A stretch of DNA of 64,000 bases from assembly GCA_012845835.1 (NCBI GenBank), contig JABAKD010000030.1, positions 10,639,805 to 10,703,804 of the forward strand. Reading direction: 5' to 3'. The DNA comes from Undaria pinnatifida. Lineage: Eukaryota > Sar > Phaeophyceae > Laminariales > Alariaceae. Numbering within the stretch: the stretch's first letter is position 1; each line of letters begins with the position of its first letter. The position numbers were made by a program, and so were the translations under genes. The notes below the pieces were generated by a model. It was not told where the DNA came from. It did not search any database and saw only the letters and a list, made by a program, of their open reading frames with translations. Of the stretch, positions 1-64,000 are shown piece after piece.

Positions 1-58
1 CGTCTCCAGTTTTTGTATACAACGCCCGCATCTAAACACTACGGCATCCCTTTTCTGT

Positions 59-320
59 ACTTCCAATCGTGACACTTGGGCTTAGCAGGCTTTTCAGGGC
101 GATACCATAACACAGGCCCACTCTGATGAGCCATGGAAGAAGAAATATGGAAGATACGATGCGACCTAGAACATAAATCGGGTATGCGATACTTCCAATC
201 GTGACACTTGGGCTTAGCAGGCTTTTCAGGGCGATACCATAACACAGGCCCACTCTGATGAGCCATGGAAGAAGAAATATGGAAGATACGATGCGACCTA
301 GAACATAAATCGGGTATGCG
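59..320. repeat. Perfect 132-bp tandem duplication
   Basis: Two adjacent copies (59-190 and 191-320) look identical by eye, beginning ACTTCCAATCGTGACAC and ending AAATCGGGTATGCG. The lack of divergence means a recent duplication or an assembly artefact. No coding function is recognised; the reading frames running through both copies are a product of the duplication. Confidence 0.9.
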
Positions 321-2799
321 GCTCCTCAATGCCCACTACACACCTCTACCCCGCGAGTAAACCCCAGGGAAGAGCACTAAAAGGATAAAGGGAAACTCCG
401 TTGTAAGAGTGGGGTCGTCAGACGCTGGAGCTACCTCCACAGCTATAGTGACGGGGAGACGAAAGATAAACTAACAAGGTTGTTAAAAGTTTCCCAAGGA
501 GAGCGGGCAGTACTTCTATTATAAATATTAGAACTACATGTCATGCTGCCTGCACGCGGGTCGTACAACTTCTTGTATTATAATACCGGTACCTTGTACA
601 CGATTGTACGTACCAGGTACATGCGTAGCGCGGAGACCGTACAACAAGCAAGACACCGCACACCCTCATTAACGTCCCAGCCGATTTCCTCCAAAACAAG
701 GAGGGCACACGCTACGCAACACGTAGCTCTTTCATATGCTCGACATTTGCAATCTCGTCGTTGTCGTGAAACTCAGCCGGAAAAATCGTCCGAGGGGCGC
801 GAGGGGGCATACATGGTCTTGCGTGTTATAGTACGCGGTAAGGCTTAATAACCCATATAAACCTGTCCTGTGCCATAACCACGAAACCTCAGCTGCTTCG
901 TGTGGCAGGTGCTGTAATGGTTATTTTATATGAAACCACTTTTCCTCCCTGAAGCCCGAAAGAAGTTCACTCCCTGCATCGCTCCACAGCTCTTGCAGTC
1001 GGCCCCGAGAGATTGACACGTGGAGGGTACTGCTGTTACTCTATAGAAGGGCAGTTCGATAGCTCTGAAGCTCTAACAGCAAATGGCTGCTGTCTCGCTG
1101 CCGTGGTAGATGTCGTGAGTACGGCAGCAGCCTTCACACGAAGCAGCATTCGTGGACCTCTCTGTCTGGCAGTTTCGACGTTTATCATAATGCCTGGTAT
1201 TAATAATCGTGTAGTCTACCGATTGCAGTAATCGTAGGATTGTACTCGTAACTCGTAGGATTGTACTCGTAGGATTAGAGTTTGTTGCATCCTTCACTTA
1301 AACTGTCAAGCTCAACTCGCAGGAGCTTTGATCTCTCAGTCCCTACGGACGAGCTGCGATGTCTGGTGATAGTGTACCCTTCAAACCAACGGGGGCATGC
1401 CTGAAATATTTTCTAATTTGCCATGTACCACGGCGCCAAAAAATAGGGCTCATGTCCAGCCTCGCGTGCCCGAATCTCCGCGTCCCGTCTGGAAACTGCA
1501 ATCTCCCCAAAAAAGCAGACCGGCGAACGGTAGAATTGTTTTACACCATCCCCACCCTGTCGTGACTACTACTTGACTACTACTTGCGTGCGGTTCGACC
1601 TGTCTGCTTCCCATGAACGCACACAGCAGTAGTTGACCACAGGTACAAACATCCGCCAAACATCCACCAGCGCGAGTTCCTATCGAGAGTTACAGCAGAT
1701 CTTCGCGCAGACGGTTCAGCATTCCCCTTTCTCGTCGATCGTCGACACGCATCGGATTTTGCAGATGTAAACCAGTGCCAAGACTAGACTACCATCTGGA
1801 CCGTACGCCCGTACCATGGTAACCATTAACAGCAGATGTTTGTCGACCTGGTTAATCGTACGTGGTTCCTGGTACACATTAGATCCAAAAATGTCCGGAG
1901 CCGACTAGCAGCGTGACCAGTAGCAACCCGCAAAACGGGTGCACGAAGGTGTTGCTGTACTTTCAATGTCGACCACTTTATTAATGATAGTTTCACACAT
2001 GCCGCCACAAGAGGCGCAGGGGCATGTGCGGCTCGTAGAGAGCCTTGCGAGTGCGTCCAATGCACTGCCGCCGCTGCTGAATGTCTTGCCTGCTGCACGT
2101 AAATCGACAAATCGTACTCTGTAGCTGGTATAAATATCATTAGGGGCTACACGCTGCTCCAAAGACAAACTCTTATGTACGTTCCAAACGGGGGTTTCAC
2201 GGCGAAAAAACAGGCGCCTGCCACAGAACACGCACACTACGGAGCGACACACATGCCAGGGACAAAAAACAAAGTAGCCACCTCAGAGCAACGGTACAGG
2301 GAATCCTTTGCGCAAGTGTCTTCTCTAGCTCAATGCTCACCAAGCCATCGATGTGGACCTCGTTGATTAATGGTATCTCCTTGATCGGCGCTCGCTCAAC
2401 TGCCTCCGTGCCCCATGCCCCAGTTGACATAGTGCCACTAAGCTCTCGAGCTGAGCACAACAAATACCTCCGACTGCCTGGCTGGTCAGCTGTGCGCAAG
2501 GTCGAGCAACAGAGACAGGGCAGTGGGAGGGGTGAAGGCCGTTTTGCGGGGCAGAAAAAGACACAGCCCCTACTAGTTTCGGCCAATATTTTAATATAAA
2601 CTCCTGCCGACTCAAATTTCAAAATTCTGTGCCGCAAGTTGAAAATTGCCCAAAATTTTTTTTTTTCTGAAATAGTCTACTTCATGACTAAATAGCTATT
2701 CATGACTTGCTCCTCGCTCGGATTATGTGAGAGAGCAGCACAAGGCTGCAAGATTTCTTTTGTCGCCGTCGTTGGAGCAACCACGCAAAATAATTTTTG
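321..2799. other. Gene-free stretch, nothing recognised
   Basis: I see no gene, tRNA or repeat family member here. Short open frames occur on both strands (for example 543-848 + and 2197-2637 -), but they overlap each other and show no motif. It holds one copy of the TACCAGGTA 9-mer (611-619) and a T-run at 2657-2667. Confidence 0.5.
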
Positions 2800-3287
2800 A
2801 TGTTGAGGAGAACAATGATCGTGCAAGTGTCGCTCATCTGCACCGTTGCCGGTGGACGTCCGCTGCCATGCCGAAGCTTGTCCCTGCTATGGAGAGCCCG
2901 ACTGGGAGCTAACGCAGCAGACAAACTGATGCCACTCCGAATGGGAGGTGGAAAAGTTGCTTCTTCTGCTGTGCGGGGACCGTTTGCCTCGTTGAGGCTT
3001 GGTGGCCATTGGCGCCACGCTGCCGGCTCGCAGCTAGCCTGGCGAAAGGGTAGCCACATCCGCAGCGTCATCACCGCCCCGGAGGTCAAGGGAGCCGAGC
3101 AGCAACTGCTGCGGCAGCGGAAGCAACAGCAACAGCAAACGGCGACGGCGAAAGATACCACAGAAGATGCTGGACGGGAGGTGGCAGCCGCAGGGGGCGA
3201 GATCATCAACGACGAAGGAAACGTGATCCGAACGTTCAAACCCGACACCAAGCGGATGTTGAAAATACCTCAAGAGGAATGGCCCAG
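2800..3287 (+). CDS. Probable first coding exon, Arg-rich leader, unknown product
   Basis: An open frame starts at ATG 2800 (an in-frame TAA lies just upstream at 2791) and ends at CAG|GTGAAT, a good splice donor. It gives 162 complete codons plus two bases. The first ~90 residues are rich in Arg, Ala, Ser and Gly, short of acidic residues and contain RMGGGKVASSAVRG, like a mitochondrial or plastid targeting leader. Then comes a Gln-rich stretch (LLRQRKQQQQQ), an acidic stretch and a compact segment containing EIINDEGNVIRTFKPDTKR. I do not recognise the family. The following exon could not be placed with confidence in 3288-4480. If the donor is not used, a stop follows immediately (TGA at 3290). 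Being coding is likely; organelle targeting is inference. Confidence 0.5.
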
Positions 3288-4486
3288 GTGAATCGAATTG
3301 ACAGCGTGTGCAGCCTTGGCCGCTAGCTACATGGAGGTGCTTGGCAGCTTTGCAACCGTCGCGCTATCTTGCTGTGCACACACTCGTATTATACAAAAAG
3401 GTCTGAGGTCTACTAAATACTATTGATACCAGGTAAATACTGCTGCGTTGTTGTTGCATCGCTCGCATACTGCCCACCTCCTATTTTTTATTCTGTGATT
3501 TTTCAATTTTCAAGTTTTTTAACGGTCCATTTGTCCATTCGAGCATGAACACAGCCAGTCAAGCACGCAGACGCAGCGGTGTCGCAAGCGATCATCACGC
3601 GTATAGTGTGGTTTCTGCTATGCCTGTTCTTACGGTAGCGCCCCCTGTGTGGATGCTCTTGGGGTGAGATACCTCGGCGTACTGGTGGCAGTGGCAGTGG
3701 ATGCGGCTCCGAGCTAGCCAGAGCCCGCAGCCGCCGCGAGGACCCGGTCTCGCGACGTGATGAACGCCAGGTATCATTCTTATTGAGGGTCAGGTGGATA
3801 TTCAGGTAAATAATGAAGACCAGAAGAACAGCCTTCGCTGACTTCGACATTTTCGTAAAGCGGATACTGGAAATCTTTGAAAGTGTGGCATGATAGCTGT
3901 TGTAGCAGTGCGGCACGGACACTTATGATAAATACGAGTAGCGAGAGCGCGTGCCCCCCTGCTGGCCCGGAGCATCTATATCTTCGGCAACACACTCTAC
4001 TCGTCGTCGTGTGGCTCTTGGTGCATGATCGATCGCGACACTTCGCGGGTTATACCTTCCGCGTGTTCTTCCAGAAGAGAGGGAGAGGGTAGTCTATACT
4101 TGTATCTAGTGCAAGCACATTCAATTGTCTGTAGCGTTAATATTTAATAATTGTAGTGATCCCCGAACCCAACAAGGTACCTGGTTTCTATGGACTTGTT
4201 AGAGTTGTGCCTGCGTGCCAACCAGAAGCACCGGCACCATCAGACTATAACCATAGCGGCAACCGGCACTGCTCTGTACACTTACACTACTCGTACAAGT
4301 ACCGAGTCTCGTTGTTCCCATCCATCTGTGCCAAACGTTTTCACAGGCACTAGACTATAGCGGGCAACCCGCTCCTACTACAGCTGTCTGCTGTCTGTAT
4401 GATACAACCGGCCCGATACAACCACAAGCAAACGACAAGACAGAACACCAACAAATAACTCACATAGTAGTCTAGACTATATTACA
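3288..4486. other. Putative intron and intergenic sequence
   Basis: This follows the probable donor at 3288. A GC-rich patch at 3640-3770 and several CAG acceptor-like sites (for example before 3555) could hold small exons, but none gave a convincing open frame in the required phase. It contains TACCAGGTA at 3427-3435. Confidence 0.3.
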
Positions 4487-4575
4487 AGTACCAGCAACGC
4501 GGCTTGCAAAGATGAGTATTGACCCTAAATTCGTCGAAATCACACCTGACGTCCTTCAAACATTTTCATAAAATA
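4487..4575 (-). repeat. Rep-A copy (short form)
   Basis: Read on the minus strand this gives GACGTCAGGTGTGATTTCGACG followed by ACTCATCTTTGCAAGCCGCG, the core of the Rep-A family. The core contains GTGAGTTCGA in better copies, which resembles a pol III B box. Confidence 0.75.
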
Positions 4576-5504
4576 CAACGCAAATACAACCACTCGTAGT
4601 CCATACAAAAAAGCTCTTTGTGTTTGCCTGTTTGCACATGATACGATACATACATCACACTTTGAGCATGAAGTGTATGATGTTGATGTGGCGACTTAGT
4701 ACTTCAAGAGTGCAAACGAATACCGGCTACTGGCTGGCTATTAAAAGTAGATGAGAACAACAACAACCAGGGATCTGGACCAGGGACACATATCAGTGAC
4801 CTGGACAAATGGTGCTGGATGTCGATGGGGGTATGATAGAAAAAACGATACGCACACACAGCAGTTAGCAGCAGCACAGGCGCTGGCAAAGCGACCTAAG
4901 AACATCTTATTAGGTTAAATCAGCCTCTACCCAATACGGCTGTCCCCGCCCTCGTCATCATTGCTCGTCATCATTGCTCGTCATCATGGACGAATGAATG
5001 GATGGCGTGCTTGAGCAGTGAGCATGTGTGAGGTGTACTCTTGTTCTTTGCGTTTCTGGGTCGAATAGAATTTCACACCTTCGGAACTCGGCCGTCAGCC
5101 GCCGAAATAGCACAGCATCCGATCCCTTGAACTTCTTCGTTTCGTGATTAAGTTTTAGCAGAGATACGAGAGCGTACCAACTAAACTGGTGTACCTGGTA
5201 TCATGTACCAATCGATAACTCTTTAAAACACGATAGGGCAAAAATTTGATTTAGAGCCAAAAATATAGGCATATCGTCTTTTGTGCCTACGTATCTGCGT
5301 ACCGGAAGTGGTCCTAATTGTTTTTGCACGCTTTCCGTCGACGCAGACTACAACCGCCGTATCCAGAAATCGAGTAAATCAGTGTCTAGAATTCAGTTAC
5401 AAATTACAGGAGTGCAAGCAAATGCAAGCCTTGCACAGCCGCCTCGTGCTGGGTTGTTGGTGTAACCAACGCGTACAGCGAGTACTGACATCTGGTACTT
5501 TTAT
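4576..5504. other. Gene-free stretch
   Basis: No gene recognised. It contains a small direct repeat of TCGTCATCATTGC near 4955-4985 and TACCTGGTA at 5192-5200. Confidence 0.5.
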
Positions 5505-5690
5505 ATATGTTTGTTCCTGGTGGAGGCATGAATTGCGTCAGCTGTGATATATGCGTGTACCACCTTGGGTTGTTTGTGTTTTTCCCACAGGGTATTCCTC
5601 AGCTCCAGAGTGACTGGAGCCTGTCCTGTGACCACGGACTTGATTATTCGAGTTAATGTGAGAACAACAACAGAACAACACTTGCTACCA
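5505..5690 (+). mobile_element. 5'-truncated LINE 3' tail, copy 1
   Basis: This matches the 3' end of the LINE at 11.55-15.27 kb, including the hairpin CTCCAG-AGTGA-CTGGAG at about 5600, the core CCTGTGACCACGGACTTG and the terminal GTTAATGTGAGAACAACAAC with a short CAA-type tail. It is a dead-on-arrival retrotransposed end without coding sequence. Confidence 0.8.
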
Positions 5691-5760
5691 GCGGCCTGAG
5701 ACTCATCTTGAAAAAATCCTTTCAACACGTCACCTGTGAGTTCGACGGGTCGATACTCAT
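5691..5760 (+). repeat. Rep-A copy (short form)
   Basis: It carries CGTCACCTGTGAGTTCGACG and GGTCGATACTCAT, and sits between two LINE tails. Confidence 0.6.
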
Positions 5761-5764
5761 TTCT

Positions 5765-6190
5765 TGTCTTTGCTCTCCTTTCCTTTCCTTTTTCGTTTTT
5801 TCGCTTCCTTGTATCTTCTTTCTTTTCCTCTATCTTCTTTTTTTTTTTTTTTTTCCAATTGACTTACGTCTGTCGTGCGTATTGTATGCGTAGTGATAGG
5901 TACTACGTGCAACATGCACGTGTCAGTCTTTCTTGGGTGGCAAGCGGGATAGTTTTTTTTTCCAGGCGCGAGTAGTGAGACCTATGCAGTATGGACCTGG
6001 CACATCGTAGGCTGACTCCCGATTTCACTTTTATACGTTTCTGGCGGAGGCATGAATTGCGTCAGCTGTGATATAATATGCGTACCACCTTTGGTTTGTG
6101 TTTTTTTCCTGGGGTATTCCTCAGCTCCAGAGTGACTGGAGCCTGTCCTGTGACCACGGACTTGATTATGAGAACAAAAACAACTCACCT
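5765..6190 (+). mobile_element. 5'-truncated LINE 3' UTR, copy 2
   Basis: It begins in the pyrimidine-rich tract (5765-5857) that lies just after the LINE stop codon in the long copy. It then follows the same order: CAATTGACTTACGTCTGTCG, the TGCCAGGTCCA complement, the hairpin CTCCAG-AGTGA-CTGGAG (near 6125), CCTGTGACCACGGACTTG and a degenerate CAA tail (AGAACAAAAACAAC). About 425 bp of 3' UTR is retained. Confidence 0.8.
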
Positions 6191-6573
6191 TTGCAAGCTG
6201 CGTTTGTTGGTACCACTTGTAATATACTGGATGTGGGTGAGTTTTTACATATTTGCAAGCCGCGTGATACACCTCCCGCTCATTTACTATTTTCAATACC
6301 CCGTCGCCAAATATAGCCACATACATCTGACCGCCACCCCTGCTGACACCTTTTGCTGAAGAAGCTTCTCATGACGACTTCTGCTGACACCTTACTGGCG
6401 GCGTGGCAACAACAGTTGACTGTCGACACCTGAACGAGACCTGACCATATGTCTTCCTCTTATTATTGTGGGAACGCATCTATCTATATATCTGTGACAT
6501 CACTCCAATCAATAATGCTTGCCGTGGAATTTGCGACAAATCTACGTTCTGCCTACCTTGTGCTGTTGCCTCA
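6191..6573. other. Gene-free stretch
   Basis: Short sequence between a LINE tail and the 1.25-kb element. CTGCTGACACCTT is repeated near 6340 and 6380. Nothing else is recognised. Confidence 0.5.
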
Positions 6574-7829
6574 CATTAACTCTTGTCAAACATCTAGAGT
6601 CCGTGGTCACACAAGAGGTGCTGGAGCCCTAGGAAGGTCCGAAAAACCAAATGAAATCAAAATTCGTCCGGGAAATACTACGCTTCCCCGCCTAAAAACG
6701 CACGATACGAAGAAGGCGCACAAGTGAAATGATCCAATGTGCAAACTGAACTCACATGGCCGCGGCTATCCACTCAACTACGACAAAGAGTTCCTCCGTT
6801 CCCACAACTAGCCAACTCGCGGCTACAAACTACAGCGGTTGGGCTGCCTGCACCGTACGAACCGCACGGTGATCGTTAGCACAGACGAACGCGCCTGCTG
6901 TCTGGAATGCTGTAAGAGTGACGACCCGCGGGCATGCAGTGAAAAAAGGGCAATCGAACCAAAACCCACCTTACAAATATCAATGATCGCCCCGTCTTTC
7001 CGAGTTATCTGACAGGTTGAAGTGCAGCTACGACGCCCGTGCCTGAAATTTGAAAATTGCGGGGGGTCGTTCCCCATGAAGGGTGGGTATACAACTCTCA
7101 CCAACTCTACAAAATCAGTAACAACGTAAGTAACATGTTGTACTACTGCCTCGTAAAAAACCCTGAAAAAAGACGATCGCTGCTCTCGTGATGATGGTGT
7201 GCGTACGGGTCGTGGGTCTCCGCGTGCCATCCTCGTGCTGTGGTTCTACATGGCCGCCTCATCGCCTCAGCTCACTCGGCCTGCTTATTCGCAGTTGCTC
7301 TCTTTGATGCTCAATTCCAATCGGTTCCCCTTCTCCCCCGTCCCAAAAAACAAAACGCTCCTCGCAGCTTGCGGTGCTGATTTGAAAAACAAAAGTTCTT
7401 GTTCAGGGAGAGTTCAATCCGTCTCTGCCCCGCCCGTAGACGCTCAGTCGCCCTCCTCCTTCGTCGTCGAATCCAGCCTCCTGCCAGCGCAGTTTCCTCC
7501 ACTCAAACCAAGACTGCGCCGTAGTGTGGTTCGTGGTGGCGCCTGCCTCCGCGCACGAGCATCCCGATTAAGCATTGCTGCTCCGCCGCTGCTGCCTAAA
7601 AAGACGCGCGAATCGTAGGTGACCATGCCTAACGTACCACGTACGACCCAACTCTACCGCCACGCCTAAGCCTCGCGGCCACACGCAGCAGCAAGAAGGT
7701 ATCACTCCATGAGGGTGAGTCCGGCCGTACACCCGCCAGAAAGACCCCCCCCACTCGTTACAAGCTTGCTATTATTAATAGGGCATGCCTCGCAGCATGC
7801 CTTACCGAGGCGGCAAGGGGAACGGAGGA
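6574..7829 (-). mobile_element. Rep-C: 1.25-kb retroelement-like repeat, copy A
   Basis: A second copy lies at 8674-9923 in the same orientation with only scattered differences and a 9-bp insertion near 7770. Read on the minus strand, the element ends with TGTGTGACCACGGACTC and GTTAATGTGAGGCAACA, resembling the LINE 3' tail. This argues for a retrotransposed, non-autonomous element. Frames inside are shared by both copies: a minus-strand ATG frame at 6823-7230 starting MARGDPRP, and an Arg-rich frame near 7311-7502. No known domain is seen. CAAATTTCAG before about 7050 and TTTGTAAGGT near 6970 look like a splice acceptor and donor, so a captured exon is possible. Confidence 0.7.
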
Positions 7830-8673
7830 GTACCGATAATTAGAGTAGAGCGCGTATGATATGTAGTACAACATAGTATTTTTTCTTCTATTCAACTTGC
7901 CAATTACGATCGTCGGCTATACGGCTGTTGTTATCTCACCGTAACTCTTGTAAAAAATCTACAGTCGGTGGTCACACAAAGGTGCTGGAGCCCTAGAAAG
8001 ATCCGAAAAACCAAATGAAATAAAAAATCGTGTATAATACTGCGACGGACGACACAATCAATGAGTGACAATGTATCTGATGTCGGATTTTTCCCCGACC
8101 GACACGTCGCCTCTCAAAAAGGAACAGAAGGAAGGCCAAAACGGATTCAGACCCCCCCTCAAGCGTTATGCCAAGTGCCACAGCAGTTGTTGGTGCAGCA
8201 GTGTGCATGGATTATTACTTTCCAGATACGGCAGTAGAAGGCGTCATCGGTCTTTGTCCACACGTTGGTCTATCCCATCCATCATGATGCGTCTCTGTCC
8301 GCACGTTGATCTGTTCTGTGTATCATATTCGGCGTCTATTAAAATCGTGCAGAGAGTTATCTATTTGTTTGTTCGAATTTTAACGTTGGTCCCGGAACGT
8401 CTTGTGGCCTCACGTCCTCTCGTCATGGTAGCCCCTTCTTCGTTTATCCAGCTGTTTTCTGCCTGCCGGTCGAATGGTTCACCATGGCATGAGGCCAAAA
8501 CAAAAGCATGTTGTGCAAAAGTCAGTACAGTAGTTGCATGCAACAGGCCGTGTCAGGCACCTGGTATGATACGTACACTAAAATCTTAGTTGTTGCATAC
8601 CGGTATCACAGACCAGCCAGTGATAAGCAAATTAGTCTGCCGTTGCTTCTCCTTTGTTGTTGTTACTGTCTTA
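7830..8673. other. Spacer between Rep-C copies, with a third Rep-C 3' end
   Basis: At 7939-8030 there is a diverged fragment of the Rep-C 3' end (TCGGTGGTCACACAAAGGTGC, GAAAAACCAAATGAAAT). The rest includes a 174-codon plus-strand frame (8065-8589) with no recognisable motif; I do not call it a gene. Confidence 0.5.
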
Positions 8674-9923
8674 CATTAACTTTTGTCAAACATCTAGAGT
8701 CCGTGGTCACACAAAAGGTGCTGGAGCCCTAGGAAGGTCCGAAAAACCAAATGAAATCAAAATTCGTCCGGGAAATACTACGCTTTCCCGCCTAAAAACG
8801 CACGATACGAAGAAGGCGCACAAGTGAAATGATCCAATGTGCAAACTGAACTCACATGGCCGCGGCTATCCACTCAACTACGACAAAGAGTTCCCCCGTT
8901 CCCACAACTAGCCAACTCGCGGCTACAAACTACAGCGGTTGGGCTGCCTGCACCATACGAACCGCACGATAATCGTGAGCACAGACGAACGCGCCTGCTG
9001 TCTGGAATGCTGTAAGAGTGACGACCCGCGGGCATGCAGTGAAAAAAGGGCAATCGAACCAAAACCCACCTTACAAATATCAATGATCGCCCCGTCTTTC
9101 CGAGTTATCTGACAAGTTGCAGTGCAGCTAGTACGACGCCCGTGCCTGAAATTTGAAAATTGCGGGGGGTCGTTCCCCATGAAGGGTGGGTATACAACTC
9201 TCACCAACTCTACAAAATCAGTAACAACGTAAGTAACATGTTGTACTACTGCCTCGTAAAAAACCCTGAAAAAAGACGATCGCTGCTCTCGTGATGATGG
9301 TGTGCGTGCGGGTCGTGGGTCTCCGCGTGCCATCCTCGTGCTGTGGTTCTCCTTGGTCGCCTCATCGCCTTAGCTCACTCGGCCTGCTTATTCGCAGTTG
9401 CTCTCATTGACGCTCAATTCCAATCGGTTCCCCTTCTCCCCCGTCCCAAAAAACAAAACGCTCCTCGCAGCTTGCGGTGCTGATTTGAAAAACAAAAGTT
9501 CTTGTTCAGGGAGAGTTCAATCCGTCTCTGCCCTGCCCGTAGACGCTCAGTCGCCCTCCTCCTTCGTCGTCGAATCCAGCCTCCTGCCAGCGCAGTTTCC
9601 TCCACTCAAACCAAGACTGCGCCGTAGTGTGGTTCGTGGTGGCGCCTGCCTCCGCGCACGAGCATCCCGATCAAGCATTGCTGCTCCGCCGCTGCTGCCT
9701 AAAAAGACGCGCGAATCGTAGGTGACCATGCCTAACGTACCACGTACGACCCAACTCTACCGCCACGCCTAAGCCTCGCGGCCACACGCAGCAGCAAGAA
9801 GGTATCGCTCCATGAGGGTGAGTCCGGCCGTACACCCGCCAGAAAGACCCCCCCCACTCGTTACAAGCCTGCTAGGGCATGCCTCGCAGCATGCCTTACC
9901 GAGGCGGCAAGGGGAACGGAGGA
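8674..9923 (-). mobile_element. Rep-C: 1.25-kb retroelement-like repeat, copy B
   Basis: Nearly identical to copy A, offset by 2,100 bp. On the minus strand its 3' end reads GTTAATGTAAGACAGTAACAACAACAAAGG, a CAA-type tail like that of the LINE. The tail outside the shared part differs from copy A, as expected for separate insertions rather than one block duplication. The frame at 8923-9333 (-) matches the copy-A frame with a few substitutions. Confidence 0.75.
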
Positions 9924-10010
9924 TTCTACCCCCGCTCTCGATTCTGACGCCATTTTCTCTGCTCTGCTCCAGTCGTCAGTTTACTGCCGTACAAACAAGT
10001 GTAATCGACG

Positions 10011-10359
10011 TTTTTTTTTTTTTTTTCGCACACGTTTACTTTCCAGCTTCTGGACAAGCCGTGGTCACAGGTGTCGTCCCTTCTTCCCCCCGGTTCTTGC
10101 CTTCAATTTTATTGCGCACAGGGTTCAGCAATCCCACTGCTCGTCGATATTTCAGCGAGTGTTGCTAACTCACGCTCTCGCGCTTTCCGCAAGTCAATTT
10201 GTGCGCAAGAAAAAGTCCCCACGAATTCATACGAGTATGCACTGGGGGGTATTCGAACTCACGAAACTGACCTATACCAGGCTCGAGGATAATAACCTGA
10301 TACGCCACCGGGGCGACCGGCTATATCGATATAGACACCTGGTCTGAATGATGATGTTT
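10011..10359 (-). mobile_element. SINE-1, full-length tRNA-derived SINE
   Basis: Read on the minus strand it starts with a tRNA-like head: GCCCCGGTGGCGTATCAGG carries an A-box-like TGGCGTATCAGG, and GTGAGTTCGAATACC is a B-box-like site. A unique body follows (GTGAGTTAGCAACACTCG, CAAGAACCGGGGGGAAG), then CCTGTGACCACGGCTTG and an A-run of 16 (10011-10026 on the plus strand as T). Length is about 335 bp. The head does not fold into a full tRNA, so it is tRNA-derived rather than a tRNA gene. Confidence 0.85.
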
Positions 10360-10703
10360 TTTCCGCAAGTCCAGTTGTGCGCAAGAAAAAGTCCCCACGA
10401 ATTTATACGAGTATGCCCTGGGGGGTATTCGAACTCACGAAACTGACCTATACCAGGCTCGAGGATAACCTGATACGCCGCCGGGGCGACCGGCTATATC
10501 GATATAGACACCTGGTCTGAATGATAATGTTCTTTCCGCAAGTCAATTTGTGCGCAAGAAAAAGTCCCCACGAATTTATACGAGTATGCACTGGGGGGTA
10601 TTCGAACTCACAAAACTGACCTATACCAGGCTCGAGGATAACCTGATACGCCACCGGGGCGACCGGCTATATCGATATAAACACCTGGTCTGAATGATAA
10701 TGT
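10184..10703 (-). repeat. Three tandem copies of the SINE-1 head
   Basis: Units 10184-10359, 10360-10532 and 10533-10703 (about 173-176 bp) each contain the tRNA-like head with the A-box- and B-box-like sites and end at TTTCCGCAAGTC. Only the first unit is joined to a full SINE body and tail. Confidence 0.9.
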
Positions 10704-11395
10704 TGGGGTTTGTTATGAAAAGCCGCGCTGGCATGTCGTTTCTGGGCAATAGCGACTCTTCTAAGTCGATGGCATCTGACAGGAATGACCGCGTGGCCTT
10801 TTGGCAATCGAGGGTCCGGGCAGCGAGCGACTGTGATGATGTGGATGATAGCACTGCAAGAGGTGGATGGTTTGCTTGGCGGGTCGGTCTCTCGCCTGTC
10901 TTGCCTCGTACCGGCATGAATGTCTGCCTGCACCCGAACAGCCGAAAACCACAACAAAAACAAAGGCAGGAGGAACAAAGACAGCAAGAACAGAGACGCG
11001 AACCCAAACAGGACGATTCAAGGTCAGAGGCAAGTCAACATCGTCGATGTTTTTCACAGCTAGCTGTAGTTCCCGTTCCGTGCCGTCTTGAATTTTTCAC
11101 TGACAGACCTGACTTTCGAGTTCACTCGCGTTCAACTCACCCAGAGCACGGTTGGGCAGTCCCAAGAGCTCGATCTGCGACATTTCACCTCGATATTTCA
11201 TTTTGGGAAGTTCATATTTGTAAGCATTGCAGGATTTCAAGCGAGGAGCCCGCCCGCGCCCGCCCTAGATCCGATTGGTTAGACCTGTCGCCCGCACATC
11301 AATACCAGCACAACAAGACGACACGGCTTGTAAGCGGGTTATTTCTCGTGCAAGTGAAGGGCCCACCCGCGCCCGCGATAGATCCAGTTGTTTAG
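10694..11395 (+). CDS. Hypothetical 233-codon open frame
   Basis: This ATG-initiated frame begins inside the last SINE-1 head and runs 233 codons. From about residue 14 it reads MSFLGNSDSSKSMASDRNDR, with a Gln/Glu/Arg-rich middle (RKPQQKQRQEEQRQQEQRRE). It has no known domain, no signal peptide and no membrane segment. Its C-terminal part enters a diverged tandem repeat (11247-11440), and long frames exist on the opposite strand, so a chance frame in GC-rich DNA is quite possible. Confidence 0.25.
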   Translation: MIMLGFVMKSRAGMSFLGNSDSSKSMASDRNDRVAFWQSRVRAASDCDDVDDSTARGGWFAWRVGLSPVLPRTGMNVCLHPNSRKPQQKQRQEEQRQQEQRREPKQDDSRSEASQHRRCFSQLAVVPVPCRLEFFTDRPDFRVHSRSTHPEHGWAVPRARSATFHLDISFWEVHICKHCRISSEEPARARPRSDWLDLSPAHQYQHNKTTRLVSGLFLVQVKGPPAPAIDPVV

Positions 11396-11440
11396 ACTTG
11401 TCTCCCGAAATCTAGCATAGCAAGACAACAGCGCTTGTCC
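11247..11440. repeat. Diverged tandem duplication, ~112-bp period
   Basis: Two copies share CCCGCGCCCGC, TAGATCC, TTAGAC(C/T)TGTC and ACAAGAC(G/A)ACA in the same order. Confidence 0.6.
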
Positions 11441-11551
11441 AACGCATTTCCTCGTTAGTTGTTGCCGTTTCTCCGCAAACGAGACCCGGCTAAAAAATAG
11501 AAATAGGGTACTTCTCAGCCTTTCAGCTCCAGCTCTATTCAGCCCTACGAA

Positions 11552-14500
11552 TTGTTGTTGTTGTTCTCACATTAACTCGTATAATCAAGTCCGTGGTCAC
11601 AGGACAGGCTCCAGTCACTCTGGAGCTGAGGAATACCCCAGGGAAAAACACACACAACCCAAGGTGGTACACGCATATATCACAGCTGACGCAATTCATG
11701 CCTCCACCAGAAACATATAAAAGGGAAATCGGGAGTCAGTCTACGATGTGCCAGGTCCAGGCCGGTGCATACTTCTCACTACTCACGCCTGGAGAAACCA
11801 AATATTCCGATTGTCACCCAAGGAAGACTACCACGTATATATTACACGTAGTATCTATCACTACGCATACGCACGACAGGCATAAGTCAGTTGGAGAAAA
11901 AGAAACAAAGGAAAGAAAAGAAGATAAAGGAAAGGAAAGAAAAGAGAAGAAAAAAACGAAACAAGACGAAAAAGGCAAGCAAAGAGAAGAAAAAGACAAG
12001 AAAAGCAAGAAAAGACAAGACAGGAAAGCAAGGAAAGAAGAAGAGAAAGAAAAGAAAAAAAAAAATAGAAAAAGAAAAGAAAGAAAAATGTCATACTAGC
12101 AGACCCTAGGAACTGGCTAAGGATGGCATTGGACTAACAGAGGGTATCACGTCCATCAGTAATGGCACCTGGGAGAGAACGCAACATGGCGAAGAAGTCA
12201 GGGCGGTCTTATGCTATCTTGTGATGGCCATTAGAAAGCCCACAACTTTCAATACGATGATGGCCAAACCCAGACTTCAGTCTCTTGGGCATGACGCTCC
12301 CCCTTCCGCCCCTCCCCCCTTCCTCCCTTTCCCCCTCCCCCCCTCCCCCAGTCCCCTCCCCGCCCCCCCCCCTTCCCCCTCCCCCCGGCCGCTTAGAGAT
12401 GCCAACGGTGGATGACGCTGCCGCAGCCTTTGCGCGTCGCTCTGCAGCTTTGCGTCTCTCCGTTTCATGCCAATTCCGCATGAACAACTCGGCTCCCTCC
12501 TCTACTCTTCGAAACCATCTGCCAGCCTTCTGAGCAGCGTTTCGCCATCCTTCGAATTTCATTCCAAAAACCGACATATCCTCCTTCAGATGATCCATCC
12601 AGTCTTTCTCTTGCCCCCCTGAGTAGCCTTTACCCCCAACAAACTCCCCAAACATCACCCTCTGTGGCAGACGCTCCTCCCCCATGCGTGCCACGAATCC
12701 CGCAAACAAAATCCTCCGTTTGCGCACTATCACCTCAACGCTCTCGGAATCTGTCTGGGCAAGCGCGTCGGCGTACGATAGGGTGTGGTCGTCGCGCTTC
12801 CGTTTCCGCCATCCAAGGCATCGGAGGAGCATGGAGCGGTGAACCCGACGTAGCCTGTCATAGTCAGGCTTCTTCGGGCTCCACGTCGTGCAACCGTACA
12901 GCAGTGTCTCGACCACCTCAGCTTTCAGCAACCGCACCTTCAACCGTAAACACACACCCGGGCGATCATAGATTTCCATCTTGTACCGCTGGAAACACGC
13001 CCAGGCCCTCTGAAGACGCCGCGTTATTTCAGTGCTAAGGTTTCTGTCTGCGGTGATAGCCCCGCCCAAGTATACAAACTGGATTGTTTGTTTGTAAACC
13101 TGGCCGGCTGCATTGATCGTGAAGGACACCTTCCCCCCGCTTTTGGTTTCCAGGCACATTATCTCTGTTTTTGCCTCGGATACTGTAAGCCCGAACGACG
13201 AACACGCAGTCACGATCGTCGTCATCATCCTCTCCAGACCTTCTGATGATCGCGATACGATGCCCGCATCGTCCGCGTACAGCATACCCCACAATCTCTG
13301 CACCCCCTCCCCCTCCTTCCCCCTCCGTCCGTCGACTTTGCCTGTGCGTGAAGTGCCCTTCTCGCCTTCCTTCTTTCGTTGAAGCTGCACCATGTTGTCC
13401 GTGATGGCTGCATCAGCGAGGAAGCGTTTCTCGGCCACACGCAGTACCGCAGTGAAAAACATGTTGAACAGCAGTGGCGCGAGCACGCATCCTTGCCTGA
13501 GACCTTGCCCCACGTCGAACTTATCCGAGCACTCTCCATCATCCAGCCGCACGCATGCTTGCATACCGTCGTGGAATTGGCGGATGACGGCGAGCATTCT
13601 CGGTGGCACGCCAAAACGAGCAAGGACATCCCACAAAAGGCTTCGGTCGACGGAGTCGTATGCTTTGGTGAGGTCGATAAAGCACATGTACAAGGGGGTG
13701 TCCTTCTTCCGCGCCAGTTCCTGCAGTCGTCGTACTACGAACATCATGTCAACCGTCGAGCGTTGGGGTATGAACCCACACTGTTCCTCCGGCAGAATGT
13801 TCTCGCGTTCGCAATAGTCACTCAGGCGACCCGCGATGACTTTGAGGAGTACTTTACCGGCGTGAGCCACGAGGGAGATGCCACGATAATTGCCACACTC
13901 AGTCCGATCTTTCTTCTTGTGAAGCACCTTAATCGTAGCATCTTTCCATTGTTGGGGTACGCCACCCCCCCTCCACACAGCGACGATGATATCGTGGAAG
14001 TTCCCGAGGGTGTTGAATTCTCCTTCGTCGGCCAAAACCTTCAAGAGCTCGGCCGGGAGACCATCGGGCCCTATCGCCTTTCGGTTCGCCAGCGCCCGGA
14101 TCGCCTCCTCTACTTCGTACCTAGACGGGACATCGTCCAGTGGTCTGCACGGGGGCCACTGCTTAAGCTCGCCCACAATGCTCGGATCAAGGGTCGGCGA
14201 CTTGGTGTTGAGCAGTTTGTGAAACCACCTCACCCACCGCTCGCGGATGAGGACGTTATCCCGCAGCAATCGATCTTCCTCGTCCTTGATGTACTGCGAG
14301 TTAAACGTCCTCTTCCCTTCCACATCCATCCCCTTGAGGTGTTTGTAGAAGCCAAAATGATCACCTTCTCGGATACGCCCTTCGAGTTGGCGAACGTGAT
14401 CTTCGAAGAACCTCTGAACAGCTTCCGCCCGCGTGCGTTTCAGCTGTTTGATGGTCGCCTTCAAGGCTTGCCGTAGACCACGATCGTTTGGAGCAGAACG

Positions 14501-15272
14501 GACCCGTTTCCTCGCGTCTTCTCTATCCTGCCATCGTGCATTCAACTCGGCTCTCGTCTCCTCAGTCGCACACCAGCCCCTCGGTACTTGTTTACGCCGA
14601 GTAGGGGGCGCTATGTCGGCGGCGTTTGACAGTATCGTTTCGGTCAGTAATGAGGCCATGTCATCAACGCTTCCGGCATTAGTACCGGGTGTCGGAGAGG
14701 CAAGGTTGGCTGCTATCGCATTTGTCAAATTCATCCGTAGATGCGGGTCCGCCATTAATCTTTGTAGATCAATAGCTCGCCGGCTTTTGACAACTACCTT
14801 TGGACGATTTGGTGCGATGCGGCCTAAGAGGCGAATACTTGCTATCACGAGGTTGTGGTCCGACTCGGCGTTCTCCCTGGGTTGAGTCCGCACAGTGACA
14901 TTACGTACCAATCGTCTATCCACTTGCCGTGTCAGTATGTAGTCAAGTCTGTACTGGGCCTTTCCTCAGTTAGGGCTCTGAAATGTATACGATATGCAAC
15001 GAGCAGGTGTAGCATAGTACGTGTTGAGGAGGGCGAGCTTGTTGTCAGTTGCGTGAGTCAATAGTCGCTCTCCGTTGTCGTTCAGCTCATCACGTCCGTA
15101 TGCACCCAATACCTTGCTGTCGGTCCACTCGATCCCTCTCATGCCTGTACGAGCATTTGCGTCCATCAGGACAAGGAGGTGGTCCCTACTGGGAACCTCC
15201 TTGACCACCTCGTCAAGTGAATTCCAAAAGTAATCCTTTTCGCTGGTGCTCTTGTCGACGAATATAAAAAGG
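11552..15272 (-). mobile_element. 5'-truncated APE-type LINE (LINE-A)
   Basis: This minus-strand non-LTR retrotransposon runs from about 15272 (junction with a Rep-D copy) to its 3' end near 11552. Order on the minus strand: most of ORF2 (endonuclease remnant plus reverse transcriptase), a short spacer, a pyrimidine-rich tract (plus strand 11890-12095 reads as A/G), about 300 bp of conserved 3' UTR, the hairpin CTCCAG-AGTGA-CTGGAG, CCTGTGACCACGGACTTG, and GTTAATGTGAGAACAACAAC with a CAA tail. The N-terminal half of the endonuclease is missing. At least five other tails of this family lie in the window. Confidence 0.85.
12209..15272 (-). pseudogene. LINE ORF2: APE endonuclease (partial) and reverse transcriptase
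   Basis: One frame runs from about 15272 to a TAA at 12209-12211, broken by a single in-frame TGA at 14966-14968; 904 codons downstream are open. The endonuclease remnant has LLVLMDANARTG (near 15150), YRLDYIL just after the TGA, and SDHNLV (14863-14846). The reverse transcriptase has [12 protein letters not shown] (13681-13646, catalytic Asp), the region [14 protein letters not shown] and YADD (13279-13268). The C-terminus carries an [15 protein letters not shown]-type segment and a Gly-rich tail read from a C-rich tract (12300-12390). Because the frame is long and has only one nonsense codon, insertion is probably recent. The Met at 14923 seen in a simple translation is GTG and not a real start. 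I do not assign a clade. Confidence 0.88.
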
Positions 15273-15375
15273 CAGGCTGAGATTTAGTAGGAAAAATAAT
15301 AAATCCGGGAGCCATCATGCTGAAGTTAGTTTTGAACGCACCCCTTTCTAAGAAAAGAGCCCAGCCTCGGTGATT
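15273..15375 (+). repeat. Rep-D copy
   Basis: It shares GAAATTCGGG(G/A)G, CTGAAGTTAGT and GAACGCACCC with the copy at 43692-43790. The LINE 5' junction abuts it. Confidence 0.6.
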
Positions 15376-17424
15376 ATTTACCTGGTATGTTTTTTATTTG
15401 ATACCAGGTATCTTGTACTATACATAAGGAATTTTTGCATTTTACACGTCAGGCGGCGAAAAAACAGTTCTGGTCGTTTAGACCGTTGCTAATGGCAAGG
15501 TGGTGATTTAACCAGAAAGTTTCTATTATATTTTGACAGTACTTTCCTGAAGAGATTGCCACATTATTGTCATCCCTGTGGGGAAAACGATTGAGGCATA
15601 TTTTTTTCTGGTTCTTTGAGGGTCCAGCGGCCCAGTTCGCCAATTTTTATGAAGACTCGGTCAACGTTGTCCAACAACCACGGTTGACCTTCGATCTCGA
15701 GATAGACAACCAACTAACGAGCGTAAACGTTGACCGCTGTGGCAGGCTTGACTTCACACAGTTAGTAGGTATTAGTAATAGTTGGGTGGGGGGGTAAAAA
15801 CCAACTTGCTTACATCTTGAGATAAGTAACACCGCCACGTCGAGCCGGAAACGTGCCTGTCAGATGCGCGATGCGCAGACAGACGCAGTATTGGTTTGCC
15901 ACGTGACTGAAGCAAGTCAACATGTAGTTCCTTCTAACGAACACAACGTATGACTTTAGGGTTCGGTGCTGATCTCGTCAGCGTTGGTCTTTGGGACACC
16001 CTCTCCATGTTGTACATAGTACCTGGTAAACATCTACAAGCAGGGACACATTATACTGTTGAGCATTAGTTAGCTCACAAGGACCTACCAATGACATACC
16101 GTAGTATGCTTTGGCAACGCCCCCGTCCTTATGTTGTCCCCCCCCGCCAAATGGCCGACAAAGTGATAAAAACGTTGTGTTATCCCGGGGGAAAAGAGCT
16201 TTATAATATTTTCTTGACGAATTCCCCCCTCATTCTTTGGTATCCCTGGGGTCAACTTTATGATGAAAAAAAATTGCCTTCCTCCGGGGGACAGCTCGAA
16301 AAAACGATGTCACGCCGGAGAAGAGAAGATAAGATAAAAACAGGAGGCATTACTATTAACATAGTGTTGAATTCCGTTTTACAGTAGGAAGTATAAATAG
16401 ATACAAACAGGATTCATGGTCTCTACTTGTCAACCATTTCACGAATTTGCACGGATAAACCGCGAGTTAGTTCGCAGAAAACTGATAAAAGAACCGTCGG
16501 GGACTTGGAAGCCCCCCGATCGTTGGCGTGCGCGATTTTAGATGCTGTCGGTAGCGCGAATTCCCGTGTGTGGTCTTCGCCCATCGCATCTCCCCTTTTC
16601 CGGGACAGAAAACCAGTTCCTGTGCCAAGGTTTCTTGTTTCGGCGAACAGATCAACGTTGATTGAGGAGAAGAATCAAGTTGTTGTAGTAATAGTGTTGC
16701 GCCCTCAGTACACAACGTGTTGTGGCTCATCACCAAAGAGGTGATCCCGACATCGACGTACGTTTCCTCACCGGTGGTGCCAGTAACAGTTCTGGTATCG
16801 CCAGTGTCGGCCCTTAAGCGACGTACGCAGATCTACTCAATCCGAGGCGGCCCCACGCCCCCCTTGCCGGTTGTTACGGGAAAAAAACATACCAGGTATA
16901 TATGCACGAAATACATGGTTACCTGTAGTATGGCAGGAGGCTCGTCATGATGATGTAGACTCTTCTGATTATGTGATATATTTGCAATATTTTATGTCAG
17001 AGTTTAAACAACTTCAAGAGGAGAGATTAAACTGCCCCCCCCCCCCCCTATTAGCAACGCTTACCAAAGTACGCGCAGGGTCGGATGCACGACGCTTACA
17101 CCCCGGCAACTTTTTGCTAGATACGACCTCCCTACAGCAGTATTTTTTACCAGGTATACCATATGTGTTCTACCAGTAGATTGCGTCAGAAGGAGTGATT
17201 GACGCACGTGGACGTCAATTATAATTAGCCCCAACAGCTGATGGCAGCGAACAGCATTGTGTCCCCGGAAGACACAGTAAGTTAGTGTTGTGTTCACGAC
17301 ATATCTGGCTTCGAAAACGCCTTTCAGCAACGATAAGCGCATTGCGATCATTTCATGCCGAGTCATTTTCTTTGGGGGGAGGGTATCGTTCGACTTTCCA
17401 GATCGGTTGCAGAAAATAATGAAC
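15376..17424. other. Gene-free stretch
   Basis: No gene or known repeat is recognised over about 2 kb. It is unusually dense in the TACCWGGTA 9-mer: 15379, 15402, 16020, 16890 and 17148. A C-run lies at 17034-17048. Short frames such as 16427-16744 have no motif. Confidence 0.5.
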
Positions 17425-17665
17425 GAATTTACCATAACAAATTAGAGAAAACACTACAGCTCTGAGATCGAAGATTTCGCCGAAACTCATCAACGCAAGG
17501 TGTGTGATACGCCGATTGCGCGTGTTCCTGGGTGTGTATCCTCGTTAAGGACATAGGTCGGCGACTCTCCTTAGAACTAGCTTGTACCAGGGTCAACAGA
17601 GTGATTTTAATCTGTGCACGGACACTATAAAACACGTTTTTGGGAGGGCAAAATGTGACGGCTGT
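17425..17665 (+). repeat. Rep-A copy (long form)
   Basis: It carries CTGTGAGATCGAAGATTTC-type core (here CTCTGAGATCGAAGATTTCG), then GATACGCCGATTGCGCG, GGTCGGCGACTC and AGGGTCAACAG in the family order. It is more diverged than the copies at 24.2 and 37.4 kb. Confidence 0.8.
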
Positions 17666-19738
17666 GGGAATAGTCGTATATGAATGATCAATTTTGGAGT
17701 CAAAGACGAACATAGATCAGTGCGAGATTGTTAGATATTTCGTTTTTGGTTTGCCGAAGCTCGAACAAGTTTTTAGGAGCCGACAATAGGCCTTTCCGAA
17801 CACACCAACTCCTCGCCGCACAGCATGCGGAACATCGTTGGCGTAGCACTGTTTTCTGCCGGACACGTCACGTTTTTACTCCAGAGCATCAGAAACCGGC
17901 AAGGCACATTGGCGAAAGGCGTGAAGGAGATCGCGCTTATTGAGTGGATACTGGAGGATAGCGGCTCGGACACATCCCCAACGCCTAAGCGGAAGAGGAC
18001 ACCAGATCACCCTACGCCACCATGTTTTTTGTTCTTGTGTTGTTCGAGGTAATGTTTTTTATTGGGCATTGCGAGTAGAAACTTGTATGGCAGGCAAACA
18101 TGGACCCAGCGCAGTCGTTGCGAGATTGCCAGTTATCAGGTGCTTCTTTCGTAGAGAAAGGTTCAGAGAGACACGTCTTTCGAAAAAGGACGGTTTTGTC
18201 CTTGGTGGGCCGACAGGAAGTTACCTAGATTGCGAAGAGCGGTTGCATTCCAGGTGGGGCGGTTGCATGATAACGATGGTATTTAAACAGGTGCATCATC
18301 AGCACCCTCATGTTTGTTGAGACTGCCGTTCGGGGAAGGATTGGGGAAGTGGAACGTTCGCATCAACGCCCCCAGATTTCGTTGAGGCGGCCGTTCGGGG
18401 AACGGGGATGGGGGATGGGCTTGAATTGTTGAATTCGTGTTTTATTATTACATTGGGCCATTGTCCATGTTGGAAAACCGAAGGAAAATATCAGGTTGCC
18501 ACCCCACGCTACTTTGGACATGGGTGAGTAGGAAAGAGGTTGGATTATACCTTGTACTTCGGTTAAGGCTCAGAGCGAGACTGATTTGTCGTTTCCGTCG
18601 GGATCGACGGTTCTGTCCAAGTGGTATTCCTTGAAAGAGATACGGTATATGGAGTAGGAATAGGCTGTCGCCTCCTAACTAGATGGGAGAACCAGGGTTG
18701 CCGTTCAAGTTTTACGTTCGGATCGCGTTGAGTTCGTTGAGCGTTTCAGTGATGCATACTTCTGGTTGCCATTAAAAAATTGACGTGGGATTACTGCGAC
18801 GACTTGTTACCTTGCGGTAATTGCTTTTGAGTGCAAAACCATTTGGTGATCTAGTAAAAAGAAGGGTGGGCCAATGCGGTGAGAATAATTCAGTTGGTAA
18901 TTTGATGAACATGAGTCAAAAGTTCACAACGTAAGTTGAGAATTCAGGGTGGAATGTATCCAAGGAAGAGGTTAAGACACCTACATACGAGTACCTGGTA
19001 TTGGAGTTGCTCTTCGCTCGTCGTCGTCAGTAATTCTTGGATTAGGATATGGATCTAGTCTATGTGTATCTGGGTTGCTGAATTATAGACAGGTTGTTGT
19101 AGGAGGCGGAAAGATCGTCATTGACCTCTACGTAGAACAGGAAAGAGTTGAGGAGATGAATGTTGGGGTTTAGAACTGTTTGCCAGCGAGTAGTTGTAAG
19201 ATCGGAAAAGCCGTTTTGAGAGCAGATGTCGCGGGAGCTCTTGTGGTTCCCCTTTCATGTCAAAAGATTGTCGGGTGGGGCTTGGAGCCGTCTCGAATCG
19301 AAGCGAGATGGCAAGCCACCGGGGTCGGGTAAGCTGATGTGGGCGAGCATAATGCGAGGGTAGTCAGTATGTGGCGGATTGGTAGGCGGACAGTAAAGGA
19401 GAAGGATAAAGAAAGCTCAATTACACAGGACCCATCGATCATCAATCACATTTCTTGACTATTCATAGTTCTCGAAGGCAGAACAGAAGGAGCATTTTTT
19501 CGTCAGACGAGAGAACCTGCACATGTGTTGTACGAGTATAGACATCTCGCGAGCACACAGCAGCGTCTTGCGAGCGAGATTCGCCAAACCGAGTGAATCG
19601 AGTCCACCTCTTATAGCACCCCTACCTTTTTGCTCACCCCGCGGACATTTCGTAGAAAAACAAACGCTCGATCCAGGAGGCGTGGACAGACGATATTACC
19701 GCCTTAGAATAATGATGTAGTCCAGGGACGATTAAACG
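17666..19738. other. Gene-free stretch
   Basis: No gene recognised. GCCGTTCGGGGAA is repeated near 18325 and 18390. TACCTGGTA is at 18992-19000. Open frames such as 17940-18320 are short and without motifs. Confidence 0.5.
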
Positions 19739-19815
19739 TTGCTGGCAGGAAACGAACCCTCGAACAACATTTTTGTTATATACGGTAGTCGTATGCGCTA
19801 CCCACTAGACTGCTA
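19739..19815 (-). repeat. tRNA-like sequence
   Basis: The minus strand reads TCTAGTGGGTAGCGC (A-box-like) and, about 45 nt later, GAGGGTTCGTTTCCTGCC (B-box-like). The would-be acceptor arms (upstream of TCTAG and CAGCAAC downstream) do not pair, so this is a tRNA-derived remnant and not a functional tRNA. Confidence 0.5.
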
Positions 19816-20039
19816 TTAATAAGTCACTTGAACACGCAGAACTCCGAAAATATCGGGAGGCACGTAGATGCAATACCTACAAGAGCTCCGCTCCGCGGGC
19901 AGCCGATGCCGCCCGCTACACTCACGCAAGGAAGAATACAACTAAATGTGAAAATGGCAGAGAGAAGAGGCCCATGATGTGGTTCAAATAGCGATTTTAA
20001 AATGCTAGTGCTACTTGTACAGAGCTGATTGCCCTGTGC

Positions 20040-20520
20040 TGTGCTGTGTGCTTGTCGGCGATGTCATGTTCTGATCGGCAGTACGGGTGTAATTTGCGGG
20101 GGAGGGGGAAGATCAAGACGACCGAGACCGGACAATCGAAGGAAGAAAGCAAAAAGACGAGTACACACGTACATACTGGTGCCTGGTACCTGGTACTTCG
20201 CATGATACCCGGTACTGCCGTAAAAAAAAAGCACAGCGCAGGACGGCACAGCACCGCGTGGTAGGACACGGCACCGCACGGCGCTTCGCTGCTGAGCTTT
20301 AGCTGGGAGTGCATTTTTTGTGATTCAAAAACGTAGCGCGTACAAACCTGGTGTGTAGTAGTGCCAGTACCTGGTATGGTAATTCGATTGATACCTGGCA
20401 AATGACGAAAGAGTAAGCACAGCAGAGCATGCAGCACGGCACAGCACGGCACAGAACCGCACAGTACCGCACGGCAGGGCAGGGCACGGCACTGCACGGC
20501 GCTGCTGAGCTGAGCTGATG
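20040..20520. repeat. Low-complexity GCACGGCACAGC clusters
   Basis: Clusters at 20225-20290 and 20415-20510 are built from variants of CACGGCACAGC and GCACGGCA. TACCTGGTA occurs between them (20187 and 20368). The long minus-strand frame here (19997-20731) is a by-product of this Cys/Ala/Leu-coding repeat. Confidence 0.7.
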
Positions 20521-20814
20521 AGCAAAGGTCAGCTAGGGTCTGGTATGATGACACTTCGTGCAACCGAAAAAAAAAAGTGGGAAACGATACGAGTACTTGA
20601 AAGAAGCTGGACCGTTCCGCAAGTAATGGAAGGAGGCGGTGTTCAAATGGGAGGTCTTGAGAGGCCAAGGATGTTCCAACCGAGCCTGCTGTGTACATTC
20701 CGAAGAATATTAAATAATGCCAGATAGTCACCTATTGACAACAAGTGGCGGAGACTTGACGTCAGTTATTGCTATTATTAACTCACAGCCCTACCTAGGT
20801 GCCATTAACCGGCG

Positions 20815-21160
20815 TCCCCGATGGATAGTAGGTGAATCTCGTCCCTATTAACGTCAAGGTCGCGGATTCGAGCCCCCCGGAGTGCATGATTATGCTCGTA
20901 GAGACTTTTTCCTGCGTAAAAGTGGACGATCGGAAAGCACGAGAAGAACGTGAGTTAGCAACTTCGGTGAAAATTGACGAGCATAATAAGCTGAGAAGTG
21001 GGAATACCGAACCCTATGCGCGACAAAATGAAGGCACGTACCGGGGGGAAGAAGGGAAGACAAAGGGAAGACACATATACCATAGCTTGCCCAGAAGGTC
21101 GCTGAGGGCGCAACCTCTTGCGAGTTGAGCTGCTGGAGAAAAAAGTGATCGTAATAAAAT
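20815..21160 (+). mobile_element. Diverged SINE-1-like element
   Basis: A tRNA-like head (CCCCGATGGATAGTAGG; B-box-like GCGGATTCGAGCCCC) is followed by the SINE-1 body: GAACGTGAGTTAGCAAC, GACGAGCA, CGAACCCTATGCGCGACA, ACCGGGGGGAAGAAGGGA. It ends AAATAAAACAAAAC. The body is in the same order as in SINE-1, but the end after the GGGGGGAAG block differs. Confidence 0.7.
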
Positions 21161-21227
21161 AAAACAAAACATAACGGCCCTATTATTAGCAATACAGTAG
21201 TCTCTCTGAGAGAAAACTCCTATATAT

Positions 21228-21600
21228 GTTGGTTTCAGGCTAAATTTCTTATGCGAAAAAAGGTGTGTCCTACGCTATCTCCAGTATAACGGCTGTCGAT
21301 ATTTTCAACACCCCCTAGAGTATACGCTAATATTTCTTGTGGGGTTTGTTTTCTTAGGAGGGGGCCGTTTTTGTAGACTATTGTAGTAGTAGCATAGCTG
21401 CAAGTTCCGGTGCGCGTGGCAATGCAAAGCAGTGCGGACTTACGGGTTATACATAGTACATAATACATATCGATAATAAGAAACGATAATACTTACTCAG
21501 GCTGTGTTTCTTAAAAGGGAGAGGGTTCGGTTCGTTCTATACTACTATCAAGTTCAGTATAACGGCTCCCGGATTTCTTATATCCCTCCAAATCCCCGCC
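21228..21600 (-). repeat. Two diverged Rep-D copies
   Basis: Copies at about 21228-21320 and 21497-21600 share CAGGCT, AATTTCTTA, the element TTCAGTATAACGGCT and GGATTTCTTA in the same order as the copy at 23972-24065. Confidence 0.5.
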
Positions 21601-21780
21601 TTTATTTTTACTTTTTTACCTTGGCTACGAGTGCATAATTCGTGTGTTTTGTTCTCCACGTGAAACTGTCGTTCCCACCAATCATCGACGTCAAGCATCC
21701 CCGGTGTCTGTGCGGACGCCTCATGCTAAAGAGAGCAAGGTCTGTGGTCACAGTATAAACAAAACTCATATCGTTCCGAC

Positions 21781-22472
21781 CAGGGTTAGAAAAAGTCCAC
21801 GCGGACCTGCGCTGGCGCAGATTTGCGCAAGAAATAGCGCGCAGCGCAGATTTTGAGAAGGGCCATCTGCGGCTTGCCGCAGGAAAAAAAAATGGGCCGC
21901 AAATTTCGCGCCGAAGGCGCGAAATTTTCCTGCGTTTTTTTTCGCGCCGAAGGCGCGAAAATTTTTTGGGGGGTGTTTTGTATTTTAGGAAGTAAGACGA
22001 TGTCGGGTGCGGATCTGGTAATGTTCCAATGTTCCAGTGGAGGGCAGCTGGTGCAGGGTGCAGGGTAACCCTAACCTTATTTTCCTTTTCCGCGGTATGC
22101 CAGCAAGCTGTTGAAGCATTATCATCATGAAATCCAACGAATACTCGGAGCTTTCGATACAAAATTGAGCAGTTTTGTGAGAATGGAGCCGTTATTTAAC
22201 TGCTGTGTGCAAGGTATGTATAATACGCGTTCCACATCATCAAAATAGCGCCAAAAAATGGCCCATTTTGACAAAAATCTTAACCTTTTGTGAAGGAAAA
22301 ACCCAAAAATTTTCCGCTCCGCGGGGCCCCTCCGGGGCCCTCCGGGGGGGGGGCCTACGCGGCCGGCGCCCTCCGGGGGCCCTCCCGGGGGGCTCCTGCG
22401 GAGGGCCGCAGGTCGCCTTCGGCTCCCGCCTGCGCAAGCACAGGCGAAGCCTGCGGACTTGTTCTAACCCTG
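21781..22472. mobile_element. hAT-1: non-autonomous hAT-type element, 692 bp
   Basis: The terminal inverted repeats read CAGGGTTAGAAAAAGTCC at the left and CAGGGTTAGAACAAGTCC inward from the right. A perfect 8-bp target duplication GTTCCGAC flanks it (21773-21780 and 22473-22480). The interior has two perfect hairpins built on TTTCGCGCCGAAGGCGCGAAA (near 21905 and 21941) and a C/G-rich hairpin block at 22310-22440. No transposase is encoded. TIR sequence and 8-bp duplication are the family's defining features. Confidence 0.92.
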
Positions 22473-22480
22473 GTTCCGAC

Positions 22481-23094
22481 GTAGCTGCACGGTGAACGGC
22501 AGCTTGTGCACCTCAATATTTACAGAACGGCTACCAGAAGGAAAAAAAAAATGTACGTACGAATACAAACGGAAGCAGACTCGACGAAAATAATAGTGTA
22601 TGCGTAAGCTGAGGTTTTGTTTCTGTACACCTTGTCGCGGTGCAGAGCAACAGGCAAGGGGAGTCACTGCTTGGGCTTTTGGCGTTTGCTTGCTTCGCTC
22701 GCAGACTTCTATTGTTTTTATAATATACCAGGTAGCTTTTAATGTCTCTTCTGTCTCCACAAATGCTCGGTGCAAGATGCCAACACGGCTTCGATAACCA
22801 GCCAGACACAAAAACGGAAGCACAAACAAAACAAACGGAAAATAAATCCATTGACACATCCCTGGTACCAGGTGTAAATACTACTCTGTGTAGCTGCCAA
22901 AGGGGTAAAAGGAATATGGCAGTTTTGGGCGCGGTCAGGCACGTCTTTGGGGGCCTTTATTCTAAAACCGGTATACTATTGTAAGTTTAGACCGCCGTCC
23001 CGAACAGGCGTTAGCTGCTGTCTTCCAAAAGTTTGTGCGTGTCATTCACTTTACACTGATGCTTGCAGGGCTGCTCGAGGGTTGACTGGACCAC
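22481..23094. other. Gene-free stretch
   Basis: No gene recognised. It contains TACCAGGTA at 22726-22734 and a related GGTACCAGGTG at about 22864. Overlapping frames on both strands at 22464-22984 have no motif. Confidence 0.45.
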
Positions 23095-23280
23095 TACAGC
23101 AGTAGCGGGTCGGATTGGGTCAAGTTGATCCGACCCGACCCGACCTGACCCGCGATATTTGAAAACCTCCTCAACCGACCCGATCCGACACGGGAAGTTT
23201 CGAACACCTCCTGACCCGACCCGACTCGGCCAGCGAGCTATTCAAAACATCCTGGCCCGACCGCACGGGCCGGATCATGA
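23095..23280. repeat. CCCGA-rich minisatellite
   Basis: About three units of 45-60 bp, each made of CGACCCGACCCGAC variants followed by a TTGAAAACCTCCT, TTCGAACACCTCCT or TTCAAAACATCCTG end. Confidence 0.7.
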
Positions 23281-23754
23281 CTCGTGAACAGCCCCGGATA
23301 TTTCCACCGATCGGCATCGAGCATACCTAGCTTGCAAGCTCTCGTGGCAACAAATTACGATGCAGTTATCAAGCTTCCCCTTCGGGATGTGGTTAGCTTG
23401 AAAATCTCGGGGGGTGTCTTAACTTAATAAGGGGGACAAAACTCTTCTAGAAACTGAAGAAGATAAAACTCGCCACCGCACAAGTAACCCCGCAAGAAAC
23501 ACCGACCATAATCCAAATGAGGCACCAGGAAATATTTAGCTCAAGTCTGTACATATCGCGAAAATCAGTAAGGCTATTTGGCCGTGCAGCGCGGAAAGCA
23601 CTGACTCAGAAAGAAAAGGCAGGCGGACTAAACACAAGCCGGCAACCCAGACAACATGCACGAAAGAAACTAAAGCAAGGCAGAAGGAAATTGAAAGAAA
23701 CAAGGAAAGGGAAAGTAGAACCGACGAGTGAAACAAGAGGTATAACGTGACGGG

Positions 23755-23880
23755 GAGCAAGAGGTACTTGCGGGCTATACGTACAGCTGCAGCAAGTATA
23801 ATGCAACCGACGAGCAAAATAGAAGGGAACGCAAGGGGGAGCAAGAGGTACTTGCGGGCTAGTTGCAGCAAGAATAATGC
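23755..23880. repeat. Tandem duplication, ~78-bp period
   Basis: GGGGAGCAAGAGGTACTTGC and GGGCTA followed by AGCAAG(T/A)ATAATGCAA occur twice in direct order. Confidence 0.7.
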
Positions 23881-23971
23881 AATCATCAGTTCAGTTTTTT
23901 ACGAAGTCTCTAGCAAGTTATGGTACACAGTACAGGGTACTAGACTGGACGAAAAAACTGGAAAGGTGGCC

Positions 23972-24065
23972 CAGGCTGGATTTCTTATTTGAGGATGGGT
24001 GCGTTGTGCACTAACTTCAGTACAACGACCCCCGCATTTCTTAGTTACCCGTAAAATTCAGCCTG
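23972..24065 (-). repeat. Rep-D copy
   Basis: On the plus strand it reads CAGGCTGGATTTCTTA, GGGTGCGTT, CACTAACTTCAGTA, CGACCCCCGCATTTCTTA; this is the reverse complement of the 43692-43790 copy. Confidence 0.75.
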
Positions 24066-24224
24066 AGTGTTTTGTTGTTCCTTTTCTTATTGTTCGTTTT
24101 GTTATTAGGTGATCCACACTTTGTATCATCTTGTTCGGTGTTCAGGCGTCGCTCACCTGTTCGCCACCGATCTCGGGGCTAGCATTACCTGGTACATCAT
24201 AGCAGCTGAATCATACATATATCA

Positions 24225-25805
24225 TATTATAAAAAATGAAAATACACTCCAGCTGTGAGATCGAAGATTTCGTCGAAACTCATCTTTGCAAGCTGTGTGT
24301 GATACTCCGATCGCGCGCATTACGAGTTGTGTGTCCTCATTAAGGATATAGGTCGGCGACTCCCCTTACAACTACAGTGTAGCTATCAGGGTCAACAGGA
24401 TGATTTTAGTCAGTCTGTGCGCGGAAACTATAAAACCCGTTTCTGAGGGGGACAAAATCTGACAGCTGTGAAGGGAAATGTATCCTTTTATCAAGTGAAT
24501 CTTGTAAGTCGAATAACCGGTGAGGGGGGTGGGGCGGAGTTTTGAAGGACGCGGGGGCCTGGTTTTGATCAAAAGCGAGCGGGTTTGGAGAGGGGGGGGG
24601 AAAGGGGGCAATTTGTGCATGTAAGCTATAAATCCTTTCGAGGGGATGAATCTGACGGATTTGGCACCAGTATATTATTGGGGGCGGGGGGGGGGGGGGG
24701 GGGGGCGGGGGGGGGGGGGGGGGGGCGGGGGGGGCAGCTCAGTATGTGCCTGGAAACTATACATTATTTTGAGGGGATAAATGTGACGGTTTTGGAAATA
24801 ATACATCAGTTTATCATGTATATCCTGGGGTAAGTCGTACAATCAGTGAGTAAAGAGAGGGTGGAGTGTTCGAGGGGGTGGGGTTGGGATGGGTTGGGGG
24901 GGAGGTGTGGGGGCGGGGGGGGGGGGCGGGGGGTGGTGGGGGGGGGGGAGGAAGGGCTTTAGGTGAGGGGTTTGTTATACGTGTGGTGCTAGGTCTAGGC
25001 GATGGTGCGGGTGATGGGGAAGAAGGGGGCGTTCGAGGCGGGGGGGGGGGGGGGGGGACACAGCGGCATGGATGGCTCTCGAAAGATAATGAGGTGATAT
25101 CATGTGCGTGAAGTGTTTATTAATGTGGCGGATTTCGATATTTGGTGGTGGGGCGTTTGAGTAAGGGAGAGCAAGAGGGGGGGGGGGGAGATTTTTGAGG
25201 AGGTTTAGGTCACAAATAATATTGAAATACACTTCGGCTGTGAGATCAAAGATATGTAGCAGCTTGTTATACGCGTGGTGCTAGGTATAGGCGATCGTGC
25301 AGGTGGTCGGAAAAGAGGGGGCGTTGGAGGGGGGGGGGGGGGGGGGGGTTGGGGGGAAAAATACGTCATGGATGGTCAGAAAGATAATGACGTGATATCA
25401 ACTGCGTATAGGTGTTTATTACTCAGGCCGATTTTGATTGTGAGTGGGGCGTTTGGACAAACTAGGCGGAAGGGGGGGGGAATCGGGGGACGGAGGGGCG
25501 GGGGGGGAGGGGGGGGGGTTTATGAACAAGAGGGGTCAGTGGAGGGGGAGGGGAGGGGGGGGGGGGGGCGGGGGGCGGGACAATTCAATATGTGCGCGGA
25601 AACTATAAATCCTCAAAGGGGACAAACCTGACGATTGAAGCAATAAGACATCCCTATATATCATCCGGCTTGTAATGTTTACTATTCTAGAAGGTTTGAT
25701 GTTAGATGCCGCATGCAACCCAGTGTTTAAGTGTAGTAAATAACGTGTCTAATCTTCATAATTTGTTGTTGTATGATACATGGATCGAAAGCTAGAATAT
25801 TTTAT
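24225..25805 (+). repeat. ~1.5-kb Rep-A element with extreme G runs, copy 1
   Basis: It starts with the full Rep-A module: CACTCCAGCTGTGAGATCGA, CTCATCTTTGCAAGCTGTG, AAGGATATAGGTCGGCGACT, AGGGTCAACAGG, then GGAAACTATAAAACCCG and CAAGTGAATC. G-rich DNA follows, with runs of 20 and 19 G (24686-24705, 24707-24725) and further runs at 25038-25058, 25329-25348 and 25500-25575. Within it a ~230-bp subunit (GGTGCTAGGT, GGCGATG(G/C)TGC, GGCATGGATGG, GATAATGA(G/C)GTGATATCA) is repeated. The 3' end (TCTAGAAGGTTTGATGTTA, ATGGATCGAAAG) matches the end of the 37.4-38.86 kb copy. No protein is encoded. Confidence 0.8.
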
Positions 25806-26004
25806 AGAATATTTGTGTATGTAGCACCATAGCAGCTGTATCATAGACGGGGGCATGGCGGCACATGCTTTCCACTTTCGAGCAAGGGGTATTGAAGGGG
25901 ATTTTAGCCAACGGGTGGAGACCGTTGTTTGGTTGGTAAGATATGCCGGGTATGACATTTGAAAAGGTATCCAAATCCCCAGTACCAGGTATACCTGGTG
26001 CAAT
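25806..26004. other. Short gene-free stretch
   Basis: No gene recognised. TACCAGGTATACCTGGT at 25983-25999 holds one exact and one near copy of the palindromic 9-mer. Confidence 0.4.
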
Positions 26005-26180
26005 TCGACGCGAGTCGACGAGGGAAGAAAATGCTGAATTATTCTCGCGATAAAAATGAAGGCACGGTACCGTAGTGGGAGGGGGGAGGAGGACCCGCTA
26101 TGTGACCCCGGATCTGAGGTACTGCTGGGAGGGAGTGCGAGAGTAGTGCGAGGATAATTTGTTTTTTCAGCAGAACAATA
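26005..26180 (+). mobile_element. SINE-2, 5'-truncated
   Basis: It retains the body (CGAGTCGACGAGGGAAGAAA, TCGCGATAAAAATGAAGGCA, GTACCGTAGTGGGAGGGG) and the 3' core GTGACCCCGGATCTGAG, ending GTGCGAGGATAAT. The tRNA-like head is absent. Confidence 0.8.
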
Positions 26181-26204
26181 TGACCCCTCCCATTGTTAAA
26201 AAAC

Positions 26205-26300
26205 TCACCCACGTAGTACCAACAACGCAGCTTGCAAAGATGAGTATTAACCCGAAATTCGTCGAACTCACGGCTGACGTCCTTGAAATATTTTTATAAA
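26205..26300 (-). repeat. Rep-A copy (short form)
   Basis: The plus strand reads GCTTGCAAAGATGAGT, AATTCGTCGAACTCACGGCT and GACGTCCTTGAA, the reverse complement of the short-form core. Confidence 0.8.
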
Positions 26301-26359
26301 ATGGGATGAATAAAAACAAACAAACAACTGGTATAAATATCAGGGATGTCTGATACCAG

Positions 26360-27322
26360 TAGGGCTGTGGGTTGGCTGGTGTTCCCGCCTAGTTATTGAA
26401 GGCTGGCGAAGCCAACCAAGTAGTCGACTAAAGTCAGGCGAGTGAATCGAGCCAAAAAGCCCCCCCCCCCCGGCCGAGGGGGCCCCGCTGGAGGCGTCCC
26501 CTGAGGGCCCGCCGGAGGAGCCTCCGGAGGATCCCACTGAAGGCGTCGCCGGAGGCGAAAAATAAGCGATATTGTCATCGGTGTGTACTCAATAAGTGTA
26601 GAAAATGGCAAACTTTAGCTCTGGGTTTATCACGAAAAAGGGATATTTTAAGGTTGGTTTTTGTCTTTCAGTTTATCGCACTTTATTATGGGGATGCACC
26701 GTAAATATGGACATGCCGTCCCCGTTTTGGGGGTCGCTCACTGGTGTTGCATTGTCTCGTAACCGTAAATACTCGTGCGGCACGCGGCAAGTAGCACACC
26801 ACCGGTAAAATACCACAAAAAACAACATACCAGGTACAAATTAGACTGGGATATATTCTACGACAAGACCATAAATAATGGATTATTCATCGTCGGCGAT
26901 CCAAGAACGGTTCAGAGTTTAGCCAGCCCTCCTTCTCTGTGCGGTAACGAACCGCTTCCTTGTCGCGCACACTCGGTCGCGGAGAAGCAATTGGAACGGC
27001 CACTTGCTCGACGGGCGCTCCTACACTGCCTTGGTCTGTTGACAGGCCAGGCTCAGCGCTGCCGGTACCTTCGGCCCTGCCATCGGCACCGCCACAGTCG
27101 ATCGTGATGTGTTGGTGACTGTGTGCTCGCAGCGTGGTGGTACTGCTTGGAGACACCGAGAAATATGTACCCCGTACCAAACGAGCCTTCCTACAAGCAA
27201 GGAAACCCAAGTGCGAAAAATAGTTGAACAGTTGGCACCGCCGCAACAAACTGTGGTATCTACAGTAGCCAACTACTGTAATAACAAGCTGGCGGCTTTT
27301 AGCCAGCCAACTCACAGCCCTA
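26360..27322. mobile_element. hAT-2a: non-autonomous hAT-type element, 963 bp
   Basis: The left end reads TAGGGCTGTGGGTTGGCTGG; the right end read inward is TAGGGCTGTGAGTTGGCTGG. A perfect 8-bp target duplication GATACCAG flanks it (26352-26359 and 27323-27330). Inside the left end is a GC-rich block (GGCCGAGGGGGCCCCGCTGG, GCCGGAGGAGCCTCCGGAGG). No transposase is seen. Frames that cross its right boundary, such as 26887-27477 (-), are chance frames. Confidence 0.93.
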
Positions 27323-27330
27323 GATACCAG

Positions 27331-28145
27331 GTTATGTATACTGGTGACGAGCCATTTGGTGAGCTTGAGCTTTATGTTTCCCCATCCACCCGAGGATACA
27401 AAAGAAGGATCATACCAAGTACAAGGGCTCCGCATGGGTTCGCCGGCACCCATGCATCGGGTAGGGCAGGGCAGCACTTCGAATTGTTCGATTCAATACT
27501 TGATAGAGTAAAAAAAGTTACCACCTACACAGTCTACTACACGCGCAGTATGTAAGGTAATGCCAAGAGTTTGATATAGACTGACGATCATTACAATGGA
27601 CTAACATTAATGGCTACCGTTTTTTAAGCGAATCCGATTCCGAGCTTGATCAGATTTCGATCGGATACATCCGAGCACACACCGACTGACTCTTAGTCTG
27701 GCGACGAAACGTGTCGAGTGCGTTTCTTATGATGTTTTTACTCAATCAAGCATCTGGGGCCAGCAAGGTGACTGACCATGTCTGCTTCGTGTTCTCTTTG
27801 TAGCCAATGAGAGGCACGCACTGAGTCAACTTCTGAAATATACCATGCATGATGTAATAATATCATCTAGATCCGAGCCTCCCAGATCGACTGTCTGTGT
27901 GTTGTCTGATCGTGGAGAGATGTGCTGACGGTGTTCCAGGCGCGAAACACGTTGGTATCGCTGCCTTCGTCATTCAACTCCTCGAATGCTAATGCAATGC
28001 TGCTGCTTGTTGCTATCTGTAGATCGCTCATTTCTTGTAGATACAGTACGCGGAATCCTGCAGCGCTTACGATTTTAATTTCAGGCTCGAGTAATTTCAG
28101 ACGAAAATAAAAACATGTCATTTTTGTCTGATCGCTCATTGGCCG
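27331..28145. other. Gene-poor stretch with a hairpin and one possible exon
   Basis: At 27418-27480 a short repeat (AAGGGCTCCGCATGGGT ... ACCCATGC ... CGGGTAGGGCAGGGC) recurs at 31487 and 52799. A minus-strand frame at about 27867-28110 (containing LEPEIKIVSAAGFRVLYLQE and ALAFEELNDEGSDTNVF) looks more protein-like than average, but has no clear splice sites or family; I leave it as possible coding only. Confidence 0.35.
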
Positions 28146-28149
28146 GGAT

Positions 28150-29150
28150 TCATGCGCAAAGTAGGCATCACCCGGGCACGATAGGGTCACATCCCGGGAT
28201 CGAAATCCATCCACACATCTACAACTCCGACAACCCGGGGACGGACACGGATATCATCCGGGTTGATACCTCCCCGCACGTGTGGGAATCCCAACCCCAC
28301 CGGCCGATCTCTGATTGGCTATGGTTTTATGTTGAGCCAGCTCCACCTCGCCTCGGGAGGATAGGGTCCCATCCCCGGTCCAGAGGTCGTTCCATATCTC
28401 TAATACTTAGACCAAACGGGGAACAAAACCCAGCTTTCTGGGGTCGACACCACCCCGCACGGTGAGGAAACCCCAATCACGTTGGCTAATCGCTGATTGG
28501 TTCGAGCTCCACAGCGCCGTCCTAGGCGGATAGAGGCCCATCAATGAGGGGCATTACTGTCGCACACGGGGAAGATAGGGTCCCATCCCCGCTTCCTAAA
28601 TCCTCTGAATCTCTACAGCTCCAAAAACGCGGGAACAACAACGATGACCTCCCGTGTCGACACCGCCCCACACGACGTGGAACCCCAACCATATTGGATT
28701 ACCGCTGATTGGCTGGGTCTCGGACATAAGAGCAGCGCCACCACGGGAGGATAGAGTCCGATGCTCGTTTCAGAAATCGTGACAAACCCGGGACGGTATC
28801 CGATTTTTCCCGCGGGTCGACACAGCCGCACATGATGGTGTGACAATCATCTATTCACATCGGCTTATTATTGATTAGCTGTGCAGCTTGTAGAGCCAGA
28901 GACACCCGGGGAGGATATAGGCCAGCCAGTGGGGGGGAGGCGTTCCGTCGCATCGGATGAGCATAGGGCTCCATCCCCGTTCCAGAAACCCTTCCATACC
29001 CCATCAACTCCAACAAACCGGGGACGAAAACCGACTTCTCCCGGGTCGACACCACACCGCACGGTGTGGAAGCCCAGCTAGCTGAGGTTCGTATACAATG
29101 CCAGCATCACAGAACAGGGTCCGACCCCCGGTTCAGAAATCCTTCAAGGT
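28150..29150. repeat. Degenerate tandem array, units ~155-230 bp
   Basis: Five to six diverged units share GGATAGGGTCCCATCCCCG, CTACAACTCC, CCCGGGTCGACACC(A/G)C, CCGCACGGTGTGG, AACCCCAA and CTGATTGGCT. The shared CGGGT(C/T)GA(C/T)AC block recurs near 28258, 28441, 28655, 28815 and 29044. Each unit carries an inverted CCAAT motif (ATTGG). No coding sense is seen. Confidence 0.8.
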
Positions 29151-29469
29151 ATTTACAGCTGGAAAAAAATGGGGCAACTCGCACTGCTGAATTGTTATTC
29201 GTATACCCCAACCCCGGTACGCGGACATTTCATTTGACTCCCTGCCTCGTTAAAGCCCCGTAACCCAACCTCCTGGTATTCGATTGATCGGTTAGGCTGA
29301 GGTTCGTGGATAGAGAAAACACCACCCAGTAAGAAGTTGAGCAAGTTCAATGACTATCATCTCATACTGGCCTGTGATTAGAGAAGTTGTACATGGACCA
29401 ATTGCATAATACAGTCTAGATCAAGTACGAGATCGGTGCAACTTGCTTAGGTATCGTATTACAGCTGCA
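29151..29469. other. Gene-free stretch
   Basis: Nothing recognised. Confidence 0.4.
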
Positions 29470-29830
29470 GTAATATAGCCACATCTTTGCTTTTTGTTTC
29501 CCATCCCATTCAATATCCTCGTACTACTCTCGTTCTCTCAGTAGTAAAACTCAGATCCGGGGTCATATAGCGGGCTCCCCTTCCCCCTCCCCACTACGGT
29601 ACATGCCTTAATTTTTATCGCGAGAAGAATTCAGCAAAATTTTCTTCCCTCGTCGATTCGCGGCGAATTGCACCTACTGACGCTGCTAAGCGTTCTCAGC
29701 ATTTAGTTGATCCTATTTTCGCATTTCTGCACATGAAGTCAAACATCACAACGGTGGGAATCGAACTCACGGACCAACGCCAGTAGTATTCGAAGGTAAC
29801 CACTAGACCACCGGGGCGACCGGCTCTGTA
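29470..29830 (-). mobile_element. SINE-2, full length
   Basis: On the minus strand the head reads GCCCCGGTGGTCTAGTGGTT (A-box-like) and CGTGAGTTCGATTCCCACC (B-box-like). The body is CGAATCGACGAGGGAAGAAA, TCGCGATAAAAATTAAGGCA, GTACCGTAGTGGGGAGGGGG, then TGACCCCGGATCTGAG and a tail GGGAAACAAAAAGCAAAG. The acceptor arms do not pair, so this is not a tRNA gene. Confidence 0.88.
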
Positions 29831-30544
29831 TAACTCACTAGAGATGATCAATCAGCGATCAGCAGCAAGGAGCACGCCAAGTAGGAAGCAACACAAATTA
29901 TTTGTCAGATACGTACCAACACGACCGCTTTTCCAGTTGACCGCGGCAAACGACCAAAACAGCAACGGAGACAGAGGCACCACAGCAACAACAAAGCACG
30001 CCTTCCACACCGCCTATATTTCTCCAACGAGTCTTCTCGGGAAAAGAACCACCAAACGATGCGATACCGGGACGAATGCTTACCACAGGTTTCTTCCGTT
30101 GATACCGTCCACTACTTACTGCAACCTTCGCGTGGCGCAGCTTAGCAACAGAAAATAGAGCATCAGTATGTGTGTGTGCTCTTACTCGTACCTATATTAC
30201 TTGCATGAGTACAAACTTCGTCGATGTGCCCGAACTACCACCCTCGAGGCCGGGGACGCAGCCACTCGTATGCTGCTGTGTGGCTTTTTCTGGCGAAGCA
30301 ATCGTAAACACTACCTCCGCTTGCCACGTCTATATCCATGTACGTATGTACCTACCGGAATTCAATAAATAAATGCACTATATGATACCTACCGCGGCAC
30401 CATGGGGATTATTTTAAAAGTAGAATAAACTTTGTTTTGCGGAAAAATATACGCCAATTTGGAAATAAGTCTGGCCTAGTTTTACTTTATCAACCTCTCC
30501 GTACATTAAGATCCGAATAACAACTGGGGAGAATAATAACTGGA
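29831..30544. other. Gene-free stretch
   Basis: No gene recognised; frames at 29844-30372 have no motif. The end (30430-30480) holds a weak copy of a Rep-E internal segment (GGAAAAATATACGCCAATTTGG). Confidence 0.4.
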
Positions 30545-30650
30545 GCGTACCGTTCAAAATACAATATTTTGCGCAATTCTCGCTTGTCTCGCTCAGCCTC
30601 CATCCGCGTTCACGTCGAGGTGCGGAACGGATAAGGCAGGGTGAGGGGCG
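30545..30650 (+). repeat. Rep-E fragment
   Basis: It contains TCTCGCTTGTCTCGCTCAGC, ATCCGCGTTCACGTCGAGGT and GGAACGGATAAGGCAGGG, a part of Rep-E separated from the next, longer copy. Confidence 0.75.
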
Positions 30651-30672
30651 TTAGTAGCAGTATTCAGGAGTA

Positions 30673-31442
30673 AATTACCAAAATAACCATTCACAATATC
30701 TTCAGCGGGCACGCTTGAAAAATACAAATATGAAGTCAGTGAGAATCGAACTCACGACACATAGCACCACCCACTGTCACGTGACTCAGAAACTCAGTGG
30801 GTTATGCTAAGAAACCAACCAAAAATGTTTTCGAGTTCGTTAATTAATTCTCACCGACTTCGTATCAGGGATATCCGGGACTATCCCCTCTCCACGTACT
30901 ACAGTAGTACTCAGGACAACTATATCATAACCATTCATCACGTCTCCAGCGCGCACGCTCCTGAATACCAAATATCATCTTGGTGAGAATCGAACTCACG
31001 ACACATCCTTCGTTGGTTGTATAGCACTATACCCACTGAGCCGAAAGGCAACGACACACAGCAGCAGCGATAGCTACGATAGGGCAAGCGCTTCGAGGCG
31101 GCCATGAAAAAAGCGTCGTCGGGGAGAAATTTATATGCCAGTTTGGAAATGATGCTAATTTGGAAATATTGTCCTTGATTTAGTTGTTCAAGCTCTGTAT
31201 ATGCCAAAACCCACGAATAGCTCGGGCGTAGCCCGCCCAACAACAAAAAATATCGCACTTTTCGCTTGTCTCGCTCAGCCTCAATCCGCGTTCACGTCGA
31301 GGTGCGGAACGGATACGGCAGGGCGAGGGGCGTTGAAGCCGCCGCCCGAAGACGGCGCTCGATCGAAGCGATTTGACCGAGAAATTCAAGTTTCGAGAAT
31401 CCCGTGCTGAGGCCGAGACGGAAAAAACTCCTGACCAAATCG
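30673..31442 (+). repeat. Rep-E, 0.8-kb repeat, copy 1
   Basis: The element shares order and most sequence with 33611-34405. It includes a 15-16-bp inverted pair (GAAGTC(A/G)GTGAGAAT at 30731 and its complement ending about 30862) and two minus-strand B-box-like sites GTGAGTTCGATTCTCAC (30735, 30985). A tRNA-like stretch on the minus strand at about 30980-31045 (TCGGCTCAGTGGGTATAG) is followed by a CG-rich end (GTTCACGTCGAGGTGCG, CGAAGACGGCGCTCGA, TTTGACCGAGAA). It appears to be built from tRNA-related pieces. No protein is encoded. Confidence 0.8.
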
Positions 31443-31486
31443 TTGTCCCCATACAAAAAAGAAGAAAAAACATTATTTAGACGTAC

Positions 31487-31570
31487 CAGGGCTCCGCATG
31501 GGTGCCGGCGATTGGGCGCCGGCGAATGCCGGCGCCCATGCTTCGGGTAGGGCAGGGCAGCACTTCGACA
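31487..31570. repeat. Palindromic GCCGGC hairpin element
   Basis: CCGCATGGGTGCCGGC, a spacer, then GCCGGCGCCCATGC, flanked by AGGGCT and CGGGTAGGGCAGGGC. Related short copies are at 27418 and 52799. Confidence 0.75.
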
Positions 31571-32384
31571 AGTTGAGGTGTTTTGACATTCATTGAACTT
31601 AAAATAATGCCAAGAGTTTAATACGAACATGAGATTATGAAGAGCATAATTTGACAGAAGAAAAACGTCATATATAGCAAAAAAGGCAAGGATAGGCGAA
31701 ACACTGCTGTTGTTGTTATATGCGTCGTCAACTAAAAGTTCGCGTATATCAAACGAAAATACCAAAAATAGTATTGAGAACCTGCTTCGCCTCTAGGCGA
31801 AACGAAAGAGGACTTGGCGTCATTTAAGAGAATGTACCACTGTCCCCGTGGCAATGGAGGTTCGAAGTCGACAGGATGCAAAGTCGGTTTGCATCAAGCG
31901 TCGACATGGGGCCATATCAGCCGGCGAGGTTTTGGAAGAAGAGCTTTGTCTATCACCTGAAGGCTGTCGCATTGATTGGTCTGCGTGATCACGGGCGAGG
32001 AGGAAAACGAAGAAGAGGAGAGCTATCTTCCGTTGCGGCGGCGTTGTCTAAGATAGATGCGGGGTGGCTTTGCTCGTACGGGAGGTTGGCGTAGCGCTTC
32101 TTCTTGTTTTTACTCGGGAAGGCGGGATGTGTGCATCTGCTGTCTTTGCTTCTCGGGTGCTTTCACGTTGTCGAAATCGGACACGTCCCCTCGATAAATA
32201 ATATTCGGAGTGTCTCTACCATGAAGACTGCTGACAGTGCCGTGCGTATTTTCTACTTAAAGAGACTTGAAAGATTATTTACTGGTAGTATTAATAGTAG
32301 TATTTTTTCGTTTCGGACTATGCGCACGGCCGAAAAGGTCGATGTTTAGTATTTTTCATTTCCGACAGAAAAAAAGTAGGCGCA
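31571..32384. other. Gene-poor stretch with one possible small ORF
   Basis: An ATG frame at 31876-32094 (+), 72 codons, begins MQSRFASSVDMGPYQPARFW and has a basic centre (GRGGKRRRGE). I do not recognise it. Nothing supports it except composition. Confidence 0.25.
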
Positions 32385-32475
32385 GACACTCTTGTTAAGG
32401 TATCAGTGGGGTATTAATCCGTTTAACCACTCGCAAAAGGTTAACCAATAGCTCACCCAAACTAAGCCTAACCCT
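32385..32475 (-). repeat. SINE-3 fragment
   Basis: The minus strand reads GGCTTAGTTTGGGTGAGCTA, TTGGTTAACCTTTTGCGAGT, ATTAATACCCCACT; the same order occurs at 43968-44045 on the plus strand. Confidence 0.75.
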
Positions 32476-32599
32476 AGTATCTTCTTTCAGGATGTACTAC
32501 TACTGCACCAAAAATAAGTAATGTCAATAGAAGAATGAACACATATAAGTAAAAAAATCCCGGAAAAGGGTAGGGGTGCTGTGTGTGGTAGTAATAACA

Positions 32600-32960
32600 T
32601 ACCTATGCAACATTTTTTTTTTCTTCATCCCATTTATTATCCTCGCACCACTCTCGTGCTCCCTCCCAGCTGAAACTCAGATCCGGGGTCACACAGCGGG
32701 CCCTCCTCCCTCCCCACTTCGGCACGTGCCTTCTTTTTTATCTCGAGAAAAAGTCAGCATTTTCTTCCCTCATCGACTCGCGTCCAATTGTACCTACCCA
32801 CGCTGCTAGCCGCTCGCAGCAGTTGGTCCCTTTTTTTTTTTTGCATTTTTGCAAATAAAGTCAAATTTCATCATGGTGGGAAACGAACTCAAGGACAAAA
32901 AAACGTTAGCAGTATTCGAGGGTAAACCCACTAGACCACCGGGGCGACCGGCTGACAATT
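32600..32960 (-). mobile_element. SINE-2, full length
   Basis: On the minus strand: head GCCCCGGTGGTCTAGTGGGT and CTTGAGTTCGTTTCCCACC; body CGAGTCGATGAGGGAAGAAA, AAAGAAGGCACGTGCC; core TGACCCCGGATCTGAG; end GTGCGAGGATAATAAATGGG with an A-rich tail. It is collinear with the 29.5-kb copy. Confidence 0.88.
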
Positions 32961-33089
32961 GAGTAAAACGAAGCGGGATATTTGCATAGATATTACATTG
33001 CCCGAAATTGTATGATATTGCGATGGTTGACGCCGCGTTACCCAGAGAGGTGTTGCCTGCGCAGTGGTGTCAGTCAACATAAGTTACTG

Positions 33090-33172
33090 ATGGAGCCTGC
33101 CTGTCCTGTGACCAAGCACTTGATTATGCGAGTTAATGTGAGAACAACAACGACAACAACAACAACAACAAA
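33090..33172 (+). mobile_element. LINE-A 3' tail fragment with CAA tail
   Basis: GGAGCCTGCCTGTCCTGTGACCA, ACTTGATTATGCGAGTTAATGT, then AGAACAACAACGACAACAAC. Only about the last 80 bp of the LINE is present. Confidence 0.8.
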
Positions 33173-33610
33173 GTGCTGCTCTTGAAGCTCGGAATTTGGA
33201 AACAGCGTACCAGGTGAATATCGTTGACTATTATTACAGATTATTTACTGCTGTATAATCGATTGCTTGCGCACACGACATGTTGTCAAGAAGATACCTA
33301 TTACTACCACTACTATAGATTGCTGCTGTGCCATCGATCAGTACGCCCCGCGTTGAGCCGTTCTCGGAAAAAGAACTGCCCAGGAATCCCAAATCCAAAA
33401 TCGTCGCCGCGATTCTCGGATGTGTTTCTTATCTACCGTACCTAGTACGCGTCCACGACCAGGTATGGGGGACGGATAAGGAAGGCGTTGAACAGCGCCC
33501 TTCGAACAAAGTGATTTGACGGAGAAATCCTACAGCACTGCCCCCACGGAGCTACTTAATCACTCATCAATGACTCAGTAGCTCAGTGGGTAGCGCTACA
33601 GAATATGTTA
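33173..33610. other. Gene-free stretch with Rep-E end fragment
   Basis: At 33475-33530 there is a Rep-E 3' end (GCGCCCTTCGAAC, TGATTTGACGGAGAAAT). At 33573-33600 a tRNA-like TAGCTCAGTGGGTAGCGCTA is present on the plus strand without a matching T arm. Confidence 0.5.
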
Positions 33611-34405
33611 AACTACCAAAATTACCATTCACAATGTCGTTAGCGCGTACGCTTGAAAAATACAAATATGAAGTCGGTGAGAATCGAACTCACGACACAT
33701 AGCACTACCCACTGCTGTCACGTGACTCAGCAACTCATTGAGTTATCCTAAAAAAACAACCAAATACAAATGTTTTTGAGTTCGTTAATTAATTCTCACC
33801 GACTTCGTAAGAGGGATCTCCGGAGCTATCCCCTCTCCACGTGCTCCTACAGTTAGTAGTAATCAGGAGAACCCTATCAACAACAACTATCATAACCATT
33901 CATAGTGTTTCCAGCGCGCACGCTCCTGAATGCCAAATATCATCTCGGTGATAATCGTACTCACTACACATCCTTCGTTGGTTACATAGCAATATACCCA
34001 CTGGGCCGAAAGGCAACGACTCACAGCAGCAGTAGTAGCTACGATAGGGCAAGCGCTTGGAGGCGGCCATGAAAAAAGCATGGTCGGAAAAAAATTTAGA
34101 TGCCAAGTTGGAAATGATGCCGATTTGGAAATGTTGTCCCTTCCTTATTCGTTCAAGCTCTACATATGCCAAGATCCAAGAATAGCTCGGGCGTATACCG
34201 CCCAAGTTACAAAAAACAGTGCACTTCTCGCTTGTCTCGCTCAGCGTCTATCCGCGTTCACGTCGAGGTGCGCAACGGATACGGCAGGGCGGGGTGGAGC
34301 CGCCCCCCGAAGACGGCGCTCGAACGAAGCTATTTGACCGAGAATTGCAGTTCCACGAATCGCATGCTGAGGCCGAGACGAAAAAAACTCTTGACCGAAT
34401 CCCCG
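33611..34405 (+). repeat. Rep-E, 0.8-kb repeat, copy 2
   Basis: Collinear with 30673-31442, including the inverted GAAGTCGGTGAGAAT arms, the tRNA-like stretch and the CG-rich end. The two copies lie 2.9 kb apart in direct orientation. Confidence 0.85.
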
Positions 34406-34539
34406 AAAAAAAGAATGATTAGACTATATATAGATATGTGTGCTGTCTTGTTTGATGTACGAGGCGAGCTATGATACGCTTATGCACGGGTGCACGGTAG
34501 TAGTGCAGGACAACTGTTAATAACAAGAAACAGGGTAGT

Positions 34540-34544
34540 AAAGA

Positions 34545-34588
<44 letters not shown>
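34540..34588. repeat. (GGCA)n microsatellite
   Basis: About 12 uninterrupted GGCA units. Confidence 0.97.
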
Positions 34589-34854
34589 TATCTACATGGT
34601 GCACTGAAGTTAGCGTTAAACGCGCGCCCTCCCAAGCAAGAAACCCACCCTCTGGGAAAGTTGTTGGGAATTTGATGTCCTGTGCGTTGTATGTTGGAAG
34701 GTAGAACGTGGAACGCTGAGACAACGGTTATGTTGCTCATCATGCTGTCAAGGCGATGATGCGATGCAGTACACCATATATGGTGAACATCAGTTCCTCG
34801 TGTCTAATTCCCGTTAGAGTCGTTACGGGCGACGGTATGTGGTACCTAACCCTG

Positions 34855-35060
34855 GTGTCATCTTATTTTGTAGAATTGTTTCAAATACGTCAGCTGTGAG
34901 TTCGATCAATTTAAGCATGTATAGGTCGATACTCATCTTTACAAGCTGCGTGATACACCGGTCGCGCGTTTTTACACATGTACTTTCGTACTCTTTGAAG
35001 ATATATGGATTCCCCCGGATTTTGCGAAGGTAAAAAGGACTTTCTACCAAGTCCACTACT
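34855..35060 (+). repeat. Rep-A copy (short form)
   Basis: TACGTCAGCTGTGAGTTCGA, GGTCGATACTCATCTTTACA, AGCTGCGTGATACACCGGTC. Confidence 0.8.
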
Positions 35061-35504
35061 GCTGTTATTTTATTTTTAATTATTATCGTAACAATGTCAG
35101 CTGCGACCCTAAGTTGTCGTGAGTGAAAACCTGATCAATAGTGGTAATAGTATTAGGAGTAATAGTCCTTATTATATAATACGCTAACGTCGTGGTAAGT
35201 GACGTTTCTTGGGATCTTTGAAAAAATCTTGGTTATAACACCCCCCCCAAAAAGCTGCGACTCCCGAGCTCCACTCGGCCTCGGGCGGCCTCGCGGTGCC
35301 GCCACGTCCCATCCGCACAGCAGCGCTACGACGTGCCGGTGAAAGAACGGGCGTCGGTGCCCCACCTCGGCGAGGGGGGAGCGTGGAAATCGCCCTCCCG
35401 GGGACGGCTCGCTTGGCCCCTGGCGTGTCGGTGAATAGTAAACAATTGCAAATCCCGCCAAGACCGAGAGCATTGTAACCAACGAATCGGCTGCTGCTCG
35501 CCTG
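35061..35504. other. GC-rich patch, unassigned
   Basis: The segment 35240-35470 is clearly more GC-rich than its flanks and starts with a C-run. Frames on both strands are short and motif-free. It could be a small captured sequence, but I found no inverted ends. Confidence 0.35.
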
Positions 35505-35880
35505 TCAGGTGTATTGCTCTACGTACTGCTGCATTGCTGTACTGCAGTACTGGGTAGGTTCGTGGGTGGATGGTGGTTGGTGGTGGGTGGGTGATGGGTG
35601 GGTGGTGGATGGGTGGTGGGTGGGTGGTGGATGGCGGCTCGCTCGCTCCCCGAGATGGCCGAGTATCATCGTCAAAAAATGAAACTCCCCTCGTTTGTTT
35701 CCTGCTTCATACAAGGTCCTCAAGAACCAACCTACTAACTGCTCCTCGCGTACCAGGTGTACTGCTGTACGTACTGCTGCACTGCTGTAGTGCTGTATGT
35801 AGTAAAGGTTTGGTCGGTGGGTGGGTGGAGGGTGCACTGCGTCGACCGTGGTGGGTGGGTGGGCCGTTCCGTACCTGGGA
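35505..35880. repeat. Duplicated TGCTGTAC / GGTGGGTG low-complexity block
   Basis: Two blocks (35505-35625 and 35745-35845) each consist of TACTGCTGCA-type repeats followed by GGTGGGTGGG-type repeats, both starting CAGGTGTA. The long plus-strand frame here is a by-product of this composition. Confidence 0.7.
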
Positions 35881-36179
35881 GTCTTTTTTCGTCCTGTGGG
35901 AGATGAACCTTTTTTTTGGTTTCCTAAATAACGGCCTCCCACTGGTGCTTGGGAGTACCACCGTCCCCACTGCTGCTCTCCTCTGCCCTTTACTACCGTA
36001 CGTACTGCCGCACTGCCGTACTGCTGCTTTGTTATTATTTTGTTTTTTTAGTACTTACATACAGAGGATGATACAGCACCAATTTGTTTTTTCCCGCCAT
36101 ACCGGCCGGCAACTGGCAAACTTCGGGAGTACCAACAGTAACAGCAATAATGGCCGTTAAGCCTGCAGTGAACCATGAC

Positions 36180-36300
36180 GATAACATTAAAGTCCACCAC
36201 TATTTTACAAAATTTGCAAAGTAATGTTTCAACCATTCAATCGGTCGTACTCACAGCTGACGTTTTTCAATTTCTTGTATAAAAAATGATTTTGAATACT
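36180..36300 (-). repeat. Rep-A copy (short form)
   Basis: The plus strand shows CGTACTCACAGCTGACGTTT and TTGTATAAAAAATG, the reverse complement of the short-form start. Confidence 0.6.
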
Positions 36301-37111
36301 TGCCCGCTGTACTCTCCACACAAAAAAAATTACCAGGTACGAGCGAGTGTAGCCTAACGCAGTAGCGCATTTTCCGGTACACCATCAACAACCACCGGTC
36401 CTTTCTTAACACGATAAGAAAGAGCCCCACGACTGCAAGGGGATAGGTCTGCGTACATTGCAGTGAGTGGCGGTTTTTCTTTTGCACTCTGACAGGCCAG
36501 GCGGTGTGATAGTCTGAGTTGGGTGACGTCGTGCGTCGTGATAGACGTATGTCGGTCGCGCGGCTGCCTAATATTTTAATGCGTGATATTATCTGTGTCG
36601 ATCAGCTAACAGGGCCGGCAAAAAGGACGAGCGGGCGGGGGCGGGAGGACGGCTCGTCATCATCCTCGCGCGCAACGAAACTTTTCACATCAACTCTATC
36701 CAACCAATCACCTATTCATAATAATGGCATTATTTGTTTTCGCGGTTTCTTATTTTTGTCGCCGAGAACACCAGCTTGCTGGTGGACGCGGTGCGGTGTC
36801 TAGGGGTGAGGCCACCGAAGGAAGGGCGCGCACTCTTCCGTGGAGATACATTTGTTTTGCGATCATATTTGTACATATTGTTTTTCGCGGATCGAGGTTG
36901 GGGAAGACACGCAACAAGGAATGGCTTCAGGTGTTCCGATGCAGTCTAGGCCGGTACTCTCAGGCACGCTGTCGCTTCAAAACAGAATGTGCAGGAGGTG
37001 TGAGGGGTGGTATACTAAATCCTAGATACTCGAGGGTTAAGTCACTTCATTATTTTTTCAAATTTCCAAGAGCAGGCTATGAATTTTGTATTCCTACGAG
37101 GGATCGATGCT
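36301..37111. other. Gene-poor stretch with overlapping open frames
   Basis: An ATG frame at 36724-37155 (+) starts MALFVFAVSYFC, and an overlapping frame at 36734-36949 reads NTSLLVDAVRCLGVRPPKEG; neither matches a known family, and the first runs into a SINE-2. A CCAAT-like CCAACCAATCACC lies upstream at about 36700. Coding status is unresolved. TACCAGGTA at 36331-36339. Confidence 0.3.
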
Positions 37112-37300
37112 GCATGTGCAATTCGACGCGAGTCGACAAGGCAAGAAAGTGCTGAAATATTCTCTCGATAAGGAAGAAGGCACGTACCGTAGTGGGGAGG
37201 GGGGAGAAGGGCCCGCTACGTGATCCTGGATTTTAGTTACTACTGGGAGGGAGCGCGAGGAGAGTAGTGCGAGGATAATAAATGGGATGAAGAAGTAGCG
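37112..37300 (+). mobile_element. SINE-2, 5'-truncated
   Basis: CGACGCGAGTCGACAAGG, AAGGCACGTACCGTAGTGGG, CGTGATCCTGGATTT, GTGCGAGGATAATAAATGGG. The head is missing. Confidence 0.8.
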
Positions 37301-37324
37301 AAAAGGAACAACGCCGAGTGCTAT

Positions 37325-38860
37325 ATTGTTATTATTATTATTGAAAAAATACACTCCAGCTGTGTGAGATCGAAGATTTCGTCGAAACTCATCTTTCTTT
37401 GCAAGCTGTGCGTGATTATTATCAAATTTAAAATACACTCCAGCTGTGAGATCGAATATTTTGTCGAAACTCATCTTTGCAAGCTGTGTGTGATACTCCG
37501 ATCGCGCGTATTACGGGTTGTGTGTCCTCATTAAGGATATAGGTCGGCGACTCCCCTTGCAACTACAGTGTAGCTATCAGGGTCAACAGGGTAATGTTAG
37601 GCAGTCTGTGCGCGGAAACTATGAAACCCGTTTCTGAGGGGGACAAAATCTGACAGCTGTGGAAGGAAATGCATCAGTTTATCAAGTGAATCCTGTAAGT
37701 CGAATATCCGGTGAGGGGAGGGCGGAGTTTTCAAGGACGTGGGGGCCTGATTTTGATCAGAAGGGGGGCGGGAGGGGGGGGAGGGGAGGGAGGGGACGGG
37801 TGGGGCAGGTCAATTTGTGCGTGGAAACTATAAACCTTCTTGTGGGGGAGGGGGGGGGAATGTGGCGGGGGGGGAGGGCTTTAGGTTGCATAGATGTAGG
37901 GGTTTGCTATACGCGTGGTGCTAGGTCTAGGCGATGGTGCGGGTGGTGGGGAAGGAGGGGGCGTTGGGGGCGGGGGTGGGCGGGAATTGCTGCAGCGGCA
38001 TGGACGGCTCTATAAAGATAACGAGGCGATATCCAGGGTGTGGAAGTGTTTATTACTCTGGCGGATTTCGATATTAGGTGGGGCGTTTAATCAAGAGAAA
38101 GCGAGGAAGAAAAAAAAAAAAAATGGGGGGGGGGGAGGGTTTCCAAGAGGTATAGGTCACACACAATAATAAAATACACTCCAGCTATGAGATCAAGGAT
38201 TTGGTCGACACTGATCTTCGTAACACTGTATGTGATCCTCCGATCGCGCGTATTAATCATATATGTAGGGGCTTGCTATACGCGCGGTGCTGGGTCTAGG
38301 CGATCGTGCGGGGTGTGGGGAAGGAGGGGGCGTTGGAGGGGCGGAGGGGGCATTGTCATGGATGGCTAGAAAGATGATGACGTGATATCAATTGCCGGGG
38401 AGTGTTTATTACTCTGGCCGATTTCGATTGTAAGTGGGGCGTTTGAACGAACTGGGCGGGGAACAAAGGGAGGGGGGGGGGGGGGGCGGAGATGAGTTGG
38501 AGCTACGGCATGGATGGCTAGATGGATAATGAGATGATATCAGCTGGCTGGATTGTTTACTACTCTGGTAGATTTTGATTTCAGGTGGGGCGTATGAACA
38601 GGAGGGATCGGGGGGGGGGGGGGGGGGGGGGGGGGAGCATTTCGATATGTGCACGGAAACTATAAGCCCTTGAAGGGGACGAATCTGACGATTGCAGCAA
38701 GAAGACACCCCTTTATATCACCCGCCTGGTAATGTTTATTTTTCTAGAAAAGTTTGATGTTACATGTAGTATGCAACCCAGTTCTTAGGTGTAGTAAACA
38801 TCGTGTTAAAAGCTTCATAATTTGTTATTGTACATGGATCGAAAGATAGAATATTTCAAT
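37325..38860 (+). repeat. Rep-A doublet and ~1.5-kb element with extreme G runs, copy 2
   Basis: A partial Rep-A (37335-37415) is followed by a complete one (37430-37720), then the G-rich block with the same ~230-bp subunits as copy 1 (near 37910, 38275 and 38500). A 26-base G run is at 38610-38635. The 3' end (TCTAGAAAAGTTTGATGTTA, ATGGATCGAAAG) matches copy 1. Length and order agree with 24225-25805. Confidence 0.8.
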
Positions 38861-38929
38861 CGATAGGTACAATAATTTAGATACCATTATTTTCTGACAT
38901 CGCTAATTTCAAGAAAGAGGATTCATATT

Positions 38930-39490
38930 GCCAAATACAACAGGCGAGGTGATGTGGTCATGCAATGTCACCGCCATTGAGAACGAAAGGGAGAGATTCG
39001 AATCGTTATTGTTTTGAAAGGAACGCTTAGTGTACACGCGCTCAATTTCGTTACTTCGTTAGTCATACTTCGCTTGGCATAGGTTGGGCGGCGATCATGC
39101 AGACGGTATGTACGGAATACCTTATGTAATAAGTTGGTAGTGCGGTTTACCGCAATTTTAACATATCTGTCTGTACGTCCTTTTCACATTATAACTGTCT
39201 CACATAAACGATTTCACGCCTATGATTTTTGCCGTGCCGATGTGGGGCTCTGAGGTCGAAGACAGAGATGCATCTTACAAATACACCAAGCGAGGTGACG
39301 TGGGCATGCGATGTCACCAGTATTGAACGCGAGGGTGACTTTACTTTGTCAGGCATATGCTACTTCGTTTGGTAGAAGTTGTCAGGCGATCATGCAAACG
39401 GCCGGAGGCACGAAATACCCTGCGTAATAGGTTGGTAGTGTGGTCTACCGCAGTGTTGACATAACTGTCTGTACTTCTTCTTGTTATTAT
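38930..39490. repeat. Diverged direct duplication, ~345-bp offset
   Basis: Segments 38930-39190 and 39277-39490 share AGGCGAGGTGA or AGCGAGGTGA, TGTCACC, CGATCATGCA, TTGGTAGTG(C/T)GG, TACCGCA and TCTGTCTGTAC in order. Confidence 0.7.
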
Positions 39491-40139
39491 CTAGTGTACG
39501 ATTATACGCCCTGTTTTCTCCCCACTGTCGTCGAAGATGTTGTGGTCCTGTAGATGTCGCGTCCATGTCTGGTGCTCTTGTTAGTGGTGCTCATGAAAAC
39601 ATGCCCTAGCGTGTAGTAGATGATCGCTGAGTAGTGTTATTTTCCTTTACATCAAGCCAGGTAGTATATGTCAACGCAACCGGTTGCTTGAAAACGGCAA
39701 GTAAAATTCCGCACACACCTGATACAGAGGAGACGCGGCCCGAAGATTGTTCAGTATATCGACGGTCAGGAACAGGTGATCGAGCAGCGCACTTCATTTT
39801 TACTATCGCTCCTCACTCCACCTAAAACACTACGGGCATGCGTTGGACCCAGTTCGCTGATGCCCAAAACCAATTGCAAAGGAGATGATGTGGTGGGCGA
39901 ATGCTTTAATGATGGGCGCTGCTACGATTACCTCGTCTCTTGTTCTGTTTGTTCTTGCGTTCTTGATGAACCTGCTATTTGGCAACGAACAGTTTTGACG
40001 TATTTTAGGTGTGTGCAAAGACTACATGTAGACTATGCGATGTTTCTGAGTCGTAGGGACCTCAATTTTGAATCCAGGGTACATCGGTTCCATCTTTTGA
40101 CTTGGTTTCGTATGTAGACGTGTATGTGGTTTTAGTGTG
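39491..40139. other. Gene-free stretch
   Basis: No gene recognised. A 113-codon plus-strand frame (39776-40117) has a small Cys cluster, but no motif or splice support. Confidence 0.4.
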
Positions 40140-40146
40140 TGGGCAT

Positions 40147-40600
40147 TCTTGGTTGATGTTCTAGACTTCGTTATCGTGTTGTTTCAGAGTGGTGTTTTCG
40201 AATACATATTATTTTGTGTCTGCGTGGTTGTTTTAGTTGATGTTCTAGGCTTCGTTATCGTGTTGTTTCAGTGTGGTGTTTTTGAACACGTATTATTTTG
40301 TGTTTGCGTGGTTGTTGCTGTACGTGTAAGTTTTGGGTGATGTTCTAGACTTCGTTATCGTGTTGTTTCAGAATGGTGTTCTCAAAATAAATATTATTTG
40401 TGTCCGCGTGGATGTTGCTACACGGGTATGTTTTGGTTGATGTTCTAGGCTTCGTTATCGTGTTGTTTCAGAGTGGTGTTTTTGAACACGCATTATTTTG
40501 TGTTCGCGTGGTTGTTGCTATACGTGTATGTTTTGGGTGATGTTCTAGACTTCGTTATCGTGTTGTTTCAGAGCGGTGTTTTCAAATACATATTAGTTTG
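40147..40600. repeat. ~102-bp minisatellite, about 4.5 units
   Basis: Units share GATGTTCTAGACTTCGTTAT, CGTGTTGTTTCAGAGTGGTG and ATTATTTTGTGT. A repetitive hydrophobic frame across the first units (40137-40340) is a by-product of the repeat; the unit does not stay in frame across all copies. Confidence 0.9.
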
Positions 40601-40981
40601 CTGTGGTTGGGGGCGGGGGGCTGTTGTGCATATCCGCAAAACGTGTTGATGTACGCCGAGAAAACTGCTTCGGGGGGCTAAAAACGAAGTTGCGAGGGAC
40701 GTTTGGCAATTCAGACGTTCCCCCTCGCGGCTTTTGTCAAGTATGGTTAAATGCATATTTATCCCTGGAGATAAAAATGCAACGACCAACCTTGACAACT
40801 ATGGGTTGTAGTGGTATCATAATACACTTACAATACCGTTACTGTTAGGCCTGGGACTGGCAAAATTTTAGACGCAGAATTTGGAAAAAAAATGTCCCAT
40901 GGTCGTTCTCTGGGAAAAAAACTCTTTAGGAAATCAACCAATCAGCGATGGGGGGAAAGGCCCCACATCACCTGCAAAGAA

Positions 40982-41079
40982 TTATTCGTGAAAACAAAGC
41001 CTGTGCCGCTTGCTGCTGTTCTGCGGCAAAAAAAGTTGGAGCGTGAATAGAAAAAAATAGCTGCTGCTTCTGCTGCTGC

Positions 41080-41150
<71 letters not shown>

Positions 41151-41660
41151 CGAGGTGCTGCTCTACCCCCCGCGTGTAGCAGCGTACCCAAGGGACAGCT
41201 AGCGTAGGCGGAACACATCTTCTGGGGACCCTCCGGCAAGATGGTGATACTATGCAGCAGCAGTGCCGTAGTTTTTCCTTTTTTGCGAACCTCCAGCGTC
41301 TTTCCCAACTCTATCTCGCGTGCCTCCGATGCAGCACGCTTCACCTCTAGCTCGCGGGAAAGTTGCTGCTGTGCGTGTAGCTCGACTCGGGGTTGGGCCA
41401 AGGCTGCATCTGACTCGTGTCGGAGGTCCTGCTCCAGGTCGAGTTTGCCTTTCTCCTCGGACAACTGTTGAGAGATATCTTGCAGCAAAGACTTTGCCTC
41501 AGCGGCCTCGACCCGGCTCTCGTCGCGCTGCTTCACGACCCGGTCACGGATGCCCTCGGCCGCCTCGACACCGCCGCGCTGGATGGCAAGCGCCCGGCGT
41601 GCAGCCACGCTCGCGTCTGCCGTCGTGGTCCCGGTACGCGCCCGATAAGCCTCCTTGACC
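40982..41660 (-). CDS. Coiled-coil exon followed by Ala/Ser homopolymer frame
   Basis: On the minus strand a T-rich tract ending GCAAG (41665-41661) precedes an open frame starting VKEAYRARTGTTTADASVAA and continuing through EGIRDRVVKQRDESRVEAAE, LLQDISQQLSEEKGKLDLEQ, HAQQQLSRELEVKRAASEAR and IELGKTLE (to about 41298). The heptad-like, Glu/Lys/Arg/Leu/Ala-rich composition predicts a long coiled coil, so this part is very likely genuine coding sequence. The frame goes on to 40982 through 13 Ala and then Ser runs read from the triplet repeat; that part may be intron or non-coding. GAG|GTTCGC at about 41297 would be a weak donor. The parent gene is not recognised. Lying between transposon ends, it may be a captured exon. 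Confidence 0.5.
41060..41148. repeat. Imperfect (CTG)n triplet repeat
   Basis: About 28 CTG/CTT units on the plus strand (CAG on the coding minus strand), with one CTTG break that shifts the frame from Ala to Ser. Confidence 0.97.
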
Positions 41661-41844
41661 CTTGCAAAAAAAAAAAATCTCCTTTCGGTCCCGTGCCTTC
41701 AGGTTTTTTCGAGTTGCCCATGGCTAATTTTGCACGATCACTCTGCCAGAATGACCCAATGGGGCCAACTTTGTTTGCGAATTTCTCGCCGGCTATTTAC
41801 TCGATTTAAGAGCCGATTGCTTTGCTGTCTCCTCCAAGTCCCGG

Positions 41845-42006
41845 CGGAGGGAAATACGGGTTGTTTACCAATACCCAGTTGCATTAGTTCGACCCCATTG
41901 AGCAAGAGACGAATACAAGCAGAAAATACGAGTTTTCCCGCACATTTCCGTCCGATTAGACTTCAAAATACAACGAAAAAAAAAGAATAACCCGTATTTC
42001 CCTCCG
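41845..42006. repeat. Nested 18-bp perfect inverted pair
   Basis: CGGAGGGAAATACGGGTT at 41845-41862 and its exact reverse complement at 41989-42006, enclosing 126 bp. Compatible with a small MITE inside the larger element, or with an RNA hairpin. Confidence 0.85.
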
Positions 42007-42230
42007 TTTACACTGATTACACGTGTCTGTTGAATTTCAGGATCCAACTCGCCTCCTGTGTTGCGTATTTTGTGATACTCTGTCAAACATTATTTCAGTC
42101 TAAAACCAAGTAAAAACAGTGTTCGCAATTTTTTTCTCCGAGACATTTTTTCGGATTTTTTGGTGGTTTTCGCCGAATAGACCTGCCATTTTTTTGGGTC
42201 AAATCGACGTCCAGTCCCAGACCTAACTGT

Positions 42231-42529
42231 TCATAGTTTGACTACGGGTGTATTCATTATTTTGCTACACTGTGTGGGTTGAATGGGGCATCTGAAGAGC
42301 GTGCATCGGGAACGGGCATCACGGCTTCGCGCGGGTGCGATACAGCTCCTTTCATACTGTGTAGCACGAGGACATAACAGGACAGCAGTGCACGCGATAA
42401 GAAACAGGATATTACACTCTTAATACGGCCATCTAAGAAGAAAACACGCTTGCTTCGGCTAATTAGGCCTCAATACCTTCTTCGCGTGAGCAAAAGAGCA
42501 GAAAATATTTTGCGCAGTGTCGTGTATTT
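42231..42529. other. Gene-free stretch
   Basis: Nothing recognised. Confidence 0.4.
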
Positions 42530-42600
42530 CATAAAATTACTACAAAGACGTGAGCTGTGAGCTCGACAAAATTAGGATCGATATCGTACAGTCAGGAAGA
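42530..42600 (+). repeat. Rep-A copy (short form)
   Basis: AGACGTGAGCTGTGAGCTCG, AATTAGGATCGAT. Degenerate. Confidence 0.55.
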
Positions 42601-42869
42601 ATATGTCCCAAATAATAAGTAGTTTTTGTTGGTCTTTCTTGTGCAGCCAAACCGAACGGCCCACTTGGAACGATATTTGCAGCAACTGATTGGTGCTGGA
42701 AGTGGTTCTTCGTAGGCTTTAGACCCACGAGGGTATGAGTGCACATGGGATGACGTAGGACTCACGGGTTGGAGCGTATGTGGACGCCGTAGGGCTCGCC
42801 CGTGGCAGGAGCCACGCAATACCGCCATGGCCTGACCACGAGGCCCACGAGGTAAAATACTAAAAAATT
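42601..42869. other. Gene-free stretch
   Basis: Nothing recognised; overlapping short frames only. Confidence 0.4.
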
Positions 42870-42966
42870 GAAGTCAAGAACCGGGGGGTAGAAGGGACGA
42901 TACCTGTAACCACGGCGTGTCCAGAAGCTGGAAAGTAAAAGTGTGAGAAAAAAAAAAAAAAAAAAA
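42870..42966 (+). mobile_element. SINE-1, severely 5'-truncated, with poly(A)
   Basis: Retains GAAGTCAAGAACCGGGGGGT, ACCTGTAACCACGGCGTG, TCCAGAAGCTGGAAAGTAAA and an A-run of about 20. Confidence 0.88.
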
Positions 42967-43154
42967 CTAGGTTGCGAACGAGGCTCTGGCGATACATTCT
43001 GACTAAAGTGTGGCACCGATTACCGTAGAAGTTTCAGTTGCCTTCGTCGAGCCACGAGGGCAACATCACAACTTCCAGACCTGTCCCGACGGTGCCACTT
43101 GGATGGCTAGCACCGTCATCTGTGAGGTATTCCTTAGGGCCTATTTGTGCGTAA

Positions 43155-43236
43155 GGTTGTGCTCTGTCTCAGGAGCAATCGCTGCCCACGTGACAAGGTG
43201 TGCTCTGTCTCAGGAGCAATCGCTGCCTACGTGACG
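43155..43236. repeat. 41-bp tandem duplication
   Basis: GCTCTGTCTCAGGAGCAATC and GCTGCC(C/T)ACGTGAC occur twice, 41 bp apart. Confidence 0.9.
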
Positions 43237-43345
43237 GTAACTCTCCTTAGAGTCAGCTGCACGGTCCCGCCGCAAAAGTCAATTGCGCTGTTATCTGTTC
43301 GTGTCGGTTGCCCAGAATTCACCAGTTTCACATCGTACAAAAACA

Positions 43346-43413
43346 GGTTGGAATGGAGCGAACGAATTCGGACAGCCTCGTTCCATTCAGAATTCGTTCG
43401 TTCCACTCCAACC
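43346..43413. repeat. 24-bp inverted repeat
   Basis: Arms 43346-43369 and 43390-43413 match at 22 of 24 positions around a 20-nt loop; the arms contain GAACGAATTC. They could form a strong hairpin. Function unknown. Confidence 0.8.
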
Positions 43414-43424
43414 GTTCCAACAAG

Positions 43425-43480
43425 GTCGGAAGAGGTGAAGACACACCCTCATCTTTGCAGGCTGCGTAATACACCGGACA
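43425..43480 (+). repeat. Degenerate Rep-A end
   Basis: ACACCCTCATCTTTGCAGGC and TGCGTAATACACCGG resemble the second half of the short-form core. Confidence 0.4.
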
Positions 43481-43691
43481 CCAGAGCCGCTCGTTATTTT
43501 AACGCTCCGCGTTCGCCTGCTTGGCGGTACATGTTTCCTATTCCGCCAGTTCTTATGTTTTTTGTGGAATTTAAGACCCGTTTTCTATGCCAGATTCCTG
43601 AAGCAATAGAAAAAAACGGGCCCAAGTTTCGCATTTCAAAATTTTGTTGCTAGGGGGTTCGTACTCGTACTGTATCATAGTAAGAAGCACA
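43481..43691. other. Gene-free stretch
   Basis: Nothing recognised. Confidence 0.4.
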
Positions 43692-43790
43692 GGGTGAGAT
43701 TCACAGGAAAATAAGAAATTCGGGGGTCGTTATACTGAAGTTAGTGTAGAACGCACCCATTCTCAAAACACGAAATCCAGCCTGGACCAG
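43692..43790 (+). repeat. Rep-D copy
   Basis: AAATAAGAAATTCGGGGGTC, GTTATACTGAAGTTAGTG, GAACGCACCCATTCTC, GAAATCCAGCCTGG. Confidence 0.75.
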
Positions 43791-43967
43791 CTTTCCTTTT
43801 TATTTGGGTTATGGTCAGGGTCAGGGTTAGCTGTAACCTAACACCCATGTTGGGTGTCCTATCCTGCACTCGTAGTTCAGACATGTCTCCTACCGGAACA
43901 GCCCGGGCCACATCGTGTCGCGGGTGCCGGAAATGGCCATTTTTTGTCGACATTGATTGTGTCATAA

Positions 43968-44110
43968 GGCTTAGTTTGGGTAAGCTATTGGTTAACCTTT
44001 TGCAAGTGGTCAAACGGACTAATACCCCACTAATACCTTAACGAATGGCGTCGACAGACCATGGGTTTTTTGGGTCGTGGGTTCAAATCCCACCATCCAC
44101 AACAATAAAC
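43968..44110 (+). mobile_element. SINE-3, tRNA-like repeat
   Basis: GGCTTAGTTTGGGTAAGCTA, GGTTAACCTTTTGCAAGTGG, ATACCCCACTAATACC, then a perfect T-arm-like GTGGGTTCAAATCCCAC (near 44077). The 3' CATCCAC has no matching 5' acceptor strand at the right distance, so I call it a tRNA-derived repeat rather than a tRNA. A second, shorter relative is at 44257-44335 (GGCTTAGTTTGGGTAGGCTA ... GGTTTAAATCCTCC). Confidence 0.6.
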
Positions 44111-44699
44111 ATTTTTAGACTTTCCCCATGTCGAACTTGAAAAATACTCTCCCCCGGGTATACTCAAGAAATGAAACGGCTTGGATGTATTGACAGGTCC
44201 GCCGGTACGTCCGGCCGACCTGCTATCCCGCCGTTTCAGGGGAGAAGAGTGCTATAAGGCTTAGTTTGGGTAGGCTACCTACCGGTTTCCTTCTGATTTT
44301 TTTTGGTTTAAATCCTCCGGCGGATGGGGGAAAATAACGCCACACTTCCACGTATTTGCATACACGTCGCGTGTCGATTTAACTCAATTGCATTCGCAAA
44401 CTCTGATATTCGAAAACAGTACGATACCACGCGTACAGCACGCATGCACGAATGCACGACAATACTGCCACCACGTGTCTCAGCTTTTGGGGTCGGGTGC
44501 CCACAGGAAAACATGTTTCCCGCCCCAGGATACAGCAGACCCAAAGCACGCAAGCGATTCATACCTGGTGCCTGATAAATGTAGCTCCGCTGAGTTGGAC
44601 GCCATGATACGACGACCGAATCTGTTTATCCGGCGCGCGGCTGCAGATCAGGACTCTATGCACGTCGTCGAATTCTAACCAAGAAACAAGCTATAGAGC
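44111..44699. other. Gene-free stretch with SINE-3 relative
   Basis: Holds the second SINE-3-like copy (44257-44335). ATACCTGGTGCCTG near 44571 is a near match to the 9-mer. No gene recognised. Confidence 0.4.
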
Positions 44700-44995
44700 A
44701 GGCCTTCCTTCCTCCCTCCTTCTCCTTCTACCCCTCTCAGCTCTTCCCTCCGTCCGTCCGTATATCCGACCGTCCCTGCCTCCCTTGCTCCCCACCTCTT
44801 GCCCCCCCCCCCTCCCTCTCTATTTCCATGTCCTCCTCGCTCGCTATCTGCGCGTCCTCTCTGGCTAGCTGCCCCCATCCCTCGACCCGCCACTCCCTCC
44901 CCCCTTTCCTTCCTTCCTCCCTCCCTCCCTCCCTCCCTCCCTCCCTGTCTCCCTCAACCCCACCGTCCCTCATCTCTATCATCGCCGTCCCCTCC
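44700..44995. repeat. Pyrimidine-rich CCCT tract
   Basis: About 300 bp of C/T-rich sequence, including CTCCCTCCCTCCCTCC at 44915-44945. Possible H-DNA or long-polypyrimidine behaviour; no element ends seen. Confidence 0.9.
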
Positions 44996-46009
44996 CCTTA
45001 AAACTGAGCGAGTCGTCGGAAGCTCCCAGTTTGAGAGAGGCAAACGGGCGACTCTGTCGAGAGCGCGGTCTGCTTTCTTTCTGCCTCGCCCGGACGCACA
45101 CCTATGAATAGTGATGCTGCTGTACTACTTACTGCTGTACCGGACGCTTGACCTGATCTGACCTGCGACTTATAACCTGCAATATTACAGCGTGGCGCGG
45201 CCAGCAAAACCTCGGCCGTACGTACTAGTATGAGCAAATGGTGACGACGATGGTTTTCGTTGTTGGCTGAACTCGTCCGACCAAAAACTCATCGTTGGAA
45301 GCTCGTGGTGCGATGCGTCGGTGACACGCGGCGCATGTACGTCTTGTGAATTACACAGATGGGTCGGTGGCTCCCTTCTTGGCTGCTGGGTGATACTGCT
45401 GTCAACACAGCGACTAGTGGGTACGAGTTGTGCTCCGTATCGTCCCGCTTTTTTCTCCCATAATGACATTGTAGTGCCGCCTCGGGTGAAATGTTGAAAC
45501 CGTTGGTAGGCTCGTGGTCTTACAGAGATCAATTGATGGGTATTAGTCTATATAGATATTGTGTGATATGATTGGTGGTGTGTGGTGTCGTTCCTTGTCG
45601 TTTGCTGTTGCTCGACCGAAACGCTGGGCTGGTGTTCGATTTGCCTGTGAATCGCTCGGCCTCGCCTAGCAGCAGCAACAGAAGCAGCAGCAGCTGAAAA
45701 ACCACCTCACTTTCTGTGCGTCCGCCCTGTTCGTCTATCTCGCGATTTGCAGAGGCCCACCGAGCACAGCGACCAACATATGCTTGCTTGGTGTGGATAC
45801 CGATGACAAGGGCTCTGCTCTCGTTTTCCTAAAAATGTAACACCAGTCCCAGGTACTACTAATAATTAATCGTCAAGTACCAAGTACGTATGGTCTATGC
45901 AGTTAGTATCCACAAAAGTTGTGTCTCATCAGGATTAGGATCTTGAATTTGCAAAAAAAATCATTTTTTTCGCCCAGTAGCCCTTTTTCCGTTGAACCGA
46001 CGATGACAT
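44996..46009. other. Gene-free stretch
   Basis: No gene recognised over 1 kb. A 115-codon minus-strand frame (45185-45532) has no motif. A CAG-type run lies at 45670-45695. Confidence 0.4.
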
Positions 46010-46195
46010 ATGTGTTGTTGTTGTTCTGACATTAACTCGCACATAATAAAGTCCGTGGTCACAGGACAGGCTCCGGTCACTCTGGAGCTGAGGAATACCC
46101 CAGGGAAAACACACGAACAAACCAAAGGTGGTAAACGCATGTATCACAGCTGCTGATGCAATTCATGCCTCCGCCAGAAATAATAAAAAAATGAA
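46010..46195 (-). mobile_element. LINE-A 3' tail fragment
   Basis: On the plus strand: TGTTGTTGTTCTGACATTAA, AGTCCGTGGTCACAGGACAG, the hairpin CTCCGG-TCACT-CTGGAG, and CAATTCATGCCTCCGCCAGA. This is the last ~180 bp of the LINE with its CAA-type tail. Confidence 0.82.
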
Positions 46196-46479
46196 AATTT
46201 ATACGAGTATATTAAATGTGAAGATTCTGAACACGAACATGTATGTAGTCGTACGTCGTAATGAATCGAGCCACGTCTCACTTTTTCCCACTTTCTCACA
46301 AAGAAGAAAGTGCCCGTCACTTCTCACTTTCCTTTGTCTTCTTCGACAATAATACCGCATACCTGGTACATACGTTTTCGTCTTTCTTTAGTACGCGACA
46401 GCACTTGACGTACGTAGGCTTACTTCCGATTTCATTTGTTTACGTTTCTGGCGGATGCATGATGACTTGCTTCAGCTAC
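46196..46479. other. Short gene-free stretch
   Basis: Nothing recognised except TACCTGGTA at 46360-46368. Confidence 0.4.
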
Positions 46480-46800
46480 GTTTTTTTTTTTTTTCGCACA
46501 CTTCTACTTTCCAGCTTCTGGACAAGCCGTGGTCACAGGTGTCGTCCCTTCTTCCCCCCGGTTCTTGCCTTAACTTTTTATCGCGCATAGGGTTCAGCAA
46601 TCCCACTGCTCGTCGATTTTTCATCGAGTGTTGCCAACTCACGCTCTCGCACTTCCCGCAAGTCAATTTGTGCACAAGAAAAAGCCCCCGCGAATCAATA
46701 CGAGTATGCACTTGGAGGGATTTGAGCTCACGGAACTGACCTATACCAGGCTCGAGGATGCCCGATACGCCACCGGGGGCAACCGGCTACGTATGATATA
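46480..46800 (-). mobile_element. SINE-1, full length
   Basis: On the minus strand: head ending GGTGGCGTATCGGGC, B-box region CGTGAGCTCAAATCC, body GTGAGTTGGCAACACTCG, CAAGAACCGGGGGGAAGAAG, core CCTGTGACCACGGCTTG and an A-run of 14. Collinear with the 10.0-kb copy. Confidence 0.87.
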
Positions 46801-47030
46801 CCAGGTACCTGTATGCGTGTACCACCTTTGTAACTGCATACCGACTGCTGTGTACGACCTTTGTAACTGCATACCGACTGTGTACGACTTTTTTTTTTTT
46901 TCTTTTTTTGATCCCACCTTCTGCATATCTGGGTAAACGACCTTTGTAACTAACTACCGGTAGTTACAAAGGTGTTACACGCATACCGGTATATCATACG
47001 TAGCCGGTCGCCCCGCCCCCGGTGGCGTAT
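46758..47030. repeat. Inverted duplication containing the SINE-1 head
   Basis: The left arm (46758-46833: GATACGCCACCGGGGGCAAC, GGCTACGTATGATATACC, TGCGTGTACCACCTTTGTAA) is repeated in inverted form at 46958-47030 (TTACAAAGGTG, CATACCGGTATATCATACGT, GGTGGCGTATCAG). CCTTTGTAACTA and its complement form an extra 12-bp palindrome near 46950. Arms are ~70 bp, so a cruciform or hairpin is possible. Confidence 0.8.
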
Positions 47031-47034
47031 CAGG

Positions 47035-47150
47035 GCTTGGTTTTTGCCTGGGTTATTCTTCCACTCCAGAGTTACTGGAGCCTCTCCTGTGACCACGGAC
47101 TTGATTATGCGAGATAATGTGTGAACAATGACAACAACAACAACGATAGA
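47035..47150 (+). mobile_element. LINE-A 3' tail fragment
   Basis: GGGTTATTCTTCCACTCCAG, the hairpin CTCCAG-AGTTA-CTGGAG, CCTGTGACCACGGACTTG and GATAATGTGTGAACAATGAC with a CAA tail. Confidence 0.8.
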
Positions 47151-47484
47151 GGCCAGGCTCTATAATTTGGCAGTTAATAATTTCAGGCTCGATTTTTTTT
47201 GACGAAAGAAAACACAGCCTCTTTTGTACCGACAAAAGTTAGGGCACACACTGCCTTACGTATTATAAATGTCTACTGAGCTACTGCGACTACCTCGCGT
47301 TCTGTTCTTGTTTCTGTTGTGTGTGGATCGCCTGCTATATCCCACTCGGGGGTAAAGTGTAAGCCGATGCTGCGGTCCTACAGCCTATGGTGATACCACC
47401 GCCGGTATGTGGTTTTTAGCCAAGTTCTAGCTGAACCTGTTTTCCTCTTTTTTTCCCTTCCTTTTCATCCCTTCTATTTGATAA
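47151..47484. other. Gene-free stretch
   Basis: Nothing recognised. Confidence 0.4.
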
Positions 47485-47805
47485 AAAATGAAAATACACT
47501 CCAGCTGTGAGATCGAAGATTTCGTCAAAACTCATCTTTGCAAGCTGTGTGTGATACTCCGATCGCGCGCATTACGAGTTGTGTGTCCTCATTAAGGATA
47601 TAGGTCGGCGACTCCCCTTACAACTACAGTGTAGCTATCAGGGTCAACAGGGTGATTTTAGTCAGTCTGTTTTACAGTTTGTCCGCTTTTCTTCGTCCCT
47701 TTAAATTTATTGTTGTCTTAACCCTTTTTATAACTAATTTTCAAGGACGTCAGCCGTGAGTTTGACGAATTTCAGGTCGATACTCATCCTTGCAAGCTGC
47801 GTTAC
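47485..47805 (+). repeat. Two Rep-A copies, long and short form
   Basis: A long-form copy at 47485-47670 (CACTCCAGCTGTGAGATCGA ... AGGGTCAACAGGGTGATTTT) is followed by a short-form copy at 47730-47805 (GGACGTCAGCCGTGAGTTTG, GGTCGATACTCATCCTTGCA). Their adjacency shows that the two forms insert separately. Confidence 0.85.
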
Positions 47806-48219
47806 TTTCACCCTGCTTTCTGATTTTCCTCTTTTTGGGCACCTCTTGATTGAGAGCTGTTGAAGCGATGATGTTGATACGGACACCGCCATCGAAGACA
47901 CAGCAGCAGCAGTAAGTAGAGGACAGCTCAGGCAGCAATGCTCCTAACAATTTACCTACTACGTAGTAGTTGCATTCGGAACCCAGGTTGGGTGCTATCC
48001 CGACGCCGGCTGGGTGATGTCATTTGCTTTGTTGCTGCGTTTTCGATTGGTAGGGTTTGGTTTTTTTGGTGTTCGGTATGGTGAAGATGATGACGGGATT
48101 GGCACCACTATTGTCAGAAACGGTGCGCAGGCGATAGACATGATAGACCATGACGGACCATGCGGCGATGCGATGCTCCTGCTCCTGACAAGGCGACTTT
48201 ACCTAATTATAATTATTTG
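47806..48219. other. Gene-free stretch
   Basis: No gene recognised; frames here lack motifs. Confidence 0.4.
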
Positions 48220-48290
48220 AAATTTTTTCAAGGACGTCAGCTGTGAGTTCGACGAATTAGGGGTCGATACTCATCGTACAAGCTGCGGTG
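48220..48290 (+). repeat. Rep-A copy (short form)
   Basis: AAGGACGTCAGCTGTGAGTT, CGACGAATTAGGGGTCGATA, CTCATCGTACAAGCTGCGG. One of the best-preserved short copies. Confidence 0.85.
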
Positions 48291-48309
48291 TTGGTACTTG
48301 CAATGTCGC

Positions 48310-48554
48310 ACGTACGTACGCGCAAGGTTTTTAGATTTGCACGTAAACTCAATATACTGACTGCCCCTGCCGACCTCGAGAGCACACCTCGAGCCTCCCA
48401 AAGGGTTGGGTTTAGGGTTGGGGTTAAGGTTAGGTCTGGGGTCGGGTTGGTCTGGGCAGCGCAACCGGCGTTTTGTGCGGACCTGCACATAGGGAGCGGA
48501 CATACATAAATCGCTATTGAGTTTACGTGCAAATCTAAAACCTTGCACGTACGT
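48310..48554. mobile_element. MITE with ~40-bp TIRs, Mutator-like
   Basis: Long near-perfect inverted ends contain GCAAGGTTTTTAGATTTGCA and CGTAAACTCAATA at the left and their complement at the right (about 48513-48554). Flanking GCAATGTCGC (48300-48309) and GCAACGTCGC (48555-48564) match at 9 of 10 and would be a 9-10-bp target duplication, the size typical of Mutator-like elements. The ~160-bp interior has telomere-like GGGTTTAGGGTTGGGG. No protein is encoded. Confidence 0.82.
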
Positions 48555-48564
48555 GCAACGTCGC

Positions 48565-49394
48565 GGGGGCTGCCTACTCCTACGAGAACAGTATAGTAGG
48601 GTCGCTCAAAACCCATTATCATGGTTGATGCCCCCGATGCTTGGTTAGATGTCGTCGTCTGCTGCTGTGTGTCTATATACATAGTAGTTGCTGGTTGTCA
48701 GCTGTGCTTCTGTTTTTTCAGGTGTTCTGGTGCTTGCTGCTGCTGATGATGATGATGACTGATGATGACGTGTGGGTCAGAAAAACAAAGCTTTATTTTT
48801 CCCCACCGCCGGAGGATGTTCTCGCGTTTGAGCTTGGGGGATATCATAAACAAAGATCCAGCAATAAAATCTCTCTGCTGTTGCATCCAAAGTCGAATAC
48901 AACAATCTTACTTGCGTTCGCTACTGCTGTATTATGGACGATCATTGTTTGCGGGTTGTCTTCGCATTAAACAAATCGGTTTTTTTCAAGTAATATTGTT
49001 TTCAAAATAAAAAATTTGAAACAATCCCTGACGCCGCCACACTCACTCCTAGAGAGGCCAAAATGAAAACAAATCGGGGCGTCGGGATTTACTCAACCAA
49101 GTACCTGAACATGTCCTCTCCTCCCCGTCCTATATTATAAAACTATATACCTAGACCTCGCCCCCCTCGGACGTCTCGCTCGGCATATCCTCCCCCCTCT
49201 CAGCCCTTCTCAGCCCGTAATTGCCGAAAAGAAAATTAGTTGCTGGGGAAAAGAACCGTCCCGAAGTTCCTTGCCTTTCTTGCTTTCCCTAGTCTCATTC
49301 TTACTTAGCTCTCATTCTCTCATCTTTACTGCTTGCTCTGATATTTTTATTTTGCTCTTTCAGCAACTTCTCTTTTGTACTTTTACTTTTGAAG
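48565..49394. other. Upstream region of the four-exon gene
   Basis: No repeat recognised apart from a GATGAT tract near 48745-48770. The segment 49130-49390 becomes pyrimidine-rich, ending TTTGCTCTTTCAG (about 49361) and CTTTTACTTTTGAAG (49394), either of which could be a splice acceptor. A 5' exon carrying the start codon is expected here or further upstream, but I could not fix it. Confidence 0.4.
49133..49142 (+). promoter_or_regulatory. Possible TATA-like element
   Basis: TATTATAAAA lies about 260 bp before the first placed exon. It is suggested only by sequence and position; AT-rich words are common in this region. Confidence 0.2.
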
Positions 49395-52037
49395 TTGGCC
49401 AATTGCTGGCTGTTGGGAGGGAATTGCCGTTGACGGCTGCAAACAATTTGAATTAGAAATTTGCCGGATCGGCAATAACAATTTGAAGTTGAAATTTGCG
49501 AAGCGGACCAAGGCTAGTGCGGGAGGAGGCTCCGCCAACAGTGGGGGTGGTGGAGGTTCAGGATCAGGCGTGTGGAAGCTGGTCGGGCAAGAACGGGACT
49601 CAGCTTCTTCTGGCAATCCTGATTGGCCGTGCCCGAGCAAGGGTTGTGAGAGCTTCCTCATCGCACGAAATAGGAAAAACAGGAGTTCCCAGTACGCTGT
49701 CTGCGACACCTGCAGGAGTGACGAGCCTTCCACGTGCCAAGCTTTTCATAGCCTTAACAAGAAGCACTGGGGAAGCGGCGACAACCCTCGTGTGTGTGAC
49801 TGGTGTGACGCGGACACCTGTGATTCACCTTCGATCGGCGTCCCTAACGAAGGAGCTGAGAGCTTGACGAAACGTGAGTTTCATTTCTTCGTGTTGTTGG
49901 AATTTGATGTTTGCTGTCAGCTACTATACTACTGAATCTGATGATGTTGAGAGTTTCCCGTTGTCAGTGTGTTCAGCGCCGTGCGACATAGGTAAGACAC
50001 CAGATGTCAACACCCTGTATTTTCGGTAGTGCTGCGTTGAGTGTTGGCTGAGTGTGCTGCAAGTTGTGCGCAATAGACTACCAGTATGTGGTTTTGGGTG
50101 TTGGCGAACTCAAGCGAATCCTGTTTCCAATAATGATGCACATTGAAATTTACATTGTTTGACCTTGTGTGCCTGTCTGCAACGTCTGCTGTAGCATGTG
50201 TGTGCTACACCAGCGTGGTCGAACTACCACACGGTGTGGAAGCTATGCTTGGGGACGTGTAGCCTGAACAAACTCAAGTTCGCCTTGGTGGTCACGGAGG
50301 GCAGTCCCGTCGTCGGGGTAAGCATGTTGTACTAGTTGTCTACGCAGTTGTGTGCTGTGATTTCTTTTTCATGCGTACAAACACACTTTTGCATGTACGA
50401 GTACGTGTACGGGGCAGTCCCGTCATCGGGGTATAAGCGGGAATTGTACAAGTACTCAGGTCTACGAGTAGACCTATGCAGTGACGCTGTGTGATGCGAT
50501 TTCTTTTTCATACGTACAGCCAAACACACTTCATGTATGTACGAATACGAGTACGGGGCAGTCCCGTCATCGGGGTAAGCGGGTGTTGGACAAGTGGTCC
50601 ATGCAGTGACGCTTTGTGCTGTGATATAAACACACGTTTTGGATGTGCGACTACGACTACGTGGTATCTATACATGTAAGACGCAATGAAAATGGGAAAG
50701 TCTCATCACAGGGGTCGGCCAGGGTTGTAAAAATGGTCCATGCAGTGATAAATAACACAGCAGCATGATAACTCAGCACTAGTCGCAGTACACACTGGAG
50801 GTTGATATATAGCAGTAAACAGAAGCTGAAGTTAACCTGGGTGATGCTGGAGAGCAGACCCGTGATTGGGGTTAGCGAGTTGTTCATGTAGTGACGCGGT
50901 GTACTACTACTGTTACTCATTTTTCATACAACCACATGAACTCTTTGTATTACCGAGTACAAGTAGGGTGCGCAACCTCTTCAGGAATCGCAGTACACGT
51001 CGGTCGTAATAGTGTTGATAGCAGCAGTAATAGAGTAGTACCGAACAATATATACCTTAATGAGGACACACAACTCGTAATGCGCGCGATCGGAGTATCA
51101 CACACAGCTTGCAAAGATGAGTTTCGACGAAATCTTCGATCTCACAGCTGGAGTGTATTTTAATTTTTATAATATATACAGCAGGTACTGTCTCTTACCC
51201 TTCGTTGTCGGTATTCCGCCGGTAGGCCTTATATAGCAGTGTACCGGGGCTTACGCTTACCAGTTGCGACTGTGAATCCCGTTCGTTCCTGTCCCAGTGG
51301 TGGTTTCATAGGTGTTAGCAACGTTGTGGTACCAGGCAGGGCTTTGCCCATAAACGACCGCTTTCATTACAACAGTGTTAAATTGTACGACTTCCTTTCA
51401 AACTTTGGAAATCGACGACAGCTACGTGGCCTTACTATTTTGAACATTCACTGAACGCAAGGTACTCCCATCCGTTGTTGTCGTTTGCAGAAGCCCTGCG
51501 AAGCAGCCGCCGAGGGCCGCCAAGTCGACGAGGGCATAAACACGAAGTGCACCGGCGACATCAAGGTCGGTGACGTCCTGAAGAAGGCAGGCGACCACTT
51601 GCTCGATATACATCCTGCATTCCATTCCCACGGTGCCACGAGGGCGTTCGACATCGAGGTACGTTCTACTCTTATCTTGCGTCCTGTGTGTCACGAGCCG
51701 AGACATCCATGTCTCTTGCTCAAGACTAGGGGATGGCGTGCGGATATAGTCTATGAAGTGCGGCTCTTTTTCCGAGTACCAAGAGCAAGTACAACAATAC
51801 CACAACAATTACTAACAACGAAAGGAGCTCCAATAATTTGGATGGTTACGACTTCTGCTGTAGAATAGTACCAATACTTTTTTACGCATACTTATCGACG
51901 TCCTCCCGCCATGCTTCAACGTTTGTGGACAGATCCACAAGATCATCGACAAAAAACAAGAGTGCAAGGTGCTGGGTACCTCCGCTGAGGAGGAAGAGTC
52001 CAAGCAAGCCTGCATACTCCTTCGGAAGCAATGTTGA
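49395..52037 (+). CDS. Four-exon gene for an unrecognised Cys-rich protein (5' end not placed)
   Basis: Exons: 49395-49873, 50214-50317, 51491-51658, 51933-52037 (stop TGA 52035-52037). Donors are GTGAGT, GTAAGC and GTACGT; all three acceptors end in CAG. Phases agree (1, 0, 0) and the joined frame is open for about 285 codons. Exon 1 has an Ala/Gly/Ser linker (SAGGGSANSGGGGGSGSG), then paired Cys: WPCPSKGCESF, AVCDTCRSD, RVCDWCDADTC. Exon 2 has VWKLCLGTCSLNKLKF; exon 3 KPCEAAAEGRQVDEGINTKC and VGDVLKKAGDHLLDIHPAFH; exon 4 ends KQACILLRKQC. The Cys pairs suggest disulphide bonds or metal binding. No family is recognised and no signal peptide can be checked without the start. No ATG is in frame in exon 1, so an upstream exon is likely. 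Intron 2 holds a repeat array and a Rep-A copy. Confidence 0.6.
50291..50880 (+). repeat. Tandem array of exon-2-end / 5' splice-site copies
   Basis: Units start near 50301, 50411, 50555, 50694 and 50851. The core is GGGCAGTCCCGTC(G/A)TCGGGGTAAGC or a variant, followed by a TGCAGTGACGC(T)-type segment and TACGAGTAC. The first unit is the real end of exon 2 with its donor; units 2 and 3 keep GTATAAG or GTAAGC; units 4 and 5 are degraded. Unit 5 also resembles the preceding exon sequence and stays open for about 16 codons (KLKLTWVMLESRPVIG). Confidence 0.75.
51045..51175 (-). repeat. Rep-A copy in intron 2 of the Cys-rich gene
   Basis: The plus strand reads AATGCGCGCGATCGGAGTAT, ACACAGCTTGCAAAGATGAG, CGATCTCACAGCTGGAGTGT, i.e. 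a long-form Rep-A start, inverted relative to the gene. Confidence 0.85.
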
Positions 52038-53847
52038 CAGCACGTTCTTTATAGAACGTTAAGTTGTGGTTTATTATACCAGCATCGTTTTTCGAGAACT
52101 ATGCCTAAATGCGTGCTCTTCGTCTTTCAGGAATACAAATGTACTTCACATGTTTGCGGTGTGTGCGTTCAAGTTCCTGCTTCCAGCATGTTTTTTTTGG
52201 CACTGCGCTCCTTTACATCTTAATTTGTAGTTTTCCTGTCTCTATCCTTGACAAGCGAGTGCCTGGTGTTTATGCACTGCGATAATTTATTAGTGATGAT
52301 CGACTTAGAGAGAGCTATTAATAAGTGTACAGGTGCTACCTGAGAGGTGGAAGGATATGCCAAGCAAGTCCTCCGACGTGCCCATCATGGACTGGACGAA
52401 TGTATGATAATAACAATCTCATAATCATAATCGTCTCTATCCTGTACCGTTGTACTATATATGGACCTCTTGGCATTTTCAAGTCGCCAGTTGCGCCATT
52501 TGTGCTTCTTTTCCGCCTTCCTACTGAATGTCCATTCCTCCTTCCGCAAGCGTAGCGGGCGGCGCCCAGCCGCCCGCGAGCGAAGCCCTTGTAGAGATAT
52601 ATCATAACCGGTACTACCAGGTACTGCTGATGTGCTGCGGTTTATGCTCAGCAATAGTATTTATACTAAGATACTGAAAGCACTACTACTTCAGTCACCT
52701 GCTATTTCTGTTGTTGGCTCATAGTAATCGTTTTTATAACACTCTGGGAGGCGTGTGTCTTTAGCATTTCGTGCGCGATGCCCAAGTATGTATGCATGTA
52801 CAAGGGCTCCGCATGGGTGCCGGCATTCGCCGGCACCCATCACCATCATGTATGTACGTATGTATTATGCGTCTCCTGTACCATACCTGGTATGTATGCA
52901 TATAGATATTAGGTCCCCTGCCTCTCGCCTGTGGTCTGGACTTACACATTGCTGTACAGGTGTAACATTGATTGCCGTCGGTTGACCGTTCGCGTTGCTG
53001 TTGCACTCAACGATCAACGCTAACAGAGCTAAACCTCAACGCAGTATGTTGTTGAATTTTATGATCGGTGGTGTTATGTTGCATGTACCGAGAGATCCCA
53101 CCAGGAAGTGCTTTCTGCTCGCTAACTAAAACACGAACAGCCTACGAACCGCCCCTAAGATCCGGGCGGCAAGACTGTTAGGCAAGCGAGGTATGTGTGT
53201 ATGCGCACGCACTAATTCTTGGTCGACTAGCCCGCTTTACGTTGACTCGTGGCTAGCTTGTGGCATGTCTCTTTCGAGTACACTCCCGGCCCCCTCCTCC
53301 TCCTTCCGACGCTAACACAACGTTTTTATAGTATGGCCAACTGGTTACGATCAGACCGTATCCCATGGTTTCCTCGCACGCTGTGTTGTTGTCAGTGTTT
53401 TTTGTGCGTTAATATGTGGTGTGTTATCTTCATATCAATCCAAGCCGTTCGTTGTTTCTACCCCACGACATCTATCTGATGTCACCAATCAGAGCACCCA
53501 GTGTCCGGGCGGATTGTTCACCCTGGAGAGAGAGATAAAAATTATGATGTGGTTACAGACTGAGACAGAGTAAACCACAAACAACGGCATTTTTTATCAT
53601 AATAAGAGTAAAATAAAGCAGCAAGAAAGTGAACTGCTAGCGTTCTGTTGGTGTTATTTTGACTGATGTTCTGCGACATGTCACGATGACATGTTTCTGT
53701 ACTATGTTGGTTGGGTGATATATGACGAACTTCGGACCCCGGGTCTGTGCTGAAATATTAGTACGAAAGAAGCATCACGTCGTCAGCCGCGTATAACCAC
53801 CCCGATATCATCGTATCCTAGAACGTGGGCGGGCAGGGATCTGATAT
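52038..53847. other. Gene-free stretch with two GC hairpins
   Basis: At 52556-52578 GCGGGCGGC-GCCCA-GCCGCCCGC forms a 9-bp stem. At 52805-52840 GGGTGCCGGC-ATTC-GCCGGCACCC forms a perfect 10-bp stem, a member of the hairpin family at 27418 and 31487. TACCWGGTA occurs at 52615 and 52884. No further exon of the upstream gene is certain. Confidence 0.5.
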
Positions 53848-54140
53848 TGTATTATAAAAATAAAAATACACTTCAGAAGATTTTGTCGAAACTCATCTTT
53901 GCAAGCTGTGTGTGATACTCCGATCGCGCGTATTACGGGTTGAGTGTCCTCATTAAAGATATAGGTCGGCGACTCCCCTTGCAACTACAAGGCAGCTATC
54001 AGGGTCAACAGGGTGATTTTAGTCAGTCTGTGCGCGGAAACTACAGAACCCGTTCCTGAGGGGTACAAAATCTGACAGCCGTGGAAGGAAATGCATCAGT
54101 TTATCAAGTGAATCCTGTAAGTCGAATAACCGGTGAGGTA
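53848..54140 (+). repeat. Rep-A copy (long form)
   Basis: AAAAATACACTTCAGAAGATT (the core is shortened by a deletion), CTCATCTTTGCAAGCTGTG, AAGATATAGGTCGGCGACTC, AGGGTCAACAGGGTGATTTT, CAAGTGAATCCTGTAAGTCG. It ends at the target site of hAT-2b. Confidence 0.85.
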
Positions 54141-54145
54141 TTATG

Positions 54146-55080
54146 TAGGGCTGTGAGTTGGCTGGAGTTTCCGCCTAGTTATTAGTTGGCTGGCGAAGCC
54201 AGCCAACTAACTAACTTTAGTTGACTAGTTGGCTGGCGAAGCCAGCCAACTAGTCGACTAAAGTTAGGCGAGCGAAGCGAGCCAAAAAAGCCCCCCCCGG
54301 CCGAGGGGGCCCCGCTGGAGGCGCCCCCGGAGGGCCCGCCGGAGGCGCCTCCGGAGGATCCCGCTGAAGGCGCCGCCGGAGGCAAAAATTACGCTATTCG
54401 CCTTCATTTTACACACAATAAGCATGATAAATGGGCCAAGTTTATCTCTGGTTTTGATCACGAAACAGGTATATTTCTAAAATTCGTCTCAGTTTGTCGG
54501 ATATTAAAGAGATGCCATAAACGTATATGGTACGTACATACTCGCGCAGCAGGCAGTAGCACATCACCAGTACAAACTAAAAACAGGACACAAAATAGCC
54601 TGGGATCGACACACAGCTCAGGGCGAGCATTGCTTAAACACCCGAGCCAGAGGTGCTCATCATCCAGTTGACACACTCATGAGAGAGACATACTTGTATT
54701 ATTACATTAATATTAATAGCACGTTGGGACAAAGTCCCGCCATCACAGTTGGCCGCATGAACCACAAGACCAGAGTTCTACCTTTTACCTTTTACTGTAT
54801 ACTGTATACTGTACTCGTACAAAGATGCAGAACCCGGCAAATCATCTCGCATCAAAGTGTGGATCCCTGTCCCCGTTTTCCGCCCCCTCCCCTCATGGTC
54901 ATACGCTTACGGCCGTGCACGGCATGAGAACTACGCACCCCGTACCAAACAAGCCTTCCTACAAGCAAGGAAACCCAAAACCCAAAAATAGTTGGATAGT
55001 TGGCACCGCCGCAACTAACTAACTAAACTAGCCAGCTAATAACTAGCTGGCAACTAATAGTCAGCCAACTCACAGCCCTA
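54146..55080. mobile_element. hAT-2b: non-autonomous hAT-type element, 935 bp
   Basis: Perfect terminal inverted repeats TAGGGCTGTGAGTTGGCTG at both ends and a perfect 8-bp target duplication GTATTATG (54138-54145 and 55081-55088). Near the left end there are two 11-bp palindromes AGTTGGCTGGC-GAA-GCCAGCCAACT, then a GC-rich block matching hAT-2a. Interior matches hAT-2a at both ends and more loosely in the middle. No transposase. Confidence 0.95.
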
Positions 55081-55309
55081 GTATTATGTATTTCAAACAC
55101 AACACTACTACCCCCCGCCCCTTCAAAATCCCTGTATTCCTTTTAGACCAACTATTATAAAATAAAATTTGAGCGATTATTTCTGGCGATTATTTTTGTA
55201 GTTTTGAGGCTCCAGAAATAACTGCATCAGAAATAAGGGGCGTCCATTATGGCTTCTGACTTTTGGAAAGAGGTTTTATGTTGAATTGGTAGCTCTTGTT
55301 TTGCCGTTT

Positions 55310-56262
55310 GCCTTTACCGCGGGGAAAAACACAAACAACCCAAGGTGGTACACGCATATACCACAGCTGACGCAATTCATGCCTCTACCAGAAACATATA
55401 AAAGTGAAATCGGGAGTCAGTCTATGATGTGCCAGGTCCATACCTGTGCATACGTCTCATTGCTCGCGCCTGAAAAAACCGACTATACCGCTTGCCACCC
55501 AAGAAAGACTACCACGTATACGATATTACACGTAGTATCTATCACTACGCATACGCACGACAGACGCAAGTCAATTGGAGAAAAAAAAAACAAGGAAAAG
55601 AAAAGAAGATGAAGGAAAAGAAAGAAAGAGAAGAAAGCGAACAAAAAACGAAGAAAAAAGCAAAGGAAAGAAAAGAAAAGACATTAAAAGCCAGAAAAGA
55701 CAAGACAACAAGAAGAGGAACCGAGGAAAGGTAAAGAGAAAAAAAATGTCATACTAGCAGACCCTAGGAACTGACTAATAAAGACGGCATTGGGCTCATA
55801 GAGGGTATCAGGTGCATCATCAATGGCATTGGGGAGAAAACGCAACATGGCGAAGAAGTCAGGGCGGTCTTACACAATCTTGTGACGGCCATTGGAAGGC
55901 CCACAACTTTCAAGACGATGATGGCCAAACCCAGACTTCAGTCTCTTGGGCATGACGCCCCCGCTTTCCCTCCCCCCCCCCCCTTCCCCCCTTCCCCCAT
56001 CCCCCCCCCTCCCCTCCCCCCCTCCCCCCTCCCCCCCCTCCCCCTCCTCCCCCCCCCCCTTCCCCCTCCCCCCGGCCGCTTAGAGATGCCGACGGTGGAT
56101 GGCGCTGCCGCAGCCTTTGCGCGTCGCTCTGCAGCTTTGCGTCTCTCCGTTTCATGCCAATTCCGCATGAACAACTCGGCCCCCTCCTCTACTCGTGGAA
56201 ACCATCTGCCACCCTTCTGAGCAGCCTTTCGCCACCCTTCGAATTTCATTCCAAAGACCATC
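55310..56262 (-). mobile_element. LINE-A, second copy, truncated at both ends
   Basis: Minus-strand copy with the last part of ORF2 ([40 protein letters not shown], stop near 55860) and most of the 3' UTR, including the pyrimidine-rich tract (55575-55745 reads A/G on the plus strand). It lacks the terminal ~100 bp hairpin and CAA tail present at 11552-11640. The 5' break is near 56262. Confidence 0.85.
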
Positions 56263-56690
56263 GAAGCCGGCCGCGCGAATTGGTGCCATGTTGTCGGCTG
56301 TTTAAGAGGCGATAAGCCACCACTGCGAGAGGCAGGACCATCGGAGCAGCCGCAGCGCGGCCTCCGAAGGTCCTTAGCACAGCGTAGACCACCTGCAACA
56401 CTTCGGAATAATCGAGACCGCCGCAAACCCAGTTTTTCGTCGCCCTGCACCTCGAAAGTTACACCTCCAACTACCACATACTTCGCTCAGAAGTTTGACC
56501 GCTATCCCCGTCGCTGCTGCCCGTGTCGGGCGGCGGGGTGGCGCCAGCCCATCCAGGAGACGCCTAGAGCCATAGCCTCCAAGCCGCTGCCGGCCAAAAC
56601 AATCTGCCGCTAGCCGCGGCGCTCCGGGGAGGACGCGAGCCATCGCTCGCCTCGGGCGTTGCCCACGGGTGTTCGTTGACCCTTTCGCGT
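56263..56690. other. GC-rich patch joined to the LINE 5' break
   Basis: About 430 bp of clearly higher GC. It carries minus-strand frames (56374-56643), one of which fuses with the LINE remnant. No motif recognised. It may be unrelated filler or a co-inserted transcript. Confidence 0.4.
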
Positions 56691-56821
56691 TTTTTGAATT
56701 CTAGAACGCACTACGCCGTTCCATGATAAGAAGCAGAGTTGGATTTTTCTTGCATTTTTCATTAAATCAACATAAAAAAGTCGAATTACATTCCCCGTGC
56801 TCTTCGTTAATCTGGGCCCTT
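56691..56821. other. Short gene-free stretch
   Basis: Nothing recognised. Confidence 0.35.
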
Positions 56822-56995
56822 ATTATTATAAAAATAAAAATACAATCCAGCTGTGAGATCGACGATTTTGTTGAAACTCATCTTTGCAAGCTGTGTGATA
56901 CTCCGATCGCGCCTATTAGTGGGTGTGTGTCCTCATTAAGGATATGGGTAGGCGACTCCCTTTGGAACTACAACTAACTGGTGTAGCTTGTACCA
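56822..56995 (+). repeat. Rep-A copy (long form)
   Basis: TAAAAATACAATCCAGCTGT, GAGATCGACGATTTTGTTGA, CTCATCTTTGCAAGCTGTG, AAGGATATGGGTAGGCGACT. Confidence 0.85.
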
Positions 56996-57899
56996 GGTTT
57001 ATTACACAGTGTCATCAGGAATATGTTGTAAACCATTGTTTCACGTATGTATACAGCAAGCAGCAGCTGCTTAGCAGTGTTCTTCACATTAAACTGTCTA
57101 CATCCAGCACAACACCCAGCCGGTCTCCATCCATGCTGATGCCTGAAATAATAATAATAATAATAATTATCATTAGAGAGACGAGCTCTGTGGTCACAAC
57201 CTGCGAGAGGGAGATGCACATTGCGAATACATCATAAAAAAGCAAAAAAAGTTATTTGGCAATGCAATGCCAACCGCAATGAGCGCGCGGGCACAAAAAA
57301 ACGAAAATATATGCAAGCCAGGACACCAGACTATTATTTGCAGTAAAAAAGACGGAAAAAAGAAGGATTACTAGTAAAAAAGGATATAAAAAAAAATGGG
57401 AAGAAGACGGAAACAGGACTGCACGACAAAAAAAATGAACAACGAGAAGCACAAAACAGCCATGCCAGCAACAACACCGCACGCACGCAGCAGATAGATG
57501 ACGCCACCGAACCAGCGCCGGGGGCAGCAACCATAATAACATTGTTTTTCGAACTAACCCTAACCCTAACCCTAGCAACCCATACGGTATACATACCAGT
57601 CGGAGCCCCGCCTAATGACGTCACTGGATGTGGTGAAATGGTTGAAAAGACACGACAATGTGTATCATTGCGAATGACCCTACGACCCTACTACTTTGCA
57701 ATTTGTATGTATTAGTAGGAGTTTGGGAAGAGCATTGCCGCATTGTCTATCACCTGCGCACTACTGCTGCTGGTGTTGTTTCTGACGACAGGTGGTGTGA
57801 GTCGCATTTACCGCAATTCTGGATTATTATATAGGATAAAGTATGGAAATCGGGAATTTGGCTTGGCCCACGTGTGCTTCCAGTATTATGAGACGGAAG
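56996..57899. other. Gene-free stretch with (AAT)n and telomere-like repeats
   Basis: (AAT)n at 57147-57166. CTAACCCTAACCCTAACCCT at about 57555-57574 is a short interstitial telomere-type tract (TTAGGG on the minus strand). No gene recognised. Confidence 0.5.
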
Positions 57900-57938
57900 G
57901 CGTATTATTATCGAGAGGCACGAGAAAATAAGGGTTTC
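57900..57938 (+). repeat. Left copy of a direct repeat bracketing the DIRS-like element
   Basis: GCGTATTATTATCGAG, AG, GCACGAGAAAATAAGGGTTT. The same sequence minus the two-base AG is at 63950-63984. Confidence 0.7.
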
Positions 57939-57944
57939 ATGGAT

Positions 57945-58170
57945 ATCGAAAAACGTCAGCTGTGAATACGACCGATTGAGTGTTTGAAACTCATCTTTGC
58001 AAGCTGCGTGGTACATCTATACTTCGCTGATATACACAGTAGTTGCACAAATTTTACGGAAGATCGTCCGCGCGTGTTGTGAACTATACTTGATCCTCAT
58101 AAAATATATAGGTCGGTGACTCCCGTGGATGTTGTCAGGGTCAACAGGACGATTTTCCATAATAATCATT
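57945..58170 (+). repeat. Rep-A copy (short/long hybrid)
   Basis: AAACGTCAGCTGTGAATACG, GAAACTCATCTTTGCAAGCT, TATAGGTCGGTGACTCCC, AGGGTCAACAGGACGATTTT. Confidence 0.75.
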
Positions 58171-58597
58171 CTTCGCACTGATGCTATAAAAGCCGCATGG
58201 AGGGTATAGATTGTAGTAGTAAGCATGACATTATGATGACATGGTCAGTAGAACCCGCATGGAGGGCCGGGGTTATAATAAGCAACACGTTTTGTATGCA
58301 CGGAAGAAGTTTTGGGGCTACTGCCCGTTGACCAATGAGATCAACGCGGGTGGTTACTTGTACTTGTACTGGTATAGCAAGGGCACTTTGGATCAGTCTA
58401 CCTGGTCGCTGACACGCAAGAGAAGCACGCAGAGAAGTATCGTCAGCGCGACAGGTTCAAGGTGCGATATAGACTGGATGATTTCGGAGCTGCTGTGATT
58501 CGCTGTGACTGCTGCTGTGAGCGAATTTCGCTGCGATTGCTGCTGTGAGATTTCGTTGTGACTGCTGTTGTGAGCGCTGTGGGCCCTCTCTTCGACG

Positions 58598-60200
58598 ATG
58601 GGTGATTCGCCGGATGCCGCGGCTCGCGCCGCCACCAGTTATGAGGCGGAGGCTGCCCTGCGAGCCCGGGCCGCCGCAGCTCTCGCGGGCTCTGGGTCCA
58701 CCTCCGGGGCGCCGGCGGTCGGTGTGCCTCCGACGTCGGCTGACCTGGCCAAGTGGGCTGGGCAAGTTGCGCGTTTCGATGACAAGATAGCCGTGGTGTC
58801 CGAAGCTGTTTCTTCCGCGCGCGAGGTAGCAACTGCCTGTGCCGATCAGGTCGCCAACCTCGATGTGATCCTTCGCTAGTTCATCGAAAACTACTCGGGT
58901 CGGACAGCTGCCTCTCGCGACGACGGTGACGCTCAGGCGAGGCAGCGGCAGAAAGCGCAACTGACCGACGACATGGCTACATAGAAAAAAGTGAACACCG
59001 CCAGGAAGCTCTGGATTGTTCGGGGGCGTATCCCCCCGAACCTCGGGGACTCCCCTGCTGACCTGCAGTCGTTCGTGGGGGAGGCCATACACGTGACGGC
59101 CAACATGGCCTCCCAGTTACGTTCTTTCAGCCTTTGACGTCGGGGCGTATGGGCCCCGTGTGGACGGGCCGATCGGGCATCCCCTTAAGGTCGCCGATCG
59201 CCTCGACCTCTTGAGATTGGCCGTCGTCTCGATTCTATCGGTGGAGCTCTCGCCCGGGTTCGCCGACGATTTCCCATGTCTGGCGCGGGTAAGCGCCCTG
59301 GGCGACGCATTTTCGGTGGCGGTCACGAGCCTGCGTGCCCACACCTTCAGCAACTACAGTATACTTTCGATGCCGGAAGCGCATGGTGTGCCGGAAGCGC
59401 ATGGTGTGCTGTGCGATATGGTCAACCGCGACATCGCCTTGTGGGTGAGCGAGCTCATGCGCGCTGCACAGCGATCGTCCCCTGCTGTTGTCCCTCTTTT
59501 TGACCCCCCACCCCTGCCTGAGTTCGTGCGCACTCTCGAATATTGTCGGGGCGGGGGGAAGGTGCTCAGGCTCATGCTCAACAGCATCGATGCCGGCGGA
59601 GACAGGCCCTCCAGGCGGAAGGCCACCGCTCCCCTCGCTGGATCGCCCAGGTCCAAGGGAAAAACCAATTCGAGCCTCCCCGAGGTCTGCCGGATGTTCG
59701 CCCGCTCCGGTAAACGCTTTTGGTCTCCTTGCAAATTCCTGCATGAGTCCCCCGCGTCCTCGGCAGCCTCGCCATCTCTACCCGCCCGCAGGGACGGTGG
59801 CGGTGGCAGCTCGGCGGCGGCGGGCAGAGAGTCGCGGGCGTTGTCGCTGCGTGCGGTCCTCCCCGCGGAAAGTATCGGGGGGGAAGCGGGGGTGGAGGCG
59901 CTTGTTTTGGATGAACACGGGCCCTATCGCGAGGTGGGGCCAACCTTGCGGACGCAGCTGCGGCGCTGGCGGTTGGGGGGGCGACTTTGTCGACAATCGA
60001 TAATGGCGCCCGCGACGTGGGACCATCCTCTGGAGGCGCAGCTGCGGCGTTGGCGGATGGTGGGGCGGCTGCGTCGACGGTCGAGAATGGCGGAGCGACG
60101 GGAGCACAGGAAACGCGCCGAGTCACGGGGGGGTTGCGGGGGTCACGGGGGGGTTTCGGGGGGGCGCGTTGGAGGCTCTGGCTGGCGAAGGCGGCGTTAG
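58598..60200 (+). pseudogene. Gag-like ORF of the DIRS-like element, broken
   Basis: Starts at ATG 58598 (MGDSPDAAARAATSYEAEAA), open to TAG 58877-58879. The same frame continues after this stop and a second TAG (near 58982), then a frameshift near 59133 leads to FDVGAYGPRVDG and an open run to 60200. A Cys/His cluster CRMFARSGKRFWSPCKFLHE (59688-59747) resembles a zinc-knuckle region. The end is Gly/Arg-rich. A 27-bp duplication gives MPEAHGVPEAHGV near 59371. Confidence 0.65.
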
Positions 60201-60380
60201 GCGCGAGCGTGTGAATCTTGGTCCGGGATCCGTCGCTTTCGGGGATAGAGGTAGCTATGGGGGGCACGCACGCGAGTGCCCGTTCGACTCGACGCGCATT
60301 GTAGGTACTGGCGTAGCGGTCGCACGCGGGGATACAGGTAGCCTTAGCGGGCGTGTGCGACGTTCGGATTTAAACTCGGG

Positions 60381-61672
60381 GTGCGGACACGGCGCGACCG
60401 ACGGCGAGCGCGCGCCCGGTTGGATGCGGCGGTGGAGGCTTGGTGCGTCGCGCAGGATAGCGTAGCGTATTCGGCATCATCAATAGGTTCCACAAATCTT
60501 GATCAGGTGGCCAGCGTGGGGTCGTCTCTTCTGCGTGCATGTAACGGCGGTGTTGAGGTGTTGACGTCTGCTGTCGGACCCGCTCGCTTCGCCCCAGATA
60601 TTCATCCTCGCATCGTGCGTCATTGGTTTGGTAACGTTAAGAAATTCCCCGATGTTGAACAGTTGCTTCGCGTTCTGGTACCGGTATCACCGGTTTGTGT
60701 TGCGCGGGGCGGTAATCTGGCTGCTGAGCTTGCATACGGTTACCACCCGAGCGTCGCCCCCCATGCCGTTGTTGTTCACCAAAATATATACGCTGACGTT
60801 GCACACGGGCGGGCCTTGGTGTTTGAATTAAGCTGCGCGTCTGGTATTCGGGGTCTACGTGCTTCGCCGTTGGCTGTCGTTCTTAAGCCTAAGTTTCGCA
60901 TTATTCACGATCTCACGTTTGCGCGCGCGGGCAACCATTCCAGTGTTACCGACGATACCGATTTTCCTCCGCCCCCTCCTACGAGCTCAGTCATGTGCTT
61001 AGGGATGCGTTGTTACGGGTGTTGTTTTTGCGGCAGAAGCACGGTCCGACCGCTTGAATTGTCCTTTGCCGCGTTAACGTGAAATACACCTTTCGTCTAG
61101 TCTTCGTTGATCCGGTAGGGGCACCGGTGTTTGGGTACGCGACGGGCGGCTACGTGGTTGTGGATCTTCGCTTGCAATTCGGGTGGCGTAACAGCCCGGG
61201 GTTTTTGGCGGTTGATGGCTTCTGCGCTGGAACATGCCCACACCCACTCTACGTTTCAAGACGCGGCCGTCTCCCCACAAGGGGCGGCCGCCGTCGAGCG
61301 TGTGCAGCTTCCCCCGCTGCGGGGGGGTTCGGTTAGGTCTCTCCCTCGTGATTGTCGACCCATTTCCGGTAGCAACGGCTACGCCGGGAGTTATTTTTTC
61401 GTGCGATACTACGTAGACGACGGCATTCTTATCGAGGTGCAGTGGTGGCCGGATGGCCGCCGCTGTATGCGGGCTGTGCAGTCGTTGGCGTCGGACCACT
61501 TTCGCTTGTTGGGTGTACGTGGCGCGTTCGACCCTCCTCTTTTGTCCGCCAGCAAAATCACTAATTGGGACACACGTCTCGAAGAGTTGGGCTGGGTAGT
61601 GGACGCTGAGGCGCTTGCGGCGACGTTGCCGCCACATAAGCGCCTCAAGCTTCGATCGTTTCTCGTGGAGTG
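60381..61672 (+). pseudogene. Reverse transcriptase of the DIRS-like element, frameshifted
   Basis: Fingers region LRASPLAVVLKPKFRIIHDL (60858-60920) is followed by FRLVFVDPVGAPVFGYATGG and QFGWRNSPGFLAVDG in another frame (61085-61210). The catalytic motif YYVDDGILI is at 61407-61433 in a third frame that ends TGA near 61673. At least two frameshifts separate the parts. The motif spacing fits the DIRS-type reverse transcriptase. Confidence 0.8.
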
Positions 61673-61673
61673 A

Positions 61674-62480
61674 CCCGCGTCCCGCACATGTGCTTCATCG
61701 AAGCAGATTTCGCAGCTCGCGGGTTTTCCCACGCACATCTCGTTTGCCGTTCGTCCCGGGTCTTTCTTCGTGCATCATTTTCTGGCTTCGGTTGGGATGC
61801 CGCGCATCGCAACCGGTGATAGCTTCGCTGGCCGAATGGTCAATCCGAGGCGGCGTGTTGCCCTTGGGCCCGAGTTCCACGGGGATCTCGAGTTCTGGCG
61901 GTGGTTTGTTGACAAAGGTGGTGACGCGCGCGGCGGCGTGTTGTCGGCGCCGATGAATCGTTTGCTCGAGCGCCCGGCACAACGTACGTTGTTTTCGGAC
62001 GCATCGAAAACCGCCGTCGGGTAATACTGTCTCGAAACCGGTGTTTACTGGCGCTATGATCTTGCCGCCCAGGAACAGTCACGGTTTTGTGGCTCGAGTA
62101 AGTCCGTCTACGGCGTGCACGATTTATCTACCAAAGTGCTTGAACTTTTGGGCATGGTTGTCTCGGCCTTTGTCCTAGTGTCTTCGTGTGCCGATCGACC
62201 GTCAGCGACGGAAGCTTGTGTTTTGCTGCGAAAAGACAACGAGGCCGCCGTGCATTAGGTGCGGCGGTGTCGGGGGGGGCTGGAACCGTGTTCCGGTGTC
62301 CTGATGCGTCTCCTCGGCCTTCTCGAAGTGTCGTCTGGATGGCACTTCGAGGCGACGCATGTGCGTGGTATTCACAACGTTGTCGCCAATGGTGTTTCTC
62401 GCTGGGATTGCGGCTCCGTTCTTGATAACTTGCGCGCTGTTCGTCCCAACATCCCGCGGCAGGTTCGGGACCTCGGGACC
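61674..62480 (+). pseudogene. RNase H domain of the DIRS-like element, with stops
   Basis: LEFWRWFVDKGGDARGG leads to TLFSDASKTAVG, interrupted by TAA at about 62022, then VYGVHDLSTKVLELLGMVVS (Glu-rich helix position), KDNEAAVH before a TAG near 62256, and, in another frame, ATHVRGIHNVVANGVSRWD (62355-62411), the typical C-terminal RNase H motif of DIRS and Ngaro elements. Confidence 0.75.
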
Positions 62481-63508
62481 ATCGGCATGTCTCTGTACTT
62501 CGGTGTTGGCCTCGGACTCATGCGAAACGCCGTTGCGGCCTCGATTGAACGAGCTTATTTGGGGCATTTTGGCGCATGGGTAGACTTTCGGGTACGTTCT
62601 GGTGTTCCCGTTTTTCTTCAGCGCGGCATTGACGGTATGACTAACGTGTGGCATTTTTTTTAGTACGTAGCATACGCCTTTGCCACTAATAAACTGCGGT
62701 CGGCACCTATCGAAAGCCATCTGTCGGCTATCAAGTTTTTCCATCGCATTTCGCGCGGTTTCGAGCTAGACACCACTCACCCCGTCATCGCGAGCGCCCT
62801 CAAAGGTGCGCCGCGCTCGCATGCCGGCGTGGGTAATCAGGCGACCGTGCGCTGGCCCGTGTCGTGGGCTATGTTGCTTGCTGGCGAAAAAATGATCCCT
62901 GTGTGGCGTAGCGAGGGGCGCGTGTTGTGGCTTTCGCTGTGTGCATCGTTTTGTTCCTTGGCCCGCGCGTCCGAATTGTTCGCGGAAACCCAGTCGCGTA
63001 TCACGAAACGTATTGTTCGCGGCGGGCAGATGTGGCTTTCTTTCGCGGTCGGGTACAGTTAGGGGTGGCGCAATGGTCGACAGCCGATCGCGTCGAGATC
63101 TGCTTTCGTGGGTCTAAGGGTGACCAGTTACGCAAAGGGGCGGTTGTTTCGCGCGTTCAGGCGGGTTCACCGAGGCCCGTGGAGGTCGGCGGCGGCGCCG
63201 TCGACCTTATGATCGAGTTGATGTCTTGTTATTTGCTTTGCCCTCGTCGGCTCCCCTGGTGGCGTATGACAGTGGTGGTGGCGGATGGTCCATGTGGACG
63301 AAGCAACAAGCGACGGTAGCTCTGCGAGAAATGGGTGCGTTGGCAGGTGTGCGGGCGGACGAGTACGCTTTACACTCCCTTAGGATTGGAGGCGCAACGC
63401 ACTTAGTCAGCAGGGGGGGGCTCCCAAAAGACGTTGCAGCGAGAGGGCCTTTGGGCGTCAGATGCGTATAAGGCGTACGTTCGTAGCCACGGGAAGGATG
63501 CCAGCTAG
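62481..63508 (+). pseudogene. Tyrosine recombinase of the DIRS-like element, with stops
   Basis: SAPIESHLSAIKFFHRISRG and SLCASFCSLARASELFAETQ carry the first catalytic Arg (62964-62966). HSLRIGGATHL (63373-63405) gives the His-x-x-Arg box. SDAYKAYVRSHGKDAS ends the domain with the nucleophilic Tyr at 63467-63469 and stop TAG 63506-63508. Stops near 62661 and 63060, plus a frameshift close to a G-run at about 63413, inactivate it. Confidence 0.8.
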
Positions 63509-63949
63509 GTAGCAAACGTGATGGCCCAGGAGGGGATGGGCAACGGGATCCAGCCGGGGCAGGGTACAGACTGGGGGCAAGTTAACCCCTCTCCAAAGCT
63601 GGAGGGGTGGGAGCCGACGTAACTATTCCAGCTAGTATGCAACCTTGTTATGTGTGCCAAACGGATATAATTGAGGAGTTGGATCTTGACGTGCGCATCC
63701 TAGGGTAGAGCAAGAAGGGGGCAGAGGGGGGACGCAATGCGTTCGTAAGCCGAGCCAAAATACCATTGTCGGAGGCTGGCATCGAAAGCTCGACATTGCC
63801 AGTTGGTATGGAAGGTGACTCATGTTTAGGGACGATAGCATGGGATTGCTGCTGGAGCAGCCCCGGGGGGCTTGCCCCTCTCTCCGCCCCCCGTGCTCCG
63901 AGCGGGGGGTGCGCATTAATATGATACAACTTCGAAAGCACAATACAAA
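63509..63949. other. 3' flank of the DIRS-like element
   Basis: No gene. C/G-rich pairs near 63860-63912 (GGAGCAGCCCCGGGGGGC, CCCCCCGTGCTCC) could form a hairpin and may belong to the element's terminus. Confidence 0.4.
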
Positions 63950-64000
63950 GCGTATTATTATCGAGGCACGAGAAAATAAGGGTTTTGTATATACGGAAGA
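63950..64000 (+). repeat. Right copy of the direct repeat bracketing the DIRS-like element
   Basis: GCGTATTATTATCGAGGCAC, GAGAAAATAAGGGTTTT matches 57900-57938 with a two-base gap. Similarity weakens but may continue (TATACGGAAGA versus GATATCGAAAA), and the window ends here. Confidence 0.7.

Follow-up and report, generated by a model that had tools for sequence, protein, structure and literature searches.

We found that the palindromic word TACCWGGTA occurs 85,263 times in the 511-Mb genome of the kelp Undaria pinnatifida against 3,475 times for a reversed-word control, an enrichment of about 25-fold. It is probable that the word is the excision footprint of a TA-targeting cut-and-paste DNA transposon, Tc1/mariner/pogo-like in type. 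Paralogous copies of the same sequence differ by clean whole units of the word with the TA duplicated, and four classes of TA-bounded words obey one pairing rule.

Abundance of the word in the window and the genome

In the window, which is the whole 64-kb stretch of DNA analysed, all 20 TACCWGGTA sites listed by the first-pass annotation were located (20/20). Scar-like TACCAGGTA lies at 611..619, 3427..3435, 15402..15410 (23 bp after the site at 15379), 16890..16898, 17148..17156, 22726..22734, 25983..25991, 26828..26836, 36331..36339 and 52615..52623, and scar-like TACCTGGTA at 5192..5200, 15379..15387, 16020..16028, 20368..20376, 24186..24194, 46360..46368 and 52884..52892. The remaining sites, at 18992, 20187 and 46799, have paralogs and are described below; no site in the window is assigned a strand. 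The expectation was 0.25 on average (maximum 3) in 100 dinucleotide shuffles and 0.41 under an order-2 Markov model. In log-likelihood the word is outranked by just three CAG-microsatellite 9-mers, among window 9-mers free of runs of four or more equal bases. The strong over-representation that had been claimed is therefore real, and the genome-wide count is likewise not near expectation. Since seven 10-kb genome stretches sampled at one fixed offset held 14 sites, the window is somewhat rich rather than special.

The S-centred word TACCSGGTA is only 3.5-fold over its own control, which places A or T at the centre of the enriched word. Words with one mismatch number 169,756 in the genome against 72,670 for the control. 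They show a transition bias, but this leaves the decay of scars unproved because the control word shows the same bias. Among the matches listed in literature searches, nothing was relevant to the word itself by title, and no report of genome-wide scar enrichment was present.

Whole-unit gains, flanks and repeats

When the flanks of a site were joined through a single TA, paralogs matching them at 36 or more of 42 bases were found for 3 of 97 TACCWGGTA sites and for 0 of 97 control deletions; the 97 are non-independent, as paralog and cluster loci are included, and from the comparison as a whole, all word classes taken together, the self-overlap at L016:996, the microsatellite matches of L013 and the self-overlaps of L064 were left out. 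At these three sites the duplicated TA that surrounds the residue is absent from the empty site. The clearest case is a tandem repeat at L009:2715, where two copies have GTAC and one has GTACCTGGTAC, a clean 7-bp gain. Both empty copies match at 42/42 flanking bases, and the tandem copies are 94% identical overall. In the window, TACCAGGTA at 46799..46807 has a local inverted paralog (about 46962..47036, minus strand) that lacks the 7 bp and matches the joined flanks at 39/42. The third site, TACCTGGTA at 20187..20195, is the second of two 7-bp units within a repeat, whereas the four paralogs L044-L047 carry a single unit and match at 37-39/42. This 1-to-2-unit difference could have come from tandem slippage; a 0-to-1 gain is seen at only two sites, L009:2715 and 46799.

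A list of indels compiled blind to the word gave 61 distinct places where paralogs differ by 4-40 bp, and five were of the TA-unit type: 7 bp at L009:2714, 6 bp at window position 46805 (7 bp in a separate alignment), TATTAA at L010:6744, ATTAAT at L017:1261 and TATTATTAA at window position 7770. The last belongs to a second scar class, TATTATTAATA at 7770..7780 (no strand), and is a clean 9-bp gain relative to a 97% identical paralog near 8667. None of the 49 insertions at the ATAC target of one young repeat had the form TACCWGG, TATTAA or TACAGCAG; nine or more of them duplicate the flank in tandem, and many belong to none of the classes. A search of repeat copies, in which the best 40 of 4,142 candidates were scored, cannot show insertions.

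The first-pass annotation had proposed a binding, boundary or pairing site, and a binding site of an abundant dimeric factor, whether regulatory, insulator or architectural, could be kept by selection. The word is a sharp palindrome spread genome-wide, and position -1 of the flank is R in 66 of 84 cases (42 sites, both strands), giving an extended RTACCWGGTAY preference. It also forms homotypic clusters: a single 12-kb stretch holds 12 of the 20 window sites (p 0.002, with the length of the stretch set post hoc), and close pairs separated by N{0,30} number 3,187 genome-wide, some of them repeat copies, where the control word gives 27 and a Poisson distribution at this density would give about 441. 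However, the gains that can be seen, few as they are, are insertions of the whole unit with a duplicated TA and not point mutations, paralogs differ by entire 7-bp units, and several unrelated TA-X-TA words behave alike. In one repeat family (26 copies, picked by similarity) conservation of the site is no higher than that of its flanks, with 0.949 against 0.923 and 29 of 122 windows more conserved. The authors of a study on Ectocarpus report that CTCF is absent and that there is no evidence for canonical insulators (PMC11541908). We consider a binding site unlikely and set it aside because of the insertion pairs and the conservation in the repeat family; some TACCWGGTA sites may nevertheless have a regulatory use. 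The nearest of the earlier proposals was a preferred target sequence. A preferred target, RTAY, is indeed present at the sites; the word itself, however, would be the residue of the event and not its target.

It is quite improbable that the word has no origin of its own and is simply carried in the consensus of old, diverged repeat families. Repeats make up 54.0% of the Undaria genome, 36.1% being unclassified (PMC7058681), and some identical multi-site strings recur among the close pairs listed on C1. Paralog alignment indicates that TACCTGGTA at 18992..19000 was inherited in a dispersed repeat, in which it is ancestral; 25 paralogs of this repeat were compared, and, counting the window copy, the exact word is present in 13 of the 26 that were aligned. 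Against this origin, 64 of 72 contexts of the word are distinct, and carriage by repeats would explain neither why the centre is W only nor why close tandem copies differ by 7 bp. The earlier description of a palindrome with a CCWGG core and differing neighbouring bases was right. The statement that it is not part of any repeat family holds for most flanks, which are unrelated, and fails at 18992 and 20187, which lie in repeats, and at 46799 with its inverted paralog.

Other TA-bounded classes and the pairing rule

In a census of TA-X-TA words over 184.6 kb, with cluster loci included and with near-identical contexts and TAC/TAG microsatellites omitted, X = CCAGG was found in 64 distinct contexts (1.49 expected), TTAA in 25 distinct contexts (1.02 expected), CAGCAG in 14 (0.47 expected) and GAC in 39 (9.4 expected). 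The residues differ in length, CCWGG having 5 bases, TTAA 4, CAGCAG 6 and GWC 3, and all four pair with themselves except at A:A or T:T. Words that break this rule are also enriched, though more weakly (TCA 51 vs 18.0, CGAG 20 vs 5.8). As far as sequence can tell, the residues have the form of a self-annealing end overhang with a repaired mismatch. In the window, TATTAATA of the second scar class lies at 1198..1205, 19814..19821, 32289..32296, 52316..52323 and 54711..54718 (no strand). A third scar-like class, TACAGCAGTA, lies at 17133..17142 and 23095..23104 on the plus strand and at 33246..33255, 35760..35769, 45130..45139 and 48922..48931 on the minus strand, and no empty paralog was seen for these six sites. 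Genome-wide, CTATTAATAG occurs 13,768 times against 462 for its control.

Units of TTAA and GAC were also seen as clean insertions relative to paralogs, for TTAA among the matches listed, of 198 rows, and for GAC at L007:584 and L054:33 (38/42 each); control deletions gave 1/26 for TTAA (a microsatellite) and 2/62 for GWC (self-overlaps). Empty sites were found for 0 of 24 CAGCAG sites, while control deletions gave 1/24, and for 0 of 61 CAG/CTG (CWG) sites, with controls at 0/61. CAGCAG itself is far more frequent than CAGCTG or CTGCAG (14 vs 0 and 1), as if both mismatches had been repaired from one strand. The insertions at one TA within a repeat include TA-CAG-TA, TA-CTTG-TA, TA-CATTTG-TA and TA-CAAATG-TA as well as GTC or GAC forms, which speaks for the footprint reading. 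In unbiased DNA, units of different kinds show only weak chaining, with 8 strand counts (4 sites) against 2.4 expected.

These features suggest the following course of events. A transposon would insert at RTAY and duplicate the TA. At excision, one strand would be cut five bases in from each terminus, so that both flanks keep a 3' overhang of CCAGG (or CCTGG), and these would anneal at four of five positions around a central A:A (or T:T) mismatch. Mismatch repair to A or T would then yield TA-CCWGG-TA, a gain of 7 bases over the empty site. Two TA targets would be recreated in every scar, and later events could therefore append further 7-bp units. Other transposon families would have left the TA-TTAA-TA scars (target CTAG) and the TA-GWC-TA scars, and probably TA-CAGCAG-TA too. 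Rather more tentatively, at somewhat less than an even chance, a single TA-target transposase lineage with an unusually long stagger may have produced roughly 85,000 scars that can still be recognised, and perhaps 250,000 in total if the one-mismatch excess is taken as decayed scars, with its donors now nearly gone.

Candidate donors and comparison with known systems

In the stretches read, about 0.04% of the genome, no element with CCAGG/CCTGG ends was found. Among 71 other TACCWGG contexts, the sole recurring ones belonged to a dispersed repeat (6 rows) and a tandem repeat (3 rows). Of 24 inverted pairs, the 12 best were scar-to-scar or T-rich, and the search for terminal repeats yielded no convincingly long inverted pair with CCWGG, TTAA or CAGCAG. 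One pair, 15379/16898, agrees at 17 of 18 letters but enters a T tract, and the agreement was put down to chance. Transposase matches in the genome number 82 for DDE_1 and 8 for DDE_3; the mariner profile PF01359 matched nothing in it, nor in the control genomes, so that mariner elements may still be present. The stretches of four transposase families contained no CCAGG-ended donor, ends being located for DDE_3 alone. The DDE_3 element of L025-L027, which in L027 is flanked by TA (boundary read by eye), was rejected as the donor, its ends being TGGTCCGTGCACAAC and not CCAGG. No CCAGG ends were seen in the DDE_1 stretches L058-L064, where element boundaries are not established. An inverted TACAGCAG pair surrounds the DDE_1 transposase at L058, but coding sequence with a weak, below-cut-off resemblance to CENP-B_N/HTH extends outside the pair, and the left TACAGCAG was therefore read as intronic. 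Another candidate end, where homology in F3 (L060/L064) appeared to start at TA-GTC, was dropped, as the stretch stops short of the right end and the alignment on the left is ambiguous.

The lack of a visible donor beside about 85,000 scars would fit a transposase that makes short insertions at TA where no full element ever resided, either in abortive events or as very small inserts bounded by TA. The varied lengths of the insertions at one repeat TA would fit it too. We regard this as very unlikely, because the fixed CCWGG letters need a source and ordinary excision already supplies one. HIP1 is the highly iterated palindrome of cyanobacteria. If DNA modification, repair or replication favoured a comparable word, it would likewise be a short, dispersed and strongly over-represented palindrome with unrelated flanks, but the kelp word appears to arise by insertion with a duplicated TA and has parallel TTAA, CAGCAG and GAC classes, which makes such an origin hardly credible.

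Excision by a transposon at TA has known counterparts. The footprint of Sleeping Beauty has the W-centred form TAC(A/T)GTA. In the account of its excision, the nick lies 3 nt inside the end and the footprint equals the 3' overhang; there, as in the kelp word, a few end bases stand between two TAs, coming from 3' overhangs joined after excision (PMC7827188). For Tc1/mariner elements, 2-4 bases are described (PMC7913693), whereas the kelp residue has 5 (other classes also 4 and 6). If correct, the 5-6 base forms would widen the stagger range described in the cited parts of these papers. The kelp differs also in its about 85,000 copies in one genome and in its donor, which is putative.

Cut-and-paste transposons are usually counted from the copies still present. 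If the reading of a single lineage with a long stagger is true, the kelp word count would be a fossil count of transposition, larger than the number of DNA-transposon entries in the annotation of the Undaria genome, 30,267 (PMC7058681). Were such scars frequent and regular enough to dominate the word counts of a genome, they would provide a separate record of past transposition that can be dated and that includes families whose donors have vanished. This may also be a caution for motif discovery, as a strong palindromic motif is not necessarily a binding site.

The pogo-superfamily transposon Passer prefers AAGTACTT, that is, a TA target inside GTAC, and its footprints are 0-4 bp (PMC9976928); it resembles the kelp case in its target, and DDE_1 genes are present in the kelp genome, but the kelp residue is longer. 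At its empty sites, Stowaway, a Tc1/mariner MITE in Triticeae introns, likewise leaves short pieces of its ends between duplicated TAs. That case concerns one locus followed phylogenetically, with several different footprints, whereas in the kelp one word dominates genome-wide.

Abundance and form of TACCWGGTA

The first-pass annotation had reported 20 exact matches to the palindrome TACCWGGTA (W, A or T) in the window and considered the word over-represented. All 20 are present, against 0.41 expected from an order-2 Markov model and a mean of 0.25 (maximum 3) in shuffled sequence. By the Markov model, with words containing four-base runs left out, only three 9-mers rank higher, all of them CAG-microsatellite words. 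The over-representation is confirmed and extends genome-wide: in 511,146,479 bases (68 contigs) the word occurs 85,263 times, whereas the control, the same word read backwards, occurs 3,475 times. Seven 10-kb stretches taken at one fixed offset contain 14 sites.

The centre of the word is A or T; forms centred on S (TACCSGGTA) number 9,212 versus 2,599 for a control of their own. The strongest outer preferences are a purine 5' and a pyrimidine 3' of the 9-mer (66/84) and a TA echo seven bases outside, which fits a 7-bp repeat unit. Close pairs with 0 to 30 bases between the words number 3,187; the control word gives 27, and a Poisson process of equal density would give about 441. Tandem forms 7 bp apart with a common TA are present among the matches listed.

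The suggestion that the word is a protein binding site is counted against by the repeat family within which window site 18992 was inherited. The exact word is kept in 13 of 26 copies, and conservation of its nine columns, at 0.949, does not stand out from that of the flanks, at 0.923 (29 of 122 windows score higher), in a weak test whose copies were picked by similarity to the query.

Empty sites and the pairing of TA-X-TA words

We regard TACCWGGTA as a putative transposon excision footprint (scar) of the form TA-X-TA. At L009:2715, a site in another locus, alignment to paralogous DNA revealed two other tandem-repeat units without exactly seven bases (...GTGCGTACGTTGG versus ...GTGCGTACCTGGTACGTTGG). 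All 4-40 bp indels between the examined paralogs were compiled blind to the word, and scar-type insertions duplicating TA were found at 5 of 61 distinct places: two of TACCWGGTA type, at L009:2714 (7 bp) and window 46805 (6 bp in the list, 7 in a separate alignment), and three of TTAA type (TATTAA, ATTAAT and TATTATTAA).

The flanks of each site were also joined around a single TA and matched against the examined DNA at 36/42 or better. True paralogs matched 3 of 97 TACCWGGTA sites, which are non-independent as cluster and paralog loci were counted, and none of 97 control deletions matched; a fourth match was a self-overlap and was dropped. The three are L009:2715 (42/42, twice), window 46799 (39/42) and window 20187 (37-39/42 in four copies, with one unit there versus two in the window). 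L017:1260 is among the matches listed for the TTAA class, after microsatellite matches were dropped, and L007:584 and L054:33 match for the GAC class, after self-overlaps were dropped; their controls (1/26 and 2/62, respectively) matched in microsatellite or self-overlapping DNA. The CAGCAG class gave 0/24 (control deletions 1/24) and the CAG/CTG class 0/61 (control deletions 0/61).

A second dispersed palindrome, TATTAATA, was found independently (21 versus 0.86 in 134 kb), and CTATTAATAG occurs 13,768 times genome-wide versus 462. In a TA-X-TA census of 184.6 kb, whose list also holds microsatellite and nested words, the classes CCAGG (64 distinct contexts versus 1.49 expected), TTAA (25 versus 1.02), CAGCAG (14 versus 0.47) and GAC (39 versus 9.4) are each self-complementary end to end, barring A:A or T:T. 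ATAA (25 versus 2.03) obeys this pairing rule as well, and the enriched TCA (51 versus 18.0) and CGAG (20 versus 5.8) break it. For CAGCAG, where two mismatches are predicted, there are 14 occurrences of the same-strand product, against 0 and 1 for the two mixed ones. Insertions at one TA of a young repeat family include CATTTG and CAAATG, and likewise forms with GTC and with GAC, each pair being reverse complements. Self-pairing words and reverse-complement insertions are both expected if two identical 3' overhangs were joined. A point against the scar reading is that unlike units are seldom chained in unbiased DNA, with 8 strand counts from 4 sites versus 2.4 expected.

At L013, about 1454-2378, TATTAA interrupts a (TAC)n microsatellite at several points, much as landed scars would. 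L019 and L020 (C1, about 3.097 and 3.132 Mb) are copies 35 kb apart with 99.7% identity over 4 kb, and both carry the same scar cluster.

Proposed excision and the search for a donor

A TA-target element would insert at RTAY, and its excision would leave each flank with a CCAGG (or CCTGG) overhang. The overhangs would anneal with a mismatch at the centre, and mismatch repair would yield CCWGG. Paralogs with empty sites and the self-pairing of the words are observed directly; we infer the element itself, its stagger of five bases and the repair of the mismatch. Sleeping Beauty is nicked three bases inside the element and its footprint is the overhang (PMC7827188). Described footprints are 2-4 bases (PMC7913693), or 0-4 bases for a pogo element (PMC9976928), whereas the CCWGG residue has five. 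The candidate scar TACCWGGTA works like a Tc1/mariner-type excision footprint; as the search revealed no donor of CCWGG scars and a five-base residue is uncommonly long, we place it in that type only as a candidate. Among the papers listed in the literature searches, we noticed none describing a genome whose word counts are dominated by scars of this kind.

Genome-wide, one-mismatch words number 169,756 versus 72,670 for the control, an excess of 97,086 versus 81,788 for the exact word. Were this excess made up of scars that decayed neutrally, it would correspond, as a rough figure, to a mean divergence of about 12% and to some 250,000 events. The transition bias among one-mismatch words is common to the control, which counts against using it for the scar reading.

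Among 71 other TACCWGG contexts, no common terminal repeat was found apart from a dispersed repeat, in 6 rows, and a tandem one, in 3. A DDE_3 element family at L025-L027, with frames of 760 aa in L025 and 756 aa in L026, was rejected as CCWGG donor, since its TA-flanked ends, with boundaries read by eye, are TGGTCC... (TGGTCCGTGCACAAC); the L027 copy seems, also by eye, to be inserted in CATATG. An apparent terminal pair of CAGCAG at L058 was rejected as element ends, since beyond it there is coding sequence that weakly resembles CENP-B_N/HTH, below the cut-off. The mariner profile matched neither this genome nor the control genomes. DDE_1 transposase genes are numerous (82 matches in the genome), and no CCAGG ends were seen in the DDE_1 stretches read, where element boundaries are not established. 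At L064, about 970-1660, dense TAGAC/TAGTC unit arrays lie upstream of a DDE_1 frame, and this family is possibly linked to the GWC scar class.

Copies of the young repeat run into the thousands, a related pattern giving 3,743 matches. Of 49 insertions at its ATAC target none is TACCWGG, at least 9 are tandem flank duplications and many fall outside all classes. Either scar activity predates this repeat or its target is narrower.

Other elements in the window

Remains of a non-LTR retrotransposon lie at 12212-15283 (- strand), with a reverse transcriptase (PF00078, 1.1e-34) adjoined by a weak, below-cut-off endonuclease match. Frames at 62259-63059 (+ strand) recall by eye the end of a DIRS-like retrotransposon, and the two frames tested had no Pfam match. 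A high-copy dispersed repeat occupies 10010-10704 and 46480-46787, with a tandem triplicate within the window; it has 4,142 genome-wide candidates, of which the best 40 were scored.
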